Source of the DNA: Nakamurella leprariae | Lineage (GTDB): Bacteria > Actinomycetota > Actinomycetes > Mycobacteriales > Nakamurellaceae | Assembly (NCBI RefSeq): GCF_016918035.1 | Contig: NZ_JAERWK010000020.1 | Location: 124,001 to 188,000 of the forward strand | Direction of reading: 5' to 3' | Length of the DNA: 64,000 bases | Shown here: positions 1-64,000 of the stretch, piece after piece | Layout of the letters: each line of letters opens with the position of its first letter | How positions within the stretch are numbered: the stretch's first letter is position 1 | The notes under the pieces: model-generated | Told to the model about the DNA's origin: nothing | Database searches by the model: none | The model's input: only the letters and a program-made list of their open reading frames with translations | Position numbers and translations under genes: made by a program

Positions 1-887
1 ACGGCCAGGAAGTTGCCGTGCGAGGGCGACACGACCACCTCACCGAACCCGGTGTCCGCGACCACCTGCTCGACCCGTTCGATGTTGGCCCGGTTCACCC
101 GGCGCACCTGCTCCAGCCACGGCCCGCGCACCTTGAGCCCGGCGATGGCCGCCCGCTGCCCGACGATGCCGGCCCCCAGCGGATTGGCCGGCACCGCGGT
201 GAGCGCCGAAAGCAGTTGGGGCTCCGCGATCACCGCGCCCAGCCGCAGCCCGGCCAGGCCCAGCCACTTGGAGAAGCTGTACGTGGTGAAGGTGCCCTCC
301 GGGTACAGCTCGGCGACCAGGCTGTGCCCGGTCGCGAAGTGCCGGTAGGTGCAGTCGTGCACGATCAGCGACTGCGTCTCGCGGGCCAGCGCGACGATCG
401 CCTCGAGCTCGGCCCGGGCGTACCGACTGCCCAGCGGATTCAGCGGGTCGATCAGGTAGATGAGCGATCGCGGCTCGATGACCTCGGCGACCTGAGCGGC
501 GGTCAGCGTGCGGGTCGGGGTGTCGTAGACGTCCAGCGCCGACAGCGGCACCCCGGTACGACCCAGGAAACGCCCCGGCCACGGCCAGCCCGGGTCGGTG
601 GTGATGACCCGCGAGATCGTCGGGGCCAGCGTCATGCACAGGTGGTAGAGGCCGGCGACGGCGCCGTCGGTGATCCAGACCTGGACCTCGGGCAGGCCGA
701 TGTCCTCGCCCACCAGCCGGCGCAGTTCCTCGAAGCCGGCCGGTGGGGCGTAGACCTGGAAGTCGCGGTCCCGCACCGACTGCTCCAGCGCCTGCACCAC
801 CTCCGCGGGCGGATCGAGGTGCGTGGTGTTCTGCCCCATCCAGACCAGGTCCGGGCGGGCGAGCAGATCTTCGAACGAAGCAGCCAT
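1..887 (-). CDS. PLP-dependent aminotransferase class I/II, 3' part missing
   Basis: About 295 N-terminal residues are visible; the C-terminus lies beyond the window edge. The fold-type I hallmarks are present: ITDGAVAG (cofactor phosphate region), an N-P-L-G motif near residue 150, VHDCTY (Asp that pairs with the PLP pyridine nitrogen) and SFSKWLGLAG with the Schiff-base lysine at about residue 207. The ATG at 887 follows AGAGGA at a good distance. It is the last visible gene of the leftward run M20 hydrolase - LLM - M29-like - aminotransferase, 42 bp after the M29-like stop, so probably cotranscribed from the promoter near 4260. Substrate is unknown; it may transaminate a product of the pathway encoded upstream. 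Confidence 0.88.
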   Translation of the reverse strand, partial: MAASFEDLLARPDLVWMGQNTTHLDPPAEVVQALEQSVRDRDFQVYAPPAGFEELRRLVGEDIGLPEVQVWITDGAVAGLYHLCMTLAPTISRVITTDPGWPWPGRFLGRTGVPLSALDVYDTPTRTLTAAQVAEVIEPRSLIYLIDPLNPLGSRYARAELEAIVALARETQSLIVHDCTYRHFATGHSLVAELYPEGTFTTYSFSKWLGLAGLRLGAVIAEPQLLSALTAVPANPLGAGIVGQRAAIAGLKVRGPWLEQVRRVNRANIERVEQVVADTGFGEVVVSPSHGNFLA

Positions 888-929
888 GATGTCCTCTGTC
901 GTCAGTCGTACGGTCTGGAGATCGGCTGG

Positions 930-1913
930 TCAGTCATCGGCCAGCACGCCCGCCCGGATGACGGGGACGCCGTCGAGGTGGACGGTGGCGTCGCGCATGA
1001 CGCAGTCCAGGTGGGCCACGGCGTCGACGGTCCCGCCGTAGGCGATCGAGTTGCCGAACGCCACGTGCGCGCTGCCCAGGGTCGACTCGGTCTCCATGGG
1101 CACCCCGCACACCGATCCCTGCGGGTTCAGCCCGACCGAGACCTCGGCCAGGTTGGTCATCCTCGGGTCCCGGCAGCGGGCCATCATCTCGGTGAGCCGG
1201 GCCGCCTCGTCACCGTCGGTGCCCACCAGCAGTCCGTCGCGGACGTGCAGCACGGCCGGGGCGGGCACCGGACCCGGCCCCATGAACAGGAAGTCGGCGT
1301 CGATGACGATGACGCCGGTGCTGCTGCCCTCGACCGGGGCGGTGCCCGACTCGATGTCCGGCGGAGCCATGTACTCCCCCGGCTCCCGGGCCACCCCGGT
1401 CAGCGCCCGGCCGCGGCGACCGGCCACCGACCCGCGCAGGTCGGTGCCGGCCGGCGTGGTGATCCGGTAGGTCGAGGCCGCCTCCCAGGCCCGGGCCAGC
1501 CGGTGGGTGGTGCGGGCCAGGGCGTCGAAGTCGACGTCGAACGGCCCGCCCAGCCGGAACGTGCCCGCGGTGACCGCCGGCATGCACAGGTAGCGGGTCC
1601 CGGCCGCGGATGCCTCCCGTCGGGCCCGACTGGACCCGATGAACGTGCTGGTCAGCTCGATCCCGCAGTCGGCGGCGGCCAACGCCGCGGCGGTGTCCGC
1701 CGGTGGTTCGCTGCCGGGCAGCGGATACACCGGCAGCACCCGCTCCACCGGCTCTGCGCGGCGCTCCCGGATGCCGGCCATCAGCCCGGCGACCACAGCC
1801 CGGTCGGTCCCGGCGTCGGTGAGCAGCACGACCGTCTCCCCGGCCCGCAGACCCAGACAGGTGTCGAGCGCACGGGACACCGTCCGGTCCGGGAGCATCG
1901 GCATCGCGGTCAT
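930..1913 (-). CDS. M29 aminopeptidase T / NicX-like metalloprotein
   Basis: A 327-residue protein resembling the M29 leucyl aminopeptidase (aminopeptidase T) family. That family also includes NicX, the 2,5-dihydroxypyridine dioxygenase. The C-terminal half carries the family pattern of metal ligands: the Glu in NLAEVSVG, the Glu in METESTLG, the His in SAHVAFG and the His-Leu-Asp in AHLDCVM. The N-terminal half (GETVVLLTDAG) matches the small-molecule-binding lobe. It lies 68 bp downstream of an LLM oxidoreductase in the same leftward operon. In this heterocycle-type setting, a ring-cleaving or amide-hydrolysing role is more attractive than general peptidase activity, but this is inference. 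No strong Shine-Dalgarno precedes the ATG, so the start could lie a few codons downstream. Confidence 0.72.
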   Translation of the reverse strand: MTAMPMLPDRTVSRALDTCLGLRAGETVVLLTDAGTDRAVVAGLMAGIRERRAEPVERVLPVYPLPGSEPPADTAAALAAADCGIELTSTFIGSSRARREASAAGTRYLCMPAVTAGTFRLGGPFDVDFDALARTTHRLARAWEAASTYRITTPAGTDLRGSVAGRRGRALTGVAREPGEYMAPPDIESGTAPVEGSSTGVIVIDADFLFMGPGPVPAPAVLHVRDGLLVGTDGDEAARLTEMMARCRDPRMTNLAEVSVGLNPQGSVCGVPMETESTLGSAHVAFGNSIAYGGTVDAVAHLDCVMRDATVHLDGVPVIRAGVLADD

Positions 1914-1936
1914 CTGTCGGCATCCATCAGCCGGGG

Positions 1937-1987
1937 CCCATCAGACTGGCCCATCAGACTGGGCCCATCAGACGGTACCCATCACGC
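1937..1987. repeat. Tandem repeat, CCCATCAGACTGG unit, 3-4 copies
   Basis: Consecutive copies CCCATCAGACTGG, CCCATCAGACTGGG and CCCATCAGACGGTA are followed by a partial CCCATCACGC. They fill most of the 68-bp gap between the LLM gene and the M29-like gene and run into the LLM stop codon. The function is unknown. It may be a slippage minisatellite or an intercistronic RNA element. Confidence 0.75.
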
Positions 1988-2986
1988 AGTCGCCGCCGGG
2001 GCCGGGAAACAGGACGCGAACTGCGCGACGGTGGCCATCCGGTAGTCGGCGTCCCCGCCCAGCGGGAAGACGGTGAAACCGTCGACTCCCAGCGCCTCCA
2101 GGTTGGTGATGTGCTCGGCCACCGCGGCCTTGTCACCCGAGAGCGACATGCGGTGCACGAAGTCCTCGGGCAGCAGCGCGGCCGCCTTCGCCGCCTCCTG
2201 GAACTCGCCGCCCTGGTACATCCCGCGGACCCGCTCGATGAGCGCCGGATCGAGCCCGGCCAGCTCGCAGTACACCGGGGCCGTCTGCGGGAACCACGCC
2301 GCGATGGTCCGGGCCGCGGCCAGCGCGCGCTCGCGGTCGTCGTCCACCGCGCCGTAGCCGAACACCGAGATCTTCGGCCGCTCGGTGCGTCCCGCCTGCT
2401 GCACCCCGCGGTCGATGTGCTCCAGGGCGTACCGCAGCCCGTCCGGGTGCAGCCCGGCCAGCAGCACCACCCCGTCGGCCACCCGGCCGGCCAGCTCCAG
2501 CGTCTTCGGCCCGGACGCCGAGATCCACACGGGGATCTCGGTCGGCACGTCGAACCGCATGTGCGCGTCGTCCAGGGCGAACCCGCGGTACTGGCGGGTC
2601 ACCGTGGCTCCCGTCCACAACTCGCGTGCGGCGACGATCGCGTCCTCGAGCAGGGCCAGCTTCGCCGGCCTGAGCCCCAGGGCCAGCAACGGCCGGTCCC
2701 CGGCACCGAGCCCGTAGACGGCCCGGCCGCCGGACATCTCGTTGAGCGTGGCCGCGGCGACCGCGCCGAGCGCCGGGTGCCGGGTGACCGGGTTGGTCAC
2801 CGCGTTGCCCAGGGTCATCCGCGCGGTGCGCATCGCCGCGATGGCCAGGTACATCGGGCTGTACTTGGAGTGCAGCGACGAGTCGGTGAGCCAGAACTCG
2901 TCGAAGCCCAGCCGTTCGATCTCCGTGACCATGTCCCCGAACTGCGCCGAGGGGTACACGGGCTGTAGTGCGACTCCGGTCCTCAT
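1982..2986 (-). CDS. LLM-class F420/FMN-dependent oxidoreductase
   Basis: A 334-residue luciferase-like TIM-barrel protein. The N-terminus MRTGVALQP, the segment EIERLGFDEFWLTDSS, the TNPVTRHPA loop and SGGRAVYGLGAGD are typical of F420-dependent LLM enzymes such as methylene-tetrahydromethanopterin reductase relatives. The start ATG at 2986 follows GGAAGGAGTGCCCTG. Longer upstream frames are arginine/serine-rich and not protein-like. It sits 28 bp after the M20 hydrolase stop and before the M29-like gene, in one leftward operon. Likely a reductase or monooxygenase in the breakdown of an imported heterocycle; cofactor choice (F420 or FMN) cannot be fixed from the sequence. Confidence 0.85.
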   Translation of the reverse strand: MRTGVALQPVYPSAQFGDMVTEIERLGFDEFWLTDSSLHSKYSPMYLAIAAMRTARMTLGNAVTNPVTRHPALGAVAAATLNEMSGGRAVYGLGAGDRPLLALGLRPAKLALLEDAIVAARELWTGATVTRQYRGFALDDAHMRFDVPTEIPVWISASGPKTLELAGRVADGVVLLAGLHPDGLRYALEHIDRGVQQAGRTERPKISVFGYGAVDDDRERALAAARTIAAWFPQTAPVYCELAGLDPALIERVRGMYQGGEFQEAAKAAALLPEDFVHRMSLSGDKAAVAEHITNLEALGVDGFTVFPLGGDADYRMATVAQFASCFPAPAATA

Positions 2987-3014
2987 CAGGGCACTCCTTC
3001 CCTCCGGCGCCGGC

Positions 3015-4235
3015 TCAGGCCTGCTCGGACCCGGCCAGCGCCATGGCGCAGAACGTCGCGTACACGCGGGTGGCTTCGATGATGTCCTCGACCGGGAGGT
3101 GCTCGTCGGGGCAGTACACCGGCTCCCCACCGGGCCCGAAGATGATGGTGGGGATGTCCTGGCCGAAGCTGGCGGTGTCACCGAGCCAGCCGGCCACCTG
3201 CAGGTCCGGCTCCTGACCCCGCACGGCCTCGACGGCTCGGCGCATCAGGCCGGTCACCGGGGCCTCGGGCGAGGCCAGGTACCCGCTCTTGACGTCGGCC
3301 AGCACCACCTCGGCCTGGAAGCGCGGCTCGGACTCCGCGGCCCGGGCCAGGCAGGCGTCGATCTCGGCGCGCACCTGCTCGATGGTGACGCCCGGCTGGG
3401 GCCGGCAGTCGACGCGGATGACGCACTCGTCCGGGATCATCGACGGCCCGCCCGGCGGCAGCCCGCCGTAGACGCGACCCGGCGCCATGTAGGTCTCCGG
3501 CCCGAACAGCTCGACCACCCAGTCCTCGAGCTGCGGCCGCAGCGCCGACTTGTCGAGCTCGATGATGGCGTGCGCGGCCAACATGTTGGCGTTCACCGCC
3601 AGCGGCTTGTGGCAGGTGTGCGCCGAGACGCCGCGGACGATGATGTCGAAGTAGTACCGCCCGCGGTGCCCCAGGAAGATCTCGTTGTCCGACAGCTCGC
3701 CGAGGATGCAGTAGTCCGCCGAACGGTCCTTGAAGTACTCGATGGAGCCGAGCTGGTCGCCCATGTGGTCGGAGACCGCGGCCATCGCGACTCGCCCGTT
3801 GACCGGCAGACCCGAGGCGCGCAGCGCCTCGATGGCCACGATCTGGCAGACCAGCGCCGCCTTCATGTCCATGATCCCGTGGCCGTAGATCGCGCCGTCG
3901 ATGAGTTCGCCGGAGAACGGCTCGGTCTTCGTCCAGCCGTGTGAGACCGGCTTGGTGTCCATGTGCCCGGTGAGCACGACGGTCGGCCCCTGTTCCGGGG
4001 CGTCCCCGAAGTCGACGTGCCCGATGGCGTTCGGGCGCTCCGGCAGCACCGGCTGCAACTCGACGCCGGCGAAGCCCGACTCACGCATGACCTCGGCCAG
4101 GTGTGCGGCCAGCGCGCCCTCCTCGCCGAGGACGCTGGGGATGCGGCTGACCTCCTGGACCAGCCGGACCAGGCGGTCCGTGTCGATGCAGGCCGACACC
4201 TGCTCGTAGAGCGATGTGGCAGTGGGCGCGCCCAT
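3015..4235 (-). CDS. M20 family (ArgE/DapE/YlmB-like) hydrolase with altered active site
   Basis: A 406-residue M20-fold amidohydrolase/peptidase. Metal-site motifs are visible: TGHMDTKP (H91, D93), HGIMDMK (D123), a Glu in ILGELSD, the dimer-domain His in VSAHTCHK and the late His in DEHLP. The segment that normally reads D-E-E-x-G, with catalytic base and bridging Glu, instead reads SDHMGDQLG (residues 155-163), placing His and Met where the Glu pair is expected. The start at 4235 is chosen because GGAGGA stands 4-5 nt upstream; an in-frame ATG at 4247 has no ribosome site. YlmB, which deformylates formyl-aminopyrimidine in thiamine salvage, belongs to this family, and ThiXYZ/TenA-like genes lie nearby. 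First gene after operator 4263-4275. Confidence 0.85.
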   Translation of the reverse strand: MGAPTATSLYEQVSACIDTDRLVRLVQEVSRIPSVLGEEGALAAHLAEVMRESGFAGVELQPVLPERPNAIGHVDFGDAPEQGPTVVLTGHMDTKPVSHGWTKTEPFSGELIDGAIYGHGIMDMKAALVCQIVAIEALRASGLPVNGRVAMAAVSDHMGDQLGSIEYFKDRSADYCILGELSDNEIFLGHRGRYYFDIIVRGVSAHTCHKPLAVNANMLAAHAIIELDKSALRPQLEDWVVELFGPETYMAPGRVYGGLPPGGPSMIPDECVIRVDCRPQPGVTIEQVRAEIDACLARAAESEPRFQAEVVLADVKSGYLASPEAPVTGLMRRAVEAVRGQEPDLQVAGWLGDTASFGQDIPTIIFGPGGEPVYCPDEHLPVEDIIEATRVYATFCAMALAGSEQA

Positions 4236-4262
4236 CGGTTCCTCCATCCGTGTATGAGATAT

Positions 4263-4275
4263 CAGATCTTATCTG
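4263..4275. promoter_or_regulatory. Putative GntR operator, site A (CAGAT-CTT-ATCTG)
   Basis: A perfect 5+3+5 inverted repeat, CAGATCTTATCTG, lies 28 bp upstream of the M20 hydrolase start. It is preceded by ATGAGATAT, which resembles the flank of site C. The same CAGAT-N3-ATCTG core appears at 5215 and 12734, each time in a promoter region of this island. Two GntR/FCD regulators encoded at 4359 and 6896 are the natural candidates to bind it. Confidence 0.7.
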
Positions 4276-4312
4276 CTGGCCCGGCCGGGCACAGCGGCCC
4301 GGACCACAGTCC

Positions 4313-4332
4313 GTGTGAACAGTTCGTTACAC
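4313..4332. promoter_or_regulatory. Second shared element, site A2 (imperfect dyad)
   Basis: GTGTGAACAGTTCGTTACAC is an imperfect dyad (GTGT...ACAC). Extended to 4314-4335 it matches 15 of 22 positions with 5139-5160 and 14 of 22 with 12790-12811. It stands 37 bp further from the gene than operator A. It could be a second regulator site or a conserved promoter region. Confidence 0.4.
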
Positions 4333-4358
4333 CTGCGGCGGGGCCCGGTCCCCCTGCG

Positions 4359-5021
4359 TCAGTCGTCGACCGCGGGCAGGGCCGCGATCTGCACCTCGCG
4401 CACCTCGCGCAGGTGGGCCCGCAGCACCTCCTGTGCGCCCACGACGTCGTCGTCGCGCAGGGCATCCAGGATGGCGCGGTGCTGGGCCAGCGAGTCCGAG
4501 AAGCGGGCCGGGCCCGCCCCCAGCCTGCCCAGCCGGCGCAGGTGCAGCGCCAGCCGCTCGATGACACCGCGCAGCAGGGCGTTGTCGAGCAGGTCGAAGA
4601 ACAGGTCGTCGAAGGCATCCAGACTGGTGCCCGCCTCGTCCAGGTCTCCCTGGTCCAGCGCCGCCGCGGTCTGCGTGATGTTGGCCTCCAACCGGTCCAG
4701 CACCTCCGGTCGGCCGGCCGCCATCCGCACGCACTCGCACTCCAGCAGCTCACGCGCCTCGTAGAGCTCCCGGGCGTCCTCCGCCGAGTAGGCCCGGGCC
4801 CGCGCGCCGCGGTACGGGGCGATCTCGACCAGGCCGTCGTGCTCGAGGCGGACGAGTGCCTCCCGGATCGGCGTCTTGCTGACGCCGAACCGGACGGACA
4901 GCGCGGTCTCACGCATCGACTCGCCCGGCCGGAACTCGTGCGCGATCAACGCGTCCCGCAGTCTGCGGTAGACGAGATCCTTCACCTGCACGGGCGCAAC
5001 GGCGTCCCCGCTCACGGTCAT
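4359..5021 (-). CDS. GntR/FCD family transcriptional regulator 1
   Basis: A 220-residue regulator with an N-terminal GntR winged helix (VYRRLRDALIAHEF..., recognition helix in FGVSKTPIREALVRLE) and a C-terminal all-helical FCD ligand-binding domain (YEARELLECECVR, then QHRAILDALRDDD). The ATG at 5021 follows GGGAGGGGCC; the longer upstream frame lacks a ribosome site. It is divergent from the aldehyde dehydrogenase gene, with operator 5215-5227 between them. It is clearly paralogous to the regulator at 6896: both share SKTPIREALVRLE, DGLVEIAPYRGARA and the start of the FCD domain. A likely repressor of the island, released by a pathway metabolite (often an organic acid for FCD proteins). Confidence 0.92.
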   Translation of the reverse strand: MTVSGDAVAPVQVKDLVYRRLRDALIAHEFRPGESMRETALSVRFGVSKTPIREALVRLEHDGLVEIAPYRGARARAYSAEDARELYEARELLECECVRMAAGRPEVLDRLEANITQTAAALDQGDLDEAGTSLDAFDDLFFDLLDNALLRGVIERLALHLRRLGRLGAGPARFSDSLAQHRAILDALRDDDVVGAQEVLRAHLREVREVQIAALPAVDD

Positions 5022-5138
5022 GCGGCCCCTCCCGCGTCGTGGCCGGTTCCGACAGGCGGGCCGACTTCGTGCTCCGAACATGCTATCTGGGTCAAGGTGA
5101 CGCGAGACCCCGTCTGCGGCAACGTTGTCCGGTCGAAT

Positions 5139-5160
5139 TGTGAATTCCCTGTTACGCCTG
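5139..5160. promoter_or_regulatory. Second shared element, site B2
   Basis: TGTGAATTCCCTGTTACGCC, extending to 5160 with TG, matches the element at 4314-4335 in TGTGAA and in GTTACnCCTG, with a variable 6-base middle. It lies between the divergent GntR and aldehyde dehydrogenase genes, 54 bp left of the CAGAT operator. Confidence 0.38.
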
Positions 5161-5214
5161 GGCCGAGCCTCCGCCCGCGCTTGCGCGGCGCGATAGATTC
5201 GGGTGATTGCATAT

Positions 5215-5227
5215 CAGATCTCATCTG
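5215..5227. promoter_or_regulatory. Putative GntR operator, site B (CAGAT-CTC-ATCTG)
   Basis: A perfect inverted repeat, CAGATCTCATCTG, in the divergent intergenic region between GntR regulator 1 (start 5021) and aldehyde dehydrogenase (start 5270). It ends 42 bp before the dehydrogenase start. The position suits both autoregulation and control of the dehydrogenase. It shares its core with sites at 4263 and 12734. Confidence 0.72.
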
Positions 5228-5269
5228 CCGAGCGGGGACCGACCGTCCGGCACAGCGGACGGAGCCCCC

Positions 5270-6769
5270 ATGGTCACTGATCTCGAAGCGACGCTGCGGC
5301 CGGAGGTCACCGCGTTCCTGCATCGTGACCACGCCTTGATCATCGGCGACCAGCGGCCGGCCGCCTCGGACGGCGGCCTGCTGGACGTGCACGACCCGGC
5401 CACCGGCGCGCTCATCGCCCGCGTCGCGGCGGGCACCGCGGCCGACGTCGACGCCGCGGTGGCGGCGGCGCGGGCCGCGCTGCCGGTCTGGAACGACCTG
5501 TCCCCCGCGGCCCGCGCCGATCTGCTGTGGCGCCTGGGCGAGGAGATCGAGCGCCGGGCCGTCGAGTTGGGCCAGCTGGACACCCTGGACAACGGCAAGC
5601 CCACCAGCGAGTCGGCGGCCCTGGACGTGCCGCTGTGCGCCTCGATCTTCAAGTACTACGCCGGCTGGGCCACCAAGATCGACGGCGAGACCATCACCCC
5701 GTCGGGCGGCGCCGCGTTCCACGTCTACACCCGGCGCGAGCCGGTCGGCGTGGTCGGCGCCATCATCCCGTGGAACTTCCCGCTGCTGATGGTCGGCTAC
5801 AAGCTCGGGCCGGCGCTGGCCGCCGGCAACACCGTGGTGCTCAAGCCCGCCGAACAGACGCCGTTGTCGGCGCTGCGGCTGGTCGAACTGGCCCTGGAGA
5901 TCGGCTTCCCGCCCGGGGTGATCAACGTGGTCACCGGCGACGGTGAGGGCGCCGGCGCCCCGCTGTCCCGGCACCCCGATGTCGACAAGATCACCTTCAC
6001 CGGCGAGAACGCCACCGGACGAAAGATCCTCGAGGCGTCCGGGGCCAACATGAAGCGGCTGTCGCTGGAGCTCGGCGGCAAGTCGCCGAGCCTGGTCTTC
6101 GACGACGCCGACCTGGACGCGGCCATCGCCGGCACCTTCGGCGCCGTGTACTTCAACCAGGGCCAGTGCTGCATCGCCGGCGCCCGGGTGTTCGTGCACC
6201 GCTCGCTGTACGAGCCGTTCGTCGACGGCCTCGCCGCCAAGGTGCGGGCCATCCGGCTGGGCAACGGACTGGACCCGGCCACCACGATGGGGCCGGTGGT
6301 CAGCGGTGAACAGCAATCCCGGGTGAACGGCATGATCACCTCGGGCGTCGAGCAGGGCGCCACGGCGGTGGTCGGTGGCGGCACCGTGCGCCTGCCCGAA
6401 CTGGCCGACGGCTTCTTCGTCGAGCCCACCCTGTTCACCGACGTGCACCGGGACATGACCATCATGCAACGCGAGATCTTCGGTCCGGTCGGCATGGTCG
6501 GCACGTTCGACACCGAGGAGGAGGCGATCGCGCTGGCCAACGACACCCAGTTCGGCCTGGCCTCCGGCATCTGGACCCGCGACGTCAAGCGCACCCACCG
6601 CGTCGCCGCGAAGATCAACGCCGGCGTGGTCTGGGCCAACACCTACGGCATGTTCGACGTGGCCATCCCCTACGGCGGCTTCAAGGCCAGCGGCTACGGC
6701 AAGGAGCTGGGTCGCGAGGCGCTCGATCCCTACCTGCAGACCAAGACGGTGTGGATCGACCTGGGCTGA
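5270..6769 (+). CDS. NAD(P)-dependent aldehyde dehydrogenase
   Basis: A 499-residue aldehyde dehydrogenase of normal length. Residues expected for catalysis are in place: IIPWNFP with the oxyanion Asn at 169, the NAD-binding [17 protein letters not shown] with the general-base Glu at 267, and FNQGQCC with the nucleophilic Cys at 301. The ATG at 5270 follows GGACGGAGC. It oxidises an aldehyde to the carboxylate. In this island the obvious partner is the GMC oxidoreductase at 12846, which could make that aldehyde from an alcohol such as hydroxymethylpyrimidine. It is divergent from GntR 1, with GntR 2 downstream on the same strand after a G/C hairpin. Confidence 0.95.
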
Positions 6770-6784
6770 GCACGGCGATGCCGG

Positions 6785-6821
6785 ACGGGCGGGGGGCCCC
6801 CCCCCGGGGGGGGGGCCCGCC
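6785..6821. repeat. Extreme G6-C9-G10 palindromic tract, possible terminator
   Basis: Directly after the aldehyde dehydrogenase stop the sequence runs six G, nine C, ten G, then CCCGCC. The C9 and G10 blocks are complementary and adjacent, so the RNA can fold into a very stable hairpin, possibly ending the dehydrogenase transcript. No T-run follows. Homopolymers of this length are prone to slippage and sequencing error, so the exact lengths should be treated with caution. Confidence 0.6.
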
Positions 6822-6895
6822 GTCGTGTTCCGGTGCCGCCGGCGGCTCGTGGCACGATGAGCCACGCGACGGCACCGGAACGAGGGAGTCACCAG

Positions 6896-7564
6896 GTGGC
6901 GGGGACGGACGAGAAGCAGCTCAACCCGCTGCAGATCAAGGAGCTGGTCTACGCCCGGCTCCGGCAGGCGATCATCGACCAGACGTTCAAGGCCGGCGAA
7001 CCGCTGCGCGAGGCGGCGCTCGGCGAGCGGTTCGGCGTCAGCAAGACGCCCATCCGGGAGGCCCTCGTCCGGCTCGAGCAGGACGGCCTGGTGGAGATCG
7101 CCCCGTACCGCGGGGCCCGCGCCAAGCGCTACACCCAGGCCGATCTGCACGAGATCTACGCGGCGCGGGAGATCCTGGAGGCCGAGTGCGTCCGGCGTGC
7201 CGCGCTCGCGGACGACCCGGCACTGGTGGAGCGGCTCCGGGCCAACGTGGCTCGGACCGAGAAGGCGGTGGCCGCGGGTCGGCTGGCCGCAGCGGCCGAC
7301 GCGCTGGACGAGTTCGACGAGATCCTGTTCTCGCAGCTGCACAACTCGCTGCTCGAGGAGATCCGCACCCGGCTGTCGGCCCACCTGCAGCGGGTCGGCC
7401 AGGTCGGCCGCAGCCGGGTCCGCTTCCAGAGCTCGGCCGACCAGCACCGGCGCATCGTGGACGCGATCGCCGAGGGCGACGCGGAGACCGCCGACGCCCT
7501 GCTGCGGGCACACCTGCACCACGTCCTCGAGTCCCAGCTGCCCTTGCTGGAACCCGAGCCGTGA
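6896..7564 (+). CDS. GntR/FCD family transcriptional regulator 2
   Basis: A 222-residue GntR/FCD regulator: winged helix around FGVSKTPIREALVRLEQDG, followed by the helical FCD domain (IYAAREILEAECVRRA; DQHRRIVDAIAEGD). The GTG at 6896 is chosen because GAGGGAG lies 7 nt upstream; an earlier ATG at 6857 has no ribosome site. It is a close paralogue of the regulator at 4359, with near-identical recognition helices, so both may bind the same or similar operators. Encoded after the aldehyde dehydrogenase on the same strand and convergent with the ABC ATPase gene. Confidence 0.93.
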   Translation: MAGTDEKQLNPLQIKELVYARLRQAIIDQTFKAGEPLREAALGERFGVSKTPIREALVRLEQDGLVEIAPYRGARAKRYTQADLHEIYAAREILEAECVRRAALADDPALVERLRANVARTEKAVAAGRLAAAADALDEFDEILFSQLHNSLLEEIRTRLSAHLQRVGQVGRSRVRFQSSADQHRRIVDAIAEGDAETADALLRAHLHHVLESQLPLLEPEP

Positions 7565-7605
7565 GCCCGGAACGCTGATCCGGGCCCGGGATGCCGGGCC
7601 GGTCG

Positions 7606-8460
7606 TCAGCGCAGCGCCTTCTGCGCCTCGAACGCCTTGCGGGACTCCTCGTGCAGCACCTCGATGAGCTGCTCCTCGATCCGGACGAACTCCGGCGAGG
7701 TGGTCATCGACAGGTCCCGGGGCCGCGGCAGGTCCACCTCCACGTCGAGCCGCACCGACGCCGGCCGGGCACTGAGCACGATGACCCGGTCGGAGAGGTA
7801 CACGGCCTCGCGGATGTCGTGGGTGATGAGCACCGCGGTCCAGGAGTGCTCGGCCCACACCTCCTGCAGCCAGGTCTGCATCTCGATCCGGGTCAACGAG
7901 TCCAGGGCCCCGAACGGCTCGTCGAGCAGCAGGATCTCGCGGCCCTGCACCACCGTGCGCAGCAGCGCGGCCCGTTGCCGCATGCCCCCGGACAGTTCGA
8001 ACGGGAAGGAGTGCTCGAACCCCTTGAGACCGAACTGGGCGAACAGCCCGGCGGCCGCGCGACGGGCCTCCTTGCGCGGGGTGCCCTGCACCTCCAGCCC
8101 CAGCGCGGCGTTCTGCACGATGGTCCGCCACGGGAACAGCAGGTCCTTCTGCGGCATGTAGGCGGTGTGTTCGCGCTCGCCGTTGGCGACGGCACCGTCG
8201 ATCAGCACGTCGCCCGAGGTGGGCGTCTCCAGCCCGGCGATGATGTTGAACATGGTGCTCTTACCGCACCCGGACGGGCCGATGACCGAGACGAACTCGC
8301 CCGGGCGGACCGAGAAGGAGATGTCGTCGATCACCTGACGGCGTTCGCCGCCGCCCAGCTCGAACTCGCGGAAGAGGTGATCCAGCCGGATGCGCGGGGT
8401 GCCCGCGGCCACATCGTCCGGCATGTCGTTCAGCATGTCGTTCGGCATGTCACTTCGCAC
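7606..8460 (-). CDS. thiZ: ABC transporter ATPase, ThiZ/NitT-TauT type
   Basis: A 284-residue ATPase with Walker A GPSGCGKST, Q-loop MPQKDLLFPW, signature LSGGMRQRA, Walker B ILLLDEPFGALD and switch His in LITHDIREA. The DLLFPWRT region is typical of the nitrate/taurine/HMP subgroup that includes ThiZ. The GTG at 8460 has GAGGAAGG six bases upstream and overlaps the end of the permease gene. In-frame ATGs at 8448, 8436 and 8424 lie in a short repeated stretch (MPNDMLNDMPDD). It powers uptake of the substrate captured by the NMT1/THI5-type lipoprotein at 10170. Last gene of the leftward operon that starts at 12687. Confidence 0.9.
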   Translation of the reverse strand: MRSDMPNDMLNDMPDDVAAGTPRIRLDHLFREFELGGGERRQVIDDISFSVRPGEFVSVIGPSGCGKSTMFNIIAGLETPTSGDVLIDGAVANGEREHTAYMPQKDLLFPWRTIVQNAALGLEVQGTPRKEARRAAAGLFAQFGLKGFEHSFPFELSGGMRQRAALLRTVVQGREILLLDEPFGALDSLTRIEMQTWLQEVWAEHSWTAVLITHDIREAVYLSDRVIVLSARPASVRLDVEVDLPRPRDLSMTTSPEFVRIEEQLIEVLHEESRKAFEAQKALR

Positions 8461-9322
8461 TGCGCGCCTTCCTCTCCTTGAAGCTCCACGGGATGACCAG
8501 GCGCTCGATGGCGAAGGTCAGCAGGTACAGGCAGATGCTGAGCACGGCGGTGACCAGGACCGCGGCCAGCACGAGATCGGTGCGGAACGCGTTCTTCTGC
8601 ACGCTCATGTAGATGCCCAGCCCCTGCTGGGCACCGACGTACTCCGCGAAGATGGCGCCGGTGACGGCGTAGGTGATGGCGATGCGCAGGGCGGTGAAGA
8701 ACGTCGGCAGCGCCGACGGCAGGCGCACGAACAGGAACTCCTTGACCCGGCCCCCGCCCATGCTGCGCAGCAGGTTGGTGACCTCGCGGTCGGTCTTGTT
8801 GAACCCCTCGACCAGGCCCACGACGATCGGGAAGAACGTCACCAGCGCGACGACCAGCATCTTGGGCAGCAGCCCGAAGCCGAACCAGATGATCATCAGC
8901 GGCGCGATGGCGATGATCGGGATGGTCTGCGAGGCGACCAGCAGCGGCATCACCCCCCGGCGCAGCACCGGCGAGAAGTCGATCGAGACGGCGATGATCC
9001 AGGCCACCACCAGCGACACCGCGAACCCGGTGATGGTCACCTGCAGGGTCGCGCCGGCGTGCTCCAGGATCGTCGAGCGCTGGGCCCACCCCTGCTCGAG
9101 CACCCGGCTCGGCGGCGGCAGCACCTGGGGGCGCACCTCCAGCGAGCGGACCAGCACCTCCCAGACCGCGATGACGATGGCCAGGATGACCACCGACGGC
9201 ACGACGTTGGCCCACAGGTTGCGGGTGCGCGGCCGGCGGCGACGGCGCGGCTGGACGGCCTGGGCGATGGGGTCCACCGGCCGGGCGCCCGCGCCCGTCG
9301 CCGTCTGCTGGACGTCGGTCAT
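8450..9322 (-). CDS. thiX: ABC transporter permease, ThiX/SsuC type
   Basis: A 290-residue BPD_transp_1 permease with about six membrane segments (first at VVPSVVILAIVIAVWEVLV) and the coupling-helix region LRSMGGGRVKEFLFVRLPSALP. The ATG at 9322 follows GGACGGAG; the upstream frame is Gly/Thr low complexity and unlikely to be translated. It overlaps the ATPase gene by 11 bp. It pairs with ThiZ- and ThiY-like partners to form a complete HMP/formyl-aminopyrimidine-type importer. Alternative substrates of the NitT/TauT family cannot be excluded. Confidence 0.9.
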   Translation of the reverse strand: MTDVQQTATGAGARPVDPIAQAVQPRRRRRPRTRNLWANVVPSVVILAIVIAVWEVLVRSLEVRPQVLPPPSRVLEQGWAQRSTILEHAGATLQVTITGFAVSLVVAWIIAVSIDFSPVLRRGVMPLLVASQTIPIIAIAPLMIIWFGFGLLPKMLVVALVTFFPIVVGLVEGFNKTDREVTNLLRSMGGGRVKEFLFVRLPSALPTFFTALRIAITYAVTGAIFAEYVGAQQGLGIYMSVQKNAFRTDLVLAAVLVTAVLSICLYLLTFAIERLVIPWSFKERKARSAK

Positions 9323-9435
9323 CGTGTGCTCCGTCCCACTGCCGGTGGCTCTGCTGGTGTCACTGCCCGTCCCACTGCCCCGTGTCACTGTCACTGTTCC
9401 CGTCCCATGTGCTGCCGTCGTGTCGCGCGCCCGGG
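9323..9435. repeat. Low-complexity intergenic stretch between tenA and thiX-like genes
   Basis: Within about 113 bp the words CACTG, GTCCCACTGCC and GTGTCACTG recur many times. No gene or clear terminator is visible. It may be slippage-derived spacer; the downstream permease keeps its own ribosome site. Confidence 0.5.
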
Positions 9436-10110
9436 TCACGTCCGGGGTCGTTGGTTCCAGAAGGCACGCTCGAGTCCGAGCGCGCGGTCGGTCAACTCCA
9501 GTGCCCGCTCCGGGGTGATGTCCAGGTCGTCGAGCAGCGCCAGGTGGCGTTCCATCGCGGCCTCGTACTCGTCGCCGCTGTAGATCCGCAGCCAGGTCGC
9601 GTACTCGCCGTCGCCGGTCGCCGCGGCGCGGAGCTGGGACAACGCGACTCCGTAGCCGTAGATGCAGGGCGTCATGCCGACCAGGGTGTCGGCGGCGTCG
9701 CCCTTGATCTCCTCGAAGAAGTCCAGGTAGTCACCGAGCTCGGTGGACGGCGTGGCCGACTCGAAGTCGCAGCCGAACGGGGCGGACGCCCGGCGGTGGT
9801 GGTCGAGTTCGGTCGAGTAGATCGCGGACGCGAGCTTCACGAACCGTTCGACCAGCTCGTCGTCCGTCGCGGCCGCGGCCAACCGCACGTAGATCCGCGC
9901 GTAGTAGGCGATGTAGAGGAAGTCCTGCTCGAGGTAGTTGCGGAAGACCGCGCGGTCGAGCGTGCCGTCGGCGATCCCCCGCAGCACGGGGAGGTCGATC
10001 CAGCCGGCGGCGACCTCGTCGATCCGCCCGCGGACGAGCCGGGTGATCGACGGACGGGCGGCGCCGGGGTCCGCAGTGGTGTCAGCGGCGCGTGGAGCGG
10101 TGTCTGTCAC
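9436..10110 (-). CDS. tenA: TenA family aminopyrimidine aminohydrolase / thiaminase II, copy 1
   Basis: A 224-residue all-helical TenA/PQQC-fold protein. The classic active-site residues are visible: Asp in YLEQDFLY (D63), the nucleophilic Cys in MTPCIYGYG (C149) and Glu in LGLERAFW (E214). This makes it a complete TenA_C-type enzyme. TenA hydrolyses 4-amino-5-aminomethyl-2-methylpyrimidine to HMP in thiamine salvage. The GTG at 10110 follows GGAGG. The gene lies between the ThiY-like lipoprotein and the ThiX-like permease in one operon, linking it directly to an imported pyrimidine. A second, divergent copy is at 15335. Confidence 0.9.
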   Translation of the reverse strand: MTDTAPRAADTTADPGAARPSITRLVRGRIDEVAAGWIDLPVLRGIADGTLDRAVFRNYLEQDFLYIAYYARIYVRLAAAATDDELVERFVKLASAIYSTELDHHRRASAPFGCDFESATPSTELGDYLDFFEEIKGDAADTLVGMTPCIYGYGVALSQLRAAATGDGEYATWLRIYSGDEYEAAMERHLALLDDLDITPERALELTDRALGLERAFWNQRPRT

Positions 10111-10169
10111 GGGTCGGTCCTCCGCGGGCAGGGGCGACGCCGACGGCGCCGCCCCTGCCCGGTCGTCGA

Positions 10170-11243
10170 TCAGCCTTCGAGGTAGTCGTTGGTGAAGTAC
10201 TGGCTCCAGTCGGGCGCCTCGGTCAGCGGGTCGCCGTCGGCGTCCACCAGCAGACCGGAGTCGAACAGGAAGGCCCCGAGCGCGTCCCACTGCTCCTGCG
10301 TCTGCCGGCCGAACTGCCCCTGGTCGTCGAGCATGAACTGCTCCGACAGCATGGTCTGGCTCTCGACCAGGAAGTCCAGGTCAGTGAGCACGTCGGCGTT
10401 CTCCTCCTGCAGGATCGCCGCGGCGCCGGCCGGATCGGCGATGGCGTCCTCGTAGCCACGGGCCATGGCCTGCACGAAGCCCTTGGCCACCTCGGGGTTG
10501 TCCTGCATCCAGGTGGTGTTGCCGACCACGATGACGGCGTAGTTGTCCGGGAAGCCGTAGTCGACGTAGTTGAAGTTCTTCAGCTCGACGCCGCGGTGCT
10601 CGGCCTCGATGCCCTCCCAGGCGATGAAGGGCACGGTGAAGTCGACGTCCCCGGAGTACAGCGCCTCGTAGGCGGTGGTACCCAGGATGACGCTCTCGAA
10701 CTCCCCGGTGCCACCGGCGTCCTGGATGACGGCCTTCATGGTCGTCTCCTCGGCCGGGGTGCCGAACCCGCCGTAGACCAGTCCGTCGAGGTCGGCCGGA
10801 CTCTGGATGTCGTCCCGGCTGGCGAGCACGCTGATGGCCGTCGTCCAGGTCTGCTCGACGGCCAGCACCGACTGCAGGTCGGCCCCGGCGGCCATCGGGA
10901 CGGCCGACTGGTTCTGGAAGCCGATGCCGAACTCGGCCTGGCCAGCGTCGATGAGGACCTCGGGACTGCTGTTGTTGTAGGGCAGGATCTCGACGTCGAT
11001 GCCGGCATCGGCGAAGTAGCCCTTGTTGATGGCCACGTACAGGCCGGTGTGGTTGGTGTTCGGTGTCCAGTCCAGCGCGAACCGCACGGTGGTCGGCGAC
11101 TCGGGCTGGGACGACCCGGACGACCCGCCGGTGGTGCCGGCGGAACTCTCGGAGCCGGAATCGCTCGAGCAGGCGGCGAGAGCGCCGGCCAGCACGAGCG
11201 CCGTCGCGGCGGCAGCCGCGGCGCGAAGCTTCTTCACGGTCAC
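10170..11243 (-). CDS. thiY: NMT1/THI5-like substrate-binding lipoprotein (ThiY-like)
   Basis: A 357-residue exported binding protein. A basic N-terminus and hydrophobic helix end in lipobox LAAC (Cys at about 25), followed by a Ser/Gly linker. The mature protein starts with RFALDWTPNTNHTGLYVA, a signature of the NMT1/THI5 family that binds thiamine pyrimidine precursors. It continues with DVEILPYNN and GFGTPAEE loops. AAAGGG precedes the start; the GTG at 11237 is an equally possible start. No TPP-riboswitch-like motifs were found in the 118 bp upstream. It delivers substrate to the ThiX/ThiZ-like components in the same operon. Confidence 0.9.
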   Translation of the reverse strand: MTVKKLRAAAAAATALVLAGALAACSSDSGSESSAGTTGGSSGSSQPESPTTVRFALDWTPNTNHTGLYVAINKGYFADAGIDVEILPYNNSSPEVLIDAGQAEFGIGFQNQSAVPMAAGADLQSVLAVEQTWTTAISVLASRDDIQSPADLDGLVYGGFGTPAEETTMKAVIQDAGGTGEFESVILGTTAYEALYSGDVDFTVPFIAWEGIEAEHRGVELKNFNYVDYGFPDNYAVIVVGNTTWMQDNPEVAKGFVQAMARGYEDAIADPAGAAAILQEENADVLTDLDFLVESQTMLSEQFMLDDQGQFGRQTQEQWDALGAFLFDSGLLVDADGDPLTEAPDWSQYFTNDYLEG

Positions 11244-11361
11244 ATCCCTTTCGGGGGCAGGGGTGGGGAAGGGAGTCGGGGAATCACTCGGAGGGACTGA
11301 GGGGCCGGCCGGGCGGCCGGAGCGGGAGAGCCGGGACGCCGGGCCGGGACCCGGACGCGGC

Positions 11362-12687
11362 TCAGTGGTCCCGGCGGACCACCGTCATGCGGTTCACGGT
11401 GCGGCGGAAGGCCGCGTTGGTCTCGCGCACGATGCGGTCCTCGTCGACCGTCAACAGCTGACGGCCGCGCATGAGGACCCTGCCGTCCACGATCGTCGTG
11501 TCGACCGCCGATCCGTTGGCGGCGAAGACCAGGTGGCTGGTGATGTGGGTGGCGGTGTCCCGCAGCAGCGGAGTGAACTCCACCGAGTTCGTCTCGACCA
11601 GGATGATGTCGGCCTTGGCCCCGGGGACCAGCTGGCCGGTCTCGTGCCCGAGGGCGCGGGCTCCGTTGCGAGTGGCCATCCGCAGCACGTGGTCGGCCGG
11701 CATCACGCCGGCGTCCTGACGCTGCGCCCGGTGCATGAGCGAGGCGTACTTGAGCACCTCGAACATGTCCGCGCTGTTGTTGCACTCCACCGCGTCGTGG
11801 CCCAGGCCGACGTTGATCCCGGCCGCTTGCATCTCGGGCACCCGGGCGATGCCGTTGCCGAGCTTGGCGTTCGAGCTGGGGTTGTGCGAGATCGACGTGC
11901 CGGTCTCGGCCATCATTCCGATCTCGGCGTCGGACAGGTGCACGCAGTGCGCCGCGACCACGTCGGGACCCAGGAAACCGAGCTCGTATGCCAGTTCGGT
12001 GGGCCGGCGACCGAACCGCTCCAGGCTGTTCTCCACCTCGGACATGGACTCGTTGAGGTGGATGTGGATGCCGATGCCGAGGTCGGTCGCCGCCGCGCGC
12101 ACGTCCCGCAGCAGTTCCGGCGAGGCCAGTGGCAGCCACTCGATGCCCATCCGCACCTGGACGCGCCCGCCGGCCGCGCCGTGACTGCGGTGGAAGGCGT
12201 CGATGTTGTCCTGCAGGGTGTCCAGGTCGTGCTCGTCGGTGGCGATGTCGTTGGACAGCACCGCCCGGATGCCGGTCTCCTCGGCCGCCACGGCCAGGGC
12301 ATCCAGCCGGCGGTACATGTCGTTGACCGTCGTCACCCCGGCCTTGACGGACTCCGTGTAGCTGGCCATCGCCGCCCAGTAGGCCGCGTCGTGGTCCAGG
12401 GCCCGGATCATCGGGTACCAGCACTCGTCGAGGTACTCCCACAACGGCATGTGGTCGTTGTAGCCCTTGCCGAGCGCGGTGTGGAAGTGCAGGTCGACCA
12501 GCCCGGGCATGATGACCTTGTCGGTGGCATCGATGATCTCGGCGCCGGCGGCGGTCTCCGGCTCGGCGTCGGCCGGACCGATCCACGAGATGCGGTCGCC
12601 GTCGACGACCACGGTGCCGCGCTCCAGCCAGGTGCCCGCGTCATCGAGGGTCAGCACCATGCCGCCGCGCAGGACGAGCTGAGACAT
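11362..12687 (-). CDS. Amidohydrolase superfamily deaminase (TrzA/MtaD/SsnA-like)
   Basis: A 441-residue cyclic-amidohydrolase protein. Metal ligands are visible: LHFHT (H67, H69), HIHLNES, the His in AAHCVHLSD and the late Asp in GLGHDAVECNNSADMF. The last motif has His where GTD is usual. The family removes amino or chloro groups from triazines, guanine, methylthioadenosine and related rings, so deamination of a 4-aminopyrimidine is plausible but unproven. First gene of the operon amidohydrolase - thiY-like - tenA - thiX-like - thiZ-like, directly downstream of operator C. AAGGGG precedes the ATG. Confidence 0.9.
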   Translation of the reverse strand: MSQLVLRGGMVLTLDDAGTWLERGTVVVDGDRISWIGPADAEPETAAGAEIIDATDKVIMPGLVDLHFHTALGKGYNDHMPLWEYLDECWYPMIRALDHDAAYWAAMASYTESVKAGVTTVNDMYRRLDALAVAAEETGIRAVLSNDIATDEHDLDTLQDNIDAFHRSHGAAGGRVQVRMGIEWLPLASPELLRDVRAAATDLGIGIHIHLNESMSEVENSLERFGRRPTELAYELGFLGPDVVAAHCVHLSDAEIGMMAETGTSISHNPSSNAKLGNGIARVPEMQAAGINVGLGHDAVECNNSADMFEVLKYASLMHRAQRQDAGVMPADHVLRMATRNGARALGHETGQLVPGAKADIILVETNSVEFTPLLRDTATHITSHLVFAANGSAVDTTIVDGRVLMRGRQLLTVDEDRIVRETNAAFRRTVNRMTVVRRDH

Positions 12688-12725
12688 CGGGCCCCTTCCG
12701 ATCGTGTCCGTCCACGGATCACATA

Positions 12726-12748
12726 TGAGATCTCAGATTCGATCTGAG
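12726..12748. promoter_or_regulatory. Putative GntR operator, site C (double palindrome)
   Basis: CTCAGATTCGATCTGAG (12732-12748) is a perfect 7+3+7 inverted repeat containing the CAGAT-N3-ATCTG core. It overlaps TGAGATCTCA (12726-12735), itself a perfect palindrome. The site is 39 bp upstream of the amidohydrolase start. It is the strongest of the repeated sites in this island. Confidence 0.75.
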
Positions 12749-12789
12749 GGTAACGGCCGGGGCGGTTCCACCCCAGCCCGTGCGATCGA

Positions 12790-12811
12790 TGTTCACAACT
12801 CGTCACACGCT
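12790..12811. promoter_or_regulatory. Second shared element, site C2
   Basis: TGTTCACAACTCGTCACACG, extending to 12811 with CT, matches 14 of 22 positions with the element at 4314-4335. It lies 44 bp further upstream than operator C, in the same order gene - CAGAT site - second element seen at site A. Confidence 0.35.
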
Positions 12812-12845
12812 CGAAACACGGCTCACAGCACTGCCCCCGGACCCG

Positions 12846-14234
12846 TCAGGGCTGCAACCCGAGGTCCTCGAGGATGATGCCGCCGGCCTTCCAGCCGATG
12901 GCCATGGTGACCAGGTTGGGGCCGCCGTCCGGGATCTTCGGCATGATCGAGGCGTCCACGATCTTCAGGTTGCCGGCGCCGATGACGTCGAGCCGGCGGT
13001 CGACGGTGCGGTCCATGCCGCACGAGGCGACCGGGTGGTTGTAGGTCTCCACCCGCCGCCGCAGCTCGCCCTCGAGATCGCCGGATCGCCACCAGGCGTC
13101 GCCCGGCACCGTGACCAGTCCGGTGGCGGCCAGGTCGTCGATGAGCGCGGCCGTCCGGGTCACGGCCACGGCCATCCGCGCCAGGTCGGAGGGCTCGACC
13201 AGGTGGCGCAACCGGATGACCGCCCGGTCGTCCGCCCCGCGGGTGATGCTGCCGCGGCTCACCGGCTGCATGAGCGCGACCGACACGCTCCAGCTGTCCC
13301 GGGGTGCGGCGTGGTCGTAGAGCCACTCCGAGAACGGGAAGACCTGGAACTCGTCGGTCGGGTCGTCGTGCACCGGCGCCCGCAGCAGCGACCCGGAGAC
13401 GGGCCGGGCGAAGATGTCCGCCTCGTCGCGGGCCTGCACGTTCATCATCACCCACGGGTGGTCCTGCAGACCGACCCCGATCTGCGGAGCGTCGATGCCC
13501 GACCGCCAGAGCACCTCGGGGGTGCCGTAGGTGCCGCAGGACACCACGACGAGATCGGCCGCCAGCGTCTCCGCGCCGTCCGGTCCCTCGATCTCCACCC
13601 CCACCGCCCGGGAACCCTCCATCACCACCCGGCGCACCATGGTCCGGTCCCGGAGCTGGATGCGGGACCGCAGCAGCGGGGCCACGGCCGCCAGGGCCCC
13701 CCAGCGCCCGCCGTCCACCCGGTTCGTCGGCCACGGTCCGTACCCCTGGGTGCCAGGTGCGTTGTGGTCCGGGCACTCCCGGTGACCGGCGCGGGCGCAC
13801 GCGGCGAAGAACGCCTCGTCCAGCGGACCCTGGGACAGCCGGGTGACGTGGATGGGGCCGGCGTCGCCGTGGTACGGGCGGTCGCCGAACTGCTCGTCGG
13901 TCTCGATCGCGCGCATGGCCGGCAGCAGGTCGTCCCACTGCCATCCCGGTCCCCAGCCGTCGAACCCGCTGGGCTGGCCGCGCGAGCCGGCCGCGGCGTT
14001 GACCGTCGAGCCGCCGCCGAGGACCTTGCCGCGGATGAGATGCGCGCCGGTGTCGGCGTCCGAGTAGTCCCAGTCGTGCTCGGGGTACCCGTGTTCGTGC
14101 AGGAACCGGGCCGGGACCGGGTCACCGGGGTCGATGCCGGCCTCGAGCACGGTGACGTCGGCGGCGTCGGCGATGCGGTGGGCGGCGAGCAGCCCACCGT
14201 TGCCGCCCCCGATGATGACGACCTTGGGCTTCAC
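12846..14234 (-). CDS. GMC-family FAD-dependent oxidoreductase
   Basis: A 462-residue flavoprotein. The N-terminal Rossmann motif IIGGGNGG and the Glu in VTVLEAG bind ADP; KVLGGGSTVN is the GMC signature around the FAD. The C-terminal block YNHPVASCG ... VDASIMPKIPDGGPN carries the active-site His and Asn region. It is shorter than typical choline or glucose oxidases (about 530-560 aa). GMC enzymes oxidise primary alcohols to aldehydes; thiamine oxidase/dehydrogenase activity is known in this superfamily. It overlaps the upstream amidohydrolase by 4 bp (ATGA). Together with the aldehyde dehydrogenase at 5270 it could convert a hydroxymethyl group to a carboxylate. Confidence 0.92.
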   Translation of the reverse strand: MKPKVVIIGGGNGGLLAAHRIADAADVTVLEAGIDPGDPVPARFLHEHGYPEHDWDYSDADTGAHLIRGKVLGGGSTVNAAAGSRGQPSGFDGWGPGWQWDDLLPAMRAIETDEQFGDRPYHGDAGPIHVTRLSQGPLDEAFFAACARAGHRECPDHNAPGTQGYGPWPTNRVDGGRWGALAAVAPLLRSRIQLRDRTMVRRVVMEGSRAVGVEIEGPDGAETLAADLVVVSCGTYGTPEVLWRSGIDAPQIGVGLQDHPWVMMNVQARDEADIFARPVSGSLLRAPVHDDPTDEFQVFPFSEWLYDHAAPRDSWSVSVALMQPVSRGSITRGADDRAVIRLRHLVEPSDLARMAVAVTRTAALIDDLAATGLVTVPGDAWWRSGDLEGELRRRVETYNHPVASCGMDRTVDRRLDVIGAGNLKIVDASIMPKIPDGGPNLVTMAIGWKAGGIILEDLGLQP

Positions 14235-15250
14235 GCCGCGACCTCCAGTCCCAGCAGCGCGGCGAAGTTGTCACCCATGACGCCGTCGAGCTTGTGCTGC
14301 GCGATGGGCGGCAGGCCGAGCCGGTCCGCCTCCTCGTTCACCGTCAGCAACTTGTCCCGCAGCGCCACCGGGTCGTACAGGAAGCCCGGGTAGTCGGTCC
14401 CGAACATGATCTTCTCCAGCGGCACGAACATCGGCTCCGCCCGCGACAGGTACAGGAACAGGTCTCGCCGGGTGACGGTGGCGATGTGGTAACTGATCTC
14501 GGTGTAGAAGTTCGGGTGCTTGGTGAGCATGAACATCGCCTCGTCGACCCAGGGCGTGCCGCAGTGGGCGATGATCACCTTCAGGTCGCGGAACTCGCGG
14601 CCCAGGTCGTCCAGCATGGCCGGACGGGCGTACTCCATCTTGGCGTCGATCCGGGTGGAGCCGGCCTGGTGGATCATCACCGGGATGCCCAGGTCCCGCG
14701 CCGCGGCGTAGATCGGGAAGGCGTACTCCCGGTCGGCCGGCGACCAGTGCTGGTACATCGGGTACAGCTTGACCCCGGACAGCCCGTCCTGCTCGACCAT
14801 CCGGCCCAGCTCGTCGACGGCGGCCCGGACCCCGCGGTAGCGCGGGTTGACCGACCCGAACCCGATGATCGTCTCGGGCTGCTGGCGCACGCAGCCGGCG
14901 ATGTACTCGTTGCACCGCTCCGGATGCGGGTCACCGGTGACGTCGGTCTGGCCGTGCACGTCGACCGTCCCGATCAGCCGGCCGTCCAGCCACTGCGGGC
15001 TGATGGCCAGGGCCACCAGCTTGTCGAACCCGGGGTGCGCGGCGACGGTCTCGTCCGGGCCGACGACCCCGAACCCGTCCATCCCGTCCTCGGTCTCGAC
15101 GGCCTCCCACTCGTGCTCGGTCGGGCAGCGGTGCGACGGCATCCGGCCGTGCGCCCGGTAGATGCACAGCGAGCCCTCGCGTCCGTACTGCTTGGTGAAG
15201 TCGGCGTCGCTGGCCAGCGACAGGATGTGGGTGTGCGCGTCGATCTGCAC
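14231..15250 (-). CDS. Amidohydrolase_2 (ACMSD/isoorotate-decarboxylase-like)
   Basis: A 339-residue TIM-barrel amidohydrolase-2 protein. Ligands in order are DAHTHIL (HxH), the His in VMIHQAG, the His in IIAHCGTPW and the Asp in MFGTDYPG. This subgroup includes the non-oxidative decarboxylases ACMSD, gamma-resorcylate decarboxylase and isoorotate decarboxylase, as well as hydrolases. In a pyrimidine pathway, decarboxylation of a ring carboxylate made by the GMC and aldehyde dehydrogenases would fit; this is inference. The next gene (GMC) starts within its stop codon. It lies 84 bp downstream of tenA copy 2. Confidence 0.85.
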   Translation of the reverse strand: MQIDAHTHILSLASDADFTKQYGREGSLCIYRAHGRMPSHRCPTEHEWEAVETEDGMDGFGVVGPDETVAAHPGFDKLVALAISPQWLDGRLIGTVDVHGQTDVTGDPHPERCNEYIAGCVRQQPETIIGFGSVNPRYRGVRAAVDELGRMVEQDGLSGVKLYPMYQHWSPADREYAFPIYAAARDLGIPVMIHQAGSTRIDAKMEYARPAMLDDLGREFRDLKVIIAHCGTPWVDEAMFMLTKHPNFYTEISYHIATVTRRDLFLYLSRAEPMFVPLEKIMFGTDYPGFLYDPVALRDKLLTVNEEADRLGLPPIAQHKLDGVMGDNFAALLGLEVAA

Positions 15251-15334
15251 GGGAACGGCTCCTCAGGTCGGGCAGGGAGTTCGGGCAGGACGGTGGGCGG
15301 GCTGATGGGCGCGGGGTGGGCGGGACGAGACCCC

Positions 15335-16060
15335 TCAGCCGGTCTGGTCCGGCCAGAGCGTGCCGTGCAGCCCCTGGTCCCAGAACTGGCGCTCCAGACG
15401 GCATCCGGTGACGAAGATGTCGGCCAGCCGGGCCCGCTTGCGCTCGGTGAGCTCGGCCAGCTCGGGGTCGAAGGCCGCGCGCAACCCGTCGACCACGGCG
15501 GCGTAGTCGTCGGAGGCGAAGAAGGCGATCCAGTCGGCGTACACCGGATGGTCCACCACCTCCGACTGCAGGTGCCGGGCGATGTCGCCGTAGCTCCAGG
15601 CGCACGGCAGCAGCGCGGCCGAGATGTCCGCCGCGTCACCGGATCCGGCCAGCGCCAGCAGCCAGGAAGTGTAGGCCACGGTGGCCGGGGCCTTGACCGT
15701 CTCGGCCTCGGGCACCGGCCCGGCCAGCTCGACGACCGCGTCCCGCAGCCGCTCGTTCTGCGGGATCTCGACGTCGACGATGTTCATCACCGAGCGGGCG
15801 AAGGACGTCAGCGTGGCGTCGTCCTGGGCCCGGGCCGCCCCGGAGGCCAGCATCCGCGCGTAGTCGGGCAGGTAGAGCAGGTTCTGCGTGACGTAGAAGC
15901 GGAACCGCTCCGGCGGCAGCACGCCGGTGGCCAGCCGGAGCGGGAACTCGTGGTGCACCAACGGGTCGTACACCGCCCGGGCGTGCTCGCGCAGTTCCGC
16001 GGTCGTGCGCGGCGCGCGGTCCGAGGTGGTGCTCGTCGGGCTGGTCATCACACTGGTCAC
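15335..16060 (-). CDS. TenA-like protein, copy 2, with active-site Asp replaced by Asn
   Basis: A 241-residue TenA/PQQC-fold protein. The catalytic Cys (LLPCAWSYG, C153) and C-terminal Glu (RLERQFWDQ, E223) are kept. The Asp that normally holds the aminopyrimidine is Asn in FYVTQNLLYL (N60), whereas copy 1 has Asp. The GTG at 16060 overlaps the stop of the NtaA-like monooxygenase (GTGA), with GGAG 8 nt upstream, so the two are translated as a pair. The substitution suggests a changed substrate, perhaps a deaminated (oxo) pyrimidine, or loss of hydrolase activity. Confidence 0.85.
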   Translation of the reverse strand: MTSVMTSPTSTTSDRAPRTTAELREHARAVYDPLVHHEFPLRLATGVLPPERFRFYVTQNLLYLPDYARMLASGAARAQDDATLTSFARSVMNIVDVEIPQNERLRDAVVELAGPVPEAETVKAPATVAYTSWLLALAGSGDAADISAALLPCAWSYGDIARHLQSEVVDHPVYADWIAFFASDDYAAVVDGLRAAFDPELAELTERKRARLADIFVTGCRLERQFWDQGLHGTLWPDQTG

Positions 16061-17412
16061 AGGGCCATCTCCGGCGCTCGGGTCTGGGTGAAGTGGTCTC
16101 GCAGGGTGGTGCCGGCGTACTCGGTGCGGTACAGACCGCGGTCCTGCAGTTCGGGGACGACCAGGTCGACGAACTCCTCGATGCCCTCGGGCAGCACCGA
16201 GGCGTTGACGTTGAAGCCGTCGGCGGCGCGGGAGGTGAACCACTCGGCCATGTGGTCGGCGACCATGCTCGGGGTGCCGATGCTGGTGAGGTGACCGCCA
16301 CCGGCGGAGATGCGGCTGAGCATCTCCCCCACCGTCACCCGACGTCCGTCGTCGTCACGGGACAGTGTCTGCATCATGACGTACCGGCCCTTGGGACCCT
16401 GGAAGTCCTCCAGCGACGGCAGTTCCGGCATCTCGTCGTCCGGATCCCAGTGTGAGCAGTCGATGCCGATGTAGCCGCTGAGGGTGTCCAGCTGCTTGGG
16501 CAGCGACTTGAGCGAGTCCAGCCAGCGCTTCTTGTCCCGCGCCTCGGCCAGGGTGTCGCCGATGACGGTGACGATGCCGGGCAGCACGGTGATGTCCTGC
16601 TCGCGCCGGCCGTGGGCCACCGTCCGGCGCTTGATGTCCTCGTAGTACTCCCGCGCGTCCTCGAGCGTGGAGCCGATACCGTAGATCGCCTCCGCGTACC
16701 GGGCGGCCAGCTCCCGACCCTCCACCGACGCCCCCGCCTGTACCAGCACCGGGCGGCCCGCCCGGGTCTGCGGGATGTTGAGGCCGCCGTGGATCCGGAA
16801 CTCCCGCCCGTGGTGGTCCAGCCGGCCCAGCCGGGAGGCGTCCAGGAACACCTCGCCCTGCTTGTCCATCACCACCGCGTCGGCCGGGTATGAGTCCCAC
16901 AGCTCGAACAGCAGCTCGGCGAACTCCTGGGCGCGGGCGTACCGGGTGGTGTGGTCGGGCAGGGCGTCCATGCCGTGCAGCCGCGCCTCGACGTCGCTCT
17001 GCGAGGTGACCAGGTTGACGCCGGCCCGGCCGCCCGAGATCAGGTGCAGCGAGGCGATGGACCGGGCCGCGTTGGCCGGGTGGTGCAGCGAACTGGACAC
17101 GGTGGCGACCAGGCCGATGCGTTCGGTCCGGGCCGCGATGTAGGACAGCAGGGTCAGCGGCTCGAACATGGACGCGGTGCTGACGTCCTCGCGCTGGTAG
17201 ACCGCCTGCTGGCTGTCGGCCAGGAAGACGGCGTCGAACAGGCCCCGCTCGCAGGTCCGGGCCAGGTCGGCGAACCAGTCCGGGGAGAAGGCGTCGGCCA
17301 GGGCGGTGGAGGCCCGCTGCCACGCGGAAGGATGGTGGCCGTACAGGCGCATGAACAGGTTGAGGTGCATCAGGCGACCGCTGTCGGCCGTCGCGTGCTG
17401 GTCCTTGGACAC
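16057..17412 (-). CDS. NtaA/SnaA/DszA-family FMN-dependent monooxygenase (LLM)
   Basis: A 451-residue luciferase-like monooxygenase of the NtaA/DszA type: LNLFMRLYGHHPSAW start, FDAVFLADS, SGGRAGVNLVTSQ and VLVQAGASVEGRELAARYAEAIY. These are two-component, FMNH2-dependent oxygenases. The related RutA opens the uracil ring, which makes a ring-opening role credible here. The start is GTG at 17412 with GAGG upstream. First gene of the run monooxygenase - tenA2 - amidohydrolase_2 - GMC. No flavin reductase was seen next to it. Confidence 0.92.
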   Translation of the reverse strand: MSKDQHATADSGRLMHLNLFMRLYGHHPSAWQRASTALADAFSPDWFADLARTCERGLFDAVFLADSQQAVYQREDVSTASMFEPLTLLSYIAARTERIGLVATVSSSLHHPANAARSIASLHLISGGRAGVNLVTSQSDVEARLHGMDALPDHTTRYARAQEFAELLFELWDSYPADAVVMDKQGEVFLDASRLGRLDHHGREFRIHGGLNIPQTRAGRPVLVQAGASVEGRELAARYAEAIYGIGSTLEDAREYYEDIKRRTVAHGRREQDITVLPGIVTVIGDTLAEARDKKRWLDSLKSLPKQLDTLSGYIGIDCSHWDPDDEMPELPSLEDFQGPKGRYVMMQTLSRDDDGRRVTVGEMLSRISAGGGHLTSIGTPSMVADHMAEWFTSRAADGFNVNASVLPEGIEEFVDLVVPELQDRGLYRTEYAGTTLRDHFTQTRAPEMAL

Positions 17413-17451
17413 TGTCGTCCTCTTCCGGTCGCCGGGACCTCAATAGGATCT

Positions 17452-17497
17452 AATATCTTATTTATCCACGGTTGCCAAGGTGTTACGAGCTCGTTTC
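17452..17497. promoter_or_regulatory. Degenerate operator D and second element D2
   Basis: AATATCTTATTTA (17452-17464) matches the CAGAT-N3-ATCTG sites in 9 of 13 positions, and GATCT just upstream aligns with the flank of site C. Beyond it, 17476-17497 (AAGGTGTTACGAGCTCG region) matches the reverse complement of element A2 at 14 of 22 positions. The location, 40-85 bp upstream of the monooxygenase start, mirrors the other three promoter regions, but each match alone is weak. Confidence 0.35.
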
Positions 17498-17618
17498 GCG
17501 CGACGGGAACGGTCCGCCGGTCCTGGATGGTGAGCCTGATGCGAACGAGCTGGAACTGCCCCGACGCCGGAGCCGTTGTCCCCGCGGTGCCCGTCCCGCA
17601 CCGGAGGAGGATGGAACC

Positions 17619-18059
17619 GTGCGGCACATGAAGACGGCGGTGTTGGCGTGCCTGGGCGGTCTCCTGCTGCTCGGAGGGATCGCGCTGCTGGTGCTGCCCG
17701 GGCCTGGGTTCGTCCTGGTCGCGGCGGGCCTGGCCATCCTGGCCACCCAGTTCGACTGGGCCAAGCGACCGCTGGAGTACGCCAAGGTCAAGGCCGAGCA
17801 GGGTGTCCACGAGGTGGCCCGCAGCTGGTGGCGGGCGGCGTTCGCGGTCGCCTGCGCGGTCGCCCTGCTGGTGGTCGGGGTGCTCGGTCTGCTCGGGGTG
17901 GACCTGCCGTTGGTGAACCGCATGTCCGCGGTGCTGCTCCTGCTCAGCGGCATCGCCCTGATCGGCACCGTGGTCTACGCCCGGGTCCGCGGGCCGCGCG
18001 CCGACCCCGCCCGGCACCGCGACGCCGGCACCACCGTGGCCACCGCGCCGCCGGACTGA
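17619..18059 (+). CDS. PGPGW-domain membrane protein
   Basis: A 146-residue integral membrane protein of the PGPGW (TIGR02611-like) family. Residues 5-45 give a membrane hairpin with LLVLPGPGFVLVAAGL, followed by a cytoplasmic segment beginning FDWAKRPLEYAK. Two further hydrophobic helices (FAVACAVALLVVGVLGLLG and SAVLLLLSGIALIGTVVYA) follow. GGAGGAGG stands 8 nt before GTG 17619; an ATG at 17628 is an alternative. Function is unknown in the family. It is divergent from the catabolic island and marks its right boundary. Confidence 0.85.
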   Translation: MRHMKTAVLACLGGLLLLGGIALLVLPGPGFVLVAAGLAILATQFDWAKRPLEYAKVKAEQGVHEVARSWWRAAFAVACAVALLVVGVLGLLGVDLPLVNRMSAVLLLLSGIALIGTVVYARVRGPRADPARHRDAGTTVATAPPD

Positions 18060-18164
18060 GGAGCAGGCCGCAGCGAGGCACGAGCGGAGGGCCGGATCCG
18101 ACCGCCCAGCACTGATCCCCGTCCCGCCGTCATGACCACCCCGCTGTCGGGGGCAGGGTCCACG

Positions 18165-19850
18165 ATGACGAGCATGCTGCTGTCGACCCTGGCCCAGGCC
18201 TCCGCCGAACTGGCCGCCACCCGTTCCCGCACGGCCAAGCGGGTCGTCATCGCGTCCGTGGTCCGGCAGGCGGTGCTCGACGGTGCTGACGACGGCGCGG
18301 CCGACGAGCTGCGTGTGGTGGTCACCTACCTGACCGGGTCGCTGCGGCAGCGTCGCACCGGCATCGGCTGGGCCACGCTGCGCGACGCACCCGCCCCCGC
18401 GGCCGCGCCGTCGCTGACCGTGGGCGAGGTCGACGCGGCATTCGCGGCGACGGCGGAACTGGCCGGGGCCGGTTCGGCGGCCGCCCGCACCGGGGCGGTG
18501 GCCGCGCTCTTCGCCCGGGCCACCGCACCCGAACAGCACCTGCTGCGCGGGCTGATCGCCGGGGAGCTGCGCCAGGGGGCGCTGGAGTCGGCCGTGCAGG
18601 ACGGGGTGGCCGCCGCCTTCGGGGTGCCGGTGGCGGCGGTGCGCCGGGCGGCCATGCTGCTCGGGTCCACCCCGGAGGCGGCCGCGTTGATGGCCGGGCA
18701 GGTGCCCGGCGGCGCCGCACCGGACGGGACGGCCGACGAGGCCGCGCCCCTGGCCGATCCGGCCACGGTGCTGCAGGCGCTGGCCGCGTTGCGCATCCGG
18801 GTCGGACAGCCGGTGCACCCGATGCTGGCGGCCAGTGCCCCGGACCCGGCCGGCGCGGTGGCGAAGACCGGGCTGCCCGCCGTGGTCGACGCCAAGCTGG
18901 ACGGCATCCGCATCCAGGTGCACCGCAGCGGCCCGGAGGTCCGCCTGTTCACCCGCAGCCTGGACGAGATCACCGGACGATTGCCGGAGATCGTCGCCGC
19001 GGTGCGGTCGCTGGACGTCCGAGAGGTGGTGCTGGACGGCGAGGTGGTCGCGCTGGACGAGTCCGGCCGGCCGCGCGCCTTCCAGGAGATCGCGGCTCGG
19101 ACCGCGACCGGGCGGCGGCACACGGGCGTCGACGACACCGCCGATCCGGCAGCCGCGGAGCTTCCGGCCGATCCAGGTCTGCCGTTGTCACTGTCCTGTT
19201 TCGACGTCCTGCACGTCGACGGCGACGACCTGCTGGACGAGCCGCTGCGCCGGCGCGACGAGGTGCTCACCCGGCTGGTGCCGGCGGCGCTGCGCATCCC
19301 GCGGACCTGGGCGGAGACGCCCGAGGTGGTGGAGGCGACGTTCCTGGACGCGGTCGCCGCCGGCTGGGAGGGCGTGGTGGTCAAGGCCCCGGACGCCGGG
19401 TACGCCGCCGGCCGGCGGGATGCGGGCTGGATCAAGGTGAAGCCGCGGCACACCTTCGACCTGGCCGTCGTCGCCGCCGAGTGGGGCTACGGGCGGCGGC
19501 AGGGCTGGCTGTCCAACCTGCACCTGGCCGCCCGGGACGAACGGTCCGGCGAGCTGGTCATGCTGGGCAAGACGTTCAAGGGACTGACCGACGCCACGCT
19601 GACCTGGCAGACCCAGCAGTTCCTCGCCCGGGAGCAACGACGGACGAAGACCACGGTCTGGGCCGACCCGCCGCTGGTCGCCGAAATTGCCATCGACGGG
19701 ATCCAGCGCTCACCGCGCTACCCCGGCGGCATCGCGCTGCGCTTCGCCCGGGTGCTGCGCTACCGGGACGACAAGCGCGTGGACGAGGTCGACACCCTGC
19801 AGACCGTGCTGGCGCTCAGCGGTCCACCGGCCGCGGCCGGGGAGGACTGA
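18165..19850 (+). CDS. ligB: ATP-dependent DNA ligase, LigB type
   Basis: About 561 residues. The N-terminal helical DNA-binding domain (LAATRSRTAKRVVIASVV) is followed by the nucleotidyltransferase domain with active-site VVDAKLDGIRIQVH (the adenylated Lys of KxDG), then motifs LDGEVVAL, LSCFDVLHVDG, WEGVVVKAP and WIKVKPRH, and an OB fold. This matches actinobacterial LigB, a non-essential ligase beside NAD-dependent LigA. The start is uncertain: ATGs at 18132, 18165 and 18174 are all possible, and alignment to remembered LigB proteins favours the last two. It stands alone on the plus strand. Confidence 0.92.
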   Translation: MTSMLLSTLAQASAELAATRSRTAKRVVIASVVRQAVLDGADDGAADELRVVVTYLTGSLRQRRTGIGWATLRDAPAPAAAPSLTVGEVDAAFAATAELAGAGSAAARTGAVAALFARATAPEQHLLRGLIAGELRQGALESAVQDGVAAAFGVPVAAVRRAAMLLGSTPEAAALMAGQVPGGAAPDGTADEAAPLADPATVLQALAALRIRVGQPVHPMLAASAPDPAGAVAKTGLPAVVDAKLDGIRIQVHRSGPEVRLFTRSLDEITGRLPEIVAAVRSLDVREVVLDGEVVALDESGRPRAFQEIAARTATGRRHTGVDDTADPAAAELPADPGLPLSLSCFDVLHVDGDDLLDEPLRRRDEVLTRLVPAALRIPRTWAETPEVVEATFLDAVAAGWEGVVVKAPDAGYAAGRRDAGWIKVKPRHTFDLAVVAAEWGYGRRQGWLSNLHLAARDERSGELVMLGKTFKGLTDATLTWQTQQFLAREQRRTKTTVWADPPLVAEIAIDGIQRSPRYPGGIALRFARVLRYRDDKRVDEVDTLQTVLALSGPPAAAGED

Positions 19851-19996
19851 GGGTCCACCGGTGAGCCGAGGGCGGTCGACGTCCGACCCCGCCCGATCAC
19901 GTCCGACCCCGAACGACCAGGGCCGGACCCACCACCCCGGGCGCACACCCGTCACCCCAGGGTCGGACCTCCCGACAACCGGTTCCGTCGCGCCGG

Positions 19997-20797
19997 TCAG
20001 GCCGGCACGCGCACCGTGGCCGGCTCGGCCGCCACCTGCTCCGGCGCACCAGCCGGGCGCCGACGAGTCCCGAGCGCGAGCGCTCCCCCGGCCAGCACGA
20101 TCACGACCAGCCCGGCGAACGCACCGAGCGCGCCCCCGGCCAGCACCACCGCCGCCACCAGCTGCGCGGCGATCGCCGCGCGCAGCGACCACGGGGCCAC
20201 GGCGGCCAGCCGACGGTGCAGCCCGCGCAGCCGGTCCGGATCGCCGGCGCCGGCGCTGATCAGCACCGCGCTGCCCCGCACCAGCCCGAAGACCAGGCCG
20301 AACGCCAGCGCGAGCAGCGGGGAACCGGTCAGGGCGCCGAGCACCGGCACCACATACACGGCGGCGGTCATGATGTAGGTCGCGAAGCCGGCGCCGATCT
20401 GCGCGCCGAACCCGGAGGCGTACACCCAGCGCCGGTACCGGCTGAGCCACCGCTCGTTGACCTGCCGCGGATGCAACGGCAGCCGCAGCGGGACCCCCGG
20501 CAGGTCCGACAGCACGCCGACCAGGCAGACCGCCGCCCCGAGCGCGACCAGCACCACCGGCGCCGCGGGCAGCAGCCCGACCAGCAGCGCACCGACGGCG
20601 CCGAGCGTTCCGTACAGCAGCCCACCCAGGGCGGCACCGATGACGAACCACAGCGCGGTCAGGCCGTACCGGTTGCCCCGGGACGCCTCGCTGAACGGGT
20701 TGATGGCCGACACCATCGAGAGCCCGCACGGCGACCACACACCGCGCACAGCGGCCACCACCGCCAGCACCAGCGCCGTCCCACCGAGCATCGTCAT
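19997..20797 (-). CDS. MauF/CcdA-like polytopic membrane protein
   Basis: A 266-residue protein with about six hydrophobic helices. The first loop carries VWSPCGLSMVSAINPFSE, the SPCG-type motif of the DsbD/CcdA/MauF group. These proteins move reducing equivalents across the membrane or assist maturation of Cys-rich exported enzymes. The chosen ATG at 20797 has GGGGGACGG upstream. It lies 49 bp after the light-chain-like gene and is the last gene of the mau-like operon. It ends in a basic Arg-rich tail. The MauF assignment rests on context plus the SPCGLS motif. Confidence 0.72.
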   Translation of the reverse strand: MTMLGGTALVLAVVAAVRGVWSPCGLSMVSAINPFSEASRGNRYGLTALWFVIGAALGGLLYGTLGAVGALLVGLLPAAPVVLVALGAAVCLVGVLSDLPGVPLRLPLHPRQVNERWLSRYRRWVYASGFGAQIGAGFATYIMTAAVYVVPVLGALTGSPLLALAFGLVFGLVRGSAVLISAGAGDPDRLRGLHRRLAAVAPWSLRAAIAAQLVAAVVLAGGALGAFAGLVVIVLAGGALALGTRRRPAGAPEQVAAEPATVRVPA

Positions 20798-20846
20798 CGT
20801 GCCGTCCCCCGTTCCCCCGTCGTTCCGATCAGCCGCACCGTCCCAC

Positions 20847-22541
20847 TCACCCCGGCACCTGGACGCTGCCCGAACCGACCACCGGGTTCGGCCCCGGCGC
20901 CCCGACGTTGATGGCGAACACGGTGAACTCGTGCCGCCCCGGCGACGTGGGCACCCGGATGTCGAAGCCGTGGTCACCGGGGATGCCGAACACGCCGTTG
21001 ACGTCCGGACGCGCCAGCCCCGTCGGGAACCACGCGATACCGATGCCGTCCCGGTAGACGGCGACATGGATGGCGGCTCCCGGGTCGTCGGGGTCGAACG
21101 CCCACCCGCTGAGCCGGACCTCACCCGCGGTGGCGGACAGTCCGTCCAGCCGTCCCAGCGGGAAGCCGGCGTCGCGCACCCGCCCGGACCCGATCACCGG
21201 GTTGACCGAGCCGCCACCCACGTTGATGGCGAACACGTCGACGGCGTGGTCCCCCGATGCGACGGGGATCGTGATGCGGAATCCGTGTTGACCCGGGATG
21301 CCGAAGACGGCGTTCACGTCCGGCCGCGGCACCCCGGTCGGCCACCAGCCTTCGCCCTGCCCGTTCCGGTACACCGCCACCTGGATGGCCTCACCAGGAG
21401 CATCCGGATCGAACGCCCAGCCCTGGAGCACCATGGTGTTGCCCGGGCCCGTCGAGACGCTGTCCAGCACGCCGCGCGGCAGGCCGGCGTTCGGGTCGGT
21501 CACCGTCACCCGCCGCGAGCCGATCACCGGGTTCGCCGCGCCACCCCCGACGTTGATCGCGAACACCGTGACCGTGTGCCCGCCGGCCGCGGCCGGCACC
21601 ACGATGTCGAACCCGTGGTTGCCAGGCACCCCGAACGCGGCGTTGACGTCCGGGCGCGCCACCCCGGTCGGGAACCAGGCCACGCCGGCGCCGTCGAGGT
21701 AGACGGCGACCTGGATCTCCTGCTCCGGCAGGTCCTGGTCCAGCGCCCATCCGGTGATCCGGATGCCCAACCGCCCACCCGCGCCGCCGGAGTCGACCGC
21801 CGTGTCGAAGGACCCGATGGGCTCCCGGCCGTTGCACGGCGCCGAGTGCGTCGCAGTGCGGTTGTCCGTGGCGCTGGTGCTGGTGCAGACCCCGGCGTAC
21901 TGCTGCCACGGCGGCGTGCAGGAGACCATCCGGCACACCACCGGCCCGGTCTGGGAGGCCGGGATGTCCAGCCGGCACTGCCCGTACCGGAACTGGTTGC
22001 AGGCCACCCGGCGTCGGTCGCAGCCCTGGTCGTTGCAGCGGCACTGCCAGGCGTTCTGGCCGCGGAAGGCGTTGCAGTCGATGTAGTACCGGGCGGCGCC
22101 GCCGCAGAACGAGCTGCTGTCGGCCTTCCACCAGCCGCCGATGAACGAGTTGGGCGGGCAGCTGTTGCTGCCGCCGTTGATGGTGCAGCAGAAGACCGAG
22201 TAGCCGTCGGCGCACTCGGCGTCCAGCCCGCACACCGCGTCGTAGGCCGAGGCGGGGCGGACCAGGTAGCCCCACGGGTTGACGGCCATGGCCGCCCCGA
22301 CCAGCGCGGCGCCGCCGAAGAAGCCACGCCGGGACCGCCCGGATCCGCGGGCGTCGCCCTCGCTGATCTCGGTCAGTTCGGCGTCCGGCTCCGCGCCGCC
22401 CCGGTCCAGCACGGCCACCGGCGATCCGACGGCGGGTGCGGGGTCCACCCGGTCCCGCCGCCCGGCCAGCCGGTTGACCAACCGCTCGGCCAGCCCGGCC
22501 CTCGGTGCCCCGGCCGCTCCCGACGGGGAGAAGATGCTCAT
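20847..22541 (-). CDS. Tat-exported methylamine-dehydrogenase light-chain-like protein with three C-terminal repeats
   Basis: A 564-residue secreted protein. A long N-region leads to a twin-arginine signal (SRRGFFGGAALVGAA, residues 70-84), as in true MADH light chains. Residues 104-236 contain 16 cysteines, with CPPNSFIGGWW (128-138) and DCNAF...CRC matching the MADH light-chain Cys framework. The first TTQ tryptophan may correspond to W137 or W138. Where the second is expected (IIWC in MADH) this protein has FRYGQC (184-189), with no Trp. Residues 242-343, 357-453 and 463-560 are three tandem repeats, each with GWAFDPD, VAVY, PTG..RPDVN and FAINVG motifs seen in secreted actinobacterial wall proteins. 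The start overlaps the upstream stop (ATGA). Confidence 0.78.
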   Translation of the reverse strand: MSIFSPSGAAGAPRAGLAERLVNRLAGRRDRVDPAPAVGSPVAVLDRGGAEPDAELTEISEGDARGSGRSRRGFFGGAALVGAAMAVNPWGYLVRPASAYDAVCGLDAECADGYSVFCCTINGGSNSCPPNSFIGGWWKADSSSFCGGAARYYIDCNAFRGQNAWQCRCNDQGCDRRRVACNQFRYGQCRLDIPASQTGPVVCRMVSCTPPWQQYAGVCTSTSATDNRTATHSAPCNGREPIGSFDTAVDSGGAGGRLGIRITGWALDQDLPEQEIQVAVYLDGAGVAWFPTGVARPDVNAAFGVPGNHGFDIVVPAAAGGHTVTVFAINVGGGAANPVIGSRRVTVTDPNAGLPRGVLDSVSTGPGNTMVLQGWAFDPDAPGEAIQVAVYRNGQGEGWWPTGVPRPDVNAVFGIPGQHGFRITIPVASGDHAVDVFAINVGGGSVNPVIGSGRVRDAGFPLGRLDGLSATAGEVRLSGWAFDPDDPGAAIHVAVYRDGIGIAWFPTGLARPDVNGVFGIPGDHGFDIRVPTSPGRHEFTVFAINVGAPGPNPVVGSGSVQVPG

Positions 22542-23092
22542 CGCGCCGCCACCTCGATCCCGCTCAGCACTGCGTTGACCTGCTCGATCAGGGCGGCCAC
22601 CGTGGCCGGCGGGGTCCAGGACCCGATCACCACGTACAGACAGCACGGCCGGTCCGCCGCGGTGAAGAACATCTGGCAGCCGGACTGGCCGGGCAGCCGG
22701 CGCTGCAGCGCGTTCGGATGGAAGTCGGCCAGGCTGACCCGGGGCACGCCCAGCGGCGCGTAGAGCGCACTGCCCAGGCACTCGGCGCCGAACTCGAGCA
22801 GCCCGATGAAGATGTGCTGCCGGCCCATCCGTTCCACCGCGCTGGAGCCGTAGTCGCCGCGCACGGCCGGCAGCGGGAAGTTGGCTGCGTGCAGCACCGG
22901 CAGCATCTGCTCGCCGAGCCAGCCGTCGGCGCCGGCGTTCCCGGGGCCGGTGTCGGCGCGGGTCTGCGGGGTGAACGACGTGGTCGGGACCGGACGCCGG
23001 GAGATGCGCCCCTCCCAGCCGGCCGGCAGCTGTACGCCCAGGCCGTAGCCGCTCAGCGGCGTGACGGCGGGTGGGGACATCGGCGCGGTCAT
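22538..23092 (-). CDS. Conserved-context protein of unknown function in the mau-like operon
   Basis: A 184-residue protein with no recognised domain. It opens Pro-rich, then GLGVQLPAGWEGRISRR suggests a globular beta-rich start, and it holds four cysteines (ECLG, SGCQ and an adjacent CC in RPCCLYVVIG). No signal peptide or membrane helix is obvious. Its start overlaps the MauD-like stop and its stop overlaps the light-chain-like start, both by ATGA, so it is firmly part of the operon. It could be a cytoplasmic chaperone or binding partner for the Tat-exported Cys-rich protein; this is inference from position only. Confidence 0.7.
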   Translation of the reverse strand: MTAPMSPPAVTPLSGYGLGVQLPAGWEGRISRRPVPTTSFTPQTRADTGPGNAGADGWLGEQMLPVLHAANFPLPAVRGDYGSSAVERMGRQHIFIGLLEFGAECLGSALYAPLGVPRVSLADFHPNALQRRLPGQSGCQMFFTAADRPCCLYVVIGSWTPPATVAALIEQVNAVLSGIEVAAR

Positions 23093-23976
23093 CGCCGCGG
23101 CCCCGGCTGGTCGGCGGTCCGGTCGGCGGCGGGCCCCGTGGTGTCCCCGCCGTACAGGCTCGGATGGCCGGGGCCGATGCCCGCGGCCAACAGCGCCCGG
23201 TCCACGTCGACCTCCCGGTCGGTGTCCGATCGCGGCTTGCGCACCGCCTGCGAGGCCAGCCCGACGCCGAGCGCACCGCCGTCGCCGACCGACTGACGGA
23301 TGAGCCCGGACACCTGGGTGAGCGACGTCCCGGAGCCCTCGCCGGCGACGCGGCCGGAGCGGCCGTTCACCACGAGCACGTACGGCGAGCCGGGGACGCC
23401 GTAGTCGTCCCATGCCTGCGTGCTCATCACCAGGTCGATGCCGGGCGGGCAGAGGTCGGCGAGCAGCAGCTCGCTCTCCTGGTCCGGTCCCTTGGTCACC
23501 ACCACCAGCCGAGCCGAGCCCAGCCCGCCGGTCAGCGCCTCCACCCCGGACCGGCCGGAGCGGGCCAGATCCCGCCAGAAGCTGGCACAGCCCGTGCACC
23601 CGGAGGACAGGAAGACCAGCACGGTGTCGTGCTCGACGCCCACCGCGCGCACGGTGACGACCTCGCCGCCGAGCGTCTGCCCGGCCAGGTCGTGCGCGGG
23701 TGGCCACTCCGCCTCCCGCCCGGTCACATCCTTGGTGGCAGCGGCCGAACCGGTGGCGGCGGCCCGGCGGGACGGGTCGGGCAGGTCCTGCACCCCCGCG
23801 CTCATCCGGAACTCCGGAGCCCCGACGGGGAGTCGATCAGCACCCTGCCCGGGGCTGCCCCCGTCCAGCGCGTGCAACCGGCGCAACACGTCGGCGTAGG
23901 CCCGGAGCAGACCGACGACCAGCACGGCCAGCACCACCACCAGGGCGAACAACACGATCAGCAGCGTGGTCGTCAT
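23089..23976 (-). CDS. mauD: MauD-like membrane-anchored thioredoxin-fold protein
   Basis: A 295-residue protein with an N-terminal membrane helix (TLLIVLFALVVVLAVLVVGLL) and an exported thioredoxin-like domain. The redox motif is FLSSGCTGC, in the position of the CPVC of MauD, with a later PGSPYVLVV cis-Pro loop. MauD is needed for the six disulfides of the methylamine dehydrogenase light chain. The ATG at 23976 overlaps the MauE-like stop, and the stop overlaps the next gene. The C-terminal ~60 residues are charged and disordered-looking. Confidence 0.82.
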   Translation of the reverse strand: MTTTLLIVLFALVVVLAVLVVGLLRAYADVLRRLHALDGGSPGQGADRLPVGAPEFRMSAGVQDLPDPSRRAAATGSAAATKDVTGREAEWPPAHDLAGQTLGGEVVTVRAVGVEHDTVLVFLSSGCTGCASFWRDLARSGRSGVEALTGGLGSARLVVVTKGPDQESELLLADLCPPGIDLVMSTQAWDDYGVPGSPYVLVVNGRSGRVAGEGSGTSLTQVSGLIRQSVGDGGALGVGLASQAVRKPRSDTDREVDVDRALLAAGIGPGHPSLYGGDTTGPAADRTADQPGPRR

Positions 23977-24533
23977 CCGTTGGCCACCATCCGGTCCGGT
24001 TCGGAGAGCCGGCGCAGCAGCGCCGGCAGTGCGGTCATCAGCGTCATGAGCAGCCAGGCCAGCAGCAGCACGGCCGCGGTCAGCAGCAGCGCGTCGAGCA
24101 CCGGGCCGGTGGTCACCGCCGACCACCAGGACGGCGGGTCGAGCACCGCGGCGAGGACCCCGACCGCCACGCCGACCAGGTTGACCACGACGTGCCAGCC
24201 GGTGAGCGGGGACGCGGCGGCGCCGAAGCAGCCGCAGTCGGCGCCGGGGGTCCGGACGGCGAGTTGCCAGGCCACCACGGCCAGCGCGGCGTAGCAGCCG
24301 GCGAGCAGTACGGCCGGCCAGCGTCCGCCGGGCCCGAGCACGGCCACCGCGACGGCGATCTCGGCCAGCCCGACCAACCGCATCAGCGGCACCCGGGCCA
24401 GCACGGTCAGCCCGGGGATGTCGGCCCGGTCCAGCGCGTCGACGGCGGGCAGCGGTCGCAGCAGTTTGGCCAGCCCGGCACCGGCGAGCAGCACCGCACA
24501 GGCCGCCAGCACCCCGACCAGCGCGTCCGCCAT
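23973..24533 (-). CDS. mauE: MauE-like integral membrane protein
   Basis: A 186-residue DoxX-like membrane protein with four to five helices. The motif GADCGCFG before the third helix is the hallmark Cys pair of MauE, thought to work with MauD in disulfide handling. The ATG at 24533 is preferred because a promoter (24597-24624) would start transcription near 24590; an in-frame GTG at 24581 would leave almost no leader. It is the first gene of the tightly overlapped series MauE - MauD - unknown - light-chain-like, then MauF-like. Confidence 0.82.
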   Translation of the reverse strand: MADALVGVLAACAVLLAGAGLAKLLRPLPAVDALDRADIPGLTVLARVPLMRLVGLAEIAVAVAVLGPGGRWPAVLLAGCYAALAVVAWQLAVRTPGADCGCFGAAASPLTGWHVVVNLVGVAVGVLAAVLDPPSWWSAVTTGPVLDALLLTAAVLLLAWLLMTLMTALPALLRRLSEPDRMVANG

Positions 24534-24596
24534 GCCCACCGCCGTCTCATCATCGGGACCACTCGGCGCCCCGGCGACCACCGGTAGCAGGGTCTG

Positions 24597-24624
24597 ACTC
24601 TAGGTGTTGATCGCTGCCTGGCAA
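24597..24624 (-). promoter_or_regulatory. Sigma-70-like promoter of the mau-like operon
   Basis: On the minus strand TTGCCA and TAGAGT are separated by 16 bp, close to the housekeeping -35/-10 pattern. Predicted start of transcription is about 24590, just upstream of the MauE-like gene. The preceding gene (udgB) reads leftwards and ends at 24688, so this gap is the natural place for a promoter. Confidence 0.5.
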
Positions 24625-24687
24625 GGGATCTCGAGGACGAATCCACCGGACGTCGGTGACCCACCGTGGCCGCTCCGGCCCGGCGGC

Positions 24688-25425
24688 TCAGCCCGACAGC
24701 CCCGCCTCACGCCGGGCCTGCCCGAGCACGTCGTCCAGCATGGCCGGGGTGAGCCGTCCGGTGAAGGTGTTCTGCTGGCTGACGTGGTAGCTGCCCAGCA
24801 CCACCAGCGACCGCCCGTCGGGATGCCGCAGCGGCACCCGGGCGCCGTGTCCGAACGCCGGCCGCGGTCGCGGCACCGACCAGCCCTGCTCGGTGAGCGT
24901 CGACAGCAGCGCCTGCCAGCCGAACGCGCCCAGCACCACGGCCACCCGCACCGTGCCGGCCAGCAACTGGAGTTCGCGGGCCAGCCACGGCGCGCAGGTG
25001 CGCCGCTCGGCCGGCGTCGGCCGGTTGTCCGGCGGCGCGCAATGCACCGGGGCGGTGACCCGCGCGTCGGTCATGGTCAGCCCGTCAGCGGCGTGCACGG
25101 AGGTCGGCTGGGACGCCAGCCCGGCCCGGTGCAGCGCCGCGAACAGCACGTCCCCGCTGCGGTCGCCGGTGAACATCCGGCCCGTGCGGTTGCCGCCGTG
25201 GGCCGCCGGGGCCAGCCCGACCAGCAGGATCCGGGCGGCCGGGTCGCCGAACCCCGGGACCGGCCGGCTCCAGTACTCCTGATCGGCGAACGCCGCCCGC
25301 TTCACCGCCCCGACGCTGGTCCGCCAGGTGACCAGCCGCGGGCAGGCCGCGCAGTCGGCGACCAGGGCGTCGAGGGTGGGCAGGTCCACGGCGGTCGCTG
25401 CCAGGGCGGGATCGGTCGCCGTCAC
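24688..25425 (-). CDS. Family-5 uracil-DNA glycosylase (UdgB)
   Basis: A 245-residue Fe-S uracil-DNA glycosylase. Motif A is GLAPAAHGGNRTGRMFTGD and motif B is GSYHVSQQNTFTG, which separate family 5 (UdgB) from family 4. Four cysteines (CAACPRL, and the pair around APPDNRPTPAERR) fit the 4Fe-4S cluster. It removes uracil and deaminated purines from DNA, useful at high GC. The start GTG at 25425 overlaps the upstream stop (GTGA), so it is coupled to the YdeI-like gene. Confidence 0.93.
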   Translation of the reverse strand: MTATDPALAATAVDLPTLDALVADCAACPRLVTWRTSVGAVKRAAFADQEYWSRPVPGFGDPAARILLVGLAPAAHGGNRTGRMFTGDRSGDVLFAALHRAGLASQPTSVHAADGLTMTDARVTAPVHCAPPDNRPTPAERRTCAPWLARELQLLAGTVRVAVVLGAFGWQALLSTLTEQGWSVPRPRPAFGHGARVPLRHPDGRSLVVLGSYHVSQQNTFTGRLTPAMLDDVLGQARREAGLSG

Positions 25426-26003
25426 GGCGCCGCCGGCGGACGGCCGTGGGCCAGCCCGGCCACGATCCGCTGCAACCGGGCGGCCCGGACGGCCGGGGTG
25501 GTCGCGGTCATCAGCTGGTGCAGCAGCAGGTACCGATCCTGGCCGGACAGCGCCTCGAAGCGTTCCCCCGCGTCCGGTCGCGCCGCCAGCGCCGCGATCA
25601 GGTCCTCCGGCACCTGCGCCGACGCCGGCCCGGCGTAGGCGCGGTCCCAGCGGCCGTCGGCCTTGGCCCGCTCGATCTCGGTGTGCCCGCGCGGCCGCAT
25701 CCGGCCCTGCTCGATCAGGCCGGCGACGAACCCGACGTTGCGTTGCGACCACAGCGACCGCTTCCGACGGGGCGTGAACCGCTGCCGGTAGGTCTGGTCG
25801 TCCAGCCGCTTGGCCTGGCCGTCGATCCAGCCGCTGCACAACGCCTCCGGCAGCGCCTGCGCGTAGGTCAGCGAGGTGGGGACGGTGACGCCCTTCTTGG
25901 CCAGGGTCAGCCAGACGCCGTCCGAGTCGTCCTCGTGCCGGTTCAGCCAGGCCCGCCAGGCGGCGACGTCGGCCACGGTGAGCGGCTCCGGTTCGGTCGA
26001 CAC
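25422..26003 (-). CDS. YdeI/OmpD-associated family protein
   Basis: A 193-residue cytoplasmic protein of the YdeI/OmpD-associated type: AWLNRHEDDSDGVWLTLAKKG, then SGWIDGQAKRLDD and TPRRKRSLWSQRN are family-typical. The biochemical role is not established. The start is GTG 26003 and the gene overlaps udgB by 4 bp. It lies 12 bp downstream of the NIPSNAP gene on the same strand. Confidence 0.88.
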   Translation of the reverse strand: MSTEPEPLTVADVAAWRAWLNRHEDDSDGVWLTLAKKGVTVPTSLTYAQALPEALCSGWIDGQAKRLDDQTYRQRFTPRRKRSLWSQRNVGFVAGLIEQGRMRPRGHTEIERAKADGRWDRAYAGPASAQVPEDLIAALAARPDAGERFEALSGQDRYLLLHQLMTATTPAVRAARLQRIVAGLAHGRPPAAP

Positions 26004-26015
26004 CCGGTCACCCTG

Positions 26016-26348
26016 TCACGCGGGCAACGCCGGCACCGGGGAGAAGCCCGTGGGCGAGAGGAACTTGTTCTCCGCGGCCAGCAGCAGCCCCTGCTCGCTG
26101 ACCCCGTCGAAGTACTCGACCCAGGCCGGATCCCGATACAGCGCGTCCCGGCGGCGTTCCCGGTCGGCGTAGTCCTGGTAGGCCCACAGGTGCACCACCT
26201 GGAACAGCGGCCCGTCCTTGCTGCTGTACCAGCCCAGACAGGTGCCGAGGTACTGCTGCTGCAGGGCCCAGCCGTGGCGCTCGTAGAACGACAGGAAATC
26301 GTCCACCCGCCCCGGCTTGATCGTGTAGGTCCGCATCTCGACCAGCAC
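26016..26348 (-). CDS. NIPSNAP family protein
   Basis: A 110-residue ferredoxin-like (dimeric alpha-beta barrel) protein. MRTYTIKPGRVDDFLSFYE and the Trp/Tyr-rich middle are typical of NIPSNAP. The GTG at 26348 follows AGGAGA; the ATG at 26336 is an alternative. Family members bind or act on small ligands, but no definite activity is known. Probably cotranscribed with the YdeI-like and udgB genes. Confidence 0.87.
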   Translation of the reverse strand: MLVEMRTYTIKPGRVDDFLSFYERHGWALQQQYLGTCLGWYSSKDGPLFQVVHLWAYQDYADRERRRDALYRDPAWVEYFDGVSEQGLLLAAENKFLSPTGFSPVPALPA

Positions 26349-26443
26349 CGTGTTCTCCTGTCCGCCCGGGACGCCGTCGTCGCCGCAGCGGCACCAGGGT
26401 GCCGGAGCGCCCCGGCAGCCGTCGCGCCGGGGTCGCGCCGGGG

Positions 26444-27370
26444 TCAGGTGGCGGCCAGCACCGGAGTGGACCCGTGCTCGCCGCGACGGACCAGCGCCAC
26501 CCCGGCCACCACCAGCGCCGCCCCGACCAGCTGGACCGGCAGCGGTCGCTCACCCAGCAGCACCCAGGCCAGGGCCACCGCGAACAGGACCTCGGACAGG
26601 GCCAGGAACGACGCCGTCCGGTCCCCCAGCAGCCGTACCGACACCGCACTCAACCCGTAGGCCAGCGCGGTCGGTACCACGCCGACCACCAGCACCGGCA
26701 GCACCCAGGACACCGCGGTGCCGAGCAGCGTCACGTCGACCAGGGGTGCCCGCAGCGGCAGGATCCCGACCGCGGCGACGATCGCGATGATGACCAGACC
26801 CAGCGCCATGCCGGTGCCGGCCAACGCGACCGCCGGCAGCCGGGACGGCCGGGCGGTGAACAGGAAGTACGCGGCGTTGCCGATCGCAGCCCCGAAGGCG
26901 AGCAACAGGCCGATCGGGTCGAGCCGCAGATCACCGGCGAGATCGAGGACCAGGGCCAGCCCGACCGTGGCCACCACCGCCCCGAGGACAGTGGTGCGGC
27001 TCGGCGTGCGGCGGAAGCGCAGCCAGGTCCAGCCGAGCAGGAGCAGCGGGCCGGTGTACTCGACCAGCAGCGCCACCGCCACGGGCAGCCGAGTCAGCGA
27101 GGCGTAGTAGAGCGTCGCCGCGGCGGCCACCCCGAGCGCCCCGAAGCCGACGACGACCCGCCACTCGGCCAGGACCAGACGCCACCGGCCCCGCAGCGCG
27201 AGCGCGGTCGGGACCGTGAGCAGCAGCACGCCGAGCCCGAGCCGGGCCAGGATGGCCGCGCCGGGCGTCCACCCGGCGTCCAGCAGTGGCTTCACCACCG
27301 GCCCGCTGGTGGCGAAGGCCAGGGCGGCCACCAATCCGATGACCACGCCGCCCTGCGACCCGTTGCGCAC
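26444..27370 (-). CDS. EamA/DMT family transporter
   Basis: A 308-residue protein with about ten membrane helices in two homologous halves, as in EamA drug/metabolite exporters. The first half includes FATSGPVVKPLLDAGW, the second ends with LSEVLFAVALAWVLLGERP and VGAALVVAGVALVRRGE, the usual DMT closing motif. GTG 27370 is chosen because GAGGGAG lies 5-6 nt upstream. Substrate is unknown. It is divergent from the manganese transporter operon. Confidence 0.9.
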   Translation of the reverse strand: MRNGSQGGVVIGLVAALAFATSGPVVKPLLDAGWTPGAAILARLGLGVLLLTVPTALALRGRWRLVLAEWRVVVGFGALGVAAAATLYYASLTRLPVAVALLVEYTGPLLLLGWTWLRFRRTPSRTTVLGAVVATVGLALVLDLAGDLRLDPIGLLLAFGAAIGNAAYFLFTARPSRLPAVALAGTGMALGLVIIAIVAAVGILPLRAPLVDVTLLGTAVSWVLPVLVVGVVPTALAYGLSAVSVRLLGDRTASFLALSEVLFAVALAWVLLGERPLPVQLVGAALVVAGVALVRRGEHGSTPVLAAT

Positions 27371-27492
27371 CGCCACTCCCTCACCCGATCCCGACCCGGA
27401 GCCGCCCGACCCTACGACCTGTCGCCGACACCAGCCGTCCGTGTGACCCAGGTCCCCTTGGTCCAGCCGGGTGCTGCCCCTACCATTCGACG

Positions 27493-28494
27493 ATGACCGA
27501 CTTCGGAGCGCCGAACTCACGGGTGCGGCGCGTCGAACAGCGACTCGCGCTGATCACCCTGGCGCTGGTCGTGGCGGTGCTCACCGGCTGCGCCGCGCCC
27601 GCCCCGACGCCGGCCACCCGGGCCGACGGCACCCCCGTCCCGGTCGTGCTGACCACGTTCACCGTGCTGGCCGACATGGCCCGCGAGGTCGCCGGCGACC
27701 ACCTGCAGGTCGAGTCGATCACCAAGGCCGGCGCCGAGATCCACGGCTACGAGGTCACCCCCGGGGACATCCGCCGGGCCGCCCACGCCTCGCTCATCCT
27801 GGACAACGGACTCGGTCTGGAGGCCTGGTTCGAGCGGTTCGTGGCCGAGCTGGACGTGCCGCACGTGGTGGTCAGCGACGGCATCACGCCCATCCCGATC
27901 GGCGAGGACGCGTACGCGGGCCGGATGAACCCGCACGCGTGGATGTCGCCGTTGAACGCGCAGATCTACGTGGACAACATCGCCCGCGCATTCGCCGAGC
28001 TCGACCCGCTGCACGCCGCCGACTACGCGGCGAACGCGGCCGCGTACCGGGCCGAGCTGCAGCAGGTGGCCGACAGCATGCTGGACCGGCTGGCCGCGTT
28101 GCCCCAGCACGAGCGGGCCCTGGTCACCTGCGAGGGCGCCTTCCCGTACCTGGCCCGGGACGCCGGGCTGACCGAGGCGTTCATCTGGGCGGTGAACGCC
28201 GACCGGCAGGGCTCCCCCGCCCAGATGGCCCGCACCACCGAGTTCGTCCGCGAGCGCCAGGTGCCCGCGGTGTTCTGCGAGTCCACCGTCTCGGCCGACT
28301 CGATGCTGGAGATCGCCCGCGACACCGGCGCCCGGTTCGGCGGCGTGCTGTACGTGGACTCGCTCTCCGCGGCCGAGGGCCCCGTCCCGACCTTCCTCGA
28401 CCTGCTGCGTCACGACACCGACGTGATCGTCGCCGGCCTCACCGGCACACCCACCCCGACCCCGACCGGAGCCGACGATGCTGTTCAGGGCTGA
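27493..28494 (+). CDS. mntA: Manganese-type ABC substrate-binding lipoprotein
   Basis: A 333-residue cluster A-I metal-binding lipoprotein with lipobox LTGC. Metal ligands read His (AEIHGYE), His (MNPHAWMSP), Glu (VTCEGAFPYL) and Asp (LYVDSL). Glu at the third position is the Mn/Fe (PsaA/MntC) pattern; zinc-type ZnuA has His there. The end overlaps the ATPase gene by 17 bp. With the ATPase, permease and DtxR/MntR-like regulator that follow, it forms a manganese uptake operon. A Thr/Pro tail closes the protein. Confidence 0.92.
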   Translation: MTDFGAPNSRVRRVEQRLALITLALVVAVLTGCAAPAPTPATRADGTPVPVVLTTFTVLADMAREVAGDHLQVESITKAGAEIHGYEVTPGDIRRAAHASLILDNGLGLEAWFERFVAELDVPHVVVSDGITPIPIGEDAYAGRMNPHAWMSPLNAQIYVDNIARAFAELDPLHAADYAANAAAYRAELQQVADSMLDRLAALPQHERALVTCEGAFPYLARDAGLTEAFIWAVNADRQGSPAQMARTTEFVRERQVPAVFCESTVSADSMLEIARDTGARFGGVLYVDSLSAAEGPVPTFLDLLRHDTDVIVAGLTGTPTPTPTGADDAVQG

Positions 28495-29317
28495 CGCCGG
28501 TCCGCGCCCGGCCGTAGGAGATCCTGGCGACACCGATCCACCGCCCGCCGTGTTGGTCGAGGACGTCACCGTCCACTACGGCGCCGTGCATGCCCTGGAC
28601 CGGGCCAGCCTGACCCTGGCGCCCGGGCGGGTGTGCGGACTGGTCGGGATGAACGGCTCGGGCAAGTCGACGCTGTTCAAGACGGTGATGGGGCTGGTCC
28701 GGCCGGACTCGGGCCGGGTGGAGATCGACGGGCTGTCGCCCCAGCAGGCCCGCCGTCGCGGCGTGGTCGGCTACGTCCCGCAGAGCGAGGACGTCGACTG
28801 GGCGTTCCCGGTCTCGGTGCGCGACGTGGTCATGATGGGCCGGTACGGCCGGCAGAACCTGGTGCGACGGGCCACCGCGGCCGACCGGGCCGCGGTCGAC
28901 GAGGCGCTGGAGCGGGTGGAGCTGACCGCGCTGGCCGACCGGCAGATCGGGGCCCTGTCCGGCGGGCAGCGCAAGCGGGCGTTCGTGGCCCGCGGCATCG
29001 CCCAGCAGGCCTCCGTACTGCTGCTCGACGAGCCGTTCGCCGGGGTGGACAAGCGCTCCGAGGCCACCATCAGCCGGCTGCTGCGCGAGTTGGCCGCCGA
29101 TCCCGACGCGCCACGCACCGTCCTGGTCTCCACCCACGACCTGCACGGCCTGCCGCAGCTGTGCGACGAGGCGGTGCTGCTCATGCGGAAGGTGCTGATG
29201 CACGGACCGCCCGAGACGGTGCTGCGACCGGAGCCACTCGCGCTGGCCTTCGGACTCGACGTGCTCAGCGACCACCGCGGGCCCGACCCCGCCGACGACC
29301 GGGAGGACGGACGGTGA
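28478..29317 (+). CDS. mntB: Manganese ABC transporter ATPase
   Basis: A 279-residue ATPase of the metal (MntB/ZnuC) subgroup: Walker A GMNGSGKST, Q-loop VPQSEDVDWAFP, signature LSGGQRKRA, Walker B VLLLDEPFAGVD and switch His STHDLHG. The VDW-FP segment after the Q-loop is typical of Mn/Zn/Fe importers. The ATG follows GGAG with a 6-nt spacer inside the binding-protein gene. The stop overlaps the permease start by GTGA. Confidence 0.93.
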   Translation: MLFRADAGPRPAVGDPGDTDPPPAVLVEDVTVHYGAVHALDRASLTLAPGRVCGLVGMNGSGKSTLFKTVMGLVRPDSGRVEIDGLSPQQARRRGVVGYVPQSEDVDWAFPVSVRDVVMMGRYGRQNLVRRATAADRAAVDEALERVELTALADRQIGALSGGQRKRAFVARGIAQQASVLLLDEPFAGVDKRSEATISRLLRELAADPDAPRTVLVSTHDLHGLPQLCDEAVLLMRKVLMHGPPETVLRPEPLALAFGLDVLSDHRGPDPADDREDGR

Positions 29318-30222
29318 CCGTCTGGGAGTGGTTGGCCGAACCGTGGAGCTACGACTTCATGATCCGGGCCACCGTGACGACCGTGGTCGCGGCCGCACTG
29401 TGCGCGTTGCTGAGCTGTTGGCTGGTGCTCATCGGCTGGTCGCTGATGGGTGACGCGGTGTCGCACGCGGTGCTCCCCGGCGTGGTGCTGGCCTACGTGG
29501 TCGGCGCGCCGTTCGCGCTGGGGGCGTTGATCTTCGGGCTGATCGCGGTGACGTTGATCGGGGCGGTGCGCAGCACCAGCCGGGTCAAGGAGGACGCGGC
29601 CATCGGCATCGTGTTCACCACCCTGTTCGCGCTCGGGCTGGTCCTCATCTCGGTCACCCCGAGCCAGACCGACCTGAACCACATCCTGTTCGGCAACCTG
29701 CTCGGCGTCGGCGACGAGGACGTGCTGCAGGTCCTCGTCCTGGCCGTGCTGGCCGGGGCGATCCTGCTAGTCAAGCGGCGTGACCTCACGCTGTTCGCGT
29801 TCGACCCCACCCACGCGCACGCGATCGGGCTGTCCCCGCGGCGACTGTCCGCGCTGTTGCTCGGCCTGCTCGCGCTCACCTCGGTGGTCGCCCTGCAGGC
29901 GGTCGGCGTCGTCCTGGTGGTGGCCATGCTGATCATCCCGGGCGCCACCGCCTACTTGCTCACCGACCGGTTCGGCCGGATGCTGCTCATCTCGCCGATC
30001 ATCGCGGTGGCCTGCTCGGTCATCGGCATCGTGGCCAGCTTCTGGCTGGACGCGTCCTCCGGGGCCATGGTCGTGCTCACCCAGGGCATCGTCTACGCGC
30101 TGGTGCACCTGTTCGCGCCGCGCCGCGGGCTGATCAGCACCGCCTCGGCCCGGCGGCGCCGGACCCGGGCGACCGCGGCCGCCACAGCCGGGGTCGGGAC
30201 GGCGACCCAGCCTCTACGCTGA
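29314..30222 (+). CDS. mntC: Manganese ABC transporter permease
   Basis: A 302-residue ABC-3 type permease with eight or nine helices. LMGDAVSHAVLPGVVLAY is the conserved family segment, and HILFGNLLGV follows. The GTG at 29314 has GGAGG upstream and overlaps the ATPase stop. The C-terminal 35 residues are Arg/Ala-rich and cytoplasmic. It completes the Mn importer together with the two genes before it. Confidence 0.93.
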   Translation: MTVWEWLAEPWSYDFMIRATVTTVVAAALCALLSCWLVLIGWSLMGDAVSHAVLPGVVLAYVVGAPFALGALIFGLIAVTLIGAVRSTSRVKEDAAIGIVFTTLFALGLVLISVTPSQTDLNHILFGNLLGVGDEDVLQVLVLAVLAGAILLVKRRDLTLFAFDPTHAHAIGLSPRRLSALLLGLLALTSVVALQAVGVVLVVAMLIIPGATAYLLTDRFGRMLLISPIIAVACSVIGIVASFWLDASSGAMVVLTQGIVYALVHLFAPRRGLISTASARRRRTRATAAATAGVGTATQPLR

Positions 30223-30227
30223 GGGCC

Positions 30228-30932
30228 GTGCCCGATCGTTCCAGCCCGACCGTGCCGTCCCCGCAGACCACCGCCGCGCAGGACTACCTGAAGGTCATCT
30301 GGGGCCTGCAGGAGTGGAGCGACGAACCGGTCACCACCTCCGCGCTGGCCGCCAAGCTCGACCTCGCCGCCTCGACGGTGTCCGAGGGCGTGAAGAAGCT
30401 CGCCGCGCAGGGGTGGGTCACCCACCGCCGCTACGGATCCATTGAGCTCACTCCGACCGGGCGGCAGTACGCGGTGGCGTTCGTCCGCCGGCACCGGCTC
30501 ATCGAGACGTTCCTGGCCGACGTCCTGGGCTACGCCTGGGATGAGGTCCACGAGGAGGCCGAAGCCCTCGAGCACGCCGTGAGCGACACCTTCATCGACC
30601 GGTTGTCGCAGCGGCTGGGGCATCCGTCCCACGACCCGCACGGTGATCCGATCCCACGGCCGGACGGCACCCTGGATCCCATGCCGGCGGCGACGCTCCG
30701 GACGGTCGAGCTCGGCCGCGCTGTGCGGGTGGTCCGGGTCTCCGACAGCAACCCCGACCTGCTCCGCTACCTGACCGATCTGGGCGTCGAGCTCGGCCTG
30801 CGCCTGCAGGTGCAGCAGCGGGAGACCTTCGCCGGCACCCTCACCGTGCTGCTGGACGGCGGCGACCCGCGGCCGGTGATCATGGGCCTGCCGGTCGCGG
30901 ACGCGATCTTCGTGGTGCCAGAGACCGGCTGA
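30228..30932 (+). CDS. mntR: DtxR/MntR family metal-dependent regulator
   Basis: A 234-residue iron-dependent-repressor family protein. The winged helix (TTSALAAKLDLAASTVSEGVKKL) is followed by the dimerisation and metal domain (RHRLIETFLADVLGYAWDEVHEEAE...H and GHPSHDPHGDPIP) and a C-terminal SH3-like FeoA domain. The ligand helices contain the usual Glu, His and Glu residues. It starts 6 bp after the permease, so the importer and its likely repressor are one operon. Sensing of Mn rather than Fe is inferred from the transporter. Confidence 0.93.
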   Translation: MPDRSSPTVPSPQTTAAQDYLKVIWGLQEWSDEPVTTSALAAKLDLAASTVSEGVKKLAAQGWVTHRRYGSIELTPTGRQYAVAFVRRHRLIETFLADVLGYAWDEVHEEAEALEHAVSDTFIDRLSQRLGHPSHDPHGDPIPRPDGTLDPMPAATLRTVELGRAVRVVRVSDSNPDLLRYLTDLGVELGLRLQVQQRETFAGTLTVLLDGGDPRPVIMGLPVADAIFVVPETG

Positions 30933-30941
30933 GGGTGGCGC

Positions 30942-32492
30942 TCAGGCGGTGGTCGCGGGACGCCGGAGCGCGGGCCGCGGTTCCGGCCGCTCGTCCAGCA
31001 CCGGCTGCCCGTCGGCGCTGGCCACCGGCTCCCGCTCGGACGCCCGCGGCACCAGCAGCGCCAGCGCAGTGCCGACCAGCGCGACGACCGCGCCGATGAC
31101 GAAGGCGACGTGGAACGCTCCCGCGGTCGGCAGCTCGTCCCCGCCGACCGAACGGGACATGCCGGCGAGCAGCGCCCCGACCACCGCCGCGGCGGTGCTG
31201 GTGCCCAGCATCCGCATCAGCGAGTTCAGGCCGTTGGCCGCGGCCGTCTCCGACGACGGCACCGACCGCATGATGAGCGTCGGGATGGACGCGTAGCTGA
31301 CGCCGATGCCCAGGCCCATGAGCAGGTTGACCACCGCGATGCTGGCCACGGTGATCGGCACCGCGAGCGCCACCACGTACCCGAGGGCCACGATGCCGCA
31401 GCCGACGGCCAGCACCAGCCGCGGCCCGAAGAGTTTGATGAGCCGCCCGGACACCGGCGACATCGCCATCATCACCAGCCCGGCGGGCATCAGGATGAAG
31501 CTGGCCGCCAGCAGCGACAGTTCCAGGCCCACGCCGCTGGACCTCGGCAGCTCCAGCAGCTGCGGGAAGGCGACCTGCCCGGCGAACAGCGCGAACCCGG
31601 ACGCGATCGACGCGAGGTTGGTCATCAGCACCGGGCGGCGGGCCGCGACCCGCAGGTCGACCATCGGCTGGTCGCGGTGCAGCTGGTACCAACCCCACAC
31701 CAGCAGCACGGCCAGGCCGCCGACGGCGCAGGCCAGCGTGCGGACCGACAGCACGCCCCACGGTTGTGCCTGGCTCACGGCGAGCAGCACCGCGGTGAGC
31801 CCGATGGCCAGGCCGACGGCACCGAGCGTGTCGAACTTCGCGGCCGTGGCCACCCGGGTGGACGGCACCGCGAGCGTGATGAGCACGAAGGTGATCACGC
31901 CCAGCGCGGCGGCCGCCCAGAACAGCACGTGCCAGTCTGCGTGCTCGCTGATCACCGCGCTGATCGGCAGCCCGATCGCCCCACCCACCCCGAGGGTGGC
32001 GCTGACCAGCGCGATCGCCCCGGGCAACCGGTCCTTGGACAGGTGGTCGCGCAGGATGGCGATGCCCAGGGCGATGGTGCCGAGCGCGGCACCCTGCAGG
32101 CCGCGGCCGACGATCAGCCAACCGAGTCCGGTGGACAGCGCGCAGATGACCGAGCCGACCACCTGGACGGCCAGCAGGGTCAGCAGCACCCGCCGCTTGC
32201 CGTACATGTCTCCGAGCCGGCCGGCCACCGGGTTGACCACGGCGGCCACCACCAGCGTCACCGTGATGACCCAGGCCGTGTGGTCGCGCGGGGCGTCGAG
32301 CAGATCGGGCAACTGGGCCTGGATCGGGACGACCAGCGTCTGCATGAACGAGGCGCCCATCCCGCACATGGCCAGCACGGCGACGGCGAACCGGCCCATC
32401 GTGACCGACGGAGTGACCGACGGAGTGGTGGGCGGGGTGATCGACGGAGTGGTGGGCGGGGTGTCCTGCTCGGTCTGCCGTCCGACGGTCAC
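30942..32492 (-). CDS. MFS transporter, DHA2 (EmrB/QacA) type
   Basis: A 516-residue transporter with about 14 membrane helices. RLGDMYGKRRVL is the loop 2-3 MFS motif and LGVGGAIGLPI is the antiporter motif C. These suit a proton-coupled drug or metabolite exporter. Residues 10-31 are a Thr/Pro repeat encoded by a repeated GGAGTGRTGGGCGGGGTG-like DNA stretch, so translation may really start at the Met of MGRFAVAVL. An inverted repeat at 32571-32583 could be its operator. Convergent with mntR. Confidence 0.92.
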   Translation of the reverse strand: MTVGRQTEQDTPPTTPSITPPTTPSVTPSVTMGRFAVAVLAMCGMGASFMQTLVVPIQAQLPDLLDAPRDHTAWVITVTLVVAAVVNPVAGRLGDMYGKRRVLLTLLAVQVVGSVICALSTGLGWLIVGRGLQGAALGTIALGIAILRDHLSKDRLPGAIALVSATLGVGGAIGLPISAVISEHADWHVLFWAAAALGVITFVLITLAVPSTRVATAAKFDTLGAVGLAIGLTAVLLAVSQAQPWGVLSVRTLACAVGGLAVLLVWGWYQLHRDQPMVDLRVAARRPVLMTNLASIASGFALFAGQVAFPQLLELPRSSGVGLELSLLAASFILMPAGLVMMAMSPVSGRLIKLFGPRLVLAVGCGIVALGYVVALAVPITVASIAVVNLLMGLGIGVSYASIPTLIMRSVPSSETAAANGLNSLMRMLGTSTAAAVVGALLAGMSRSVGGDELPTAGAFHVAFVIGAVVALVGTALALLVPRASEREPVASADGQPVLDERPEPRPALRRPATTA

Positions 32493-32570
32493 ACCCGCAC
32501 CCTTCAGTCGAGTCCTGCGGCCCCGACGAGGCCGATCCGCGCCGACCCGGCGGGGCGCCGACGTGTGTCC

Positions 32571-32583
32571 TTACTCAGACTAA
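32571..32583. promoter_or_regulatory. Possible operator TTAnTCnGAnTAA
   Basis: TTACTCAGACTAA fits the symmetric pattern TTAnTCnGAnTAA and lies about 80 bp upstream of the MFS exporter start, in an unusually AT-rich spot. Such sites are common for TetR or MarR regulators of exporters. No cognate regulator gene is adjacent. Confidence 0.3.
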
Positions 32584-32654
32584 TTGCTTGCCCTCCACAT
32601 CGATTCCCGAAGTGGCCTGGGTCATGTCCGGATCGCCCGGATGGTGGAACGCGG

Positions 32655-32688
32655 ACGGCCGCCTTGCTCCGGGGAGCAGGACGGCCGT
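32655..32688 (-). terminator. Strong hairpin downstream of the SDR gene
   Basis: The two arms ACGGCCGCCTTGCTCC and GGAGCAGGACGGCCGT pair over 16 positions with one mismatch and one wobble pair, around a two-base GG gap. It lies 25 bp past the SDR stop (32713). It has no T-run, as is common for actinobacterial terminators. Confidence 0.65.
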
Positions 32689-32712
32689 CGCGGTGCCGCA
32701 GTGCGACTCCGG

Positions 32713-33510
32713 TCAGCCGGTGAACTGCCCGCCGGCCGGGTGCAGCACCTGACCGGTCATGAACGACGACTCGGAGCTGGCCAGGAACAGGCAGGCCGCG
32801 GCCTGCTCGTCCGGCGTGCCGAGCCGACCCATCGGGGTGATCGACATGGCCGAGTCCATGGCCGGCTGGTTGTCCTCGATGCCGGCGATCATCGGAGTCG
32901 CGGTGTAGCCGGGGCCTACCGCGTTGACCCGGATGCCGGTGGTGGCCAGCTCCTTGGCCATCACCTTGGTCAGCATGATCACCGCCGCCTTGGAGGTGCA
33001 GTACGCGGCCGCACCGGCCAGCGGGATCTTCCCGGCGGTCGAGGCGATGGTGATGATCGAGCCGCCCTCGCCCTGGGCCAGCATCTGCCGCGCCGCGGCC
33101 CGGCAGGTCTGCATCACACCGGTGACGTTGATGTCGATGACCCGGGTGAACGACGCGGTGTCCAGGTTGTGCACGTAGGTGGCGTCGCCGCCGCGGGCCC
33201 GGATCTGGATGTTGCTGGCGCCCTGCACGCTGGCGATGCCGGCCGAGGCGACGCACACGTCGACCTTGCCGAACGTCTCCACTGCCGCGGCGATGAGGCC
33301 GTCGACCTGCGCCTCGTCGGTGGTGTCGGTACGGACGAAGATGGCCTTGCGGCCCTGCTCCTCGACGAGGCGGATGGTGTCGTCGCCGTCCTTGAGGTCG
33401 CCGATGACGATGTCGGCACCCTCCTTGGCGAACCGCACCGCGGTCGCCTGGCCGATGCCACTGGCACCGCCAGTGATCACCGCGATCTTGCCCGTCAGGT
33501 CTCCGGCCAT
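32713..33510 (-). CDS. Short-chain dehydrogenase/reductase
   Basis: A 265-residue classical SDR: ITGGASGIG cofactor motif, VASAGIAS in place of NNAG, Ser in TIASTAGK and YCTSK for the catalytic Tyr-Lys, closing with MTGQVLHPAGGQFTG. An insertion around residues 95-115 (ASNIQIRARGGDATY) is longer than usual. GAGGAG precedes ATG 33510. NAD preference is suggested by an Asp after beta-2 (VIGDLKDG). Divergent from an LLM oxidoreductase. The 273-bp gap between them (33511-33783) shows no gene or clear operator. Confidence 0.93.
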   Translation of the reverse strand: MAGDLTGKIAVITGGASGIGQATAVRFAKEGADIVIGDLKDGDDTIRLVEEQGRKAIFVRTDTTDEAQVDGLIAAAVETFGKVDVCVASAGIASVQGASNIQIRARGGDATYVHNLDTASFTRVIDINVTGVMQTCRAAARQMLAQGEGGSIITIASTAGKIPLAGAAAYCTSKAAVIMLTKVMAKELATTGIRVNAVGPGYTATPMIAGIEDNQPAMDSAMSITPMGRLGTPDEQAAACLFLASSESSFMTGQVLHPAGGQFTG

Positions 33511-33783
33511 GAAGTGCTCCTCCTCGAGCTCGTGGGGTGACCGCCCGGCCCACGGCCCGCCGCGCGACGACGCGCTGCGGAGTGCAGCGGCGCAGCGTCG
33601 CGCCGGCGGGTCGATCCGACCGACCCGGTGGTCGGGAGCGTACGGGGCGCCGGTAGCGTCCCGCCAGACGCGGCCGGCGACAGCGCCCGTCCGGCCCATC
33701 CGAGCCGTCGCGCGCCGCCACACCCCTGCGGGCTCGCGCCGTGTCCCTGATCAGCCCCAGAGTCGGGGCGAGGAGGAGCGAGC

Positions 33784-34650
33784 ATGGAACTGGGCATCCA
33801 CATCGCCGACTTCACCTGGTCCGGCGGCGACGCCGACCTGCGGCCGAAGCTGGCCCGGACCGTCCGGGACGTCGAGGCCGCGGGCATCAGCCGGATCACC
33901 GTCATGGACCACTTCTGGCAGCTCGGCCGCGATCTCGGCCCGTACGACCACGAGATGCTCGAGGCCTACACGGCGCTGGGCTACATCGCCGCGCACACCG
34001 AGACCGCGCTGCTGCACACGCTCGTCGCAGGCGTGATCTACCACGAGCCCGCGGTGCTGGCCAAGAAGATCGCCACCCTGGACGTGCTCTCCGGCGGCCG
34101 GGCCGTGCTCGGCATCGGCGCCGGCTGGAACGTCGACGAGTCCAAGGGCCTGGGCATCCCGTTCCCGTCGACCAAGGAACGGTTCGAGCGGCTCGAGGAG
34201 GCGCTGCAGATCTATGCGCAGATGTTCTCGGACAGCGAGGAGCCGTTCAGCGGCAAGCACTACCAGCTGGAACGGACGCTGAACTCGCCGCAGAGCCTGA
34301 CCAGGCCCCGGCCGCCGATCATGATCGGCGGCGGCGGCGAGCGGAAGACGCTGCGGCTGGTGGCCCAGTACGCCGACATGTGCAACATCGCCGGCACGCC
34401 GGAGGCCGCCCGCAAGCTGGACGTGCTCAAGTCGCACTGCTCGGACGTCGGCCGGGACCACGACGCGATCGAGAAGACCACGATGATCTCGGTGAACCCC
34501 AGCACCACGAAGGAGTCGCTGACCCAGCAGCTGCTGGACCTGCGCGCCGTCGGCTTCACCGTCGCCTACGTGTACTTCACCGGCATCGACGACCCGGGTC
34601 GCGTGGTCGACCTGCTCGGCTCGGTGCTGCCGGACGTGCAGCAGGCCTGA
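33784..34650 (+). CDS. LLM-class F420-dependent oxidoreductase
   Basis: A 288-residue luciferase-like protein: MELGIHIADFTW start, VEAAGISRITVMDHFWQ, SGGRAVLGIGAGW and RPPIMIGGGGERKTLRLVAQYADM match the F420-dependent subgroup (TIGR03560-like). GAGGAGCGAGC precedes the ATG. It probably reduces or oxidises an unsaturated or carbonyl compound with F420. The divergent SDR suggests a shared substrate class, but no pathway is evident. Confidence 0.9.
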   Translation: MELGIHIADFTWSGGDADLRPKLARTVRDVEAAGISRITVMDHFWQLGRDLGPYDHEMLEAYTALGYIAAHTETALLHTLVAGVIYHEPAVLAKKIATLDVLSGGRAVLGIGAGWNVDESKGLGIPFPSTKERFERLEEALQIYAQMFSDSEEPFSGKHYQLERTLNSPQSLTRPRPPIMIGGGGERKTLRLVAQYADMCNIAGTPEAARKLDVLKSHCSDVGRDHDAIEKTTMISVNPSTTKESLTQQLLDLRAVGFTVAYVYFTGIDDPGRVVDLLGSVLPDVQQA

Positions 34651-34695
34651 GGTGCGGGGCTGACGGTCTCGCGCTCATTCGTGGGTCGGGGGCCG

Positions 34696-34956
34696 TCAGC
34701 CCTCCCGCACGTCCCGCAGGATCGACTGCTGCAGCTGCCGTTCGTACTGCTTGGGAAACGCGCGGTAGGTGATGTTGCCCGCGTAGGTGGCCAGACCCAG
34801 GACGAGGCGCGCCAGACCGTCGGGCTCCTCGGCCGCCTCGGCCAGCACGGTCTCGGTGGCGAGCCGGTCCTCGCGGATCGCCGCGAGGACGAGCCGGGCC
34901 ACCCGCGCCCGGTCCAGGGCGGGCGATCCGGGATCCGGGGACGGCGGCACGGACAT
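34696..34956 (-). CDS. Small hypothetical protein
   Basis: An 86-residue acidic-to-neutral protein: a Pro/Ser-rich start, a helical region (RVARLVLAAIREDRLATETVLAEA) and a C-terminal LVLGLATYAGNITYRAF. It looks like a small helical cytoplasmic protein. The start is uncertain: an upstream GTG at 34986 is also open, and neither has a clear ribosome site. No function is recognised. Confidence 0.55.
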   Translation of the reverse strand: MSVPPSPDPGSPALDRARVARLVLAAIREDRLATETVLAEAAEEPDGLARLVLGLATYAGNITYRAFPKQYERQLQQSILRDVREG

Positions 34957-35120
34957 GACATCAACCCCCGGGGTCCGAGGCGGCACGAGCGGTTCCAGTA
35001 TCGACTGCGGGGCGGCCGGATGTCCTCGTCCGGTGCCGTTCCGCCTGACATGGGTCGGAGCCCGCCTTCCGCTCGTTCCTCGCTCCGGCGACTCCTCCGC
35101 CAGCGTCGTAGGTTGAGCGG

Positions 35121-36131
35121 ATGCATGCCGTCGAACTCGACTCCCCCGCCCCCATCGCCGACCACCCGCTGCACTGGCGGGAGACGGACACGCCGGAACC
35201 GGGTGCCGGGCAGGTGCTCATCCAGGTGGCCGGCTGCGGGGTGTGCCGCTCCAACCTGCACATGGTCGAGGGCGACTGGGTGGACGGCGGCGTGCCGGCC
35301 ATCAGCCCGATCGTCCCGGGTCATGAGGTGACCGGCACCGTCGCCGCGCTCGGTGAGGGGGTCACCGACTTCGCGGTGGGTGACCCGGTCGGGGTCCAGC
35401 CGCTGTGGTGGACCTGCGAGGAGTGCGAGTTCTGCACCACGGGCCGCGAACAGCTGTGCCACCAGCGGCTCATCACCGGCGAGCACGTCGACGGCGGCTA
35501 CGCCGAGTTCATGCTGGCCACTGCGGCCCACACCTACCGGGTGCCCGCCGGACTCGACCTGGTCGAGGCGGCGCCGCTGTTCTGCCCCGGTATCACCGCC
35601 TACGGCGCCGTGCAGCAGCTGGACCTGCGGCCGGGCATGCAGGTCGCGGTGTTCGGGCTCGGCGGGGTCGGCCACATGGCCCTGCAGTTCGCCCTGCTCA
35701 CCGGGGCCGACGTCATCGGCGTGGCCCGCAGCGCCGACCACCTCCGCGTGGCCGAGGACCTCGGGGCCACCCGGGTGGTCGATGCCTCCGCCCAGGACCC
35801 GGGTGAGGTGCTGGCCGACTCGATGGACGCCGTGCTCACCTTCGCCCCGTCCGGCGCGGTGACCGCCCAGGCCCTGAAGACGCTGAAGTGGGGCGGCACC
35901 CTGGTCACGGCGGTGCCGTTCTCGGTGCAAGACCTGCCGTTCAACCAGGGCCAGACGATCAAGTGCTCGATCCTGGGCAACCGGGCGCAGATGCGCGAGG
36001 TGCTGGAGCTGGCCGCCCAGGGGAAGATCCGCACCGTCGTCGACCGCTTCCCCATGGAGCAGGCGCAGCCGGTGCTGGAGCGGCTGGCCGCCGGCTCGCT
36101 GCGGTCCCGGGCGGTGCTGGAGAACGCCTGA
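35121..36131 (+). CDS. Zinc-dependent alcohol dehydrogenase
   Basis: A 336-residue medium-chain dehydrogenase. The catalytic zinc site is CGVCRSNLH and GHEVTG; the structural zinc site has four Cys in WTCEECEFCTTGREQLC. The NAD(P) fold has VFGLGGVGH. SNLH resembles cinnamyl-alcohol and formaldehyde-type dehydrogenase relatives. The ATG at 35121 lacks a strong ribosome site (GAGCGG region). The preceding hypothetical gene is divergent. Substrate unknown. Confidence 0.93.
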   Translation: MHAVELDSPAPIADHPLHWRETDTPEPGAGQVLIQVAGCGVCRSNLHMVEGDWVDGGVPAISPIVPGHEVTGTVAALGEGVTDFAVGDPVGVQPLWWTCEECEFCTTGREQLCHQRLITGEHVDGGYAEFMLATAAHTYRVPAGLDLVEAAPLFCPGITAYGAVQQLDLRPGMQVAVFGLGGVGHMALQFALLTGADVIGVARSADHLRVAEDLGATRVVDASAQDPGEVLADSMDAVLTFAPSGAVTAQALKTLKWGGTLVTAVPFSVQDLPFNQGQTIKCSILGNRAQMREVLELAAQGKIRTVVDRFPMEQAQPVLERLAAGSLRSRAVLENA

Positions 36132-36146
36132 CGTGCTGCGGCAGCG

Positions 36147-36383
36147 TCAGGCCGACGTCAGGCCCTTGATCAGGACCGCGACGCCGAACACGAGCATCAC
36201 CCCGCCGACGATCCGCAGGTACTTGGCCGTCCACAGGAACCCGCTCGGCTCGCTGTCCTTGGCGACGCCTCGCCCCAGCTTGGTGCTGGCGCGTCGGTTC
36301 CATGCTGCCACCGGGCCGGCGAAGACCGTCAGGACCAGGCCCAGCACGAGCGCGGTCCCGCTGAAGGCCCACAGTTCCGCCAT
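36147..36383 (-). CDS. Small two-helix membrane protein
   Basis: A 78-residue protein with helix 1 at FSGTALVLGLVLTVFAGPVAA, a basic loop (NRRASTKLGRGVAKD) and helix 2 at YLRIVGGVMLVFGVAVLIKG. GGAGGAACC precedes the ATG. It resembles small actinobacterial membrane proteins of unknown role. Convergent with the alcohol dehydrogenase, ending 15 bp from it. Confidence 0.75.
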   Translation of the reverse strand: MAELWAFSGTALVLGLVLTVFAGPVAAWNRRASTKLGRGVAKDSEPSGFLWTAKYLRIVGGVMLVFGVAVLIKGLTSA

Positions 36384-36457
36384 CGCTGGTTCCTCCGATC
36401 GACCGGGCCGCCGTTGGTCCGGTCAAGATCGGCAGTCTGACAGCCCAGTCCTGCGCG

Positions 36458-36610
36458 TCAGTCCTGCGCGTCCGACGGATCCGCCGGCCGGCCGGCGTCC
36501 GGCACCACGCACACTCCGTCGATGCACACCACGGAGTCGGCGTTCCCGATCATGGTGAATGCCGGCGCCGGGGCCGGCCGCTGATCGGCCTGCTCGGTCG
36601 GCTCACTCAT
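36458..36610 (-). CDS. 50-aa protein carrying a CX4C motif, coupled to the FrnE-type oxidoreductase
   Basis: ATG at 36610 overlaps the stop of the DsbA/FrnE-like gene (ATGA). The 50-residue product begins MSEPTEQADQ, has a Pro/Ala linker, then SVVCIDGVCVVPDAG, and ends acidic. C-I-D-G-V-C is a CX4C pair. The FrnE of Deinococcus radiodurans is described as having a CX4C motif in its C-terminal tail besides the CXXC. Here the tail seems to be a separate polypeptide in another frame, so it is either a partner peptide or a frameshift product. Confidence 0.6.
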   Translation of the reverse strand: MSEPTEQADQRPAPAPAFTMIGNADSVVCIDGVCVVPDAGRPADPSDAQD

Positions 36611-37269
36611 GCCTGCACCCGCTCGTCGGCCACCTGCTGCAGCGCCTGGCGGAACACCTCGGGGTCCTGGGCGCCGGACACGCCGTACCGGCCGTCCAGC
36701 ACGAAGAACGGCACGCCCTGGATGCCGTAGGCCCGGGCCCGGGCCAGGTCGGCGTCCACGTCGGCCACGTACGTGCCGTCCCGGAGCGCGGTGAGCACCT
36801 CGTCCCGGTCGAGGCCGGCCTCGGCAGCCAGGTCGGCGAGTTCCGCGGGGTCACCGATGCGACGTCCGTCGCAGAAGTAGGCGCGGTACAGGCGTTCCAG
36901 CACGGCGTCCTGCGCCCCGCGACCGGCCGCCAGGTGCAGCACCTGGTGGGCCAGCCGGGTGTTGGTGTGCTGCGCGTGCTCGAAGTGGTACTCCAGCCCC
37001 ACGTCGGCGGCGATGCCGGTCACCTGGTCCAGCATCTGCTGGGCCTGCGCCGGGGCCACCCCACGCTTGCGCACGAAGTACTCCGCCACCGGCTGGTGGT
37101 CGCCGACCAGTGCGTCCGGCGTCAGCTCGTACGAATGAGCACGGACGCGGACAGGTCCCCCGCCGTCGGCCTGGAACGCGGCCAGCCCGGCCTCGAACTT
37201 CCGCTTGCCGATCCAGCACCACGGGCACACCACGTCGGTCCAGACATCGACCGTGATCGCTTCAGTCAC
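36607..37269 (-). CDS. frnE: FrnE-type DsbA family oxidoreductase
   Basis: A 220-residue DsbA-fold protein without signal peptide, so cytoplasmic. The active site is VVCPWCWIGKRKF (CPWC) and the cis-Pro loop is IQGVPFFVLDGRYGVSGAQ, typical of the FrnE/polyketide-type subgroup. The start is taken as GTG 37269 just before the first strand. The CX4C tail found on some FrnE proteins is absent from this frame but present in the overlapping 50-aa ORF. Confidence 0.9.
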   Translation of the reverse strand: MTEAITVDVWTDVVCPWCWIGKRKFEAGLAAFQADGGGPVRVRAHSYELTPDALVGDHQPVAEYFVRKRGVAPAQAQQMLDQVTGIAADVGLEYHFEHAQHTNTRLAHQVLHLAAGRGAQDAVLERLYRAYFCDGRRIGDPAELADLAAEAGLDRDEVLTALRDGTYVADVDADLARARAYGIQGVPFFVLDGRYGVSGAQDPEVFRQALQQVADERVQA

Positions 37270-37653
37270 GATCCGGAACAACCCGCTGCGCCCGCCGGAT
37301 GTTCCGGCCCGGTTCAGTGATGCGCGCCGTGACGCCCCAGCGTCGTCACCGGTGTCGCTCCCGGCCGGGTCCACTGGGCCACCGGACGGCGAACCCGCGG
37401 CCCGCGCGGGGGACGTCGCCGGCTGGTCCGCGGTGCCGGTGCGGGTGTTCAGCAGTCATTGCTGCAACGAGTCCAGCTGCAACGAGTCCAGCCCGGTGAC
37501 GAAGCAGGCCCGGGTCGGGCCACGGATGACGGGCCGGTGAGCAGCCTGCGGCGCCCGATGCCGGAAGGCTGGTGGTCAGGATCAGGCGGAATGTCGGGCG
37601 GTTCTCCTGGTGCAATGGTCGGAGTCCGGTCTCGCTCGTCCCTCGCTCGACCG

Positions 37654-37801
37654 ACGCCTCCCCCTGCTGCTCTGCGATGGCATCCAGGTGCTCGCCGAGT
37701 CGATCGAGGCGGTCCTCCCACATCCAGCGGTACGGCTCCAACCACTGGGCCACCCCGACGAACGGCTCGGCCCGCAGCTGGTACCAGCGACCGTGGCATC
37801 G
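37654..37801 (-). pseudogene. Remnant of an ArsR-family regulator C-terminus
   Basis: An open frame reading GRWYQLRAEPF, VAQWLEPYRWMWEDRL and DRLGEHLDAIAEQ matches the end of ArsR-type regulators (wing strand, then the WL-PY-xxW-RLxxL dimer helix). No start, no DNA-binding helix and no ribosome site precede it, because the RibD-C reductase gene ends at 37812. The frame continues without recognisable homology to 37346. Elsewhere in the gap 37270-37811 I see only a 15-bp direct repeat (TGCAACGAGTCCAGC twice near 37466) and no gene. Confidence 0.5.
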
Positions 37802-37811
37802 ACCCGCACCG

Positions 37812-38390
37812 TCATGTGCCGGCGATCGGGTCCTCCAGCGGGCGCACCGCGTACACCAGCCGCGCGAACTGCCCGACCGCCGTTGCCGAGACCAGCCGCA
37901 GCCGGTCGGACTCGACTCGGCGCGGGAGCAGTGGTGCGCCCCCGGTCAGGGCGACCGGGGCGACCGAGACGGCGATCTCGTCCAGCGCGCCGATGTCGAG
38001 GAACTGGCCAGCCAGGTCGCCTCCACCGACGATCCAGATGTCCCGGTCACCGGCCACCTCCCGGATCGCGGGCAGCGCCTCGGTCACCGCCCCGGACACG
38101 AACCGGACGTCCGCCCCCGCGGGCACCGGGAGCCGGCGGGTGGTGAACACGAACACCGTCTTGTCACCGTGGAAGTCCCGCCACTTCTCGGGATGGGCGA
38201 GCAGGTCCTGGTCGTCCAGCACCCACTGGTAGGTGGTGGAGCCCTCGACCATCACCCCGGCGCCCGCGGGGAACAGGCCCTCGTCCGGTTGCTCGCCGTT
38301 GTCAACGGCGAACAGCCAGGCCAGTGAGTTGTGCTCGTCGGCGATCCATCCGTTCAGGCTGGTCGCGGTGTCGAAGAGGATGCGGCCCAT
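37812..38390 (-). CDS. RibD C-terminal / dihydrofolate-reductase-like protein
   Basis: A 192-residue DHFR-fold protein of the RibD-C group: GRILFDTATSLNGWIADE, then VFTTRR, IWIVGGGDLAGQFLD and a C-terminal strand RLVYAVRP. These are NADPH-dependent reductases with unknown substrates, often paired with ArsR regulators or SRPBCC proteins. An ArsR-like remnant lies directly downstream. Start ATG 38390; an upstream TTG is less likely. Confidence 0.88.
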   Translation of the reverse strand: MGRILFDTATSLNGWIADEHNSLAWLFAVDNGEQPDEGLFPAGAGVMVEGSTTYQWVLDDQDLLAHPEKWRDFHGDKTVFVFTTRRLPVPAGADVRFVSGAVTEALPAIREVAGDRDIWIVGGGDLAGQFLDIGALDEIAVSVAPVALTGGAPLLPRRVESDRLRLVSATAVGQFARLVYAVRPLEDPIAGT

Positions 38391-38400
38391 GGTCGGGACG

Positions 38401-38739
38401 CTAGCGAGGACCAATGACAGCGCCGGGCAGTCGACGCCGATCCGCGGTCAGCAACGGTGCGTCCAGCGCTTCCGCCAGCACGACGGACGTGGCGTCGTCC
38501 GCACTGACCACATCCCGGAGCTGCCAGATGCGGGACGCCGACGGATCCGCCGGCCAACGCCGGCCCGGCAGATCTGTCAGATCGATCACGACCTCACCCG
38601 CCCGGGACGGTGTGATCCGACCTCCACGCGTCCATCCACGGAGCACCGAGATCGTCTCGACCACGGCCACGTGCGGCAGATGCAGGGCGCCCTCCGACTC
38701 GGCCATGCGCCGTGCTGCCTCGACGCTCGATCCGATCGG
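38401..38739 (-). pseudogene. VapC-type PIN toxin lacking its N-terminus
   Basis: The open frame gives SSVEAARRMAESEGALHLPH, then DLPGRRWPADPSASRIWQLR, VVSADDATSVVLAEALDAPL and LLTADRRL. These are the central and C-terminal parts of a FitB/VapC PIN domain with the later acidic residues. The N-terminal strand with the first catalytic Asp (usually MIVVDAS) is absent, because the frame runs into the antitoxin gene and a stop at 38740. An ATG at 38706 could still start a 101-aa product, but it would lack the metal site. It reads as a decayed toxin. Confidence 0.65.
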
Positions 38740-38884
38740 TCAGTTCGGCGAGGGTGGGTTGACGGGCCAGGCGGCTCAACTCGGTCAGCACGTACTCGGA
38801 GAGGCTCTGCCCGGCTGCAGCGGCCCGGTCCTTGAGCATCCGGCGGACGTCCTCCGGGACGTCGCGCACCGGCAACGTCGACAT
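38594..38884 (-). CDS. VapB/FitA-like antitoxin with truncated, misframed C-terminus
   Basis: Starts MSTLPVRDVPEDVRRMLKDR, a ribbon-helix-helix domain typical of VapB antitoxins, followed by GQSLSEYVLTELSRLARQPTLAELTDRIERRGS. The normal antitoxin ends about 10-15 residues later. Here the frame instead runs on inside the toxin sequence for about 40 residues of non-family, Gly/Arg-rich sequence. A deletion at about 38715-38745 seems to have removed the antitoxin end and the toxin start. The DNA-binding part may still be expressed. Confidence 0.6.
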   Translation of the reverse strand: MSTLPVRDVPEDVRRMLKDRAAAAGQSLSEYVLTELSRLARQPTLAELTDRIERRGSTAHGRVGGRPASAARGRGRDDLGAPWMDAWRSDHTVPGG

Positions 38885-38935
38885 CGCCCCGCGTCGTCGC
38901 ATCACCGTGCATGTCACCGGTGCGCGACCCCCCAC

Positions 38936-39739
38936 TCAGAGCGCGCGGGCGAAATCCAGCAGCGCGCGGTTGAACGCGGCCGGTTGCTCGATGTTCGCGG
39001 CGTGCCCGTCGTCCGGGATGACGACGGACGATCCGCGGGCCGCCAGCGCTGCCGCCGCGGCGGCGTGGGACGGCGGCCAGAACTCGCTCTGGGCGCCGGC
39101 CACGAACAACACCGGCAACTCGGTCACTGCGATCACCGGCCGCCAGTCGGCCCTGGCGTGATCGTCCAGCAGGGCCAGCTCCCCCGGGGTGAGTCTCGGG
39201 TCGACGCCGCGCATGGCACTCAACAACCGGACCAACCGTCGACCGCGCCGCCACATCGGCGTGCCGTGCCCCGTGCGGGGGATGCTCGCGGCGAAGTACG
39301 TGTCGACGTTCGACTCGTCGTACCCGTAGAAGCCGTGCGACCAGTCGGCGGTGTTCAGCATCTTCGGGGTCTGGTCGACGATCACCACCCCGGTCAGCCG
39401 GTCGGCAGCGCACTGCGCCAGGAACGACCAGATGGTGTTGCCACCCATCGACCCGCCCACCACCAGGACGCCGCGCAGGTCCAGACCCTCCAACACGTCG
39501 CGGATGTCGCATCCGCGCCGGGCCATGTCCACGCCCGAGGCCGGTCGGTCGGCCTGACCGTGACCGCGGAGGTCGACGGCCAGCACCCGGTGGCCCGCGG
39601 CCACCAGCGGACCGATCTGGAACCGCCAGCTCGTCGCGGCGGCCTTGAACCCGGCCAGCAGCAGCACCGGCCGCCCGCCGGGGTCGCCGTGTTCGGCGTA
39701 GTGCAGACGGGTGCCATCATCGGCCGCGATCGAGGGCAT
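38936..39739 (-). CDS. Alpha/beta hydrolase
   Basis: A 267-residue alpha/beta hydrolase: oxyanion region LLLAGFKAAATSW, DLRGHGQAD, nucleophile elbow VGGSMGGN, and catalytic His in IPDDGHAANIEQP. An acid in the LFVAGAQSE region completes the likely triad. The start is ATG 39739; the frame continues upstream but is not protein-like. Divergent from two small membrane protein genes. Substrate unknown. Confidence 0.9.
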   Translation of the reverse strand: MPSIAADDGTRLHYAEHGDPGGRPVLLLAGFKAAATSWRFQIGPLVAAGHRVLAVDLRGHGQADRPASGVDMARRGCDIRDVLEGLDLRGVLVVGGSMGGNTIWSFLAQCAADRLTGVVIVDQTPKMLNTADWSHGFYGYDESNVDTYFAASIPRTGHGTPMWRRGRRLVRLLSAMRGVDPRLTPGELALLDDHARADWRPVIAVTELPVLFVAGAQSEFWPPSHAAAAAALAARGSSVVIPDDGHAANIEQPAAFNRALLDFARAL

Positions 39740-39782
39740 GCGCCACCCTACGATCGCCCGGCCGTCGGCTAGGTTCGCCGAC

Positions 39783-40190
39783 GTGCGAGCCGCCGCGTCG
39801 ATCATCCTGCTGGTCCTGGCCGGGGGCGGCTGGTACGGCGGGGTCGCGCTGTTGACGGACCCGTCCGGTGCCGCGCTGGGCCTGCGGCGCGACATGCTGC
39901 CCGACTGGTTCCTCGCCGACTACCGCTGGGCCGGCCTGGTGTTGCTGCTGGCGTTCGGGGTGGGTGCACTGGTCGCAGCCGGACTGGTGCTGGGTCGGCG
40001 CCGGACAGGTTGGCCTGCGGTCATCGCGCTGGGAGCCGTGCTGCTCCTGTGGATGGCGATGCAGCTGGCGATGATCGGCCTGATCCTGCCGCCGATGCAG
40101 CTGACGTTCGTCGTGGTCGGCGTCGCGCTGCTCCTACTCGGTCTGCGCGGGACCGGGCGGGCCGTCGCACCGACGTCGAGACAGGTGTGA
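39783..40190 (+). CDS. Four-helix integral membrane protein
   Basis: A 135-residue protein with four hydrophobic segments (ASIILLVLAGGGWYGGVALL; WAGLVLLLAFGVGALVAAGL; WPAVIALGAVLLLWMAMQLAM; TFVVVGVALLLLGLRG). The first loop DPSGAALGLRRDMLP is polar. GTG 39783 is chosen as the start just before the first helix. No known function. It is followed after 3 bp by another small membrane protein. Confidence 0.72.
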   Translation: MRAAASIILLVLAGGGWYGGVALLTDPSGAALGLRRDMLPDWFLADYRWAGLVLLLAFGVGALVAAGLVLGRRRTGWPAVIALGAVLLLWMAMQLAMIGLILPPMQLTFVVVGVALLLLGLRGTGRAVAPTSRQV

Positions 40191-40193
40191 ACG

Positions 40194-40469
40194 GTGACGT
40201 TCTCGCTCGCCGGACTGCTGGTGTCGCTGGCCGTCCTGACTCCGAACCTGCTCCTGGCGGTGGCGCCCCCTCGCGACCGGCCGACGGTCCTGCCGACCCT
40301 GCCCGGGCCGATCGTCGTCCTGGAACGGGTGGGTCAGGCCGGGTGCCTCGTCGCTCCCGCGCTCACCGGCCAGCCCGCCAGGGCCGACGCCCGGCTGGTC
40401 CTGGTCGTTCTGCTCGTCGCCGGGCACCTGCCCACCGCGAGGCGCATCGCCCGGATCACCAACCGTTGA
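40194..40469 (+). CDS. Small membrane protein, possibly truncated
   Basis: A 91-residue protein: helix at FSLAGLLVSLAVLTPNLLLAV, a Pro-rich loop, LERVGQAGCLVAPALTG, then a short helix LVLVVLLVAGHL with a basic end. It looks like the first part of larger actinobacterial four-helix proteins and may be shortened. GTG 40194 follows the previous gene by 3 bp. Its last 14 bp overlap the convergent PLP-enzyme gene. Confidence 0.55.
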   Translation: MTFSLAGLLVSLAVLTPNLLLAVAPPRDRPTVLPTLPGPIVVLERVGQAGCLVAPALTGQPARADARLVLVVLLVAGHLPTARRIARITNR

Positions 40470-41610
40470 TGCGCGGCCAGGTCGTCTCGATCGCGGCGGG
40501 CCTGTCACCGACCGCGGCGTCCCCCGCGATGACCGCGTACTGCTGGTACTGCGAAGCGGTGGCGCAGGCGTGGTTGGGCAGCACCCGGAGCCGGGTGCCG
40601 ATCGGCAGCTCGGGCAGCGGGGTGCCGGATCCCGGGCGCATCGACAGCACGCCGTGCTCCTGACTGGCACCGGTCATGATCAGGTCGCCCAACACCCGGC
40701 CGGACAGGTCGAGCACCACCCCGTAGCCCTGGTCGACCGGCTGGGCCGCTGTCCCCCGGTCCCGGGACATCGCCATCCAGCCGCCGTCGGTGAGGATCCA
40801 GCCGCGGTCCGGTCGGTGCCCGATGACGGTGACGACCACCGACAGGGCCAGGTCGTCCAGCTCGCACACCCCGATCCCGGCCATGACCAGGTCCAGGAAG
40901 ACGAAGTTGCCGGCCCGCACCTCGGTCACCCCGTCCAGCACCGCGACGGCGTGCGCGGTCGGCGTCGAGCCGACACTGACCACCGGGCAGGCCATCCCGA
41001 CATCACGCAGGATCCGCGCAGCCTGCACCACGGTGGCGCGTTCGTCCTCGGCGTCCCGTTGCCGGTCAACGCCGGTGGTCGAGAAGTAGGACTCGCCGGC
41101 ATGGTCCAGCACGCCGCGCAGCTCGGCACCGCCGTCGTGCAGCAGGCGCCCGATGGTGAGGACCTGCGGATCGTCCGGCGCGATCCCGGCCCGATGCCCG
41201 TCACAGTCGATCTCGATGAGCGCCGGGATCCGGATCCCTCCCGCGCGGGACGCGGTCGCGACGGCCTCGGCCTGCGCGACGCTGTCCAGCAGGACCGCCA
41301 GGTCGACCCCGCGACGGTGCAGCGCGACGACCCGGTCCAGCTTGGCGGGAGCGATGCCGACCGCGTACAGCACATCGGTGTATCCGGCGTCGGCGAAGTA
41401 CTCGGCCTCGGCCAGGGTCGAGACGGTGATCGGCTCCGGCCCGTGCCGGTGCACCCGGGCCGCCACGTCCAGCGACTTGGCCGTCTTGACGTGCAGCCGC
41501 AGCGGCACCCCGAGCCGGCGCAGGTGCCCCTGCAGCCGGTCGACGTTGCGGTCCAACCGGTTCCGGTCGACGACGGCGAACGGGGTGTCCGGGTCGAGCA
41601 GGCTGGTCAT
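40456..41610 (-). CDS. DSD1-family D-amino-acid PLP enzyme (D-threonine aldolase / D-serine dehydratase-like)
   Basis: A 384-residue fold-type III PLP enzyme. The N-terminal alanine-racemase-like barrel has the PLP Lys in LHVKTAKS and substrate loop IEIDCDGHRAG. The C-terminal domain ends with LPNHACATASQYQQY, the His-x-Cys metal pair of eukaryotic-type D-serine dehydratase and D-threonine aldolase. GGAGAGGA precedes ATG 41610. It probably acts on D-threonine, D-serine or a beta-hydroxy D-amino acid. Divergent from the ABC importer operon, with no sign of joint regulation. Confidence 0.9.
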   Translation of the reverse strand: MTSLLDPDTPFAVVDRNRLDRNVDRLQGHLRRLGVPLRLHVKTAKSLDVAARVHRHGPEPITVSTLAEAEYFADAGYTDVLYAVGIAPAKLDRVVALHRRGVDLAVLLDSVAQAEAVATASRAGGIRIPALIEIDCDGHRAGIAPDDPQVLTIGRLLHDGGAELRGVLDHAGESYFSTTGVDRQRDAEDERATVVQAARILRDVGMACPVVSVGSTPTAHAVAVLDGVTEVRAGNFVFLDLVMAGIGVCELDDLALSVVVTVIGHRPDRGWILTDGGWMAMSRDRGTAAQPVDQGYGVVLDLSGRVLGDLIMTGASQEHGVLSMRPGSGTPLPELPIGTRLRVLPNHACATASQYQQYAVIAGDAAVGDRPAAIETTWPRINGW

Positions 41611-41785
41611 CGCGTCCTCTCCGCCGGGCGCCGGCACCGGGCGAGGCGGCGGCACCGCCGATCCTGGCACGGCGCGAGGCGGCCGGGCCGGAGCGATCAG
41701 CAACGGCGGCAGGAGTCCGCAGGTGCACGCGGTCCACGCGCGGACGCACCGGCCGCCCCGACCCCGGTTGGAGGGACATCGGATC

Positions 41786-43516
41786 ATGTGGTCCGATGTG
41801 TGGGTGCAGCCACCGCTCGGGACACTCGACCCGTCGCCCGTCCCCCGTCCCCTCGGTCGTGTCCGGGGCCGCGGTCCCGGCTCACCCGCTCGGCGGCGGC
41901 TCGTCGCGCTGGCCGCGGCGGGCCTGCTCGCCGCCGGATGCTCGAATCCCGACGCCCGTGACACGGCGGTCACCACGGGGACCGGGAGCGCCGCGACGGG
42001 CGCCGCCAGCACCTCCCTGGTGCTGTCCGACGGGTACGACACCGCGACGTGGAACCCGCTGAACGGTGACTCGGACTACACCTCGAAGGTCTACGACGGG
42101 CTGCTGCGCATCGAGGCCGGCACCGGCGGCGAGCCGACGTTCGTCCCGAACCTGGCGGCGGCGATGCCGGTCTCCAACGCCGACGCCACCGAGTGGACGG
42201 TGACGCTGCGGGACGACGTCACCTTCCAGGACGGCTCGCCGCTCACCGCTGCGGACGTGGCGGCCACGTACGACACCGCGATCGACCCGGCCGCTGCGGC
42301 ACCGGTGGCCTCCATGTACGACATGCTCGACGACGCCGAGGCGACCGACGAACGCACGGTGGTGTTCTCCCTCACCGAGCCGTACGCCGCCTTCCCGTCG
42401 AAGCTGCTGATGGGCATCGCCCCGGCCTCCGCCCTGGACCCGGTGGTCCCGGTGGAGGAGTCGCCGCTGAACACCGCACCGATCGGCACCGGGCCCTACC
42501 GGCTGGTCTCGACCGGGCCGGAGCGCACCGTGCTGCAGGCGTACGACGGATACTGGGGCGGCCCCGTCCCGATCACCGACCTGACCATCGTCAGCGTGCC
42601 GGACGACAACACCCGGGTGCAGCGGATGCTCGCGGGCGACTTCGACGGCACCGTGGTGCCGCCGCAGCTGGCCGAGGCGTTCGAGGGGAACGAGTTCGAC
42701 GTGGTGGCCAACCCGTCCGCCGACTGGCGCTCGGTGGTGCTGCCGATGCGCGACCCGGTGGCCGGCGACCCGGCCGTGCGGCAGGCGTTGAACCGCGCCG
42801 TCGATCGCGACGCGATCGTGCAGACCGTGCTCGCCGGCTACGGCACCGCGGCGTCCACGCCGTTCTCGCCGGTCTTCGCCACCTTCTACGACCAGGCGGC
42901 GGAGTTCTCCTTCGATCCGGACGAGGCCCGCCGCATCCTGGACGAGGCCGGCTGGGTGGTCGGCACCGACGGCATCCGGGTCAAGGACGGCCGACGGGCC
43001 GAGTTCACGCTGATGTACTACGCCCCGGAGACCCTGCGCCGCGACCTGGCCACCGCCTTCGCCGGATCCGCCCTCGACATCGGCATCTCGGTCCGACTGG
43101 ACGGCATCGGCTCCTGGGACGACATCGCCCCGCGCCTGGGCACCGACGCGGCCGTGTGGGGCGGCGGCGACACCCCGTACGACCCGGACAGCAACCTCTA
43201 CCGGATGCTCTCCTCCACCTTCGACGAGGCCGGTTCGTTCGACAATCCCGGCCAGTACGCCGATCCCGCCGTCGACGGCTTGCTGGAGCAGGGTCGCACC
43301 ACGCTTGATCCGGCCGCCCGAGCCGAGGCCTACCAGCAGCTGCAGCGGCAGTACCTGCAGGACCCGGCCTTCGTCGTCATGGCCTTCATCGACCACGTGT
43401 ACGTGATGCGCACCGACACCGGCTGGACCGGCTGGACGCCCGTGCTCGAGCCGCACGCCCACGGCGTCGTGTCCTGGGGTCCCTGGTGGAACCTCACGGA
43501 GTGGACGCCGGCGTGA
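41786..43516 (+). CDS. ABC substrate-binding lipoprotein, NikA/DppA (SBP_bac_5) type
   Basis: A 576-residue cluster C binding protein. A basic N-region leads to lipobox LLAAGC. The mature part opens SLVLSDGYDTATWNPLNGDSDYTSK and contains WTVTLRDDVTFQDGSPLTAADV, the SBP_bac_5 signature. The family binds peptides, nickel or opines. The ArsR-type metal-sensor-like gene at the end of this operon points towards nickel or another metal chelate; this is inference. GGAGGG precedes the ATG by about 10 bp. Its stop overlaps the permease start (GTGA). Confidence 0.9.
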   Translation: MWSDVWVQPPLGTLDPSPVPRPLGRVRGRGPGSPARRRLVALAAAGLLAAGCSNPDARDTAVTTGTGSAATGAASTSLVLSDGYDTATWNPLNGDSDYTSKVYDGLLRIEAGTGGEPTFVPNLAAAMPVSNADATEWTVTLRDDVTFQDGSPLTAADVAATYDTAIDPAAAAPVASMYDMLDDAEATDERTVVFSLTEPYAAFPSKLLMGIAPASALDPVVPVEESPLNTAPIGTGPYRLVSTGPERTVLQAYDGYWGGPVPITDLTIVSVPDDNTRVQRMLAGDFDGTVVPPQLAEAFEGNEFDVVANPSADWRSVVLPMRDPVAGDPAVRQALNRAVDRDAIVQTVLAGYGTAASTPFSPVFATFYDQAAEFSFDPDEARRILDEAGWVVGTDGIRVKDGRRAEFTLMYYAPETLRRDLATAFAGSALDIGISVRLDGIGSWDDIAPRLGTDAAVWGGGDTPYDPDSNLYRMLSSTFDEAGSFDNPGQYADPAVDGLLEQGRTTLDPAARAEAYQQLQRQYLQDPAFVVMAFIDHVYVMRTDTGWTGWTPVLEPHAHGVVSWGPWWNLTEWTPA

Positions 43517-44553
43517 TCCGGCGGGGCGCCGCGGCGTCCTCGGGGTTGGAGCCGTCCGCGACCGGCCGCCGGGGCCGGTGGGCCGCGGCCGCCCGGATGG
43601 CGCTGCGCCGGGTGCTGTTCGTCGTCCCGGTCACCGTTCTGGTCTCCATGGCGGTGTTCGCCCTCGCCGCGGCATCGCCGTACGACCCGCTGGCCGGGTA
43701 CCTGGGCGACCGCTACCTCACCGTGGGCGCCGATCAGGCTGCGGTCCTGCGCGAACAGCTGGGACTGGACCGGCCGTGGATCGTCTGGTGGTGGGACTGG
43801 GTCGTCGCCGCGGTGCAGGGCGACCTCGGTACCTCGCACCTGTACGGCCAACCGGTCACCGCGGTGATCGGGCAGCGACTGCCGTGGACGCTGCTGCTGG
43901 CCGGCACCGCCCTGGTGCTGGCCGTGCTCGTCTCGCTGCTGGTCGGGGTGCGCTCGGCCGCCCGCCCCGGTGGGCTGCTGGACCGCACCGTGGTGCCGCT
44001 GGCCTACGTGCTGCAGGGCATCCCCGCCTTCGTGCTCGGACTGGGCGCGATCCTGCTGTTCGCACTGACCTGGTCGGTGCTGCCCGCCGCCGGGGCGACC
44101 GATCCGACCGCCGCCGTGGGTGTCGGTCAGGTCGCGGAGCACCTCGTGCTGCCGGCCGGCGTACTGGCCCTGTCGCAACTGCCGTGGCTGCTGCTGCACG
44201 TACGGCAGTCGATGCTCGATGCCCTGTCGGCGGACCACGTGCGCACGGCGCGGGCCCGCGGCCTGCCGGACGCCGTGGTGATCCGGCGGCACGCGCTGCC
44301 CGGGGCGCTGCTGCCGTTCCTGTCGGTGATCGGGGTGCGGCTGCCGGAACTGGTGGTCGGGGCCACCATCGTCGAAGTCGTGTTCTCCTGGCCGGGGATC
44401 GCGGCGGCGACCGTGTCCTCGGCCCGGGCCATGGATTTCGCGTTGCTGGCCGCGTTGACCACCGCCACCACCCTGCTGGTGCTGCTGGGCAACCTGCTCG
44501 CCGACGTCGCCTACACCGTCGCCGATCCGCGGGTGAGCGCCGATGACCAGTGA
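43513..44553 (+). CDS. ABC permease, NikB/DppB type
   Basis: A 346-residue permease with six membrane helices. The conserved EAA loop region is ADHVRTARARGLPDAVVIRRHALPGAL, and the end VVFSWPGIAAATVSSARAMDF is typical of DppB/NikB. It starts with GTG overlapping the binding-protein stop; earlier in-frame GTGs lie inside that gene. Forms the channel with the next gene. Confidence 0.91.
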   Translation: MIRRGAAASSGLEPSATGRRGRWAAAARMALRRVLFVVPVTVLVSMAVFALAAASPYDPLAGYLGDRYLTVGADQAAVLREQLGLDRPWIVWWWDWVVAAVQGDLGTSHLYGQPVTAVIGQRLPWTLLLAGTALVLAVLVSLLVGVRSAARPGGLLDRTVVPLAYVLQGIPAFVLGLGAILLFALTWSVLPAAGATDPTAAVGVGQVAEHLVLPAGVLALSQLPWLLLHVRQSMLDALSADHVRTARARGLPDAVVIRRHALPGALLPFLSVIGVRLPELVVGATIVEVVFSWPGIAAATVSSARAMDFALLAALTTATTLLVLLGNLLADVAYTVADPRVSADDQ

Positions 44554-45469
44554 GCTGACCGCCGTCCCGCGAGCGATCGACCGGTCGCGGTGGCGGGCTC
44601 CGGTGACCTGGCGGCCGGCCCGGGTGCCCGGCGGTCGGCGGCGCTGGGTGCTGCCGCTGTGCGTCGGGGTCCTGGTGGTGCTGGTGCTGTTCGCCGTGGT
44701 GGTGCCCTGGGTGGCCGGCATCGATCCGCGTCAGACGGCCCTGGCCGACGCCAACCAGGCGCCGTCCTGGGACCACTGGTTCGGCACCGACCAGGCTGGA
44801 CGGGATCTCGTCGTCCGGGTGGCCGAGGGCCTGCGGGTCTCGCTGCTCGTCGCCGCCGTGTGCGCGGTGGTGGCCACCGTGCTGGGTTGCGTGGTCGGGT
44901 TGACCGCGGCCGTGGTCGGCGGTCGGACCGACCGGGTCCTCATGCGCACCGTCGACGGACTGAACGCGGTGCCGCACCTGTTGCTGGGCATCGTGATCGC
45001 AGCGATGTGGAAGGGCGCGATCCTGGCCGTCATCGCGTCGATCGCCCTCACCCACTGGACCCAGGTGGCCCGCATCGTCCGGGCCCAGGCCCTGACCGTG
45101 CGCACCCGCGACTACGTGCTGGCCACGGTGTCGCTCGGCGGCTCCCGCCGGCAGGTGTTGGTGCGGCACCTGCTGCCCGCGGTCGCGCCGCAGGCCCTGC
45201 TGTCGGTGGCGTTGCTGCTGCCGCACGCGGTCTGGCACGAGTCGGCGCTGTCCTTCCTGGGCGTCGGATTGCCGCCGGACCGCCCCAGCCTGGGCACGCT
45301 GCTCGAGGACGCCAGGACCCGGATCCTGGTCGGGCAGTGGTGGACGTTGGTCTTCCCGTCGCTGGCCCTCATCGCGACGACGGCGGCGGTGGCCGGACTG
45401 TCGGCCGCGGCGCGGGACCGGCTGCTGCCGCACCGGCGCACCGAGGTCGGCGTGGGCGGTGCGGCGTGA
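44543..45469 (+). CDS. ABC permease, NikC/DppC type
   Basis: A 308-residue permease with an N-terminal cytoplasmic tail, then VLPLCVGVLVVLVLFAVVVP, the conserved HWFGTDQAGRDLVVR segment of the DppC N-domain and the coupling region TVRTRDYVLATVSLGGSRRQVLVRHLLP. It ends near HESALSFLGVGLPPDRPSLG, diagnostic of this family. Overlaps the previous gene by 11 bp and the following ATPase by 4 bp. Confidence 0.93.
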   Translation: MTSELTAVPRAIDRSRWRAPVTWRPARVPGGRRRWVLPLCVGVLVVLVLFAVVVPWVAGIDPRQTALADANQAPSWDHWFGTDQAGRDLVVRVAEGLRVSLLVAAVCAVVATVLGCVVGLTAAVVGGRTDRVLMRTVDGLNAVPHLLLGIVIAAMWKGAILAVIASIALTHWTQVARIVRAQALTVRTRDYVLATVSLGGSRRQVLVRHLLPAVAPQALLSVALLLPHAVWHESALSFLGVGLPPDRPSLGTLLEDARTRILVGQWWTLVFPSLALIATTAAVAGLSAAARDRLLPHRRTEVGVGGAA

Positions 45470-46431
45470 CGGCCGCTGGAGCCGTACCGGGGGCGCCGCC
45501 GGTCCTGTCGATCCGGGGGTTGAGCGTGCAGCTGGGCCTGCTGGACGGGCGCTGGGTGCATGCCGTGTCCGACCTGGACATGGACCTGCCGGCCGGCACG
45601 GTGACCCTGCTGGCCGGGGAGTCCGGCTGCGGCAAGTCGGTGCTGGCCTCGGCCTTGATCGGGCTGCTGCCGCCCACCGCGCGGGTGCGCGGGCAGGTCG
45701 GGCTGGACGGCCCGGATCCGCTGGACCTGCTGGCGGCCGACGACGACGTGCTGGCCACCCGGGTGCGAGGCCGGCGGGTCGGGCTGGTGCCCCAGTCGGC
45801 CGGGACCGCGCTCACTCCGACCCGCACGGTGGGGGCGCTGCTGAGCGAGGCGGTCACCACCCTGGGTGGGGCGGTGCCGGCTGCGGACCTGTTGCGCGAG
45901 GTGTGGCTGGATCCGGACGGGGTGGCCGACCTGTACCCGCACCAGCTCTCCGGCGGCATGGCGCACCGGGTGCTGCTGGCCCTGGCCCTGGCCGGTCAGC
46001 CGGACGTGCTGCTGTGCGACGAGCCGACCGCCGGGCTGGACCCGGAGAACGCCGCGCACGTCGCCGGGCTGCTGGCCGCGCAGGCCCGCACCGGGCGGGC
46101 GGTGCTGCTCATCTCGCACGACATCGCCGCCTGCGCACCGGTGGCCGACCGGGTCGCGGTGATGGTCAGCTCCCGGGTGGTCGAGGTCGGTCCCGCGACC
46201 GATGTGCTGGACCGGCCGTGGCACGACTACCCGCAGGCACTGTGGAACTCGTTGCCGGAACGCGGCTTCCGCCCCGTGCCCGGCGACCCGCCACCGCTGA
46301 CCGACCTGCCCGACGACTGCGCGTGGCACCGGCGGGCGGGCGGCGCGTGCAGCGGGGTCCTGACGTTGGAACCCGTCGCCCCCGACCACTGGGTGAGCTG
46401 CGGGCGCGGTCCGGTCGGTGTCGGATGCTGA
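45466..46431 (+). CDS. ABC ATPase, NikD/DppD type
   Basis: A 321-residue ATPase: Walker A GESGCGKS, Q-loop VPQSAGTALTPTRTV, signature LSGGMAHRV, Walker B VLLCDEPTAGLD, switch His SHDIAA. A C-terminal oligopeptide/dipeptide transporter extension (PERGFRPVPGDPPPL, with two Cys in CAWHRRAGGACSG) is present, where these proteins often carry an Fe-S-like Cys cluster. GTG start overlaps the permease stop. Confidence 0.92.
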   Translation: MTAAGAVPGAPPVLSIRGLSVQLGLLDGRWVHAVSDLDMDLPAGTVTLLAGESGCGKSVLASALIGLLPPTARVRGQVGLDGPDPLDLLAADDDVLATRVRGRRVGLVPQSAGTALTPTRTVGALLSEAVTTLGGAVPAADLLREVWLDPDGVADLYPHQLSGGMAHRVLLALALAGQPDVLLCDEPTAGLDPENAAHVAGLLAAQARTGRAVLLISHDIAACAPVADRVAVMVSSRVVEVGPATDVLDRPWHDYPQALWNSLPERGFRPVPGDPPPLTDLPDDCAWHRRAGGACSGVLTLEPVAPDHWVSCGRGPVGVGC

Positions 46432-47096
46432 CCGCGACCGGCGTGGTGGCTGGGTACGGCGAGCACACGGTGCTGCGGTCGGTCGACCTGACGGTCACAC
46501 CGGGCCGGATCACCGGACTGCAGGGCCCGTCCGGCAGCGGCAAGTCGACCCTGGCCCGGGTGGTCGCCCTGCTGCACCCCCGGACCGCCGGGACGGTCAC
46601 CGTCGACGGACGGTCGGTGACCGGGTCGGGCTACCTGGCGCCGGCCGAGCTGCGACGGCGCATCGGCATGGTGTTCCAGTCCCCGCGCGCCGCGACCGAT
46701 CCGCGCTGGACGCTCCGGCAGGTGATCGCGGAGCCGCTGGGTGCCGCCCGGCGCTCGGCGACCCGGCAGCGGGTGGCCGAGCTGGCCGAGCAGTTCCAGC
46801 TCACCGACGACCTGCTCGACCGGTACCCGCACCAGGTCTCCGACGGGCAGTTGCAACGCGCCTGCCTGGCCCGCGCGGTGGCGCTGCGGCCGGCCTACCT
46901 GGTTTGCGACGAGGCCACCGCGATGCTCGATCCGTCCACCACCGCGACCATCGCCCAGCTCGTGCGCGGTCTGGCCGACGCCGGCACCGGCGTGCTGGCC
47001 GTGTCGCACGACCGCGCCCTGCTCACGGCCTGGGCCGACCACGTCCTGGACCTGCACGATCTGCACGCCGATGCGCGGACTTCATGGGAGTCCTGA
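46425..47096 (+). CDS. ABC ATPase, NikE/DppF type (short)
   Basis: A 223-residue ATPase: Walker A GPSGSGKST, Q-loop VFQSPRAATDPRWTL, signature VSDGQLQRA (Asp replaces the first Gly of LSGGQ), Walker B YLVCDEATAMLD, and SHDRALL. It lacks the C-terminal oligopeptide-transporter extension, as NikE often does. It overlaps NikD-like by 7 bp. The last gene of the importer; a metal-sensor-like regulator follows 23 bp later. Confidence 0.92.
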   Translation: MLTATGVVAGYGEHTVLRSVDLTVTPGRITGLQGPSGSGKSTLARVVALLHPRTAGTVTVDGRSVTGSGYLAPAELRRRIGMVFQSPRAATDPRWTLRQVIAEPLGAARRSATRQRVAELAEQFQLTDDLLDRYPHQVSDGQLQRACLARAVALRPAYLVCDEATAMLDPSTTATIAQLVRGLADAGTGVLAVSHDRALLTAWADHVLDLHDLHADARTSWES

Positions 47097-47119
47097 TGGC
47101 GCGATGAGAGACTGACGGC

Positions 47120-47458
47120 ATGGAGCAAGGGACCCCGGCCGACCCGGAGCCCGTGGGCACCAGCCGTCCGGACCAGGTCGAACGCTGGGCCGACGCGTTC
47201 AGGACGATGGCCGACATCAACCGGCTGAAGATCCTGCTGGCCGTCCACCACTCCCCCGGCATCAACGTCACCGACCTGGCCGCCACCGTCGGGATGTCCG
47301 CCAACGCCACCTCGCACGCCCTGCGCGCCCTGCGCGACCAGGGCATCATCCGCACCGAACGCGCCGGGCGGGAACGCCGCTGCCGCCTGGTCGACGAACA
47401 GGTGCACGGGCTGCTCCACGGTGTCGGAGCCACCCACGCCGAGCAGGCCACCGGCTGA
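47120..47458 (+). CDS. ArsR/SmtB family regulator, possible nickel/cobalt sensor
   Basis: A 112-residue winged-helix protein: DINRLKILLAVHHSPGINVTDLAATVGMSANATSHALRALRDQGII, wing ERAGRERRCRLVD, then a last helix with VHGLLHGVGATHAEQ. His, Asp and Glu residues in that helix (VDEQVH...H...H) resemble the alpha-5 metal site of SmtB/NmtR-like sensors, but the exact ligand spacing is not the classic one. It lies directly after the NikABCDE-like importer. It probably represses the operon when metal is plentiful. Its stop codon lies in a perfect palindrome. Confidence 0.88.
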   Translation: MEQGTPADPEPVGTSRPDQVERWADAFRTMADINRLKILLAVHHSPGINVTDLAATVGMSANATSHALRALRDQGIIRTERAGRERRCRLVDEQVHGLLHGVGATHAEQATG

Positions 47459-47468
47459 TCAGCCGGTG
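47449..47468. terminator. Perfect 20-bp palindrome over two convergent stop codons
   Basis: CACCGGCTGATCAGCCGGTG is fully self-complementary. It contains the TGA of the ArsR gene (plus strand) and, directly adjoining, the TGA of the MarR gene (minus strand). It would give the same hairpin in both transcripts and is probably a bidirectional terminator or transcript-end stabiliser. No T-run. Confidence 0.6.
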
Positions 47469-47950
47469 CGCAGGCCGGGCCAGCCGTCCGGGTCGACGGC
47501 CTGCTGGATGTGGGTGCCGATCTCGCGGAGCTGGTGCACCTGCTCCGGGCTGAGCGGGTCGAAGACGGCGCGGCGCACGGTTGCCACGTGCCCGGGCGCG
47601 GTCGCCTGCACCTTGTGCCAGCCGGCCTGGGTGAGCGTGGCCAGGGTGGACCGGCCGTCGGTGGGGTCCGGCCGGCGGACCATCCAGCCGCGACGCTCCA
47701 GCCGGCGGGCCACGTGGGACAGGCGGGACGGCGAGCCATGGGTGAGCGCGGCCAGCTGACTCATCCGGCAGGTGCGGTCCTGCGACATGGAGAGCCAGGC
47801 CAGCACCTGATACTCGAAGTGGCTGATCCCGGCCTCGCGCTGCAGCTGCGTGTCCAGGGTGGACGACAGCGTGATGAGCACCCCCACCAGGGCCAGCCAG
47901 GCCTGGCTCTCCTCGTCGGAGAGCCACTGCGGCGGCGCCGGCGTGCTCAC
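47459..47950 (-). CDS. MarR family transcriptional regulator
   Basis: A 163-residue MarR protein: AWLALVGVLITLSSTLDTQLQREAGISHFEYQVLAWL dimer helix, recognition helix around GSPSRLSHVARRLERRGW, wing RRPDPTDGRSTLATLTQAG, then the C-terminal helix. The start is GTG 47950, overlapping the stop of the preceding ORF (GTGA). The gene is therefore probably cotranslated with the 138-aa ORF and the BioF2-like acyltransferase. Ligand unknown. Confidence 0.9.
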   Translation of the reverse strand: MSTPAPPQWLSDEESQAWLALVGVLITLSSTLDTQLQREAGISHFEYQVLAWLSMSQDRTCRMSQLAALTHGSPSRLSHVARRLERRGWMVRRPDPTDGRSTLATLTQAGWHKVQATAPGHVATVRRAVFDPLSPEQVHQLREIGTHIQQAVDPDGWPGLRTG

Positions 47951-48363
47951 GACTCCACGGTAGCCGCGTTCCGGCCGAACGATCCGTCCTTCGTTGGACG
48001 CGTCAGATGAACGGTGTGCCGCCTGGTCGAAGTCTCGACCACCCGACGGGTCGAGGTCCACCCATGCCATCCCCGTTCTCCCCCGCCGCGCCCGGCGCGG
48101 CCTTCGACGCCTTCCTGCGGGTCGACGCCCCGACGGCCCGCGCGCGCCGCGCCTGGACCCCCGCGGACGGGCCGATGCCGGCGCGGTACCTGCGTCATGG
48201 CGCCCATGGTGTTCGACGCCGCCAGGGCGGGGACAGCCGCCCCGTTGCGCAGTGCGCCCGCCCGCCGCCACCGCGAACCGGCGATCGTGAGGTACCGGAG
48301 CCAGGTGGTCAGCCGTTGCGAACGCTCGACCGTCCGACGGGAACGCCAGCGTGGAACGTTCAT
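47947..48363 (-). CDS. Basic 138-aa ORF of unknown function, coupled on both sides
   Basis: The ATG overlaps the stop of the acyltransferase-like gene (ATGA) and the stop overlaps the MarR GTG (GTGA). The first ~60 residues (MNVPRWRSRRTVERSQRL..., RYLTIAGSRWRRAGALRNG) are plausible for an Arg-rich helical protein. The rest is low-complexity Gly/Arg/Trp. No family is recognised. The double overlap supports translation, but composition makes a spurious or decayed frame possible. If it is not real, 47951-48359 contains no other convincing gene. Confidence 0.4.
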   Translation of the reverse strand: MNVPRWRSRRTVERSQRLTTWLRYLTIAGSRWRRAGALRNGAAVPALAASNTMGAMTQVPRRHRPVRGGPGAARAGRRGVDPQEGVEGRAGRGGGERGWHGWTSTRRVVETSTRRHTVHLTRPTKDGSFGRNAATVES

Positions 48364-49511
48364 TTCCGTCGTTCCATCACCTCAGCACGGTGCGCGCGCC
48401 GGGCGGCCACGAACGAGGTGACGGTGCCGCGTGCGGTCGCCGCGACCGAGAGCATCCGGGACCGCCGGCGGGGGCCGATGATGCCGAACTCCGGAGTGAG
48501 GTCGACCCGGTCGGTCCAGCGCAGCTTGGCCTGGTTGGGGCCGGCCGACAGGCACAGCTGCCGATGCCCCGCCTGCTGGGCGTCGGCGACGGCCAGCGAC
48601 TGCAGGTAGGTGATGGCCGAGTAGGGCCACGCGGCATCGGTGGCGCCGGAGACCGAGCTGTAGGTCGCGGTCGAGGTGTGCAGCATCAGCTGGCCGGCCA
48701 CCACCTCGTCGGCGATGAGCAGCTCGTACACGCTCACCGCGCCGCGGCGGGACATCCGGGTGACCACCTCCCGCAGGTAGCGCTGCACCCGGTCGTCGGC
48801 GAGCACGTTGGCGTGCACCGGCCGGCCGTCCTGCACGTCGGCCCGACTGCCGTGCAGCCGGACGAGCCGGTCGAACGCCGCGCCGATCTCGTCCTCGTCG
48901 AGGACCCGCCGGGTCGACCACCCGTCCGTGCCGAGGTCGCGGGTCAGCCGGTTGCGGGCCCGCCGGAACGACTCCTTGAGATTCCGCCGCCCGGAGTAGA
49001 TGTCATGCCCCCCGGCCAGGTCCAGGGTGACGGTGGCGATGGTCCGGCGCGGCACCACGGTGAACTCCCAGTTCGGCAGCCACTCCGGCTCCAGCCACGG
49101 CGCCGCCGACCCGAAGATCACCGAGGACCAGTCCCAGTCGTCGGGGCGGGCACACAGCTCGGCGACCACCGCCCGCGCCACGGCCCGGCCCCGGGCCGGA
49201 TCCGCCGTCATCGCCGGCAGCTCGTACGGCCCGATCCAGGGACTGCCGGTGCCGACCGGTTGCAGGACGTCGATCACGCGGGCCGCCGACTGCCGGTACA
49301 GCGGCAGCACGCCGACGAGGCGGTCGCCGTACCGGACGCTCAGCACGAACGGCGCTCGACGGTCGTCGGCGAAGTGCTCCAGCCAGGTGACCGCCCAGTC
49401 CGGGCCGGAGAACGGGTTCACGTCCCCAGCGTCGTCGTGCAGCACCTGCCACTCGCTCGCGAGGTCCGCGACCGACTCGACCGTCTGATGGACACGGACC
49501 TGGGGTTCCAC
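48360..49511 (-). CDS. BioF2/GNAT-type acyltransferase
   Basis: A 383-residue protein with the two-lobed GNAT (Acetyltransf_6/BioF2) architecture of cellulose- and capsule-associated acyltransferases. NPFSGPDWAVTWLEHF and VLSVRYGDRLVGVLPLYR are in the first lobe, and the second has GRRNLKESFRRARNRL, VYELLIADEVVAGQLML, GATDAAWPYSAITYLQSLAVADAQQAG. Such enzymes transfer acyl or aminoacyl groups to envelope glycans or lipids. The start is GTG 49511 with GGAGC close by. It heads the acyltransferase - ORF - MarR overlap chain. Confidence 0.85.
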   Translation of the reverse strand: MEPQVRVHQTVESVADLASEWQVLHDDAGDVNPFSGPDWAVTWLEHFADDRRAPFVLSVRYGDRLVGVLPLYRQSAARVIDVLQPVGTGSPWIGPYELPAMTADPARGRAVARAVVAELCARPDDWDWSSVIFGSAAPWLEPEWLPNWEFTVVPRRTIATVTLDLAGGHDIYSGRRNLKESFRRARNRLTRDLGTDGWSTRRVLDEDEIGAAFDRLVRLHGSRADVQDGRPVHANVLADDRVQRYLREVVTRMSRRGAVSVYELLIADEVVAGQLMLHTSTATYSSVSGATDAAWPYSAITYLQSLAVADAQQAGHRQLCLSAGPNQAKLRWTDRVDLTPEFGIIGPRRRSRMLSVAATARGTVTSFVAARRAHRAEVMERRK

Positions 49512-49587
49512 GACGCTCCGACCGTACCGTTCGGCTCACATTGGCCTACGCATCGTAGTCATCGCGATGGATCCAGCGGAGCTGAGG

Positions 49588-50454
49588 TCAGGGGCGGCGT
49601 GCCGCCCACAGCGTGCGTCCGCCGCGGACCCACAGCTCGCCCAGCGCTCCCACCCGGCCGGACCCGTCCCCGGTGAGCGCCCGGAGCGTCGCCCGGTCGG
49701 TCTCCTCCAGCGCGTCGCCGGCCACCCGGGCGACCCGGGTCAGTTCCAGACGCGCCCACTCGCCGGCCGGCCCGTCGGCCGGCAGGGTCCGGTCGATCCG
49801 CAGCGGTCGCGTCTGCAGCAGCTCGAAGCCGGTGGCCCGGATGAGTGGCGCCCAGTCGATCCGGTGCTCGGCCGTCCCGGCGGCCCCGGCCGCGCGGATC
49901 CGTTGCTCGAACTCGGCGAACGCGACCGGCAGCAGCCGGGGCAGGCCGTCCATCTCGACGACGACCAGCAGGCCGCCCGGACGGAGTGCCGCGAGGAGGC
50001 CGCGGAACGCCGTGACCGGGTCGCCGACCTCGTGCAGCGCCGCCGACGACCAGATCACGTCCACATCGGCCGGCAGCGGGCCGTCGACGATGTCTGCGCG
50101 GACCGTGCGGACCCGGCCGGTGAGTCCGGCCGCCGCGGTGCGGGCCGTCACCCGCTCCAGCATGGCCGGGTCGGCATCCAGGGCAACGACATCCGCGGCC
50201 GGGAAGTGCCGGGCCAGCACGACGGTGCCGGTGCCGGTGCCCGCGCCGACGTCGAGCACCCGGGCGACGGGTCGGTCGCCCGCGGCCCCGCCAGCGAGGT
50301 CGGCGGTCAGGCCGACGGCCTGCTCGAGCAGGTCGGCGTGGACCTCGGCGTCCAGGTCGAGCAGGCGCGGCAGGAAGGTCGGGTCGCCGCCGTGGTGGTG
50401 GGCCGAGTGGTCGTGAGCGGCGGCATGGCGGTGGGCGTGGTGATGATGGGGCAC
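49588..50454 (-). CDS. Class I SAM-dependent methyltransferase with His-rich N-terminus
   Basis: A 288-residue protein. The first 22 residues hold about eleven His (HHHHAHRHAAAHDHSAHHH), which suggests metal binding. Then come the methyltransferase motif I VLDVGAGTGTGTVVLA, the Asp in VVALDADPAML, VDVIWSSAALHEV and LRPGGLLVVVEMDG. GTG 50454 is the start, directly before the His run. Divergent from an XRE-cupin regulator with a 48-bp shared promoter region, an arrangement that points to direct control. Substrate unknown. Confidence 0.88.
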   Translation of the reverse strand: MPHHHHAHRHAAAHDHSAHHHGGDPTFLPRLLDLDAEVHADLLEQAVGLTADLAGGAAGDRPVARVLDVGAGTGTGTVVLARHFPAADVVALDADPAMLERVTARTAAAGLTGRVRTVRADIVDGPLPADVDVIWSSAALHEVGDPVTAFRGLLAALRPGGLLVVVEMDGLPRLLPVAFAEFEQRIRAAGAAGTAEHRIDWAPLIRATGFELLQTRPLRIDRTLPADGPAGEWARLELTRVARVAGDALEETDRATLRALTGDGSGRVGALGELWVRGGRTLWAARRP

Positions 50455-50489
50455 GCCTCGAACCGTACGGCGGCCTTGCGGCTGTGTCA

Positions 50490-50495
50490 TACAGT
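50490..50495 (+). promoter_or_regulatory. -10 element of a probable leaderless promoter for the XRE-cupin gene
   Basis: TACAGT ends 7 bp before the ATG at 50503. That spacing places transcription start on or next to the start codon, as in actinobacterial leaderless genes. No ribosome site precedes this ATG. No convincing -35 box was found. Confidence 0.45.
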
Positions 50496-50502
50496 CTTGC
50501 GC

Positions 50503-51072
50503 ATGCAGCAAGATGCGGATCTGGACCGACTCGTCCGGCAGCGGATCCGGGCGCTGCGCACGGCGCGCGGCTGGTCGCTCGACGCGCTGGCCGAGCGCAC
50601 CCACCTGAGCCCGTCGAACCTGAGCCGGCTGGAGACCGGGGGCCGGCGCATCGCGCTCGACCAACTGGTGCCGATCGCCCGGGCGCTGGACACCACCGTC
50701 GACCACTTGCTCGAGTCGGGCGACGACGAGGACGTCGTCATCCGGCCCACCCACGACGCGGCCCGCGGCACCACCAGCTGGACGCTGGCACACGACCGCG
50801 CCCCGAACGGGCTGACCGTGGCCAAGATCCGGTTGACCGAACCGGCTCCGGCCCTGGACCGGGCCGGGGTGCATCCCGGGCGGGACTGGTTCACCGTGCT
50901 CTCCGGCGTGGCCGAGCTGCGGCTCGGCGATCGACTGCTGCTCGTCCCGACCGGTTCGGCCGCTGAGTTCTCCACCATGACGCCCCACGCGCTGGGCGCC
51001 CACGGCGGCACCCCGGCCGAGGTGCTGGTCATCCTGTCCCAGGACGGCCGGTCCGCCCATCTGCCGCGGTGA
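50503..51072 (+). CDS. XRE-family regulator with C-terminal cupin domain
   Basis: A 189-residue protein: XRE helix-turn-helix at residues 9-62 (RIRALRTARGWSLDALAERTHLSPSNLSRLETG), then a cupin barrel at about 110-185 with GRDWFTVLSGVAELRLGDRLLLVPTGSAAEF and TPHALGAHGG. This architecture senses small ligands or metals. It is divergent from the His-rich methyltransferase and probably controls it. Downstream, 51073-51369 holds no confident gene, only disconnected coding-like stretches on the minus strand. Confidence 0.9.
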   Translation: MQQDADLDRLVRQRIRALRTARGWSLDALAERTHLSPSNLSRLETGGRRIALDQLVPIARALDTTVDHLLESGDDEDVVIRPTHDAARGTTSWTLAHDRAPNGLTVAKIRLTEPAPALDRAGVHPGRDWFTVLSGVAELRLGDRLLLVPTGSAAEFSTMTPHALGAHGGTPAEVLVILSQDGRSAHLPR

Positions 51073-51369
51073 CCGCCTCGACGCCGAGGAGGTCGGTGTG
51101 ACAGGACGCCTCGAAGGTGGTGCCCTCGGCGGCCCGCAGCGGGTCATCGCTTCGACCCGGCGCAGGATCTCCTGGCCGTGGGAGCGCTCGGCGGCCGAGC
51201 GGTGATCAGCACGCGGCGGGCCGCTACGGCGGCGCGGGCCCGGGGTGCTCGACGGCGTGATCGGAGCGGGGCGGGCGGCGACGGTGCTGGTCTCCCTTGC
51301 TGCAACGCCGGGCGCCGGCGGGATGGTCCGGGCCTGGCGGTCCGCACGATCACCGTGCGATCGGGAATC

Positions 51370-52791
51370 TCAGGCCAGCAGCAGCATCGCCCCGCCGAGC
51401 ACCACCGCGGCGACCAGCACGCTGCGCACGATGACCCGCATGGCGCTGCCCGGCAGCCGCTCCCCCGCGGCCAGCGTGACCGCGGTGGCCAGGGCGATGC
51501 GCGGCGGCGAGGCGATGATCGCGAAGGAGCCGGCCACGTTCTGCCCGGCCAGCGCGACCAGCGGGTCGGCACCCAGGTTGGCCGCCGCGGCCGACGTGGC
51601 GGACGAGAACATGGCAGCGGCACCGGTGTTGGAGCCGGTCAGATAGCCGCCGAGGGCGCCGATGGCCGGGATGGTCGCGACGAATCCGAAGCCGAGGTGG
51701 GCGGCGGTGGTGGCCAGGTGCTCGGCCATGCCGGTGGCGGCCATGACGATGCCCAGCACCATGAACACCAGCGCGTTCGCCGCGGTCGGCACCCAGCGGC
51801 GCAGCGCCCCGCGGGCGACGGCCGCCCGGTCGACCGGGACGCCGGACGCGGTGATGGCCACGACCGCCGCCACGATCAGCCACAGCGCCGGGCTGCTCAG
51901 CCAGTCCAGCCAGTCGGCGGTGTCGGTGACGGCGAGCAGCGCGGTCGAGGCCAGGATGCCCGCCACCAGCACCAGGTGCGGCACCACCGAGCGGACCAGC
52001 GGGGCCGAGATGCGCGGCAGCGGACCATGGGTCAGCCGGGTGACCATGAGCAACCCGGCCATCACCGCGGCCGGGGCGAGCACCCCGGACAGCGGCGTGC
52101 CGATGAGGACGTTGGCGCCGAGCAGCACGCCCCACTCGACCACGATCACCCCGGCGGCCAGGGCCAGCTGCCGGGCGTCCGGCCGGCCGACCAGCACGCC
52201 GAGCACGGCGACCATGCTGACGATCAGCACCACCGGGGTGAGCAGGGCGGACTCGACACCGAGCGCGTGCAGGTCCTCGCCGCCGAGCTGGGCGGCGATG
52301 AGGGTGCCTGGGCCGAGCGAGCCCCACGGCACCAGCACCATGCCCAGCAGTGAAGCCAGCACGGCCTTGGCCGGCGGCAAACCGAGCTGGACCAGCAGCG
52401 GCGCGGTGATGACCACGCCGAGACCGAAGCCGGTGACCGATTCCATGAACGGGGTCATGCCGAACACCAGCAGCAGCAGGGTGACGGTGCGGTCGGCGCC
52501 GGACTCGGTCTCCCGCAGCCACGACGCGATGCGGTCCTGCGCGCCGGTGCGGGCCATCGCCGTGGCCAGCCCGACCCCGCCGAGCAGCAGCAACGCCACC
52601 TCGAGCACGGTCGGTCCCATGTCCGCGACCGTGGCCTGCACCACGTCGCCGGTGGGCCGGAACGCGACCGCGGTGCCGAGCAGCGCGGTGCCGAGCCCGG
52701 CCACGCCCGCCCACAGCGACGGGACCCGGGTGGCCAGCAGCACCAGCACCACGACGATCGGGGCGAGGGCGACCAGGAAATGCCAGACCAC
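51370..52791 (-). CDS. L-lactate/glycolate permease (LctP family)
   Basis: A 473-residue transporter with about 12-14 helices. LLVFGMTPFMESVTGFGLGVVITAPLL and GYLTGSNTGAAAMFSSATS, then AGQNVAGSFAIIASPPRIALATA, are the conserved LctP/GlcA segments. It imports lactate or glycolate with protons. It is shorter than E. coli LldP (551 aa), as in many actinobacterial forms. The start is GTG 52791 with GGGGAGC upstream. No lactate dehydrogenase gene is adjacent. Confidence 0.88.
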   Translation of the reverse strand: MVWHFLVALAPIVVVLVLLATRVPSLWAGVAGLGTALLGTAVAFRPTGDVVQATVADMGPTVLEVALLLLGGVGLATAMARTGAQDRIASWLRETESGADRTVTLLLLVFGMTPFMESVTGFGLGVVITAPLLVQLGLPPAKAVLASLLGMVLVPWGSLGPGTLIAAQLGGEDLHALGVESALLTPVVLIVSMVAVLGVLVGRPDARQLALAAGVIVVEWGVLLGANVLIGTPLSGVLAPAAVMAGLLMVTRLTHGPLPRISAPLVRSVVPHLVLVAGILASTALLAVTDTADWLDWLSSPALWLIVAAVVAITASGVPVDRAAVARGALRRWVPTAANALVFMVLGIVMAATGMAEHLATTAAHLGFGFVATIPAIGALGGYLTGSNTGAAAMFSSATSAAAANLGADPLVALAGQNVAGSFAIIASPPRIALATAVTLAAGERLPGSAMRVIVRSVLVAAVVLGGAMLLLA

Positions 52792-52895
52792 GCGCTGCTG
52801 CTCCCCGCTGCCGCTCTCGTTCCCGGAACCGCATCGCCCGGGACCGCGAACCTAACCGACCGGCGGTGCCGTCCCGCGCATCGTCCGCGGCGGGA

Positions 52896-53300
52896 TCAGG
52901 GCTGCCGGCCGGCCGCGGAGCCGTCCCGCCGGCGACGCTCCTGCTCGCGCGCGTACATCGCCCGCGTCGGCCGCCTCCATCGCCGTTCCTCCTGCTCGAT
53001 GGACCGGTCCCGGCCCCGCCGGTTCAGCAGCCCGGTGAGCGCCTCGACGTCGGCATTGATCGGGAGACCCTGCGCCGCCGCCGCGGCGTCGTGCGGCTCG
53101 GTCGTGACGTCGCCGGCGATCTGGGGGCGACCCCGCCGCCATCGGCCGGCAGAACGAGTCCGGGAAGGACATCTCGTCGCCGGCGCTCACCGGGTGGTCG
53201 CTGGCGCGGACCACGAGCACGTCGGCTGTCCTCGTCCACCCGGGTGACCGCCCACAGACCCATCGGGATCTCGGCTGCCAGGTGATCGATGACCAGCTCG
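52896..53300 (-). pseudogene. Frameshifted relic of a GAF-GGDEF (diguanylate cyclase) gene
   Basis: Three reading frames together rebuild a GAF domain: DTASELVIDHLAAEIPMGLW / VTRVDEDS, then in a second frame DVLVVRASDHPVSAGDEMSF / PDSFCRPMAAG, then in a third PQIAGDVTTEPHDAA. The third frame continues into INADVEALTGLLNRRGRDRS, the opening of a GGDEF domain (usual form D-x-LTGLxNRR). It ends in EQEERRWRR and a basic tail with a stop at 52896, so the GGDEF catalytic core is lost. The flanking stretches 52792-52895 and 53301-53628 show no intact gene. Confidence 0.6.
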
Positions 53301-53628
53301 CTCGCCGTGTCGACCGTCCGGACCGGCTGCAGACGGGGAGCCACCGTCGTCACGGGACGAACATGCTCCGGCAGCGGTGTGAGGCCGCCGCAGCCCACAG
53401 CGGCCCAGCAGTTGCCGGCCGACGCGACCCCGGCGATCATTCGCGCGACCCCATGCCTGCTCGAGCTCGGACGCCCCGGAGCCGACGAGCACCACCCCGC
53501 GGAGCCCGACGACCCCGTCGACCGGCTCCGAAGCGAGCACCACACCGGCTCCCCCGCTGGCCGACGTCCCGCCGCCGAGGTGCCCGCAACCGGATTGCGG
53601 CTCGTTGCCGGGCCGGCCAGGCCCGTCG

Positions 53629-54186
53629 TCACTGCGGCAGCGCGCCGCCCAGCACCCCGAACAGCTTGCGCACCGGATCGGTCTCCTTCTGCGACCCGTG
53701 CTCGCCGGCCGGCGGGCGCGGGTACTGCTCCCAGTCCCCCGTGCCCTCGATGACCTGGTAGTGGTCGCGGATGAGCCGGCGGGTCAGGATCCGCCACTCC
53801 CCGTCCCGCTTCTCGAAGACGTCCAGGTACCGGCCGCCGGCCAGGTAGTCGTAGTCCGGCCGACCGTCCTGGCCCGGCTCGCGATGGAAGACCTGCCAGT
53901 AGGTCTCGCCGTGCGCTCGATCGCCGTGCACCCGCAGCAGGATGTTGCCGAGGAAGTGGGTCGAGGAGCGCAGGCTCTCCAGGAACGGCCAGATGACGTC
54001 GATGAACTCGTGGGCGTTGCCGCTGAACGACACGTGGTCGTCGGTGCCGTCCGGCCAGTAGCACCCCCGCAGGGTCTCCTGGTCCCGCCGGTCGATGCCG
54101 TGGCAGTACCGGTACAGGCAGTCGCGGATCGCCTCGCGGTCCAGCAGGTCCTGCACCGTGTTCGGGTAGTGCTCCACGTCCGACAT
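53629..54186 (-). CDS. SnoaL-like/NTF2-fold protein
   Basis: A 185-residue SnoaL_4-type cone-barrel protein: VQDLLDREAIRDCLYRYCHGIDRRDQETLRGCYWPDGTDDH, then HFLGNILLRVHGDRAHGETYW and RYLDVFEKRDGEWRILTRRLIRDHY. These occur as dehydratases, isomerases or hydroxylating accessories in aromatic and steroid breakdown. GAGGAGAGGGAACGG precedes the ATG. It follows the SDR at 54246 by about 60 bp on the same strand. Confidence 0.9.
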   Translation of the reverse strand: MSDVEHYPNTVQDLLDREAIRDCLYRYCHGIDRRDQETLRGCYWPDGTDDHVSFSGNAHEFIDVIWPFLESLRSSTHFLGNILLRVHGDRAHGETYWQVFHREPGQDGRPDYDYLAGGRYLDVFEKRDGEWRILTRRLIRDHYQVIEGTGDWEQYPRPPAGEHGSQKETDPVRKLFGVLGGALPQ

Positions 54187-54217
54187 CCGTTCCCTCTCCT
54201 CGGTGCTCGTGTCCGGG

Positions 54218-54245
54218 TCGCCGATCGCCGATCGCCGATCGCCGA
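54218..54245. repeat. Four tandem copies of TCGCCGA
   Basis: TCGCCGA occurs four times head to tail between the SDR stop and the SnoaL-like gene. It is a short slippage-prone repeat with no evident function. The GATCGGCGATCG words are self-complementary and could form small hairpins after the SDR stop. Confidence 0.75.
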
Positions 54246-55037
54246 TCAACTCAGGTGCCAGCCGCCGTCCACGAACACGGTCTGGCCGGTGACGTACCCG
54301 GCCAGCGGCGAGGCCAGGTAGAGGACGGTGGTCGCGATGTCCTCCGGGCTGCCGGCTCGGCGCAGCGCGAGTTGCGACAGCGTCTGCTGCTTGGCCACCG
54401 CCCGCGGATCGTCCTCCGCCCACTGGGTGAGCCGGGTCTCGATGTAACCGGGCGAGACCGCGTTGACCCGGATGCCGCACGGTCCCCACTCCTGGGCACA
54501 CGCTCGGGTCACGTTCTCCAGCCCCGCCTTGGACGTCGAGTAGCTCAGGCGTTGCGGCAGGGCCTTCTCGGTGACCAGCGAGGTGATGTTCACGATCGCA
54601 CCGCCGCGGTCGTGCGACCGCATCGCGCGGTACGCCAGCTGACTGCCGCGCAGCGCACTGGAGGTGTTGTCGCGGAACACCTCCTCGAAGACGTCGAGAT
54701 CCACGTCCTCCGCGCCCTGGTGGCTGACCCGCCCGGCGTTGTTGACCCACACCGACACCGGCGGGAGCTCGCTGAGCGCACGCTCGATCGGCGCCCGGCA
54801 GTCGTCGGTGCTCAGCGACGTGGCCACGCCCGCGACGGTCCCGGCGGTCGCCAGCTCCGTGACCGCGCGGTCCAGCTCCGCGGCATCCCGGTCCACCAGC
54901 AGGATCGCCATCCCGGCGGCCGACTGCAGCGTCCGGGCGATCTCCAGCCCCAGGCCGCGCGCCGCGCCGGTGACCACGGCGGTGCTGCCGGCCATGGCGG
55001 CGAACGGTCGGGCGAAGTCCAACGGAACGGTCGGCAC
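54246..55037 (-). CDS. Short-chain dehydrogenase/reductase
   Basis: A 263-residue classical SDR: VVTGAARGLGLEIA, NNAGRVSHQG, catalytic Ser in NITSLVTEK, YSTSK for Tyr-Lys, and TGQTVFVDGGWHLS at the end. The GTG at 55037 is chosen because AAGGAG lies 6 nt upstream; the GTG at 55055 lacks one. VDRDAAE suggests NAD preference. It is divergent from the OYE-family gene and shares with it a promoter region holding GTAYACA repeats. Confidence 0.92.
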   Translation of the reverse strand: MPTVPLDFARPFAAMAGSTAVVTGAARGLGLEIARTLQSAAGMAILLVDRDAAELDRAVTELATAGTVAGVATSLSTDDCRAPIERALSELPPVSVWVNNAGRVSHQGAEDVDLDVFEEVFRDNTSSALRGSQLAYRAMRSHDRGGAIVNITSLVTEKALPQRLSYSTSKAGLENVTRACAQEWGPCGIRVNAVSPGYIETRLTQWAEDDPRAVAKQQTLSQLALRRAGSPEDIATTVLYLASPLAGYVTGQTVFVDGGWHLS

Positions 55038-55066
55038 GAGCGACTCCTTCGTCACTGAACGACAGA

Positions 55067-55173
55067 TTGTGTACTGGAAGTATCATTCGATCGCGAACGC
55101 GGTACACACACCGGCGGATCTGAGCGCACGCTTCCCGGCGCACGACCCGCAGGCTATCGTGCGCGGTATACAA
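55067..55173. promoter_or_regulatory. Three GTAYACA-type repeats in the SDR/OYE divergent region
   Basis: TTGTGTAC (55067-55074), GGTACACA (55101-55108) and GGTATACAA (55165-55173) are variants of a (T)TGTRTACC / GGTAYACAA word. The first is inverted relative to the other two. GntR/FCD-type operators often look like this. They lie between the divergent SDR (55037) and OYE (55230) starts. No regulator gene is in the visible part of the island. Confidence 0.4.
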
Positions 55174-55229
55174 CCCGCTACCCCAACCGTCGCCGCGCGG
55201 ACGGGGTACCCGCCACCTTGGGGTCACCG

Positions 55230-57227
55230 ATGACCGTTCCCTCCGTGCCGCCGGACGCGTCCGTCCCGCCCATCGATCCGGGACCGGATCCTGCGACGGC
55301 GTTGATGCTGCAACCGATGTCGCTGGGCCGGCTGCGACTGCGGAACCGGGTTGCGGTGAGCGCGCACGTCACCAACCTGGCCACCGCCGATCGGCTGGCG
55401 TCGGCCCGGCACGCCGCGTACTACGCCGAGCGGGCCCGGGGTGGCGCCGGCCTGATCGTGGTCGAGTCCCTGGCCGTGCATCCGACCGCCGGGTCGTCCC
55501 GACTGTCCATGCAGGCGTTCGACGACGGCATCACCGCCGCCATGAACCAGGTCGCCGCGGCCGTGCAGGCCGAAGGCGCTGCGGCCTTCGCCCAGCTGAA
55601 CCACGGTGGCCGCGAGCACAATCCGATGACCACCCGGCGGGAGTTGTGGTCGGCCTCGGACCTGACGTCGCGACAGCGGCGGGAGCGACCGCACGCCATG
55701 ACGGTCGCCGAGATCGATGCGGTGGTGGACGCCTTCGCCGCGGCCGCCGACCGGCTGGCCCGGTCCGGTCTGGACGGCTTGGAGGTGAACTCGGGGCACG
55801 GATACCTGTTGCACCAGTTCCTGTCTCCGCTGGCCAACCGGCGCACCGACGAGTACGGCGGCTCACTCGCGCAGCGATGCCGCTTCCCCGAGCGGGTGCT
55901 GGCCGCCGTCCGCGCCGCGGTCGGTCCGGACTTCCCGCTGGGCGTCCGGTTGTCCGGGAGCGAGTTCCTCGACGGTGGCATCGACCCGGAGATGGCCGCG
56001 GCCATCGCCCGTCGACTGGTCGCCGCCGGGAACCTCGACTACGTGTCGGTCTCCTGGTCCACCTACGAGACGCTCGACACCGTCATCCCCGACATGGCCT
56101 ACGGGCAGATCCCGTTCACCGACCTGGCCGGCGTGATCCGGCGCGCGGTCGCCCCGGTGCCGGTGATGACGGCCGGCCGGATCGGCACCCCGGCGGCGGC
56201 CGAGGCGGTGCTGGCCCGCGGGGACGCCGACCTGGTCGCCATGACCCGCGCCCAGATCGCCGACCCGTACCTGGTCCGCAAGGTCGAACAGGGCCGCAGC
56301 CAGGACATCCGCTGGTGCATCGGCTGCAACCAGGGCTGCATCGGCTACACGTTCCTCGGAGGTGACCTGTCCTGTCTGCAGAACCCGGCCGCCGGGGACG
56401 AGCTGCACGACGCCGGCGAGGACCCGCCGCCCGCGGCGACACCCCGCCGGGTGGTCGTGGTCGGCGGTGGGCCCGCCGGCATGGAGGCCGCCTGGTACGC
56501 CGCGGCGTGCGGGCACCGGGTCACGCTGTTCGAGGCCGGAGCGCAGCTCGGTGGCCTGCTGGCGCACGCCGAGTCGCTGCCGTCCCGGGCGGACCTGGCC
56601 GGGGTGCGGTCCTACCGGGAGCGGATGCTGCGCCGGTACGGGGTCGACGTGCGGTGCGAGATCCGCGCCGGAGTCGACGACATCCAAGCCCTGGAACCCG
56701 ATGTCGTGGTGATTGCGACCGGCTCGCGGCCCGAGGCGACCAGCGGGATGGTCCGGGGTTCGGAGTGGGCGTTCACCGCCCCGGCCGGCGAGCTCGGTCG
56801 CTGCGTGGTCGTCGACGGCGAGGGCACCATGACGGCGCTGACCGTCGCCGAAGCGCTGGCCGCCCGCGGCGCCACCGAGGTGACCCTGGTCGCCGCGGCG
56901 GGCGCCCCGGGCAACCAGATCGTCGGGATCAGCCTGCTGCCCGCCCAGCGGCGACTGCGGGCCACCGGGGTGCGGCAGCTCGGTCTGCACGAGCTGGGCG
57001 AGATCGGCGACGGGACAGTCGTGCTCACGGACGTGCTGAACGGCACCAGCGAGGTGCTGGCTGCGGACCACGTGGTGATCCCCGGAGCCCGGCGCAGCGA
57101 CACCACCCTGGCCGACGCCCTGGCCGGCCGGGTGGGTCAGCTGCTGGTGGCCGGCGACGCGCTGGCCCCGCGGCAGGCCATCGAGGCGATCCGGGACGGA
57201 CGACGAGTGGCCCGCTGGATCCGGTGA
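55230..57227 (+). CDS. OYE-family FMN/FAD/4Fe-4S oxidoreductase (2,4-dienoyl-CoA reductase-like)
   Basis: A 665-residue multidomain flavoenzyme. The N-terminal OYE barrel (LRNRVAVSAHVTN, AFAQLNHGGRE, GLEVNSGHGYLLHQFLSP, NRRTDEYGGS, VMTAGRI) is followed by the Fe-S motif CIGCNQGCIGYTFLGGDLSC and an FAD/NAD domain (VVVVGGGPAGMEAAWYAA, later IATGSRP). This matches dienoyl-CoA reductase, trimethylamine dehydrogenase and steroid/bile-acid reductase relatives. ATG 55230 follows GGGG. It probably reduces an activated C=C bond in the substrate of this island. Convergent with the cupin gene. Confidence 0.93.
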   Translation: MTVPSVPPDASVPPIDPGPDPATALMLQPMSLGRLRLRNRVAVSAHVTNLATADRLASARHAAYYAERARGGAGLIVVESLAVHPTAGSSRLSMQAFDDGITAAMNQVAAAVQAEGAAAFAQLNHGGREHNPMTTRRELWSASDLTSRQRRERPHAMTVAEIDAVVDAFAAAADRLARSGLDGLEVNSGHGYLLHQFLSPLANRRTDEYGGSLAQRCRFPERVLAAVRAAVGPDFPLGVRLSGSEFLDGGIDPEMAAAIARRLVAAGNLDYVSVSWSTYETLDTVIPDMAYGQIPFTDLAGVIRRAVAPVPVMTAGRIGTPAAAEAVLARGDADLVAMTRAQIADPYLVRKVEQGRSQDIRWCIGCNQGCIGYTFLGGDLSCLQNPAAGDELHDAGEDPPPAATPRRVVVVGGGPAGMEAAWYAAACGHRVTLFEAGAQLGGLLAHAESLPSRADLAGVRSYRERMLRRYGVDVRCEIRAGVDDIQALEPDVVVIATGSRPEATSGMVRGSEWAFTAPAGELGRCVVVDGEGTMTALTVAEALAARGATEVTLVAAAGAPGNQIVGISLLPAQRRLRATGVRQLGLHELGEIGDGTVVLTDVLNGTSEVLAADHVVIPGARRSDTTLADALAGRVGQLLVAGDALAPRQAIEAIRDGRRVARWIR

Positions 57228-57257
57228 GATTCCGCGGGCGGCGTCGGTGCAGCCGGG

Positions 57258-58004
57258 TCAGGCCAGGCCCAGCTCGTCCAGCAGGCCGCGGAACACCCCG
57301 GTGAGGGCGGTGCCGTCCAGGGTCTCGGCGTAGCCAGGCACCATCAGCACCGCGGTCTCGCCCTGGTCGTGCACGGTCAGGCCGCCGTCCAGTTCGTTGT
57401 GTCCCAGGTGCAGCTCCCAGGCCGACAGCGCCCGCAGTGCGCGACCGAAGGTGTCTCGCGGACAGGCGATCTCGCCCGCCCGCGTGGTCACCAGCACATC
57501 CTGGTCCCGGACGGTGAAGGTGAATCCGCCGATGGATCCCGACCGGTCGACGGTGATCGGCCGCGTCCCGCGCAGCGCCCACAGCGGGTTGTCCGGCATG
57601 ATCTCCAGCGTCACCCGGCGCTTGCCGTCCCCGGAGAAGGTGCGGTGCGCGACGGCGTTCGGCAGCTTGAACAGGTCACCGGTGCGCGCCAGGTAGCCGC
57701 CGTAGTGCTCGTCGCCGTCGGTCTCCTTGAACTCCACCCGCACCGACCCATGGACGATGTACAGGTAGGTGTCCCCGTCGTACACGGTGTTCCAGAACGG
57801 CAGCTGGTCGGCGGCACCGGTCGACTCCCACAGCGCCATGGAGCCACTGCGGCCCAGTTCGACCGGCACATGGGTGGGCCGGTCGGCGGCCGCACCGAAG
57901 GCCAGCACGTTGGTCATCGAGAACAGCTCCGGCCGGCCGGTGATCGTCGACTCCCCCGGGTGCACCTGCAGACCGGCGAAGTCCGGGTGCAACTCGACGG
58001 TCAT
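57258..58004 (-). CDS. Cupin-domain protein
   Basis: A 248-residue protein with a central cupin barrel: DGDTYLYIVHGSVRVEFKE, GYLARTGDLFKLPNAVAHRTF, then VTLEIMPDNPLWALRG. It resembles the homogentisate-dioxygenase-like beta-barrel group, but the metal triad is not clear from sequence. It is translationally coupled to the upstream alpha/beta hydrolase (ATGA). A ring-cleaving or isomerising role in the island is possible. Confidence 0.75.
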   Translation of the reverse strand: MTVELHPDFAGLQVHPGESTITGRPELFSMTNVLAFGAAADRPTHVPVELGRSGSMALWESTGAADQLPFWNTVYDGDTYLYIVHGSVRVEFKETDGDEHYGGYLARTGDLFKLPNAVAHRTFSGDGKRRVTLEIMPDNPLWALRGTRPITVDRSGSIGGFTFTVRDQDVLVTTRAGEIACPRDTFGRALRALSAWELHLGHNELDGGLTVHDQGETAVLMVPGYAETLDGTALTGVFRGLLDELGLA

Positions 58005-59140
58005 GCCTTGATCCCGTGCTCGTCGAGCCAGGAGACCACCGTGTCGGCCACGAAGTCGACGTGCTCCGGCTGGTCCTTGAGGTAGTGCGTGCCGCCCTGC
58101 ACCGGGACCAGGAGCTTGTCGTCGTGCGGTACCGCGTCGTACATCTGCTGCGCGTACGACGGGAAGCACACCTGGTCGGCGGTGCCGTACATGATGAGCG
58201 CGGGGACGCTGATCCGGGCCAGGTGCCGCTGCCCGTCCCCGTTGGACTCCCGCACGCTCCACTGGCTCAGCCACGACCGCAGGCTGCAGTTGTGGCCGAG
58301 CGAGGCGGGCATCAGGTTGGCCACCTCGGTCGGCCCCCACATGGTGCCGGGGGTGCGGTCCGACGGGTCGATGGTGACGTCGACGAAGCGCGGGTCGGCG
58401 GTGGTGCCGTGCACCAGGAAGGGCAGGTCGGCGAGCTCCCCACCGGCCGCGGCCAGCTCGGCCAGCGTGTCCTTGGCCCACTGGGTGATCCGGTCGTTGC
58501 GGGCCAGCTGGGCGGCGCGGTACCGGGCCACGAACTCCGGGTCCAGCGGCAGCGTGCGACCGGGGGCGAACAGGTCCAGCTCCGGGTCCCGGTCGAACGG
58601 GTCGTACTCGTTGCGGATGGCCGGATCCAGCCAGTCGCCGCACACCTGCGCGCGGCCCGGGTGCGCCATCAGCTGCACGATCGCATCGGCCGGCGACAGG
58701 TCGGCCGTGGTCAGGTCCGGCGGATCGCCCGCCGGGGTGTGCGTGATGGTCGGCGACTCGGCCTGGCTCTGGTACAGCGCGGCCAGCCCGCCGCCGCCGG
58801 AATTGCCGACCAGCACGACTTTCTCATAGCCCAGGTTCCGCAGGTACCGGATGCCGGCGCCCACATCGAGCACGCAGTTCTCCATGGTCAGCGCGCTGTC
58901 GTTGCCGATGTAGCGGGTGGTGAACCCGACGGCGTCGATGCCCCGCGCCGCCAAGGGCTCGAGCAGGTAGTGACCCATGAAGTTCGACGTCGGATGGACC
59001 ATCATCGCCACCGTGCGGCTGGGGCGATCGGCGCGGTGCAGCGCGCCCCAGACCTTGCCGGCCATCCGGGCCACCCCGGAGTAGATGTCGATGCGGTCAC
59101 TGGTCGCCATGGGGATGGGCAGCAGTTCGATCCCGGCCAT
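58001..59140 (-). CDS. Alpha/beta hydrolase
   Basis: A 379-residue hydrolase: MMVHPTSNFMGHYL near the oxyanion loop, nucleophile elbow VGNSGGGGLA, acid in LIMYGTADQVCF and His in QGGTHYLKDQPEH. A large lid region lies at about 145-280. It may hydrolyse an ester, lactone or ring-fission C-C bond. It overlaps the cupin gene by 4 bp and lies 47 bp after the SDR stop. Confidence 0.88.
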   Translation of the reverse strand: MAGIELLPIPMATSDRIDIYSGVARMAGKVWGALHRADRPSRTVAMMVHPTSNFMGHYLLEPLAARGIDAVGFTTRYIGNDSALTMENCVLDVGAGIRYLRNLGYEKVVLVGNSGGGGLAALYQSQAESPTITHTPAGDPPDLTTADLSPADAIVQLMAHPGRAQVCGDWLDPAIRNEYDPFDRDPELDLFAPGRTLPLDPEFVARYRAAQLARNDRITQWAKDTLAELAAAGGELADLPFLVHGTTADPRFVDVTIDPSDRTPGTMWGPTEVANLMPASLGHNCSLRSWLSQWSVRESNGDGQRHLARISVPALIMYGTADQVCFPSYAQQMYDAVPHDDKLLVPVQGGTHYLKDQPEHVDFVADTVVSWLDEHGIKA

Positions 59141-59187
59141 GCTCGTCGCTCGTCCTCTCGAGATGCGGTGCCTTGCGTTGACGTTCG

Positions 59188-59961
59188 TCAGCCGATGAGC
59201 CGGCCGCCGTCGACGACCATGGTGTCGCCGGTGATGTAGTCGGCGTCGTCGCTGGTCAGGAACAGCACCGCCTTGGCGATGTCCGACGGCTGTCCCGGAC
59301 GGCCCAGCGCGATCTTGCGCATCAGCCACTCGACCCGCTCGGGGTTCTCGAACACCGGCCGGGTCGCGCCGGTGCCCTGGACCAGTCCCGGCGCGACGGC
59401 GTTGCAGCGGATGTGCTGCGGGCCGTAGTCGTAGGCGATCGACTTGGTCAACGCGACCACGCCGCCCTTGGCCGCCATGTACGCGGCGTACTTCGGGTTC
59501 ACGGTCAGCGCGGCCACCGACGCGGTGTTCACGATGACGCCGCCACCGCCGGCGACCATCCGCGGGATGCCGAACTTGCACCCCAGGAAGACGCCGGTGA
59601 GCGTGACGCCGATGGTCCGGTCCCACTCGTCCACGGTGGTGTCCACCACCGGCCGGTAGAGCGGCGCCCAGAACGCGTTGTTGTGCAGCACGTCCAGCTT
59701 CCCGAACAGCTCCACCGTCCGGTCCATCAGGGCCTCGACCGACGCGGGGTCGGACACGTCGGTCCGCACCGCCGCCGCCCGGCCACCGGTCGCGGTGATC
59801 TGCTCGACCGTCGCTGCCGCGGCGGCCTCGTCGATGTCGGCAACCACCACCTCGGCGCCCTCGGTGGCGAAGCTGACCGCGGTCTCCCGGCCGATCCCCG
59901 AGCCGGCGCCGGTCACCACCACCGTGCGGCCGGTGAAGCGGGCGCGTCCGTACGCGCTCAT
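59188..59961 (-). CDS. Short-chain dehydrogenase/reductase
   Basis: A 257-residue classical SDR: VVTGAGSGIGRETA, VVADIDEA (NAD-type Asp), HNNAFWAPLY in place of NNAG, catalytic Ser in NTASVAALT, YMAAK (Tyr-Lys) and ITGDTMVVDGGRLIG. The ATG overlaps the LivF stop by ATGA, so the transporter and this enzyme are one transcription unit. It probably oxidises an alcohol of the imported compound. Confidence 0.93.
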   Translation of the reverse strand: MSAYGRARFTGRTVVVTGAGSGIGRETAVSFATEGAEVVVADIDEAAAAATVEQITATGGRAAAVRTDVSDPASVEALMDRTVELFGKLDVLHNNAFWAPLYRPVVDTTVDEWDRTIGVTLTGVFLGCKFGIPRMVAGGGGVIVNTASVAALTVNPKYAAYMAAKGGVVALTKSIAYDYGPQHIRCNAVAPGLVQGTGATRPVFENPERVEWLMRKIALGRPGQPSDIAKAVLFLTSDDADYITGDTMVVDGGRLIG

Positions 59962-60755
59962 CCGGCGCTCCGCTCGGGACCACCCAGGTAGCTGCGCAGC
60001 AGGGCGGGATCGGCCTGCAGCTCATCCGCCGTGCCGGTGGCGGTCACCGTGCCGGTGGTCAGGACGTAGCCGCGGTCGGCGACCCGCAGGCCCTGGACCA
60101 CGTTCTGCTCGACCAGCAGCACCGTCAGCCCGTCGGCAGCCAACCCGCGGATGAGCTCGAAGACCTCCCGGACCAGCAGCGGCGACAGTCCCAGCGACGG
60201 CTCGTCCAGCAGCAGGATCTGCGGGGTGGTGACGATCGCGCGGCCGATGACCAGCATCTGCTGCTCACCGCCGGACAGCGTGCCCGCCTTCTGCTCCCGC
60301 CGGTCCCGCAGCCGCGGGAACCGGTCGTAGACGGTGTCCAGTGCGGCGTGCAGCTCGGCGCCGCCCAGCGCGAAGCCGCCCAGCCGCAGGTTCTCCTCGA
60401 CGGTCAGCCGCGGCAGCGGCCGGCGGCCCTCGGGGACGTGGTGCAGCCCGGCCCGGGCCAGCACGTCACTGCGCCGGCCGGTGACGTCCGTGCCGTTGAA
60501 GGTGACGGTCCCGGCGATCGGCTTGATCATCCCGGACACGGCGCGCAGCACGGTGCTCTTGCCGGCGCCGTTGCTGCCGAACATGGCGACCAGCTCGCCA
60601 CGGCGGACGTCCAGGCTGATGTCGGACGCCCCGATGATCCGCCCGTAGCCGGCCTTCAGGTGCTGGACCGACAGCACGACCTCACCGGGCGTCGCGGCAG
60701 GACGGGTCGCATCGCGGATCTCAGGGCGGGTCTCAGTGCGGGTCTCAGGTTCCAA
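59958..60755 (-). CDS. livF: Branched-chain-type ABC ATPase LivF
   Basis: A 265-residue ATPase: Walker A GSNGAGKST, LHHVPEGRRPLPRLTVEENL (the LivF segment), signature LSGGEQQML, Walker B ILLLDEPSLGLSP, and LVEQNVVQ in place of the switch His, as usual for LivF. The assigned start is TTG 60755, overlapping LivG by 11 bp. The N-terminal 25 residues are a Thr/Arg/Pro repeat, so translation could begin later, near VLSVQHLKAGYG. Confidence 0.92.
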   Translation of the reverse strand: MEPETRTETRPEIRDATRPAATPGEVVLSVQHLKAGYGRIIGASDISLDVRRGELVAMFGSNGAGKSTVLRAVSGMIKPIAGTVTFNGTDVTGRRSDVLARAGLHHVPEGRRPLPRLTVEENLRLGGFALGGAELHAALDTVYDRFPRLRDRREQKAGTLSGGEQQMLVIGRAIVTTPQILLLDEPSLGLSPLLVREVFELIRGLAADGLTVLLVEQNVVQGLRVADRGYVLTTGTVTATGTADELQADPALLRSYLGGPERSAG

Positions 60756-61497
60756 GGTATGCCGTCCTCACCTCAGCGCTCGACAACACCTCGAGCGGTT
60801 CGCCGTGCATGATGCGACGGCCGAAGTTGAGCACCGTGACCTCGTCGCACACCTTGGCGATGACGTCCATGTCGTGCTCCACGATGACCACGCTGACCCC
60901 CTCGTCCCGCAGCCGCCGGATCCGGGTGGACAGCTGACCGCGGCCCTCGGTGGTCATCCCCGCCGCCGGCTCGTCCAGCAGCAGCACCTTCGGCCGGGTG
61001 GCCATGGCCCGGGCCATCTCCAGCTGCTTCTGCACGCCGTACGGCAGCTGGGACACCGGGCGCTTGCCGTACCGGGCCAGGTCGAACAGCTCCAGCGTGT
61101 CCTTGGCCTCGGCCAGCAGCCGGCGGTCCGAGGCGGTGCGGAACGGCAGCAGGGAGCTCAGACCGGTGCGCGCGTGGGCGTGCTGGCCGATCATCACGTT
61201 CTCCAGCACCGACAGTCCGCCGAAGAGCCGGATGTTCTGGAAGGTGCGGACCACCCCGAGCGGCACCCGGCGCTGCGGGGTGAGCCCGGTGATGTCCCGC
61301 CCGCGCAGCTGCACCGTGCCGGCGTTCGGCAGCAGGTAACCCGACATCACCGACAGCAGCGTGGTCTTGCCGGCGCCGTTCGGTCCGACGATCCCGTGGA
61401 TGGTGCCCTCGTGCAGGGTGACGTCGATGTCCTCCAGGGCCTGCACACTGCCGAAGCTCTTCGACAGGCCGGTGGCCTGCAGCAGTGGTTCAGCCAA
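60745..61497 (-). CDS. livG: Branched-chain-type ABC ATPase LivG
   Basis: A 250-residue ATPase: Walker A GPNGAGKTT, Q-loop RTFQNIRLFGGLSV, signature LPYGVQKQLEMA (a LivG variant), Walker B VLLLDEPAAGM, switch His VEHDMDV. TTG 61497 is preferred as start because GGAGGAG stands about 5 nt upstream inside the end of livM. It is the partner of LivF. Confidence 0.92.
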   Translation of the reverse strand: MAEPLLQATGLSKSFGSVQALEDIDVTLHEGTIHGIVGPNGAGKTTLLSVMSGYLLPNAGTVQLRGRDITGLTPQRRVPLGVVRTFQNIRLFGGLSVLENVMIGQHAHARTGLSSLLPFRTASDRRLLAEAKDTLELFDLARYGKRPVSQLPYGVQKQLEMARAMATRPKVLLLDEPAAGMTTEGRGQLSTRIRRLRDEGVSVVIVEHDMDVIAKVCDEVTVLNFGRRIMHGEPLEVLSSAEVRTAYLGT

Positions 61498-62377
61498 CGG
61501 ACTCCTCCTCCCGCACACGCGGTTCCGGTTCCGGCGCGGCGCGGCGCAGGCTCAGCCCGACCGGGAAGATGCCGGCCCGGCTCCGGCCGATCAGGCCCTG
61601 GGGCCGGACGATCATCAGCACGACGAAGAGCAACCCGTAGATGATCTGGTACCAGTCGGCCAGGCCGTTGAAGTAGATCGGCAGCAGGCCCAGGACGATC
61701 GCGCCGATGGCCGCGCCCCAGAAGTACTGCACGCCACCGAACACGCAGAACAGGATGATGATCAGGGACTGCTGCGGGCCGTACAGGCCCGGGTTGATGA
61801 TCAGCTGCTGGTGCGCGGCCAGGCCGCCGGCGATGCCGGTGACCGCCGCCGAGGTGGCGAAGGCGCCGACCGCGACCAGAGTGATCTTGACACCCGATCC
61901 CATGGCGGCCCGCTCGTCCTCGCGGATCGCCTCGTAGGCCAGGCCCATCCGGGACCGGGTGAGCAGGATCAGGTACGCGACCACCAGCACCACGCAGATG
62001 AGCACCATCGTGACGGTGGTGCCGGTCATCCCGAGCAGGCCGGACCCGCCACCCACGTAGTCCCACTGGTTCAGCAGGGTGATGAGCAGCTCGGAGAACA
62101 CCAGCGTGATGATGGCCAGGTAGAGCATCGACAACCGCAACGCGATCCAGCCGACCAGCGCGCCGGCCACCGCGGAGACCACCGCGCCGGCGATCAGCGC
62201 GAGCGGCAGCGGCCAGCCCATCTTGAGGGTGAGGATGGACGAGCCGTACGCGCCGATGGCCATGAAGGCGGCGTGGCCGAACGAGTACTTCCCGGTGGAG
62301 ACCGCGATCCAGTAGCCCAGGGCGAGCAGGACGTTGATGCCGGTCTGGATCAGGACCGCTTCGGTGAACGCTGACAT
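61490..62377 (-). CDS. livM: Branched-chain-type ABC permease LivM
   Basis: A 295-residue permease with about ten helices: GKYSFGHAAFMAIGAYGSSI, LRLSMLYLAIITLVFSEL, the coupling helix TRSRMGLAYEAIREDERAAMGSG, and VFGGVQYFWGAAIGAIVLG. The Arg/Glu-rich C-terminal tail overlaps the livG start. The ATG overlaps the livH stop by one base (TGATG). Confidence 0.93.
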   Translation of the reverse strand: MSAFTEAVLIQTGINVLLALGYWIAVSTGKYSFGHAAFMAIGAYGSSILTLKMGWPLPLALIAGAVVSAVAGALVGWIALRLSMLYLAIITLVFSELLITLLNQWDYVGGGSGLLGMTGTTVTMVLICVVLVVAYLILLTRSRMGLAYEAIREDERAAMGSGVKITLVAVGAFATSAAVTGIAGGLAAHQQLIINPGLYGPQQSLIIILFCVFGGVQYFWGAAIGAIVLGLLPIYFNGLADWYQIIYGLLFVVLMIVRPQGLIGRSRAGIFPVGLSLRRAAPEPEPRVREEESVG

Positions 62378-63255
62378 CAGACACGCTCCAGAACGCCGGC
62401 GTTGCGCCCGAACAGACCCTGGGGGCGGAACAGCAGGAAGGCGGCGACCACGATGTACACGACGATGTCCCGCATCGTGGCCGAGAGGTAGACGACGGAC
62501 AGCGTCTCGACCATGCCGACCGCGATGGCCGCGACGACCGCGCCCTTGACGCTGCCCAGGCCGCCGATGACGATGATGATCAACGCCGACAGCGTGGTGG
62601 CGAAGCCGTCCAGCGGGCTCACCGCGTGGAAGGCCAGGCCGGTCAGCAGACCGGCCGCGCCGGCCAGCATGCCGGACAGGGCGAAGGTCAGGATGACCAC
62701 CCGCTCCACCGGCACACCGAGCAGGCCGGACATGGTGACGTCGTCGGAGACACCGCGGATGGCGGTTCCCCAGCGCGACCGCTCCAGGAACACGTACAGC
62801 CCCACGGTGAGCGCGGCCGACAGCACCAGGATCACCAGTTGGGAGGCGGTGACGTCGATCGGGCCGAGATCCCAGCGGGTTCCCGGGTAGACGTCCGGGA
62901 TGACCTGCTGCTCACTGCCGAAGATCTTGATGACCAGGGCGGTCAGCACGATGCCGACCCCGAGCGAGGACAGGATCGACGCGTTCGGGTAGTCCCGGCT
63001 GACGTACTTGAACGACACGAAGTAGACCAGCACCGAGAGCAGCCCGCCGATCACCAGCGACGCCAGGAAGGCGACGAAGAAGGGCATCTCGAGTCGGTTC
63101 AACAACACCGAGGACACGATGGCGCTGACCATCGCCGTCTCGCCGAGCGAGAAGTTGAGCCGGTCCATGGCGCCGACGACCAGGTTGAAACCCAGCGCGG
63201 CCAGACAGAAGGTCGCGCCGAGCAACAGCCCGTTGAACAGTTGTTGCACCAACAT
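62377..63255 (-). CDS. livH: Branched-chain-type ABC permease LivH
   Basis: A 292-residue permease: FNGLLLGATFCLAALGFNLVVGAMDRLNFSLGE at the start, ERSRWGTAIRGVSDDVTMSGLLGVPVERV coupling loop, and VIGGLGSVKGAVVAAIAVGMVE. GGGGAGC precedes ATG 63255. It lies 28 bp after the binding-protein stop. Confidence 0.93.
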   Translation of the reverse strand: MLVQQLFNGLLLGATFCLAALGFNLVVGAMDRLNFSLGETAMVSAIVSSVLLNRLEMPFFVAFLASLVIGGLLSVLVYFVSFKYVSRDYPNASILSSLGVGIVLTALVIKIFGSEQQVIPDVYPGTRWDLGPIDVTASQLVILVLSAALTVGLYVFLERSRWGTAIRGVSDDVTMSGLLGVPVERVVILTFALSGMLAGAAGLLTGLAFHAVSPLDGFATTLSALIIIVIGGLGSVKGAVVAAIAVGMVETLSVVYLSATMRDIVVYIVVAAFLLFRPQGLFGRNAGVLERV

Positions 63256-63283
63256 CAGATGTGCTCCCCGTCTCCGGTGCCGC

Positions 63284-64000
63284 TCAGTTCGAGGCGCCGG
63301 CCGAGACGTCGGAGTGGTCCTCGATGACGAACTCACCGCCCTGGACGACCGCGACCAGCGACGGGCGGTCACCGGTGCCGTCCTCCTTGAAAGCCGTCCG
63401 GCCGGCCATGCCGTCATACTCGGTGAGGGCCTTCAGGCCCTCCTGGATGGCGACCCGGTTGGCCGCGAGATCGCCGTCGGCCGTGAGCCCCTGCTCCTCG
63501 ATCACCTGGGCGATCATGTGGACCGCGTCGTAGGCGTAGGCGTAGTTCAGCGGGATGTCGGTCAGCCCGCTGGCCTGCTCGGCCGCGGCCAGCAGGCCCT
63601 TGGCCGGCTCCTCCGGATTCGTCGGGTCGTACTGCGTCGCCGAGAGCGTGCCGTCGGTCGCGTCGCCGCCGGCCTGGATGTACGCGGCGCCACCGGACTG
63701 CAGCGAACTGGTGCCCAGCAGGTCGAAGTCCAGGCCCTGGCTGCGCACCTCGCGGGCGATCCGGCCGGCGTCGGCCGGGCCGGCGGCCAGCGCGAGGACA
63801 TCCGGTGCGGCGGCACCGATCTGGGTGACCTGGGAGGCGAAGCTGGAATCACCGGTCTTGAACGACGCGCTGACCACGACGTCGATGCCGGCCTGGGCGA
63901 AGACGTCCTCGAACAGCGGGATCTGGGCCTTGGTGGTCGCGGTGACGTCGTCGCCGATGATGGCCGCGGTCTTGTAGCCCTTGTCCTTGGCGATCTGCAG
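63284..64000 (-). CDS. Branched-chain-type ABC substrate-binding protein (Peripla_BP_6), 5' part missing
   Basis: The C-terminal 238 residues of a LivJ/amide-type binding protein; the signal peptide and first lobe lie beyond the window end. Visible motifs are KGYKTAAIIGDD, AQIPLFEDVFAQAGIDVVV, LALAAGPADAGRIAREVRSQG and NYAYAYDAVHMIAQVI. Together with LivHMGF this makes a complete importer. The fused downstream catabolic genes suggest an aromatic, terpenoid or steroid-like acid rather than Leu/Ile/Val. Confidence 0.9.
   Translation of the reverse strand: MQIAKDKGYKTAAIIGDDVTATTKAQIPLFEDVFAQAGIDVVVSASFKTGDSSFASQVTQIGAAAPDVLALAAGPADAGRIAREVRSQGLDFDLLGTSSLQSGGAAYIQAGGDATDGTLSATQYDPTNPEEPAKGLLAAAEQASGLTDIPLNYAYAYDAVHMIAQVIEEQGLTADGDLAANRVAIQEGLKALTEYDGMAGRTAFKEDGTGDRPSLVAVVQGGEFVIEDHSDVSAGASN

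Follow-up and report, generated by a model that had tools for sequence, protein, structure and literature searches.

The window, a 64,000-nucleotide stretch of a Nakamurella leprariae contig, opens with genes for a ThiXYZ-like importer and two TenA proteins set among oxidoreductases and hydrolases, which raises the question of whether the pyrimidine of vitamin B1 is salvaged or broken down here. An earlier note, made from the sequence alone, had proposed import and breakdown. Every gene that it named was confirmed in the window by codon composition, which was of the coding type for nearly all of them, and by family matches (Table 1); TenA1 was taken from the open-frame list, not from the codon-composition gene calls. 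The left end of the set lies ~4.3 kb beyond window base 1 on the same contig. The set looks like an undescribed pathway for the import and breakdown of the vitamin B1 pyrimidine or a close relative, and a literature search covering the beginnings of abstracts brought up no paper that describes such a set of genes.

Gene content, operator and distribution of the set

Table 1. Genes and operator sites of the set. Positions are those of the window; positions with the prefix L016 lie to its left.
Feature	Position	Strand	Match or remark
RutA-like LLM	L016:9793-10905		left of window
Second TRZ-type amidohydrolase	L016:10955-12277		left of window
Amidase, after AT	L016:12375-13859		PF01425; left of window
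AT continuation	L016:13796-14098		left of window
PLP aminotransferase (AT), 5´ part	1..887	-	PF00155; cut by window edge, continues left
M29/NicX-fold protein, predicted metallo-hydrolase	930..1913	-	NicX 7cn3 profile match
LLM2, MER-type luciferase-like protein, predicted F420-dependent reductase	1982..2986	-	PF00296
M20 (ArgE/DapE-type), predicted deacylase	3015..4247	-	PF01546/PF07687
Operator palindrome	4259..4274		before M20-LLM2-M29-AT-amidase unit
GntR/FCD regulator 1	4359..5081	-	PF00392 + PF07729
Aldehyde dehydrogenase (ALDH)	5207..6769	+	PF00171, 584.7 bits; true start probably further inside, 3´ of operator
Operator palindrome	5211..5226		before ALDH-GntR2
GntR/FCD regulator 2	6833..7564	+	PF00392 + PF07729
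ThiZ-like ABC ATPase	7606..8460	-	PF00005
ThiX-like ABC permease	8450..9439	-	PF00528
TenA1	9436..10110	-	PF03070, 64.8 bits; start estimated, open frame to 10290
ThiY-like (NMT1/THI5) binding protein	10170..11243	-	PF09084, 187.1 bits
TrzA, TRZ/ATZ-type amidohydrolase, predicted deaminase or ring hydrolase	11362..12687	-	PF01979
Operator palindrome, one mismatch	12723..12738		before TrzA
GMC-family alcohol oxidoreductase	12846..14234	-	PF00732 + PF05199
AH2, Amidohydro_2 (ACMSD/IDCase-fold), marker gene of set	14231..15250	-	PF04909, 115.7 bits
TenA2	15335..16060	-	PF03070, 115 bits; start estimated, open frame to 16243
NtaA/DmoA-type FMN monooxygenase	16057..17412	-	TIGR03860, 459.9 bits vs cut-off 279.7
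Operator	17443..17456		before NtaA-TenA2-AH2-GMC unit

Across the 4.47-Mb genome a common palindrome was found at five sites only, each before a unit of the set, whereas the reversed operator gave 0 matches. Because the motif was read from the intergenic stretches of four of these sites, the four are not independent evidence; what counts as independent is the fifth site, the lack of any further match in this genome and the copies found outside it. Exact copies occur in the clusters of four further genomes (overall in 14 of 158 loci, from five genomes including this one, many of the remaining loci not being cluster loci), and the exact operator was absent from the other clusters examined, including those of Herbiconiux and Nocardioides mangrovi. 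The RutA-like LLM gene to the left of the window is also behind an operator site. Over the first 20 kb of the window, a GTATAC-type GntR operator was not found. Neither a TPP riboswitch nor any other Rfam family above threshold was detected in the window, and no TPP riboswitch was detected in 15 related loci in a search that did detect the positive controls. The earlier expectation of GntR control without a TPP riboswitch agrees with these observations: the two GntR/FCD proteins probably govern the units via the single operator, a pairing that is putative.

Orthologous AH2 loci (61-88% identity) were found in 40 mostly actinobacterial genomes, most of which have many further genes of the set. 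TenA was present in 26 of the 40 loci (40 TenA genes in 596 kb), counts free of region-choice and hand-entry effects, against a background of 15 matches to TenA when 17 related genomes, three cluster genomes among them, were searched whole. The co-occurrence of TenA and AH2, a check suggested in the earlier note, is thus beyond chance. Loci keeping the enzymes without TenA or ThiXYZ, which the same note took to speak against its reading, were the minority: 33 of the 40 genomes have TenA or ThiX/Y, a per-genome content count that, like those given below for LLM2 (30), AT (9) and CoA-transferase or mutase (19), includes regions chosen for a TenA or LLM2 match and the window's own genes entered by hand. 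In the other seven genomes neither was found in the regions examined; outside these regions, three of them carry TenA of the D44/Y163 type only, and the remaining four gave no match to TenA. All gene counts across genomes rest on tblastn, and short contigs understate gene content. A plasmid search with AH2 returned 247 records, none of which reached 60% identity; the ten that were listed had 31% or less.

Predicted enzymes of oxidation, ring attack and the lower module

Oxidation of CH2OH to COOH, as the earlier note had it, is supported at the sequence level by three unrelated families of alcohol oxidoreductase across the loci (GMC, Zn-ADH and a sugar-lactone-oxidase-type FAD enzyme), which occur with ALDH, itself encoded near TenA. 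TrzA matched PRK06038 at 363.7 bits, below the cut-off of 609, and has close relatives at 56-89% identity. The AH2 model (pLDDT 77.7) gave VIA Z values of 20.9-22.7 to 3irs, dihydroxybenzoate decarboxylases, ACMSD and IDCase, with LigJ hydratase ranked top by Foldseek; among 14 sequences, H194, H229 and D286 were invariant and H6 and H8 nearly so. AH2 thus has, by its model, the fold and, by its sequence, the metal-site motif of isoorotate-/ACMSD-type decarboxylases, a fold that hydrolases and hydratases share, and would be a putative decarboxylase at most.

For ring attack, the top match of LLM2 in a PDB profile search was MER (203.7 bits), and 11 of the 12 sequences listed were F420 enzymes or unnamed LLMs ranking behind them. 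An LLM2 orthologue was present in 13 of 14 genomes searched, and LLM2 in 30 of the 40 AH2 genomes. CofE was detected in 15 of 16 genomes, the sole genome without it being the sole genome without LLM2, though this is weak evidence since F420 enzymes are common in Actinobacteria. The matches suggest that LLM2 is an F420/MER-type protein and a predicted F420-dependent reductase, in which case the ring attack would more likely be reductive. NtaA has close orthologues in 7 of the 40 genomes and the RutA-like LLM in 5, all of them found in window-type sets, so oxygenative steps are possible in the window's own type. The RutA-like LLM of this genome scored 233.4 bits, short of its 498.3-bit cut-off. 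Candidate enzymes for the oxygenative ring opening of the earlier note are thus present, but probably not as the core step. The RutA-like LLM behind its operator recalls the Rut pathway, but no other Rut gene is among the classified genes.

The M29 protein has no Pfam or NCBIfam match. A profile of 11 M29 sequences (63-74% identity to the window protein) matched NicX 7cn3 (E 5e-12) and nothing else in the PDB up to E 1; the AF2 model (mean pLDDT 61) was left out of the analysis. HxD is retained, and Glu253 aligns with NicX His265, which we take, with HxD, to be an iron ligand. With Glu at this position the protein is more hydrolase-like than dioxygenase-like, and a part as a NicX-like dioxygenase in ring opening is less likely. 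The set thus shares a fold with the nic pathway but not this ligand, and has no pyridine hydroxylase among its classified genes. Another likeness is to vitamin B6 catabolism, where N-acyl hydrolysis comes near the end of the route. M20 matched TIGR01910 at 171 bits, below the cut-off of 217.6, and its neighbours in relatives are LLM2, AT, M29 or the mutase unit. As M20 was inside the lower module wherever seen, a deacylase there is more likely than a YlmB-type deformylase; the M20 protein of the earlier note is present, but the YlmB assignment leads no further than the general ArgE/DapE group.

The lower half of the set exists in two exchangeable forms. Type I, found in the window, has an aminotransferase, often with an amidase that adjoins it in relatives, and type II has a CoA-transferase together with an epimerase and a B12 mutase whose motifs are distinctive; in the regions examined, AT was found in nine genomes, CoA-transferase or mutase in 19 and both in none. 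These two forms suggest a malonate-type intermediate. Like methylmalonyl- and 2-hydroxyisobutyryl-CoA mutases, the type II mutases have a PF01642 large subunit and a separate B12 subunit, with an MCE-like partner in many genomes and MeaB in G003 and G010. They differ in carrying FFSG[CN]SG and [IV]HVMG[YW]DEA, found in 15 of 15 cluster mutases, where other mutases read HxQT or GVQVNS and LHTN or LQLP. HxQT and LHTN of the aligned methylmalonyl-CoA mutases are replaced in all 15, and the diacid-type Arg of methylmalonyl-CoA mutase is kept. Mutase loci were readable for 30 of 43 matches; on rereading these 30, we found six cluster mutases with FFSG, 21 others without it and three with no motif.

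The type II module implies that a malonate-type diacid survives, which makes the decarboxylation step of the earlier note doubtful; if AH2 were a decarboxylase, the type II intermediate would be hard to explain. The order given there, read here as oxidation, deamination, AH2 decarboxylation, oxygenative LLM/M29 ring opening, amide hydrolysis and transamination of a beta-alanine-type product, has in its favour the two oxygenase-type LLMs behind the operator, the ACMSD/IDCase fold of AH2 and the aminotransferase of the window type. We consider it unlikely, given how much rarer those LLMs are than LLM2, the missing NicX His265 and the 19 genomes in which the place of the aminotransferase is taken by CoA-transferase or by a mutase that has the diacid-type Arg.

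Importer, TenA proteins and thiamine salvage

The ThiY-like protein had PDB matches at E 1e-3 or better only to 4nmy, 3ix1 (FAMP-binding) and THI5/THI13. A weak NCBIfam match to SsuA_fam (43.7 bits vs a cut-off of 163.5) counts against the ThiY/THI5 assignment. On its sequence, the protein groups with thiamine-pyrimidine binders, not with sulfonate or nitrate binders, and on the PDB matches a sulfonate or nitrile transporter was rejected. In the same genome a ThiY paralogue (57% identity) lies behind a TPP riboswitch-TenA. At the sequence level, the thiamine-pyrimidine-type importer of the earlier note is supported. With the cluster ThiY as query, ThiY, ThiX and ThiZ were found together in five of five Paenibacillus-family loci read, with a TPP riboswitch directly before ThiY in three and no M20 match. 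The gene order ThiY, ThiX, ThiZ is that of the Paenibacillus operon; in the window TenA1 is inserted between ThiY and ThiX.

In alignments, TenA1 has the canonical residues D44, Y163, C135 and E205, and TenA2 has D44N and Y163F with Cys135 and Glu205 kept, as mostly found across relatives. We take positions 44 and 163 to be pocket residues and Glu205 to be catalytic. N44 and F163 replace the canonical pair, and TenA2 was therefore not classed as thiaminase II, whose catalytic residue is Cys135 (PMC9839694), but as a member of the TenA family whose pocket is altered. The tally comprised 57 rows, non-cluster TenA included, with identical or same-gene rows L039 and L083, L085 and L092, and L052 and L054. 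In the tree, DY rows were only weakly set apart (71/87), and the NF type was not one clade (4 changes).

The altered pocket would also fit a different N-heterocycle, a substituted pyrimidine or vitamin-like compound, for which Thi-type parts were recruited, and the ligands bound across the Pfam family of NMT1-type proteins are varied. The identity of the cluster ThiY to its TPP-controlled paralogue, and the D44/Y163 TenA beside it in window-type loci, argue against such a substrate, to which we give a rather low probability.

The set resembles the ThiXYZ-YlmB-TenA salvage of formyl-aminopyrimidine in Bacillus in its ThiY-type binder, ThiX/Z, TenA and M20 enzyme. It differs in having GntR genes and a common operator in place of a TPP riboswitch, a large set of oxidation, reduction and hydrolysis enzymes, a second, altered TenA, and an M20 tied to the lower module. 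Salvage alone, with HMP fed into thiamine synthesis and the remaining enzymes trimming unusual precursors, would account for ThiXYZ-TenA as a salvage module and for the absence of ThiC from 10 of 15 cluster genomes tested (this genome, G000; G003; G010; and seven of 12 others), which would need the very pyrimidine that they would degrade, a point against breakdown. ThiC is, however, present in the other five. The ThiY paralogue and a third TenA, which is also behind a TPP riboswitch outside the set, indicate that this genome keeps salvage separate; no thi kinase or coupling gene is among the classified genes of the set, and the type II CoA and mutase chemistry would be useless for salvage. A pure salvage operon was rejected on the separate TPP-controlled genes and the ThiC genomes, and salvage alone is very improbable. 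The least probable reading is detoxification of thiamine antimetabolites (oxythiamine- or bacimethrin-like), for which TenA2 D44N would suit a 4-oxo pyrimidine but a lower pathway to the amino acid or CoA level exceeds the needs.

A candidate pathway and its significance

Breakdown, as first proposed, and not salvage is supported by the shared operator, the AH2 co-occurrence, the ThiY sequence, the separate salvage genes, ThiC in five of 15 genomes and TenA2 D44N/Y163F. On balance the set is probably a regulon for the catabolism of a thiamine-type pyrimidine, which could be HMP, the aminomethyl or formyl form of HMP, or a 4-oxo derivative. Of the earlier interpretation, breakdown, importer, oxidation and the GntR genes are supported; decarboxylation is doubtful, and a NicX role and an oxygenative core step are less likely than a hydrolase and a reductive step.

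We infer the following as the most likely order of steps. ThiXYZ would take up the pyrimidine, TRZ-type amidohydrolases would convert the 4-amino group to oxo, and the altered TenA2 would cut off the substituent of the 5-methylene, leaving CH2OH, which GMC (elsewhere Zn-ADH or the FAD oxidase) and ALDH would oxidise to the 5-carboxylate. The F420-dependent LLM2 would reduce the ring, which amidohydrolases (the second TRZ, AH2 and M29) would open; an amide would be removed by the amidase or M20b, and M20 would take off the acetyl group derived from the 2-methyl-C2 unit. The remaining amino-malonate-type acid would be transaminated in type I bacteria, the window's host included, and in type II bacteria converted to a CoA ester by the family III CoA-transferase and rearranged by the epimerase and B12 mutase. 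Reductive pyrimidine degradation proceeds by dihydropyrimidine dehydrogenase, dihydropyrimidinase and beta-ureidopropionase, and its sequence of reducing the ring, opening it by hydrolysis and removing an acyl group would recur here if LLM2 is a reductase, with an F420/MER-type LLM for the NADPH enzyme, TRZ, Amidohydro_2 and M29 proteins, and acetyl in place of carbamoyl. In its fullest form the scheme is a new B1-pyrimidine catabolism with deamination, an altered TenA acting on a 4-oxo pyrimidine, F420 dearomatisation and a choice of two interchangeable fates for 2-(aminomethyl)malonate. One would be transamination; in the other, CoA-activation would be followed by a new coenzyme-B12 mutase converting 2-(aminomethyl)malonyl-CoA to aspartyl-CoA. 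That all these parts are right together is distinctly unlikely.

As nutrients, vitamin B1 and the pieces of its pyrimidine are scarce and shared among microbes. Many aquatic microbes are reported to be unable to make vitamin B1 (PMC10881298, PMC12236431). A thiamine degradation pathway is claimed for a Burkholderia from metabolomics in the title of PMC4475313. Across its loci, the set further includes a TenA subclass, a reductase of the F420 type and a subfamily of B12 mutases, all with predicted reactions. If the breakdown reading is true, a genetically defined system would be on offer, 'TenA/ThiXYZ present' in meta-omic surveys would no longer read simply as salvage, and widespread actinobacterial pyrimidine destruction would be a missing sink in the B1 cycle.

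Gene content, operator and distribution

Every gene that the earlier note had listed for uptake and breakdown of a thiamine-type pyrimidine is present, with gene calls and family searches in agreement. If the estimated starts hold, NtaA/TenA2 and AH2/GMC (AH2 being the Amidohydro_2 protein that serves as marker gene) overlap by 4 bases. The RutA-like LLM left of the window scores 233.4 bits against a RutA cut-off of 498.3, and the second TRZ-type amidohydrolase is 53.6% identical to TrzA. A gene closely related to the RutA-like LLM adjoins ThiZ in both Nocardioides mangrovi and Herbiconiux.

Features of the set and of its surroundings
Feature	Location	Strand	Remarks
Window	G000:C39:124001-188000		genome of 4.47 Mb
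NtaA, TenA2, AH2, GMC, TrzA, ThiY, TenA1, ThiX, ThiZ		minus	closely spaced run, in this order
M20, LLM2, M29, AT, then amidase		minus	second unit; amidase left of the window
ALDH and GntR/FCD gene		plus	
RutA-like LLM and second TRZ-type amidohydrolase	L016:9793-12277		same contig, left of the window; behind fifth operator copy
ATP-dependent DNA ligase	window 18132-19850		PRK03180, 671.3 bits; close to the right end of the cluster, apparently unconnected with it
ZnuA-type binding protein and ABC ATPase	window 27493-29317		
Another LLM protein	window 33784-34650		
Old-yellow-enzyme-type FMN/FAD oxidoreductase	window 55218-57227		
F420-NADP oxidoreductase-like gene	L019:2346-3122		PF03807; in congener G010, adjoins the cluster's M20 gene

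Reading the intergenic stretches revealed an AT-rich palindrome in surroundings of ~70% GC. With the pattern ATATNAGATCYNAT (at most one mismatch, palindromes being scored on both strands), 7 matches at 4 places were found in the window, against 0.01 expected, and 8 matches at 5 places in the whole genome, every one inside the set; the reversed pattern, used as a control, gave 0 matches genome-wide. The fifth place, 55-68 bases before the RutA-like LLM, played no part in deriving the pattern. In sequence terms the operator is restricted to the set, and two GntR/FCD proteins likely read it. Four other genomes carry exact copies in their clusters: Microbacterium sp. 18062 (L024, L112), Demequina (L025), Parafrankia sp. 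EUN1f (L028) and G010 (L018). The remaining clusters fetched, Herbiconiux and N. mangrovi among them, have none.

Scanning genome contigs for AH2 returned 40 orthologous loci (L020-L059, 61-88% identity) and three remote matches. Co-occurrence was compared across 40 genomes (own and repeated genomes merged, some regions having been fetched for their TenA or LLM2 match): TRZ-type proteins in 37/40, TenA in 33/40, LLM2 and an alcohol oxidoreductase in 30/40 each, ALDH in 27/40, M29 in 22/40, M20 in 20/40, CoA-transferase in 19/40, M20b in 18/40, ThiX/Y in 17/40, mutase and MCE-like protein in 15/40 each, and AT, the PLP aminotransferase, in 9/40. For the stretches around AH2 alone, TenA was seen in 26/40 loci; among the 23 that span at least 15 kb, 17 had it. 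A strict orthologue of LLM2, the MER-type luciferase-like protein, was detected in 13 of 14 cluster genomes searched (485-581 bits; best other match listed, 181), two of which, G000 and G069, were already known to have it. The gene content is widely conserved. Five MAG loci (L037, L040, L042, L047 and L053, two titled Acidimicrobiia) constitute a third cluster variant, in which TenA2, the second TRZ protein and AH2 have hydantoinase A/B-like genes (identified by eye in the sequence) as neighbours. In Nocardioides variants (L046, L051, L052, L054, L055), AH2 is followed by a sugar-lactone-oxidase-type FAD enzyme (TIGR01679 in L046, found by tblastn only in L054), a second ALDH and a D44/F163 TenA.

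A probable thiamine-type importer and an altered TenA

The proposed thiamine-type importer was supported by sequence: ThiY groups with ThiY/THI5-type proteins, and its only PDB matches at E 1e-3 or better were 4nmy, 3ix1 (FAMP-binding) and THI5/THI13. Queried against 21 genomes of a Paenibacillus family, ThiY matched in 18; in the best five loci read, ThiY, X and Z were together in all five, with a TPP riboswitch directly before ThiY in 3/5. The own genome also has a ThiY paralogue (L068, 57% identity) placed after a TPP riboswitch and TenA. As the earlier note had stated, there is no TPP riboswitch in the cluster, nor was one found in the 15 related loci searched.

The TenA proteins were aligned with the B. 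subtilis sequence. N44 and F163 are the usual residues in the cluster's TenA2/TenA_b proteins, which retain C135, E205 and Y112; TenA1, TenA_a and the TPP-controlled TenA all have D44 and Y163, and the second TenA of five Nocardioides loci is D44/F163. The tally over 57 rows, some of them repeats, was NF 30, DY 18, DF 6, NW 2 and NY 1. When 14 genomes were searched because an AH2 locus had no TenA nearby, a TenA match was found in 10/14 and an N44 type in 7/14, one of the seven being the genome (G102) of L039, where an N44 TenA sits beside AH2. In seven regions read, the N44-type TenA adjoins ALDH, ADH, ThiX/Z, TRZ or the mutase unit. TenA2 is altered at positions 44 and 163. Residue 44 presumably touches the pyrimidine on its 4-amino side, and N44 would fit a 4-oxo pyrimidine.

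Predicted upper route

Among the predicted steps, conversion of CH2OH into COOH has the best support, as three unrelated alcohol oxidoreductases occur together with ALDH across loci. Oxygenative ring opening, also proposed, fared less well. The LLM2 profile ranks solved F420 enzymes first (MER top, 203.7 bits), and CofE is present in 15/16 genomes, the exception, the MAG G094, being also the one genome in which LLM2 was not found; together these favour reduction of the ring as the predicted LLM2 step. M29 has NicX as its sole PDB relative by profile but carries Glu in place of NicX His265, which we take to bind the iron. For the AH2 model, the nearest structures by VIA-align are 3irs (uncharacterised), dihydroxybenzoate decarboxylases, ACMSD and isoorotate decarboxylase, and the nearest by Foldseek is the LigJ hydratase, so that more than one reaction would fit. 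Within the own genome, the LLM2 profile gave 25 matches.

Two endings and the question of salvage

The lower module takes two forms. Type I (M20-LLM2-M29-AT-amidase) was found in the window's genome and eight others, with no M29 seen in loci L033 and L050; type II (M20, B12 subunit, mutase, CoA-transferase III, M20b, LLM2, MCE-like protein, M29) was found whole or partial in 19 genomes. Within the regions fetched, no genome had both, and three LLM2 loci had the genes of neither. All 15 distinct cluster mutases have FFSG[CN]SG and [IV]HVMG[YW]DEA, motifs seen in 0/21 other mutases read in the 12 genomes (three more being unreadable). A PF01642 search of six type I genomes gave no match in Demequina and Microbacterium and two to four each in G000, G064, G065 and G067, the readable ones lacking the cluster motifs and one G065 match giving no motif. 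The modules are exchangeable in gene content, with mutase motifs of their own. The cluster mutases retain the Arg of methylmalonyl-CoA mutase that, we assume, binds the free carboxylate, and MeaB is present in the congeners G003 and G010. A mutase of this kind, taken with the CoA-transferase, MCE-like protein and MeaB, suggests a 2-substituted malonyl-CoA, and C4-C5(C7)-C6 of HMP, the hydroxymethylpyrimidine-type half of thiamine, would have the same kind of branching. As AT and mutase substitute for each other, the intermediate common to both endings may be 2-(aminomethyl)malonate.

That the pyrimidine would be degraded, not merely salvaged, was supported. ThiC was not found in the own genome, G003 or G010, which counts against simple catabolism because these hosts need the pyrimidine. 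However, the salvage genes of the own genome are located elsewhere than the set, and ThiC is present in 5/12 other cluster genomes (5/15 overall), so the set also serves hosts making HMP. No publication describing the gene set was seen in the literature searched, outside which most subscription papers fall. The set runs on into CoA- and amino-acid-level enzymes that are superfluous for salvage. As a whole it would fall within N-heterocycle catabolism, with a bolder reading kept alongside.
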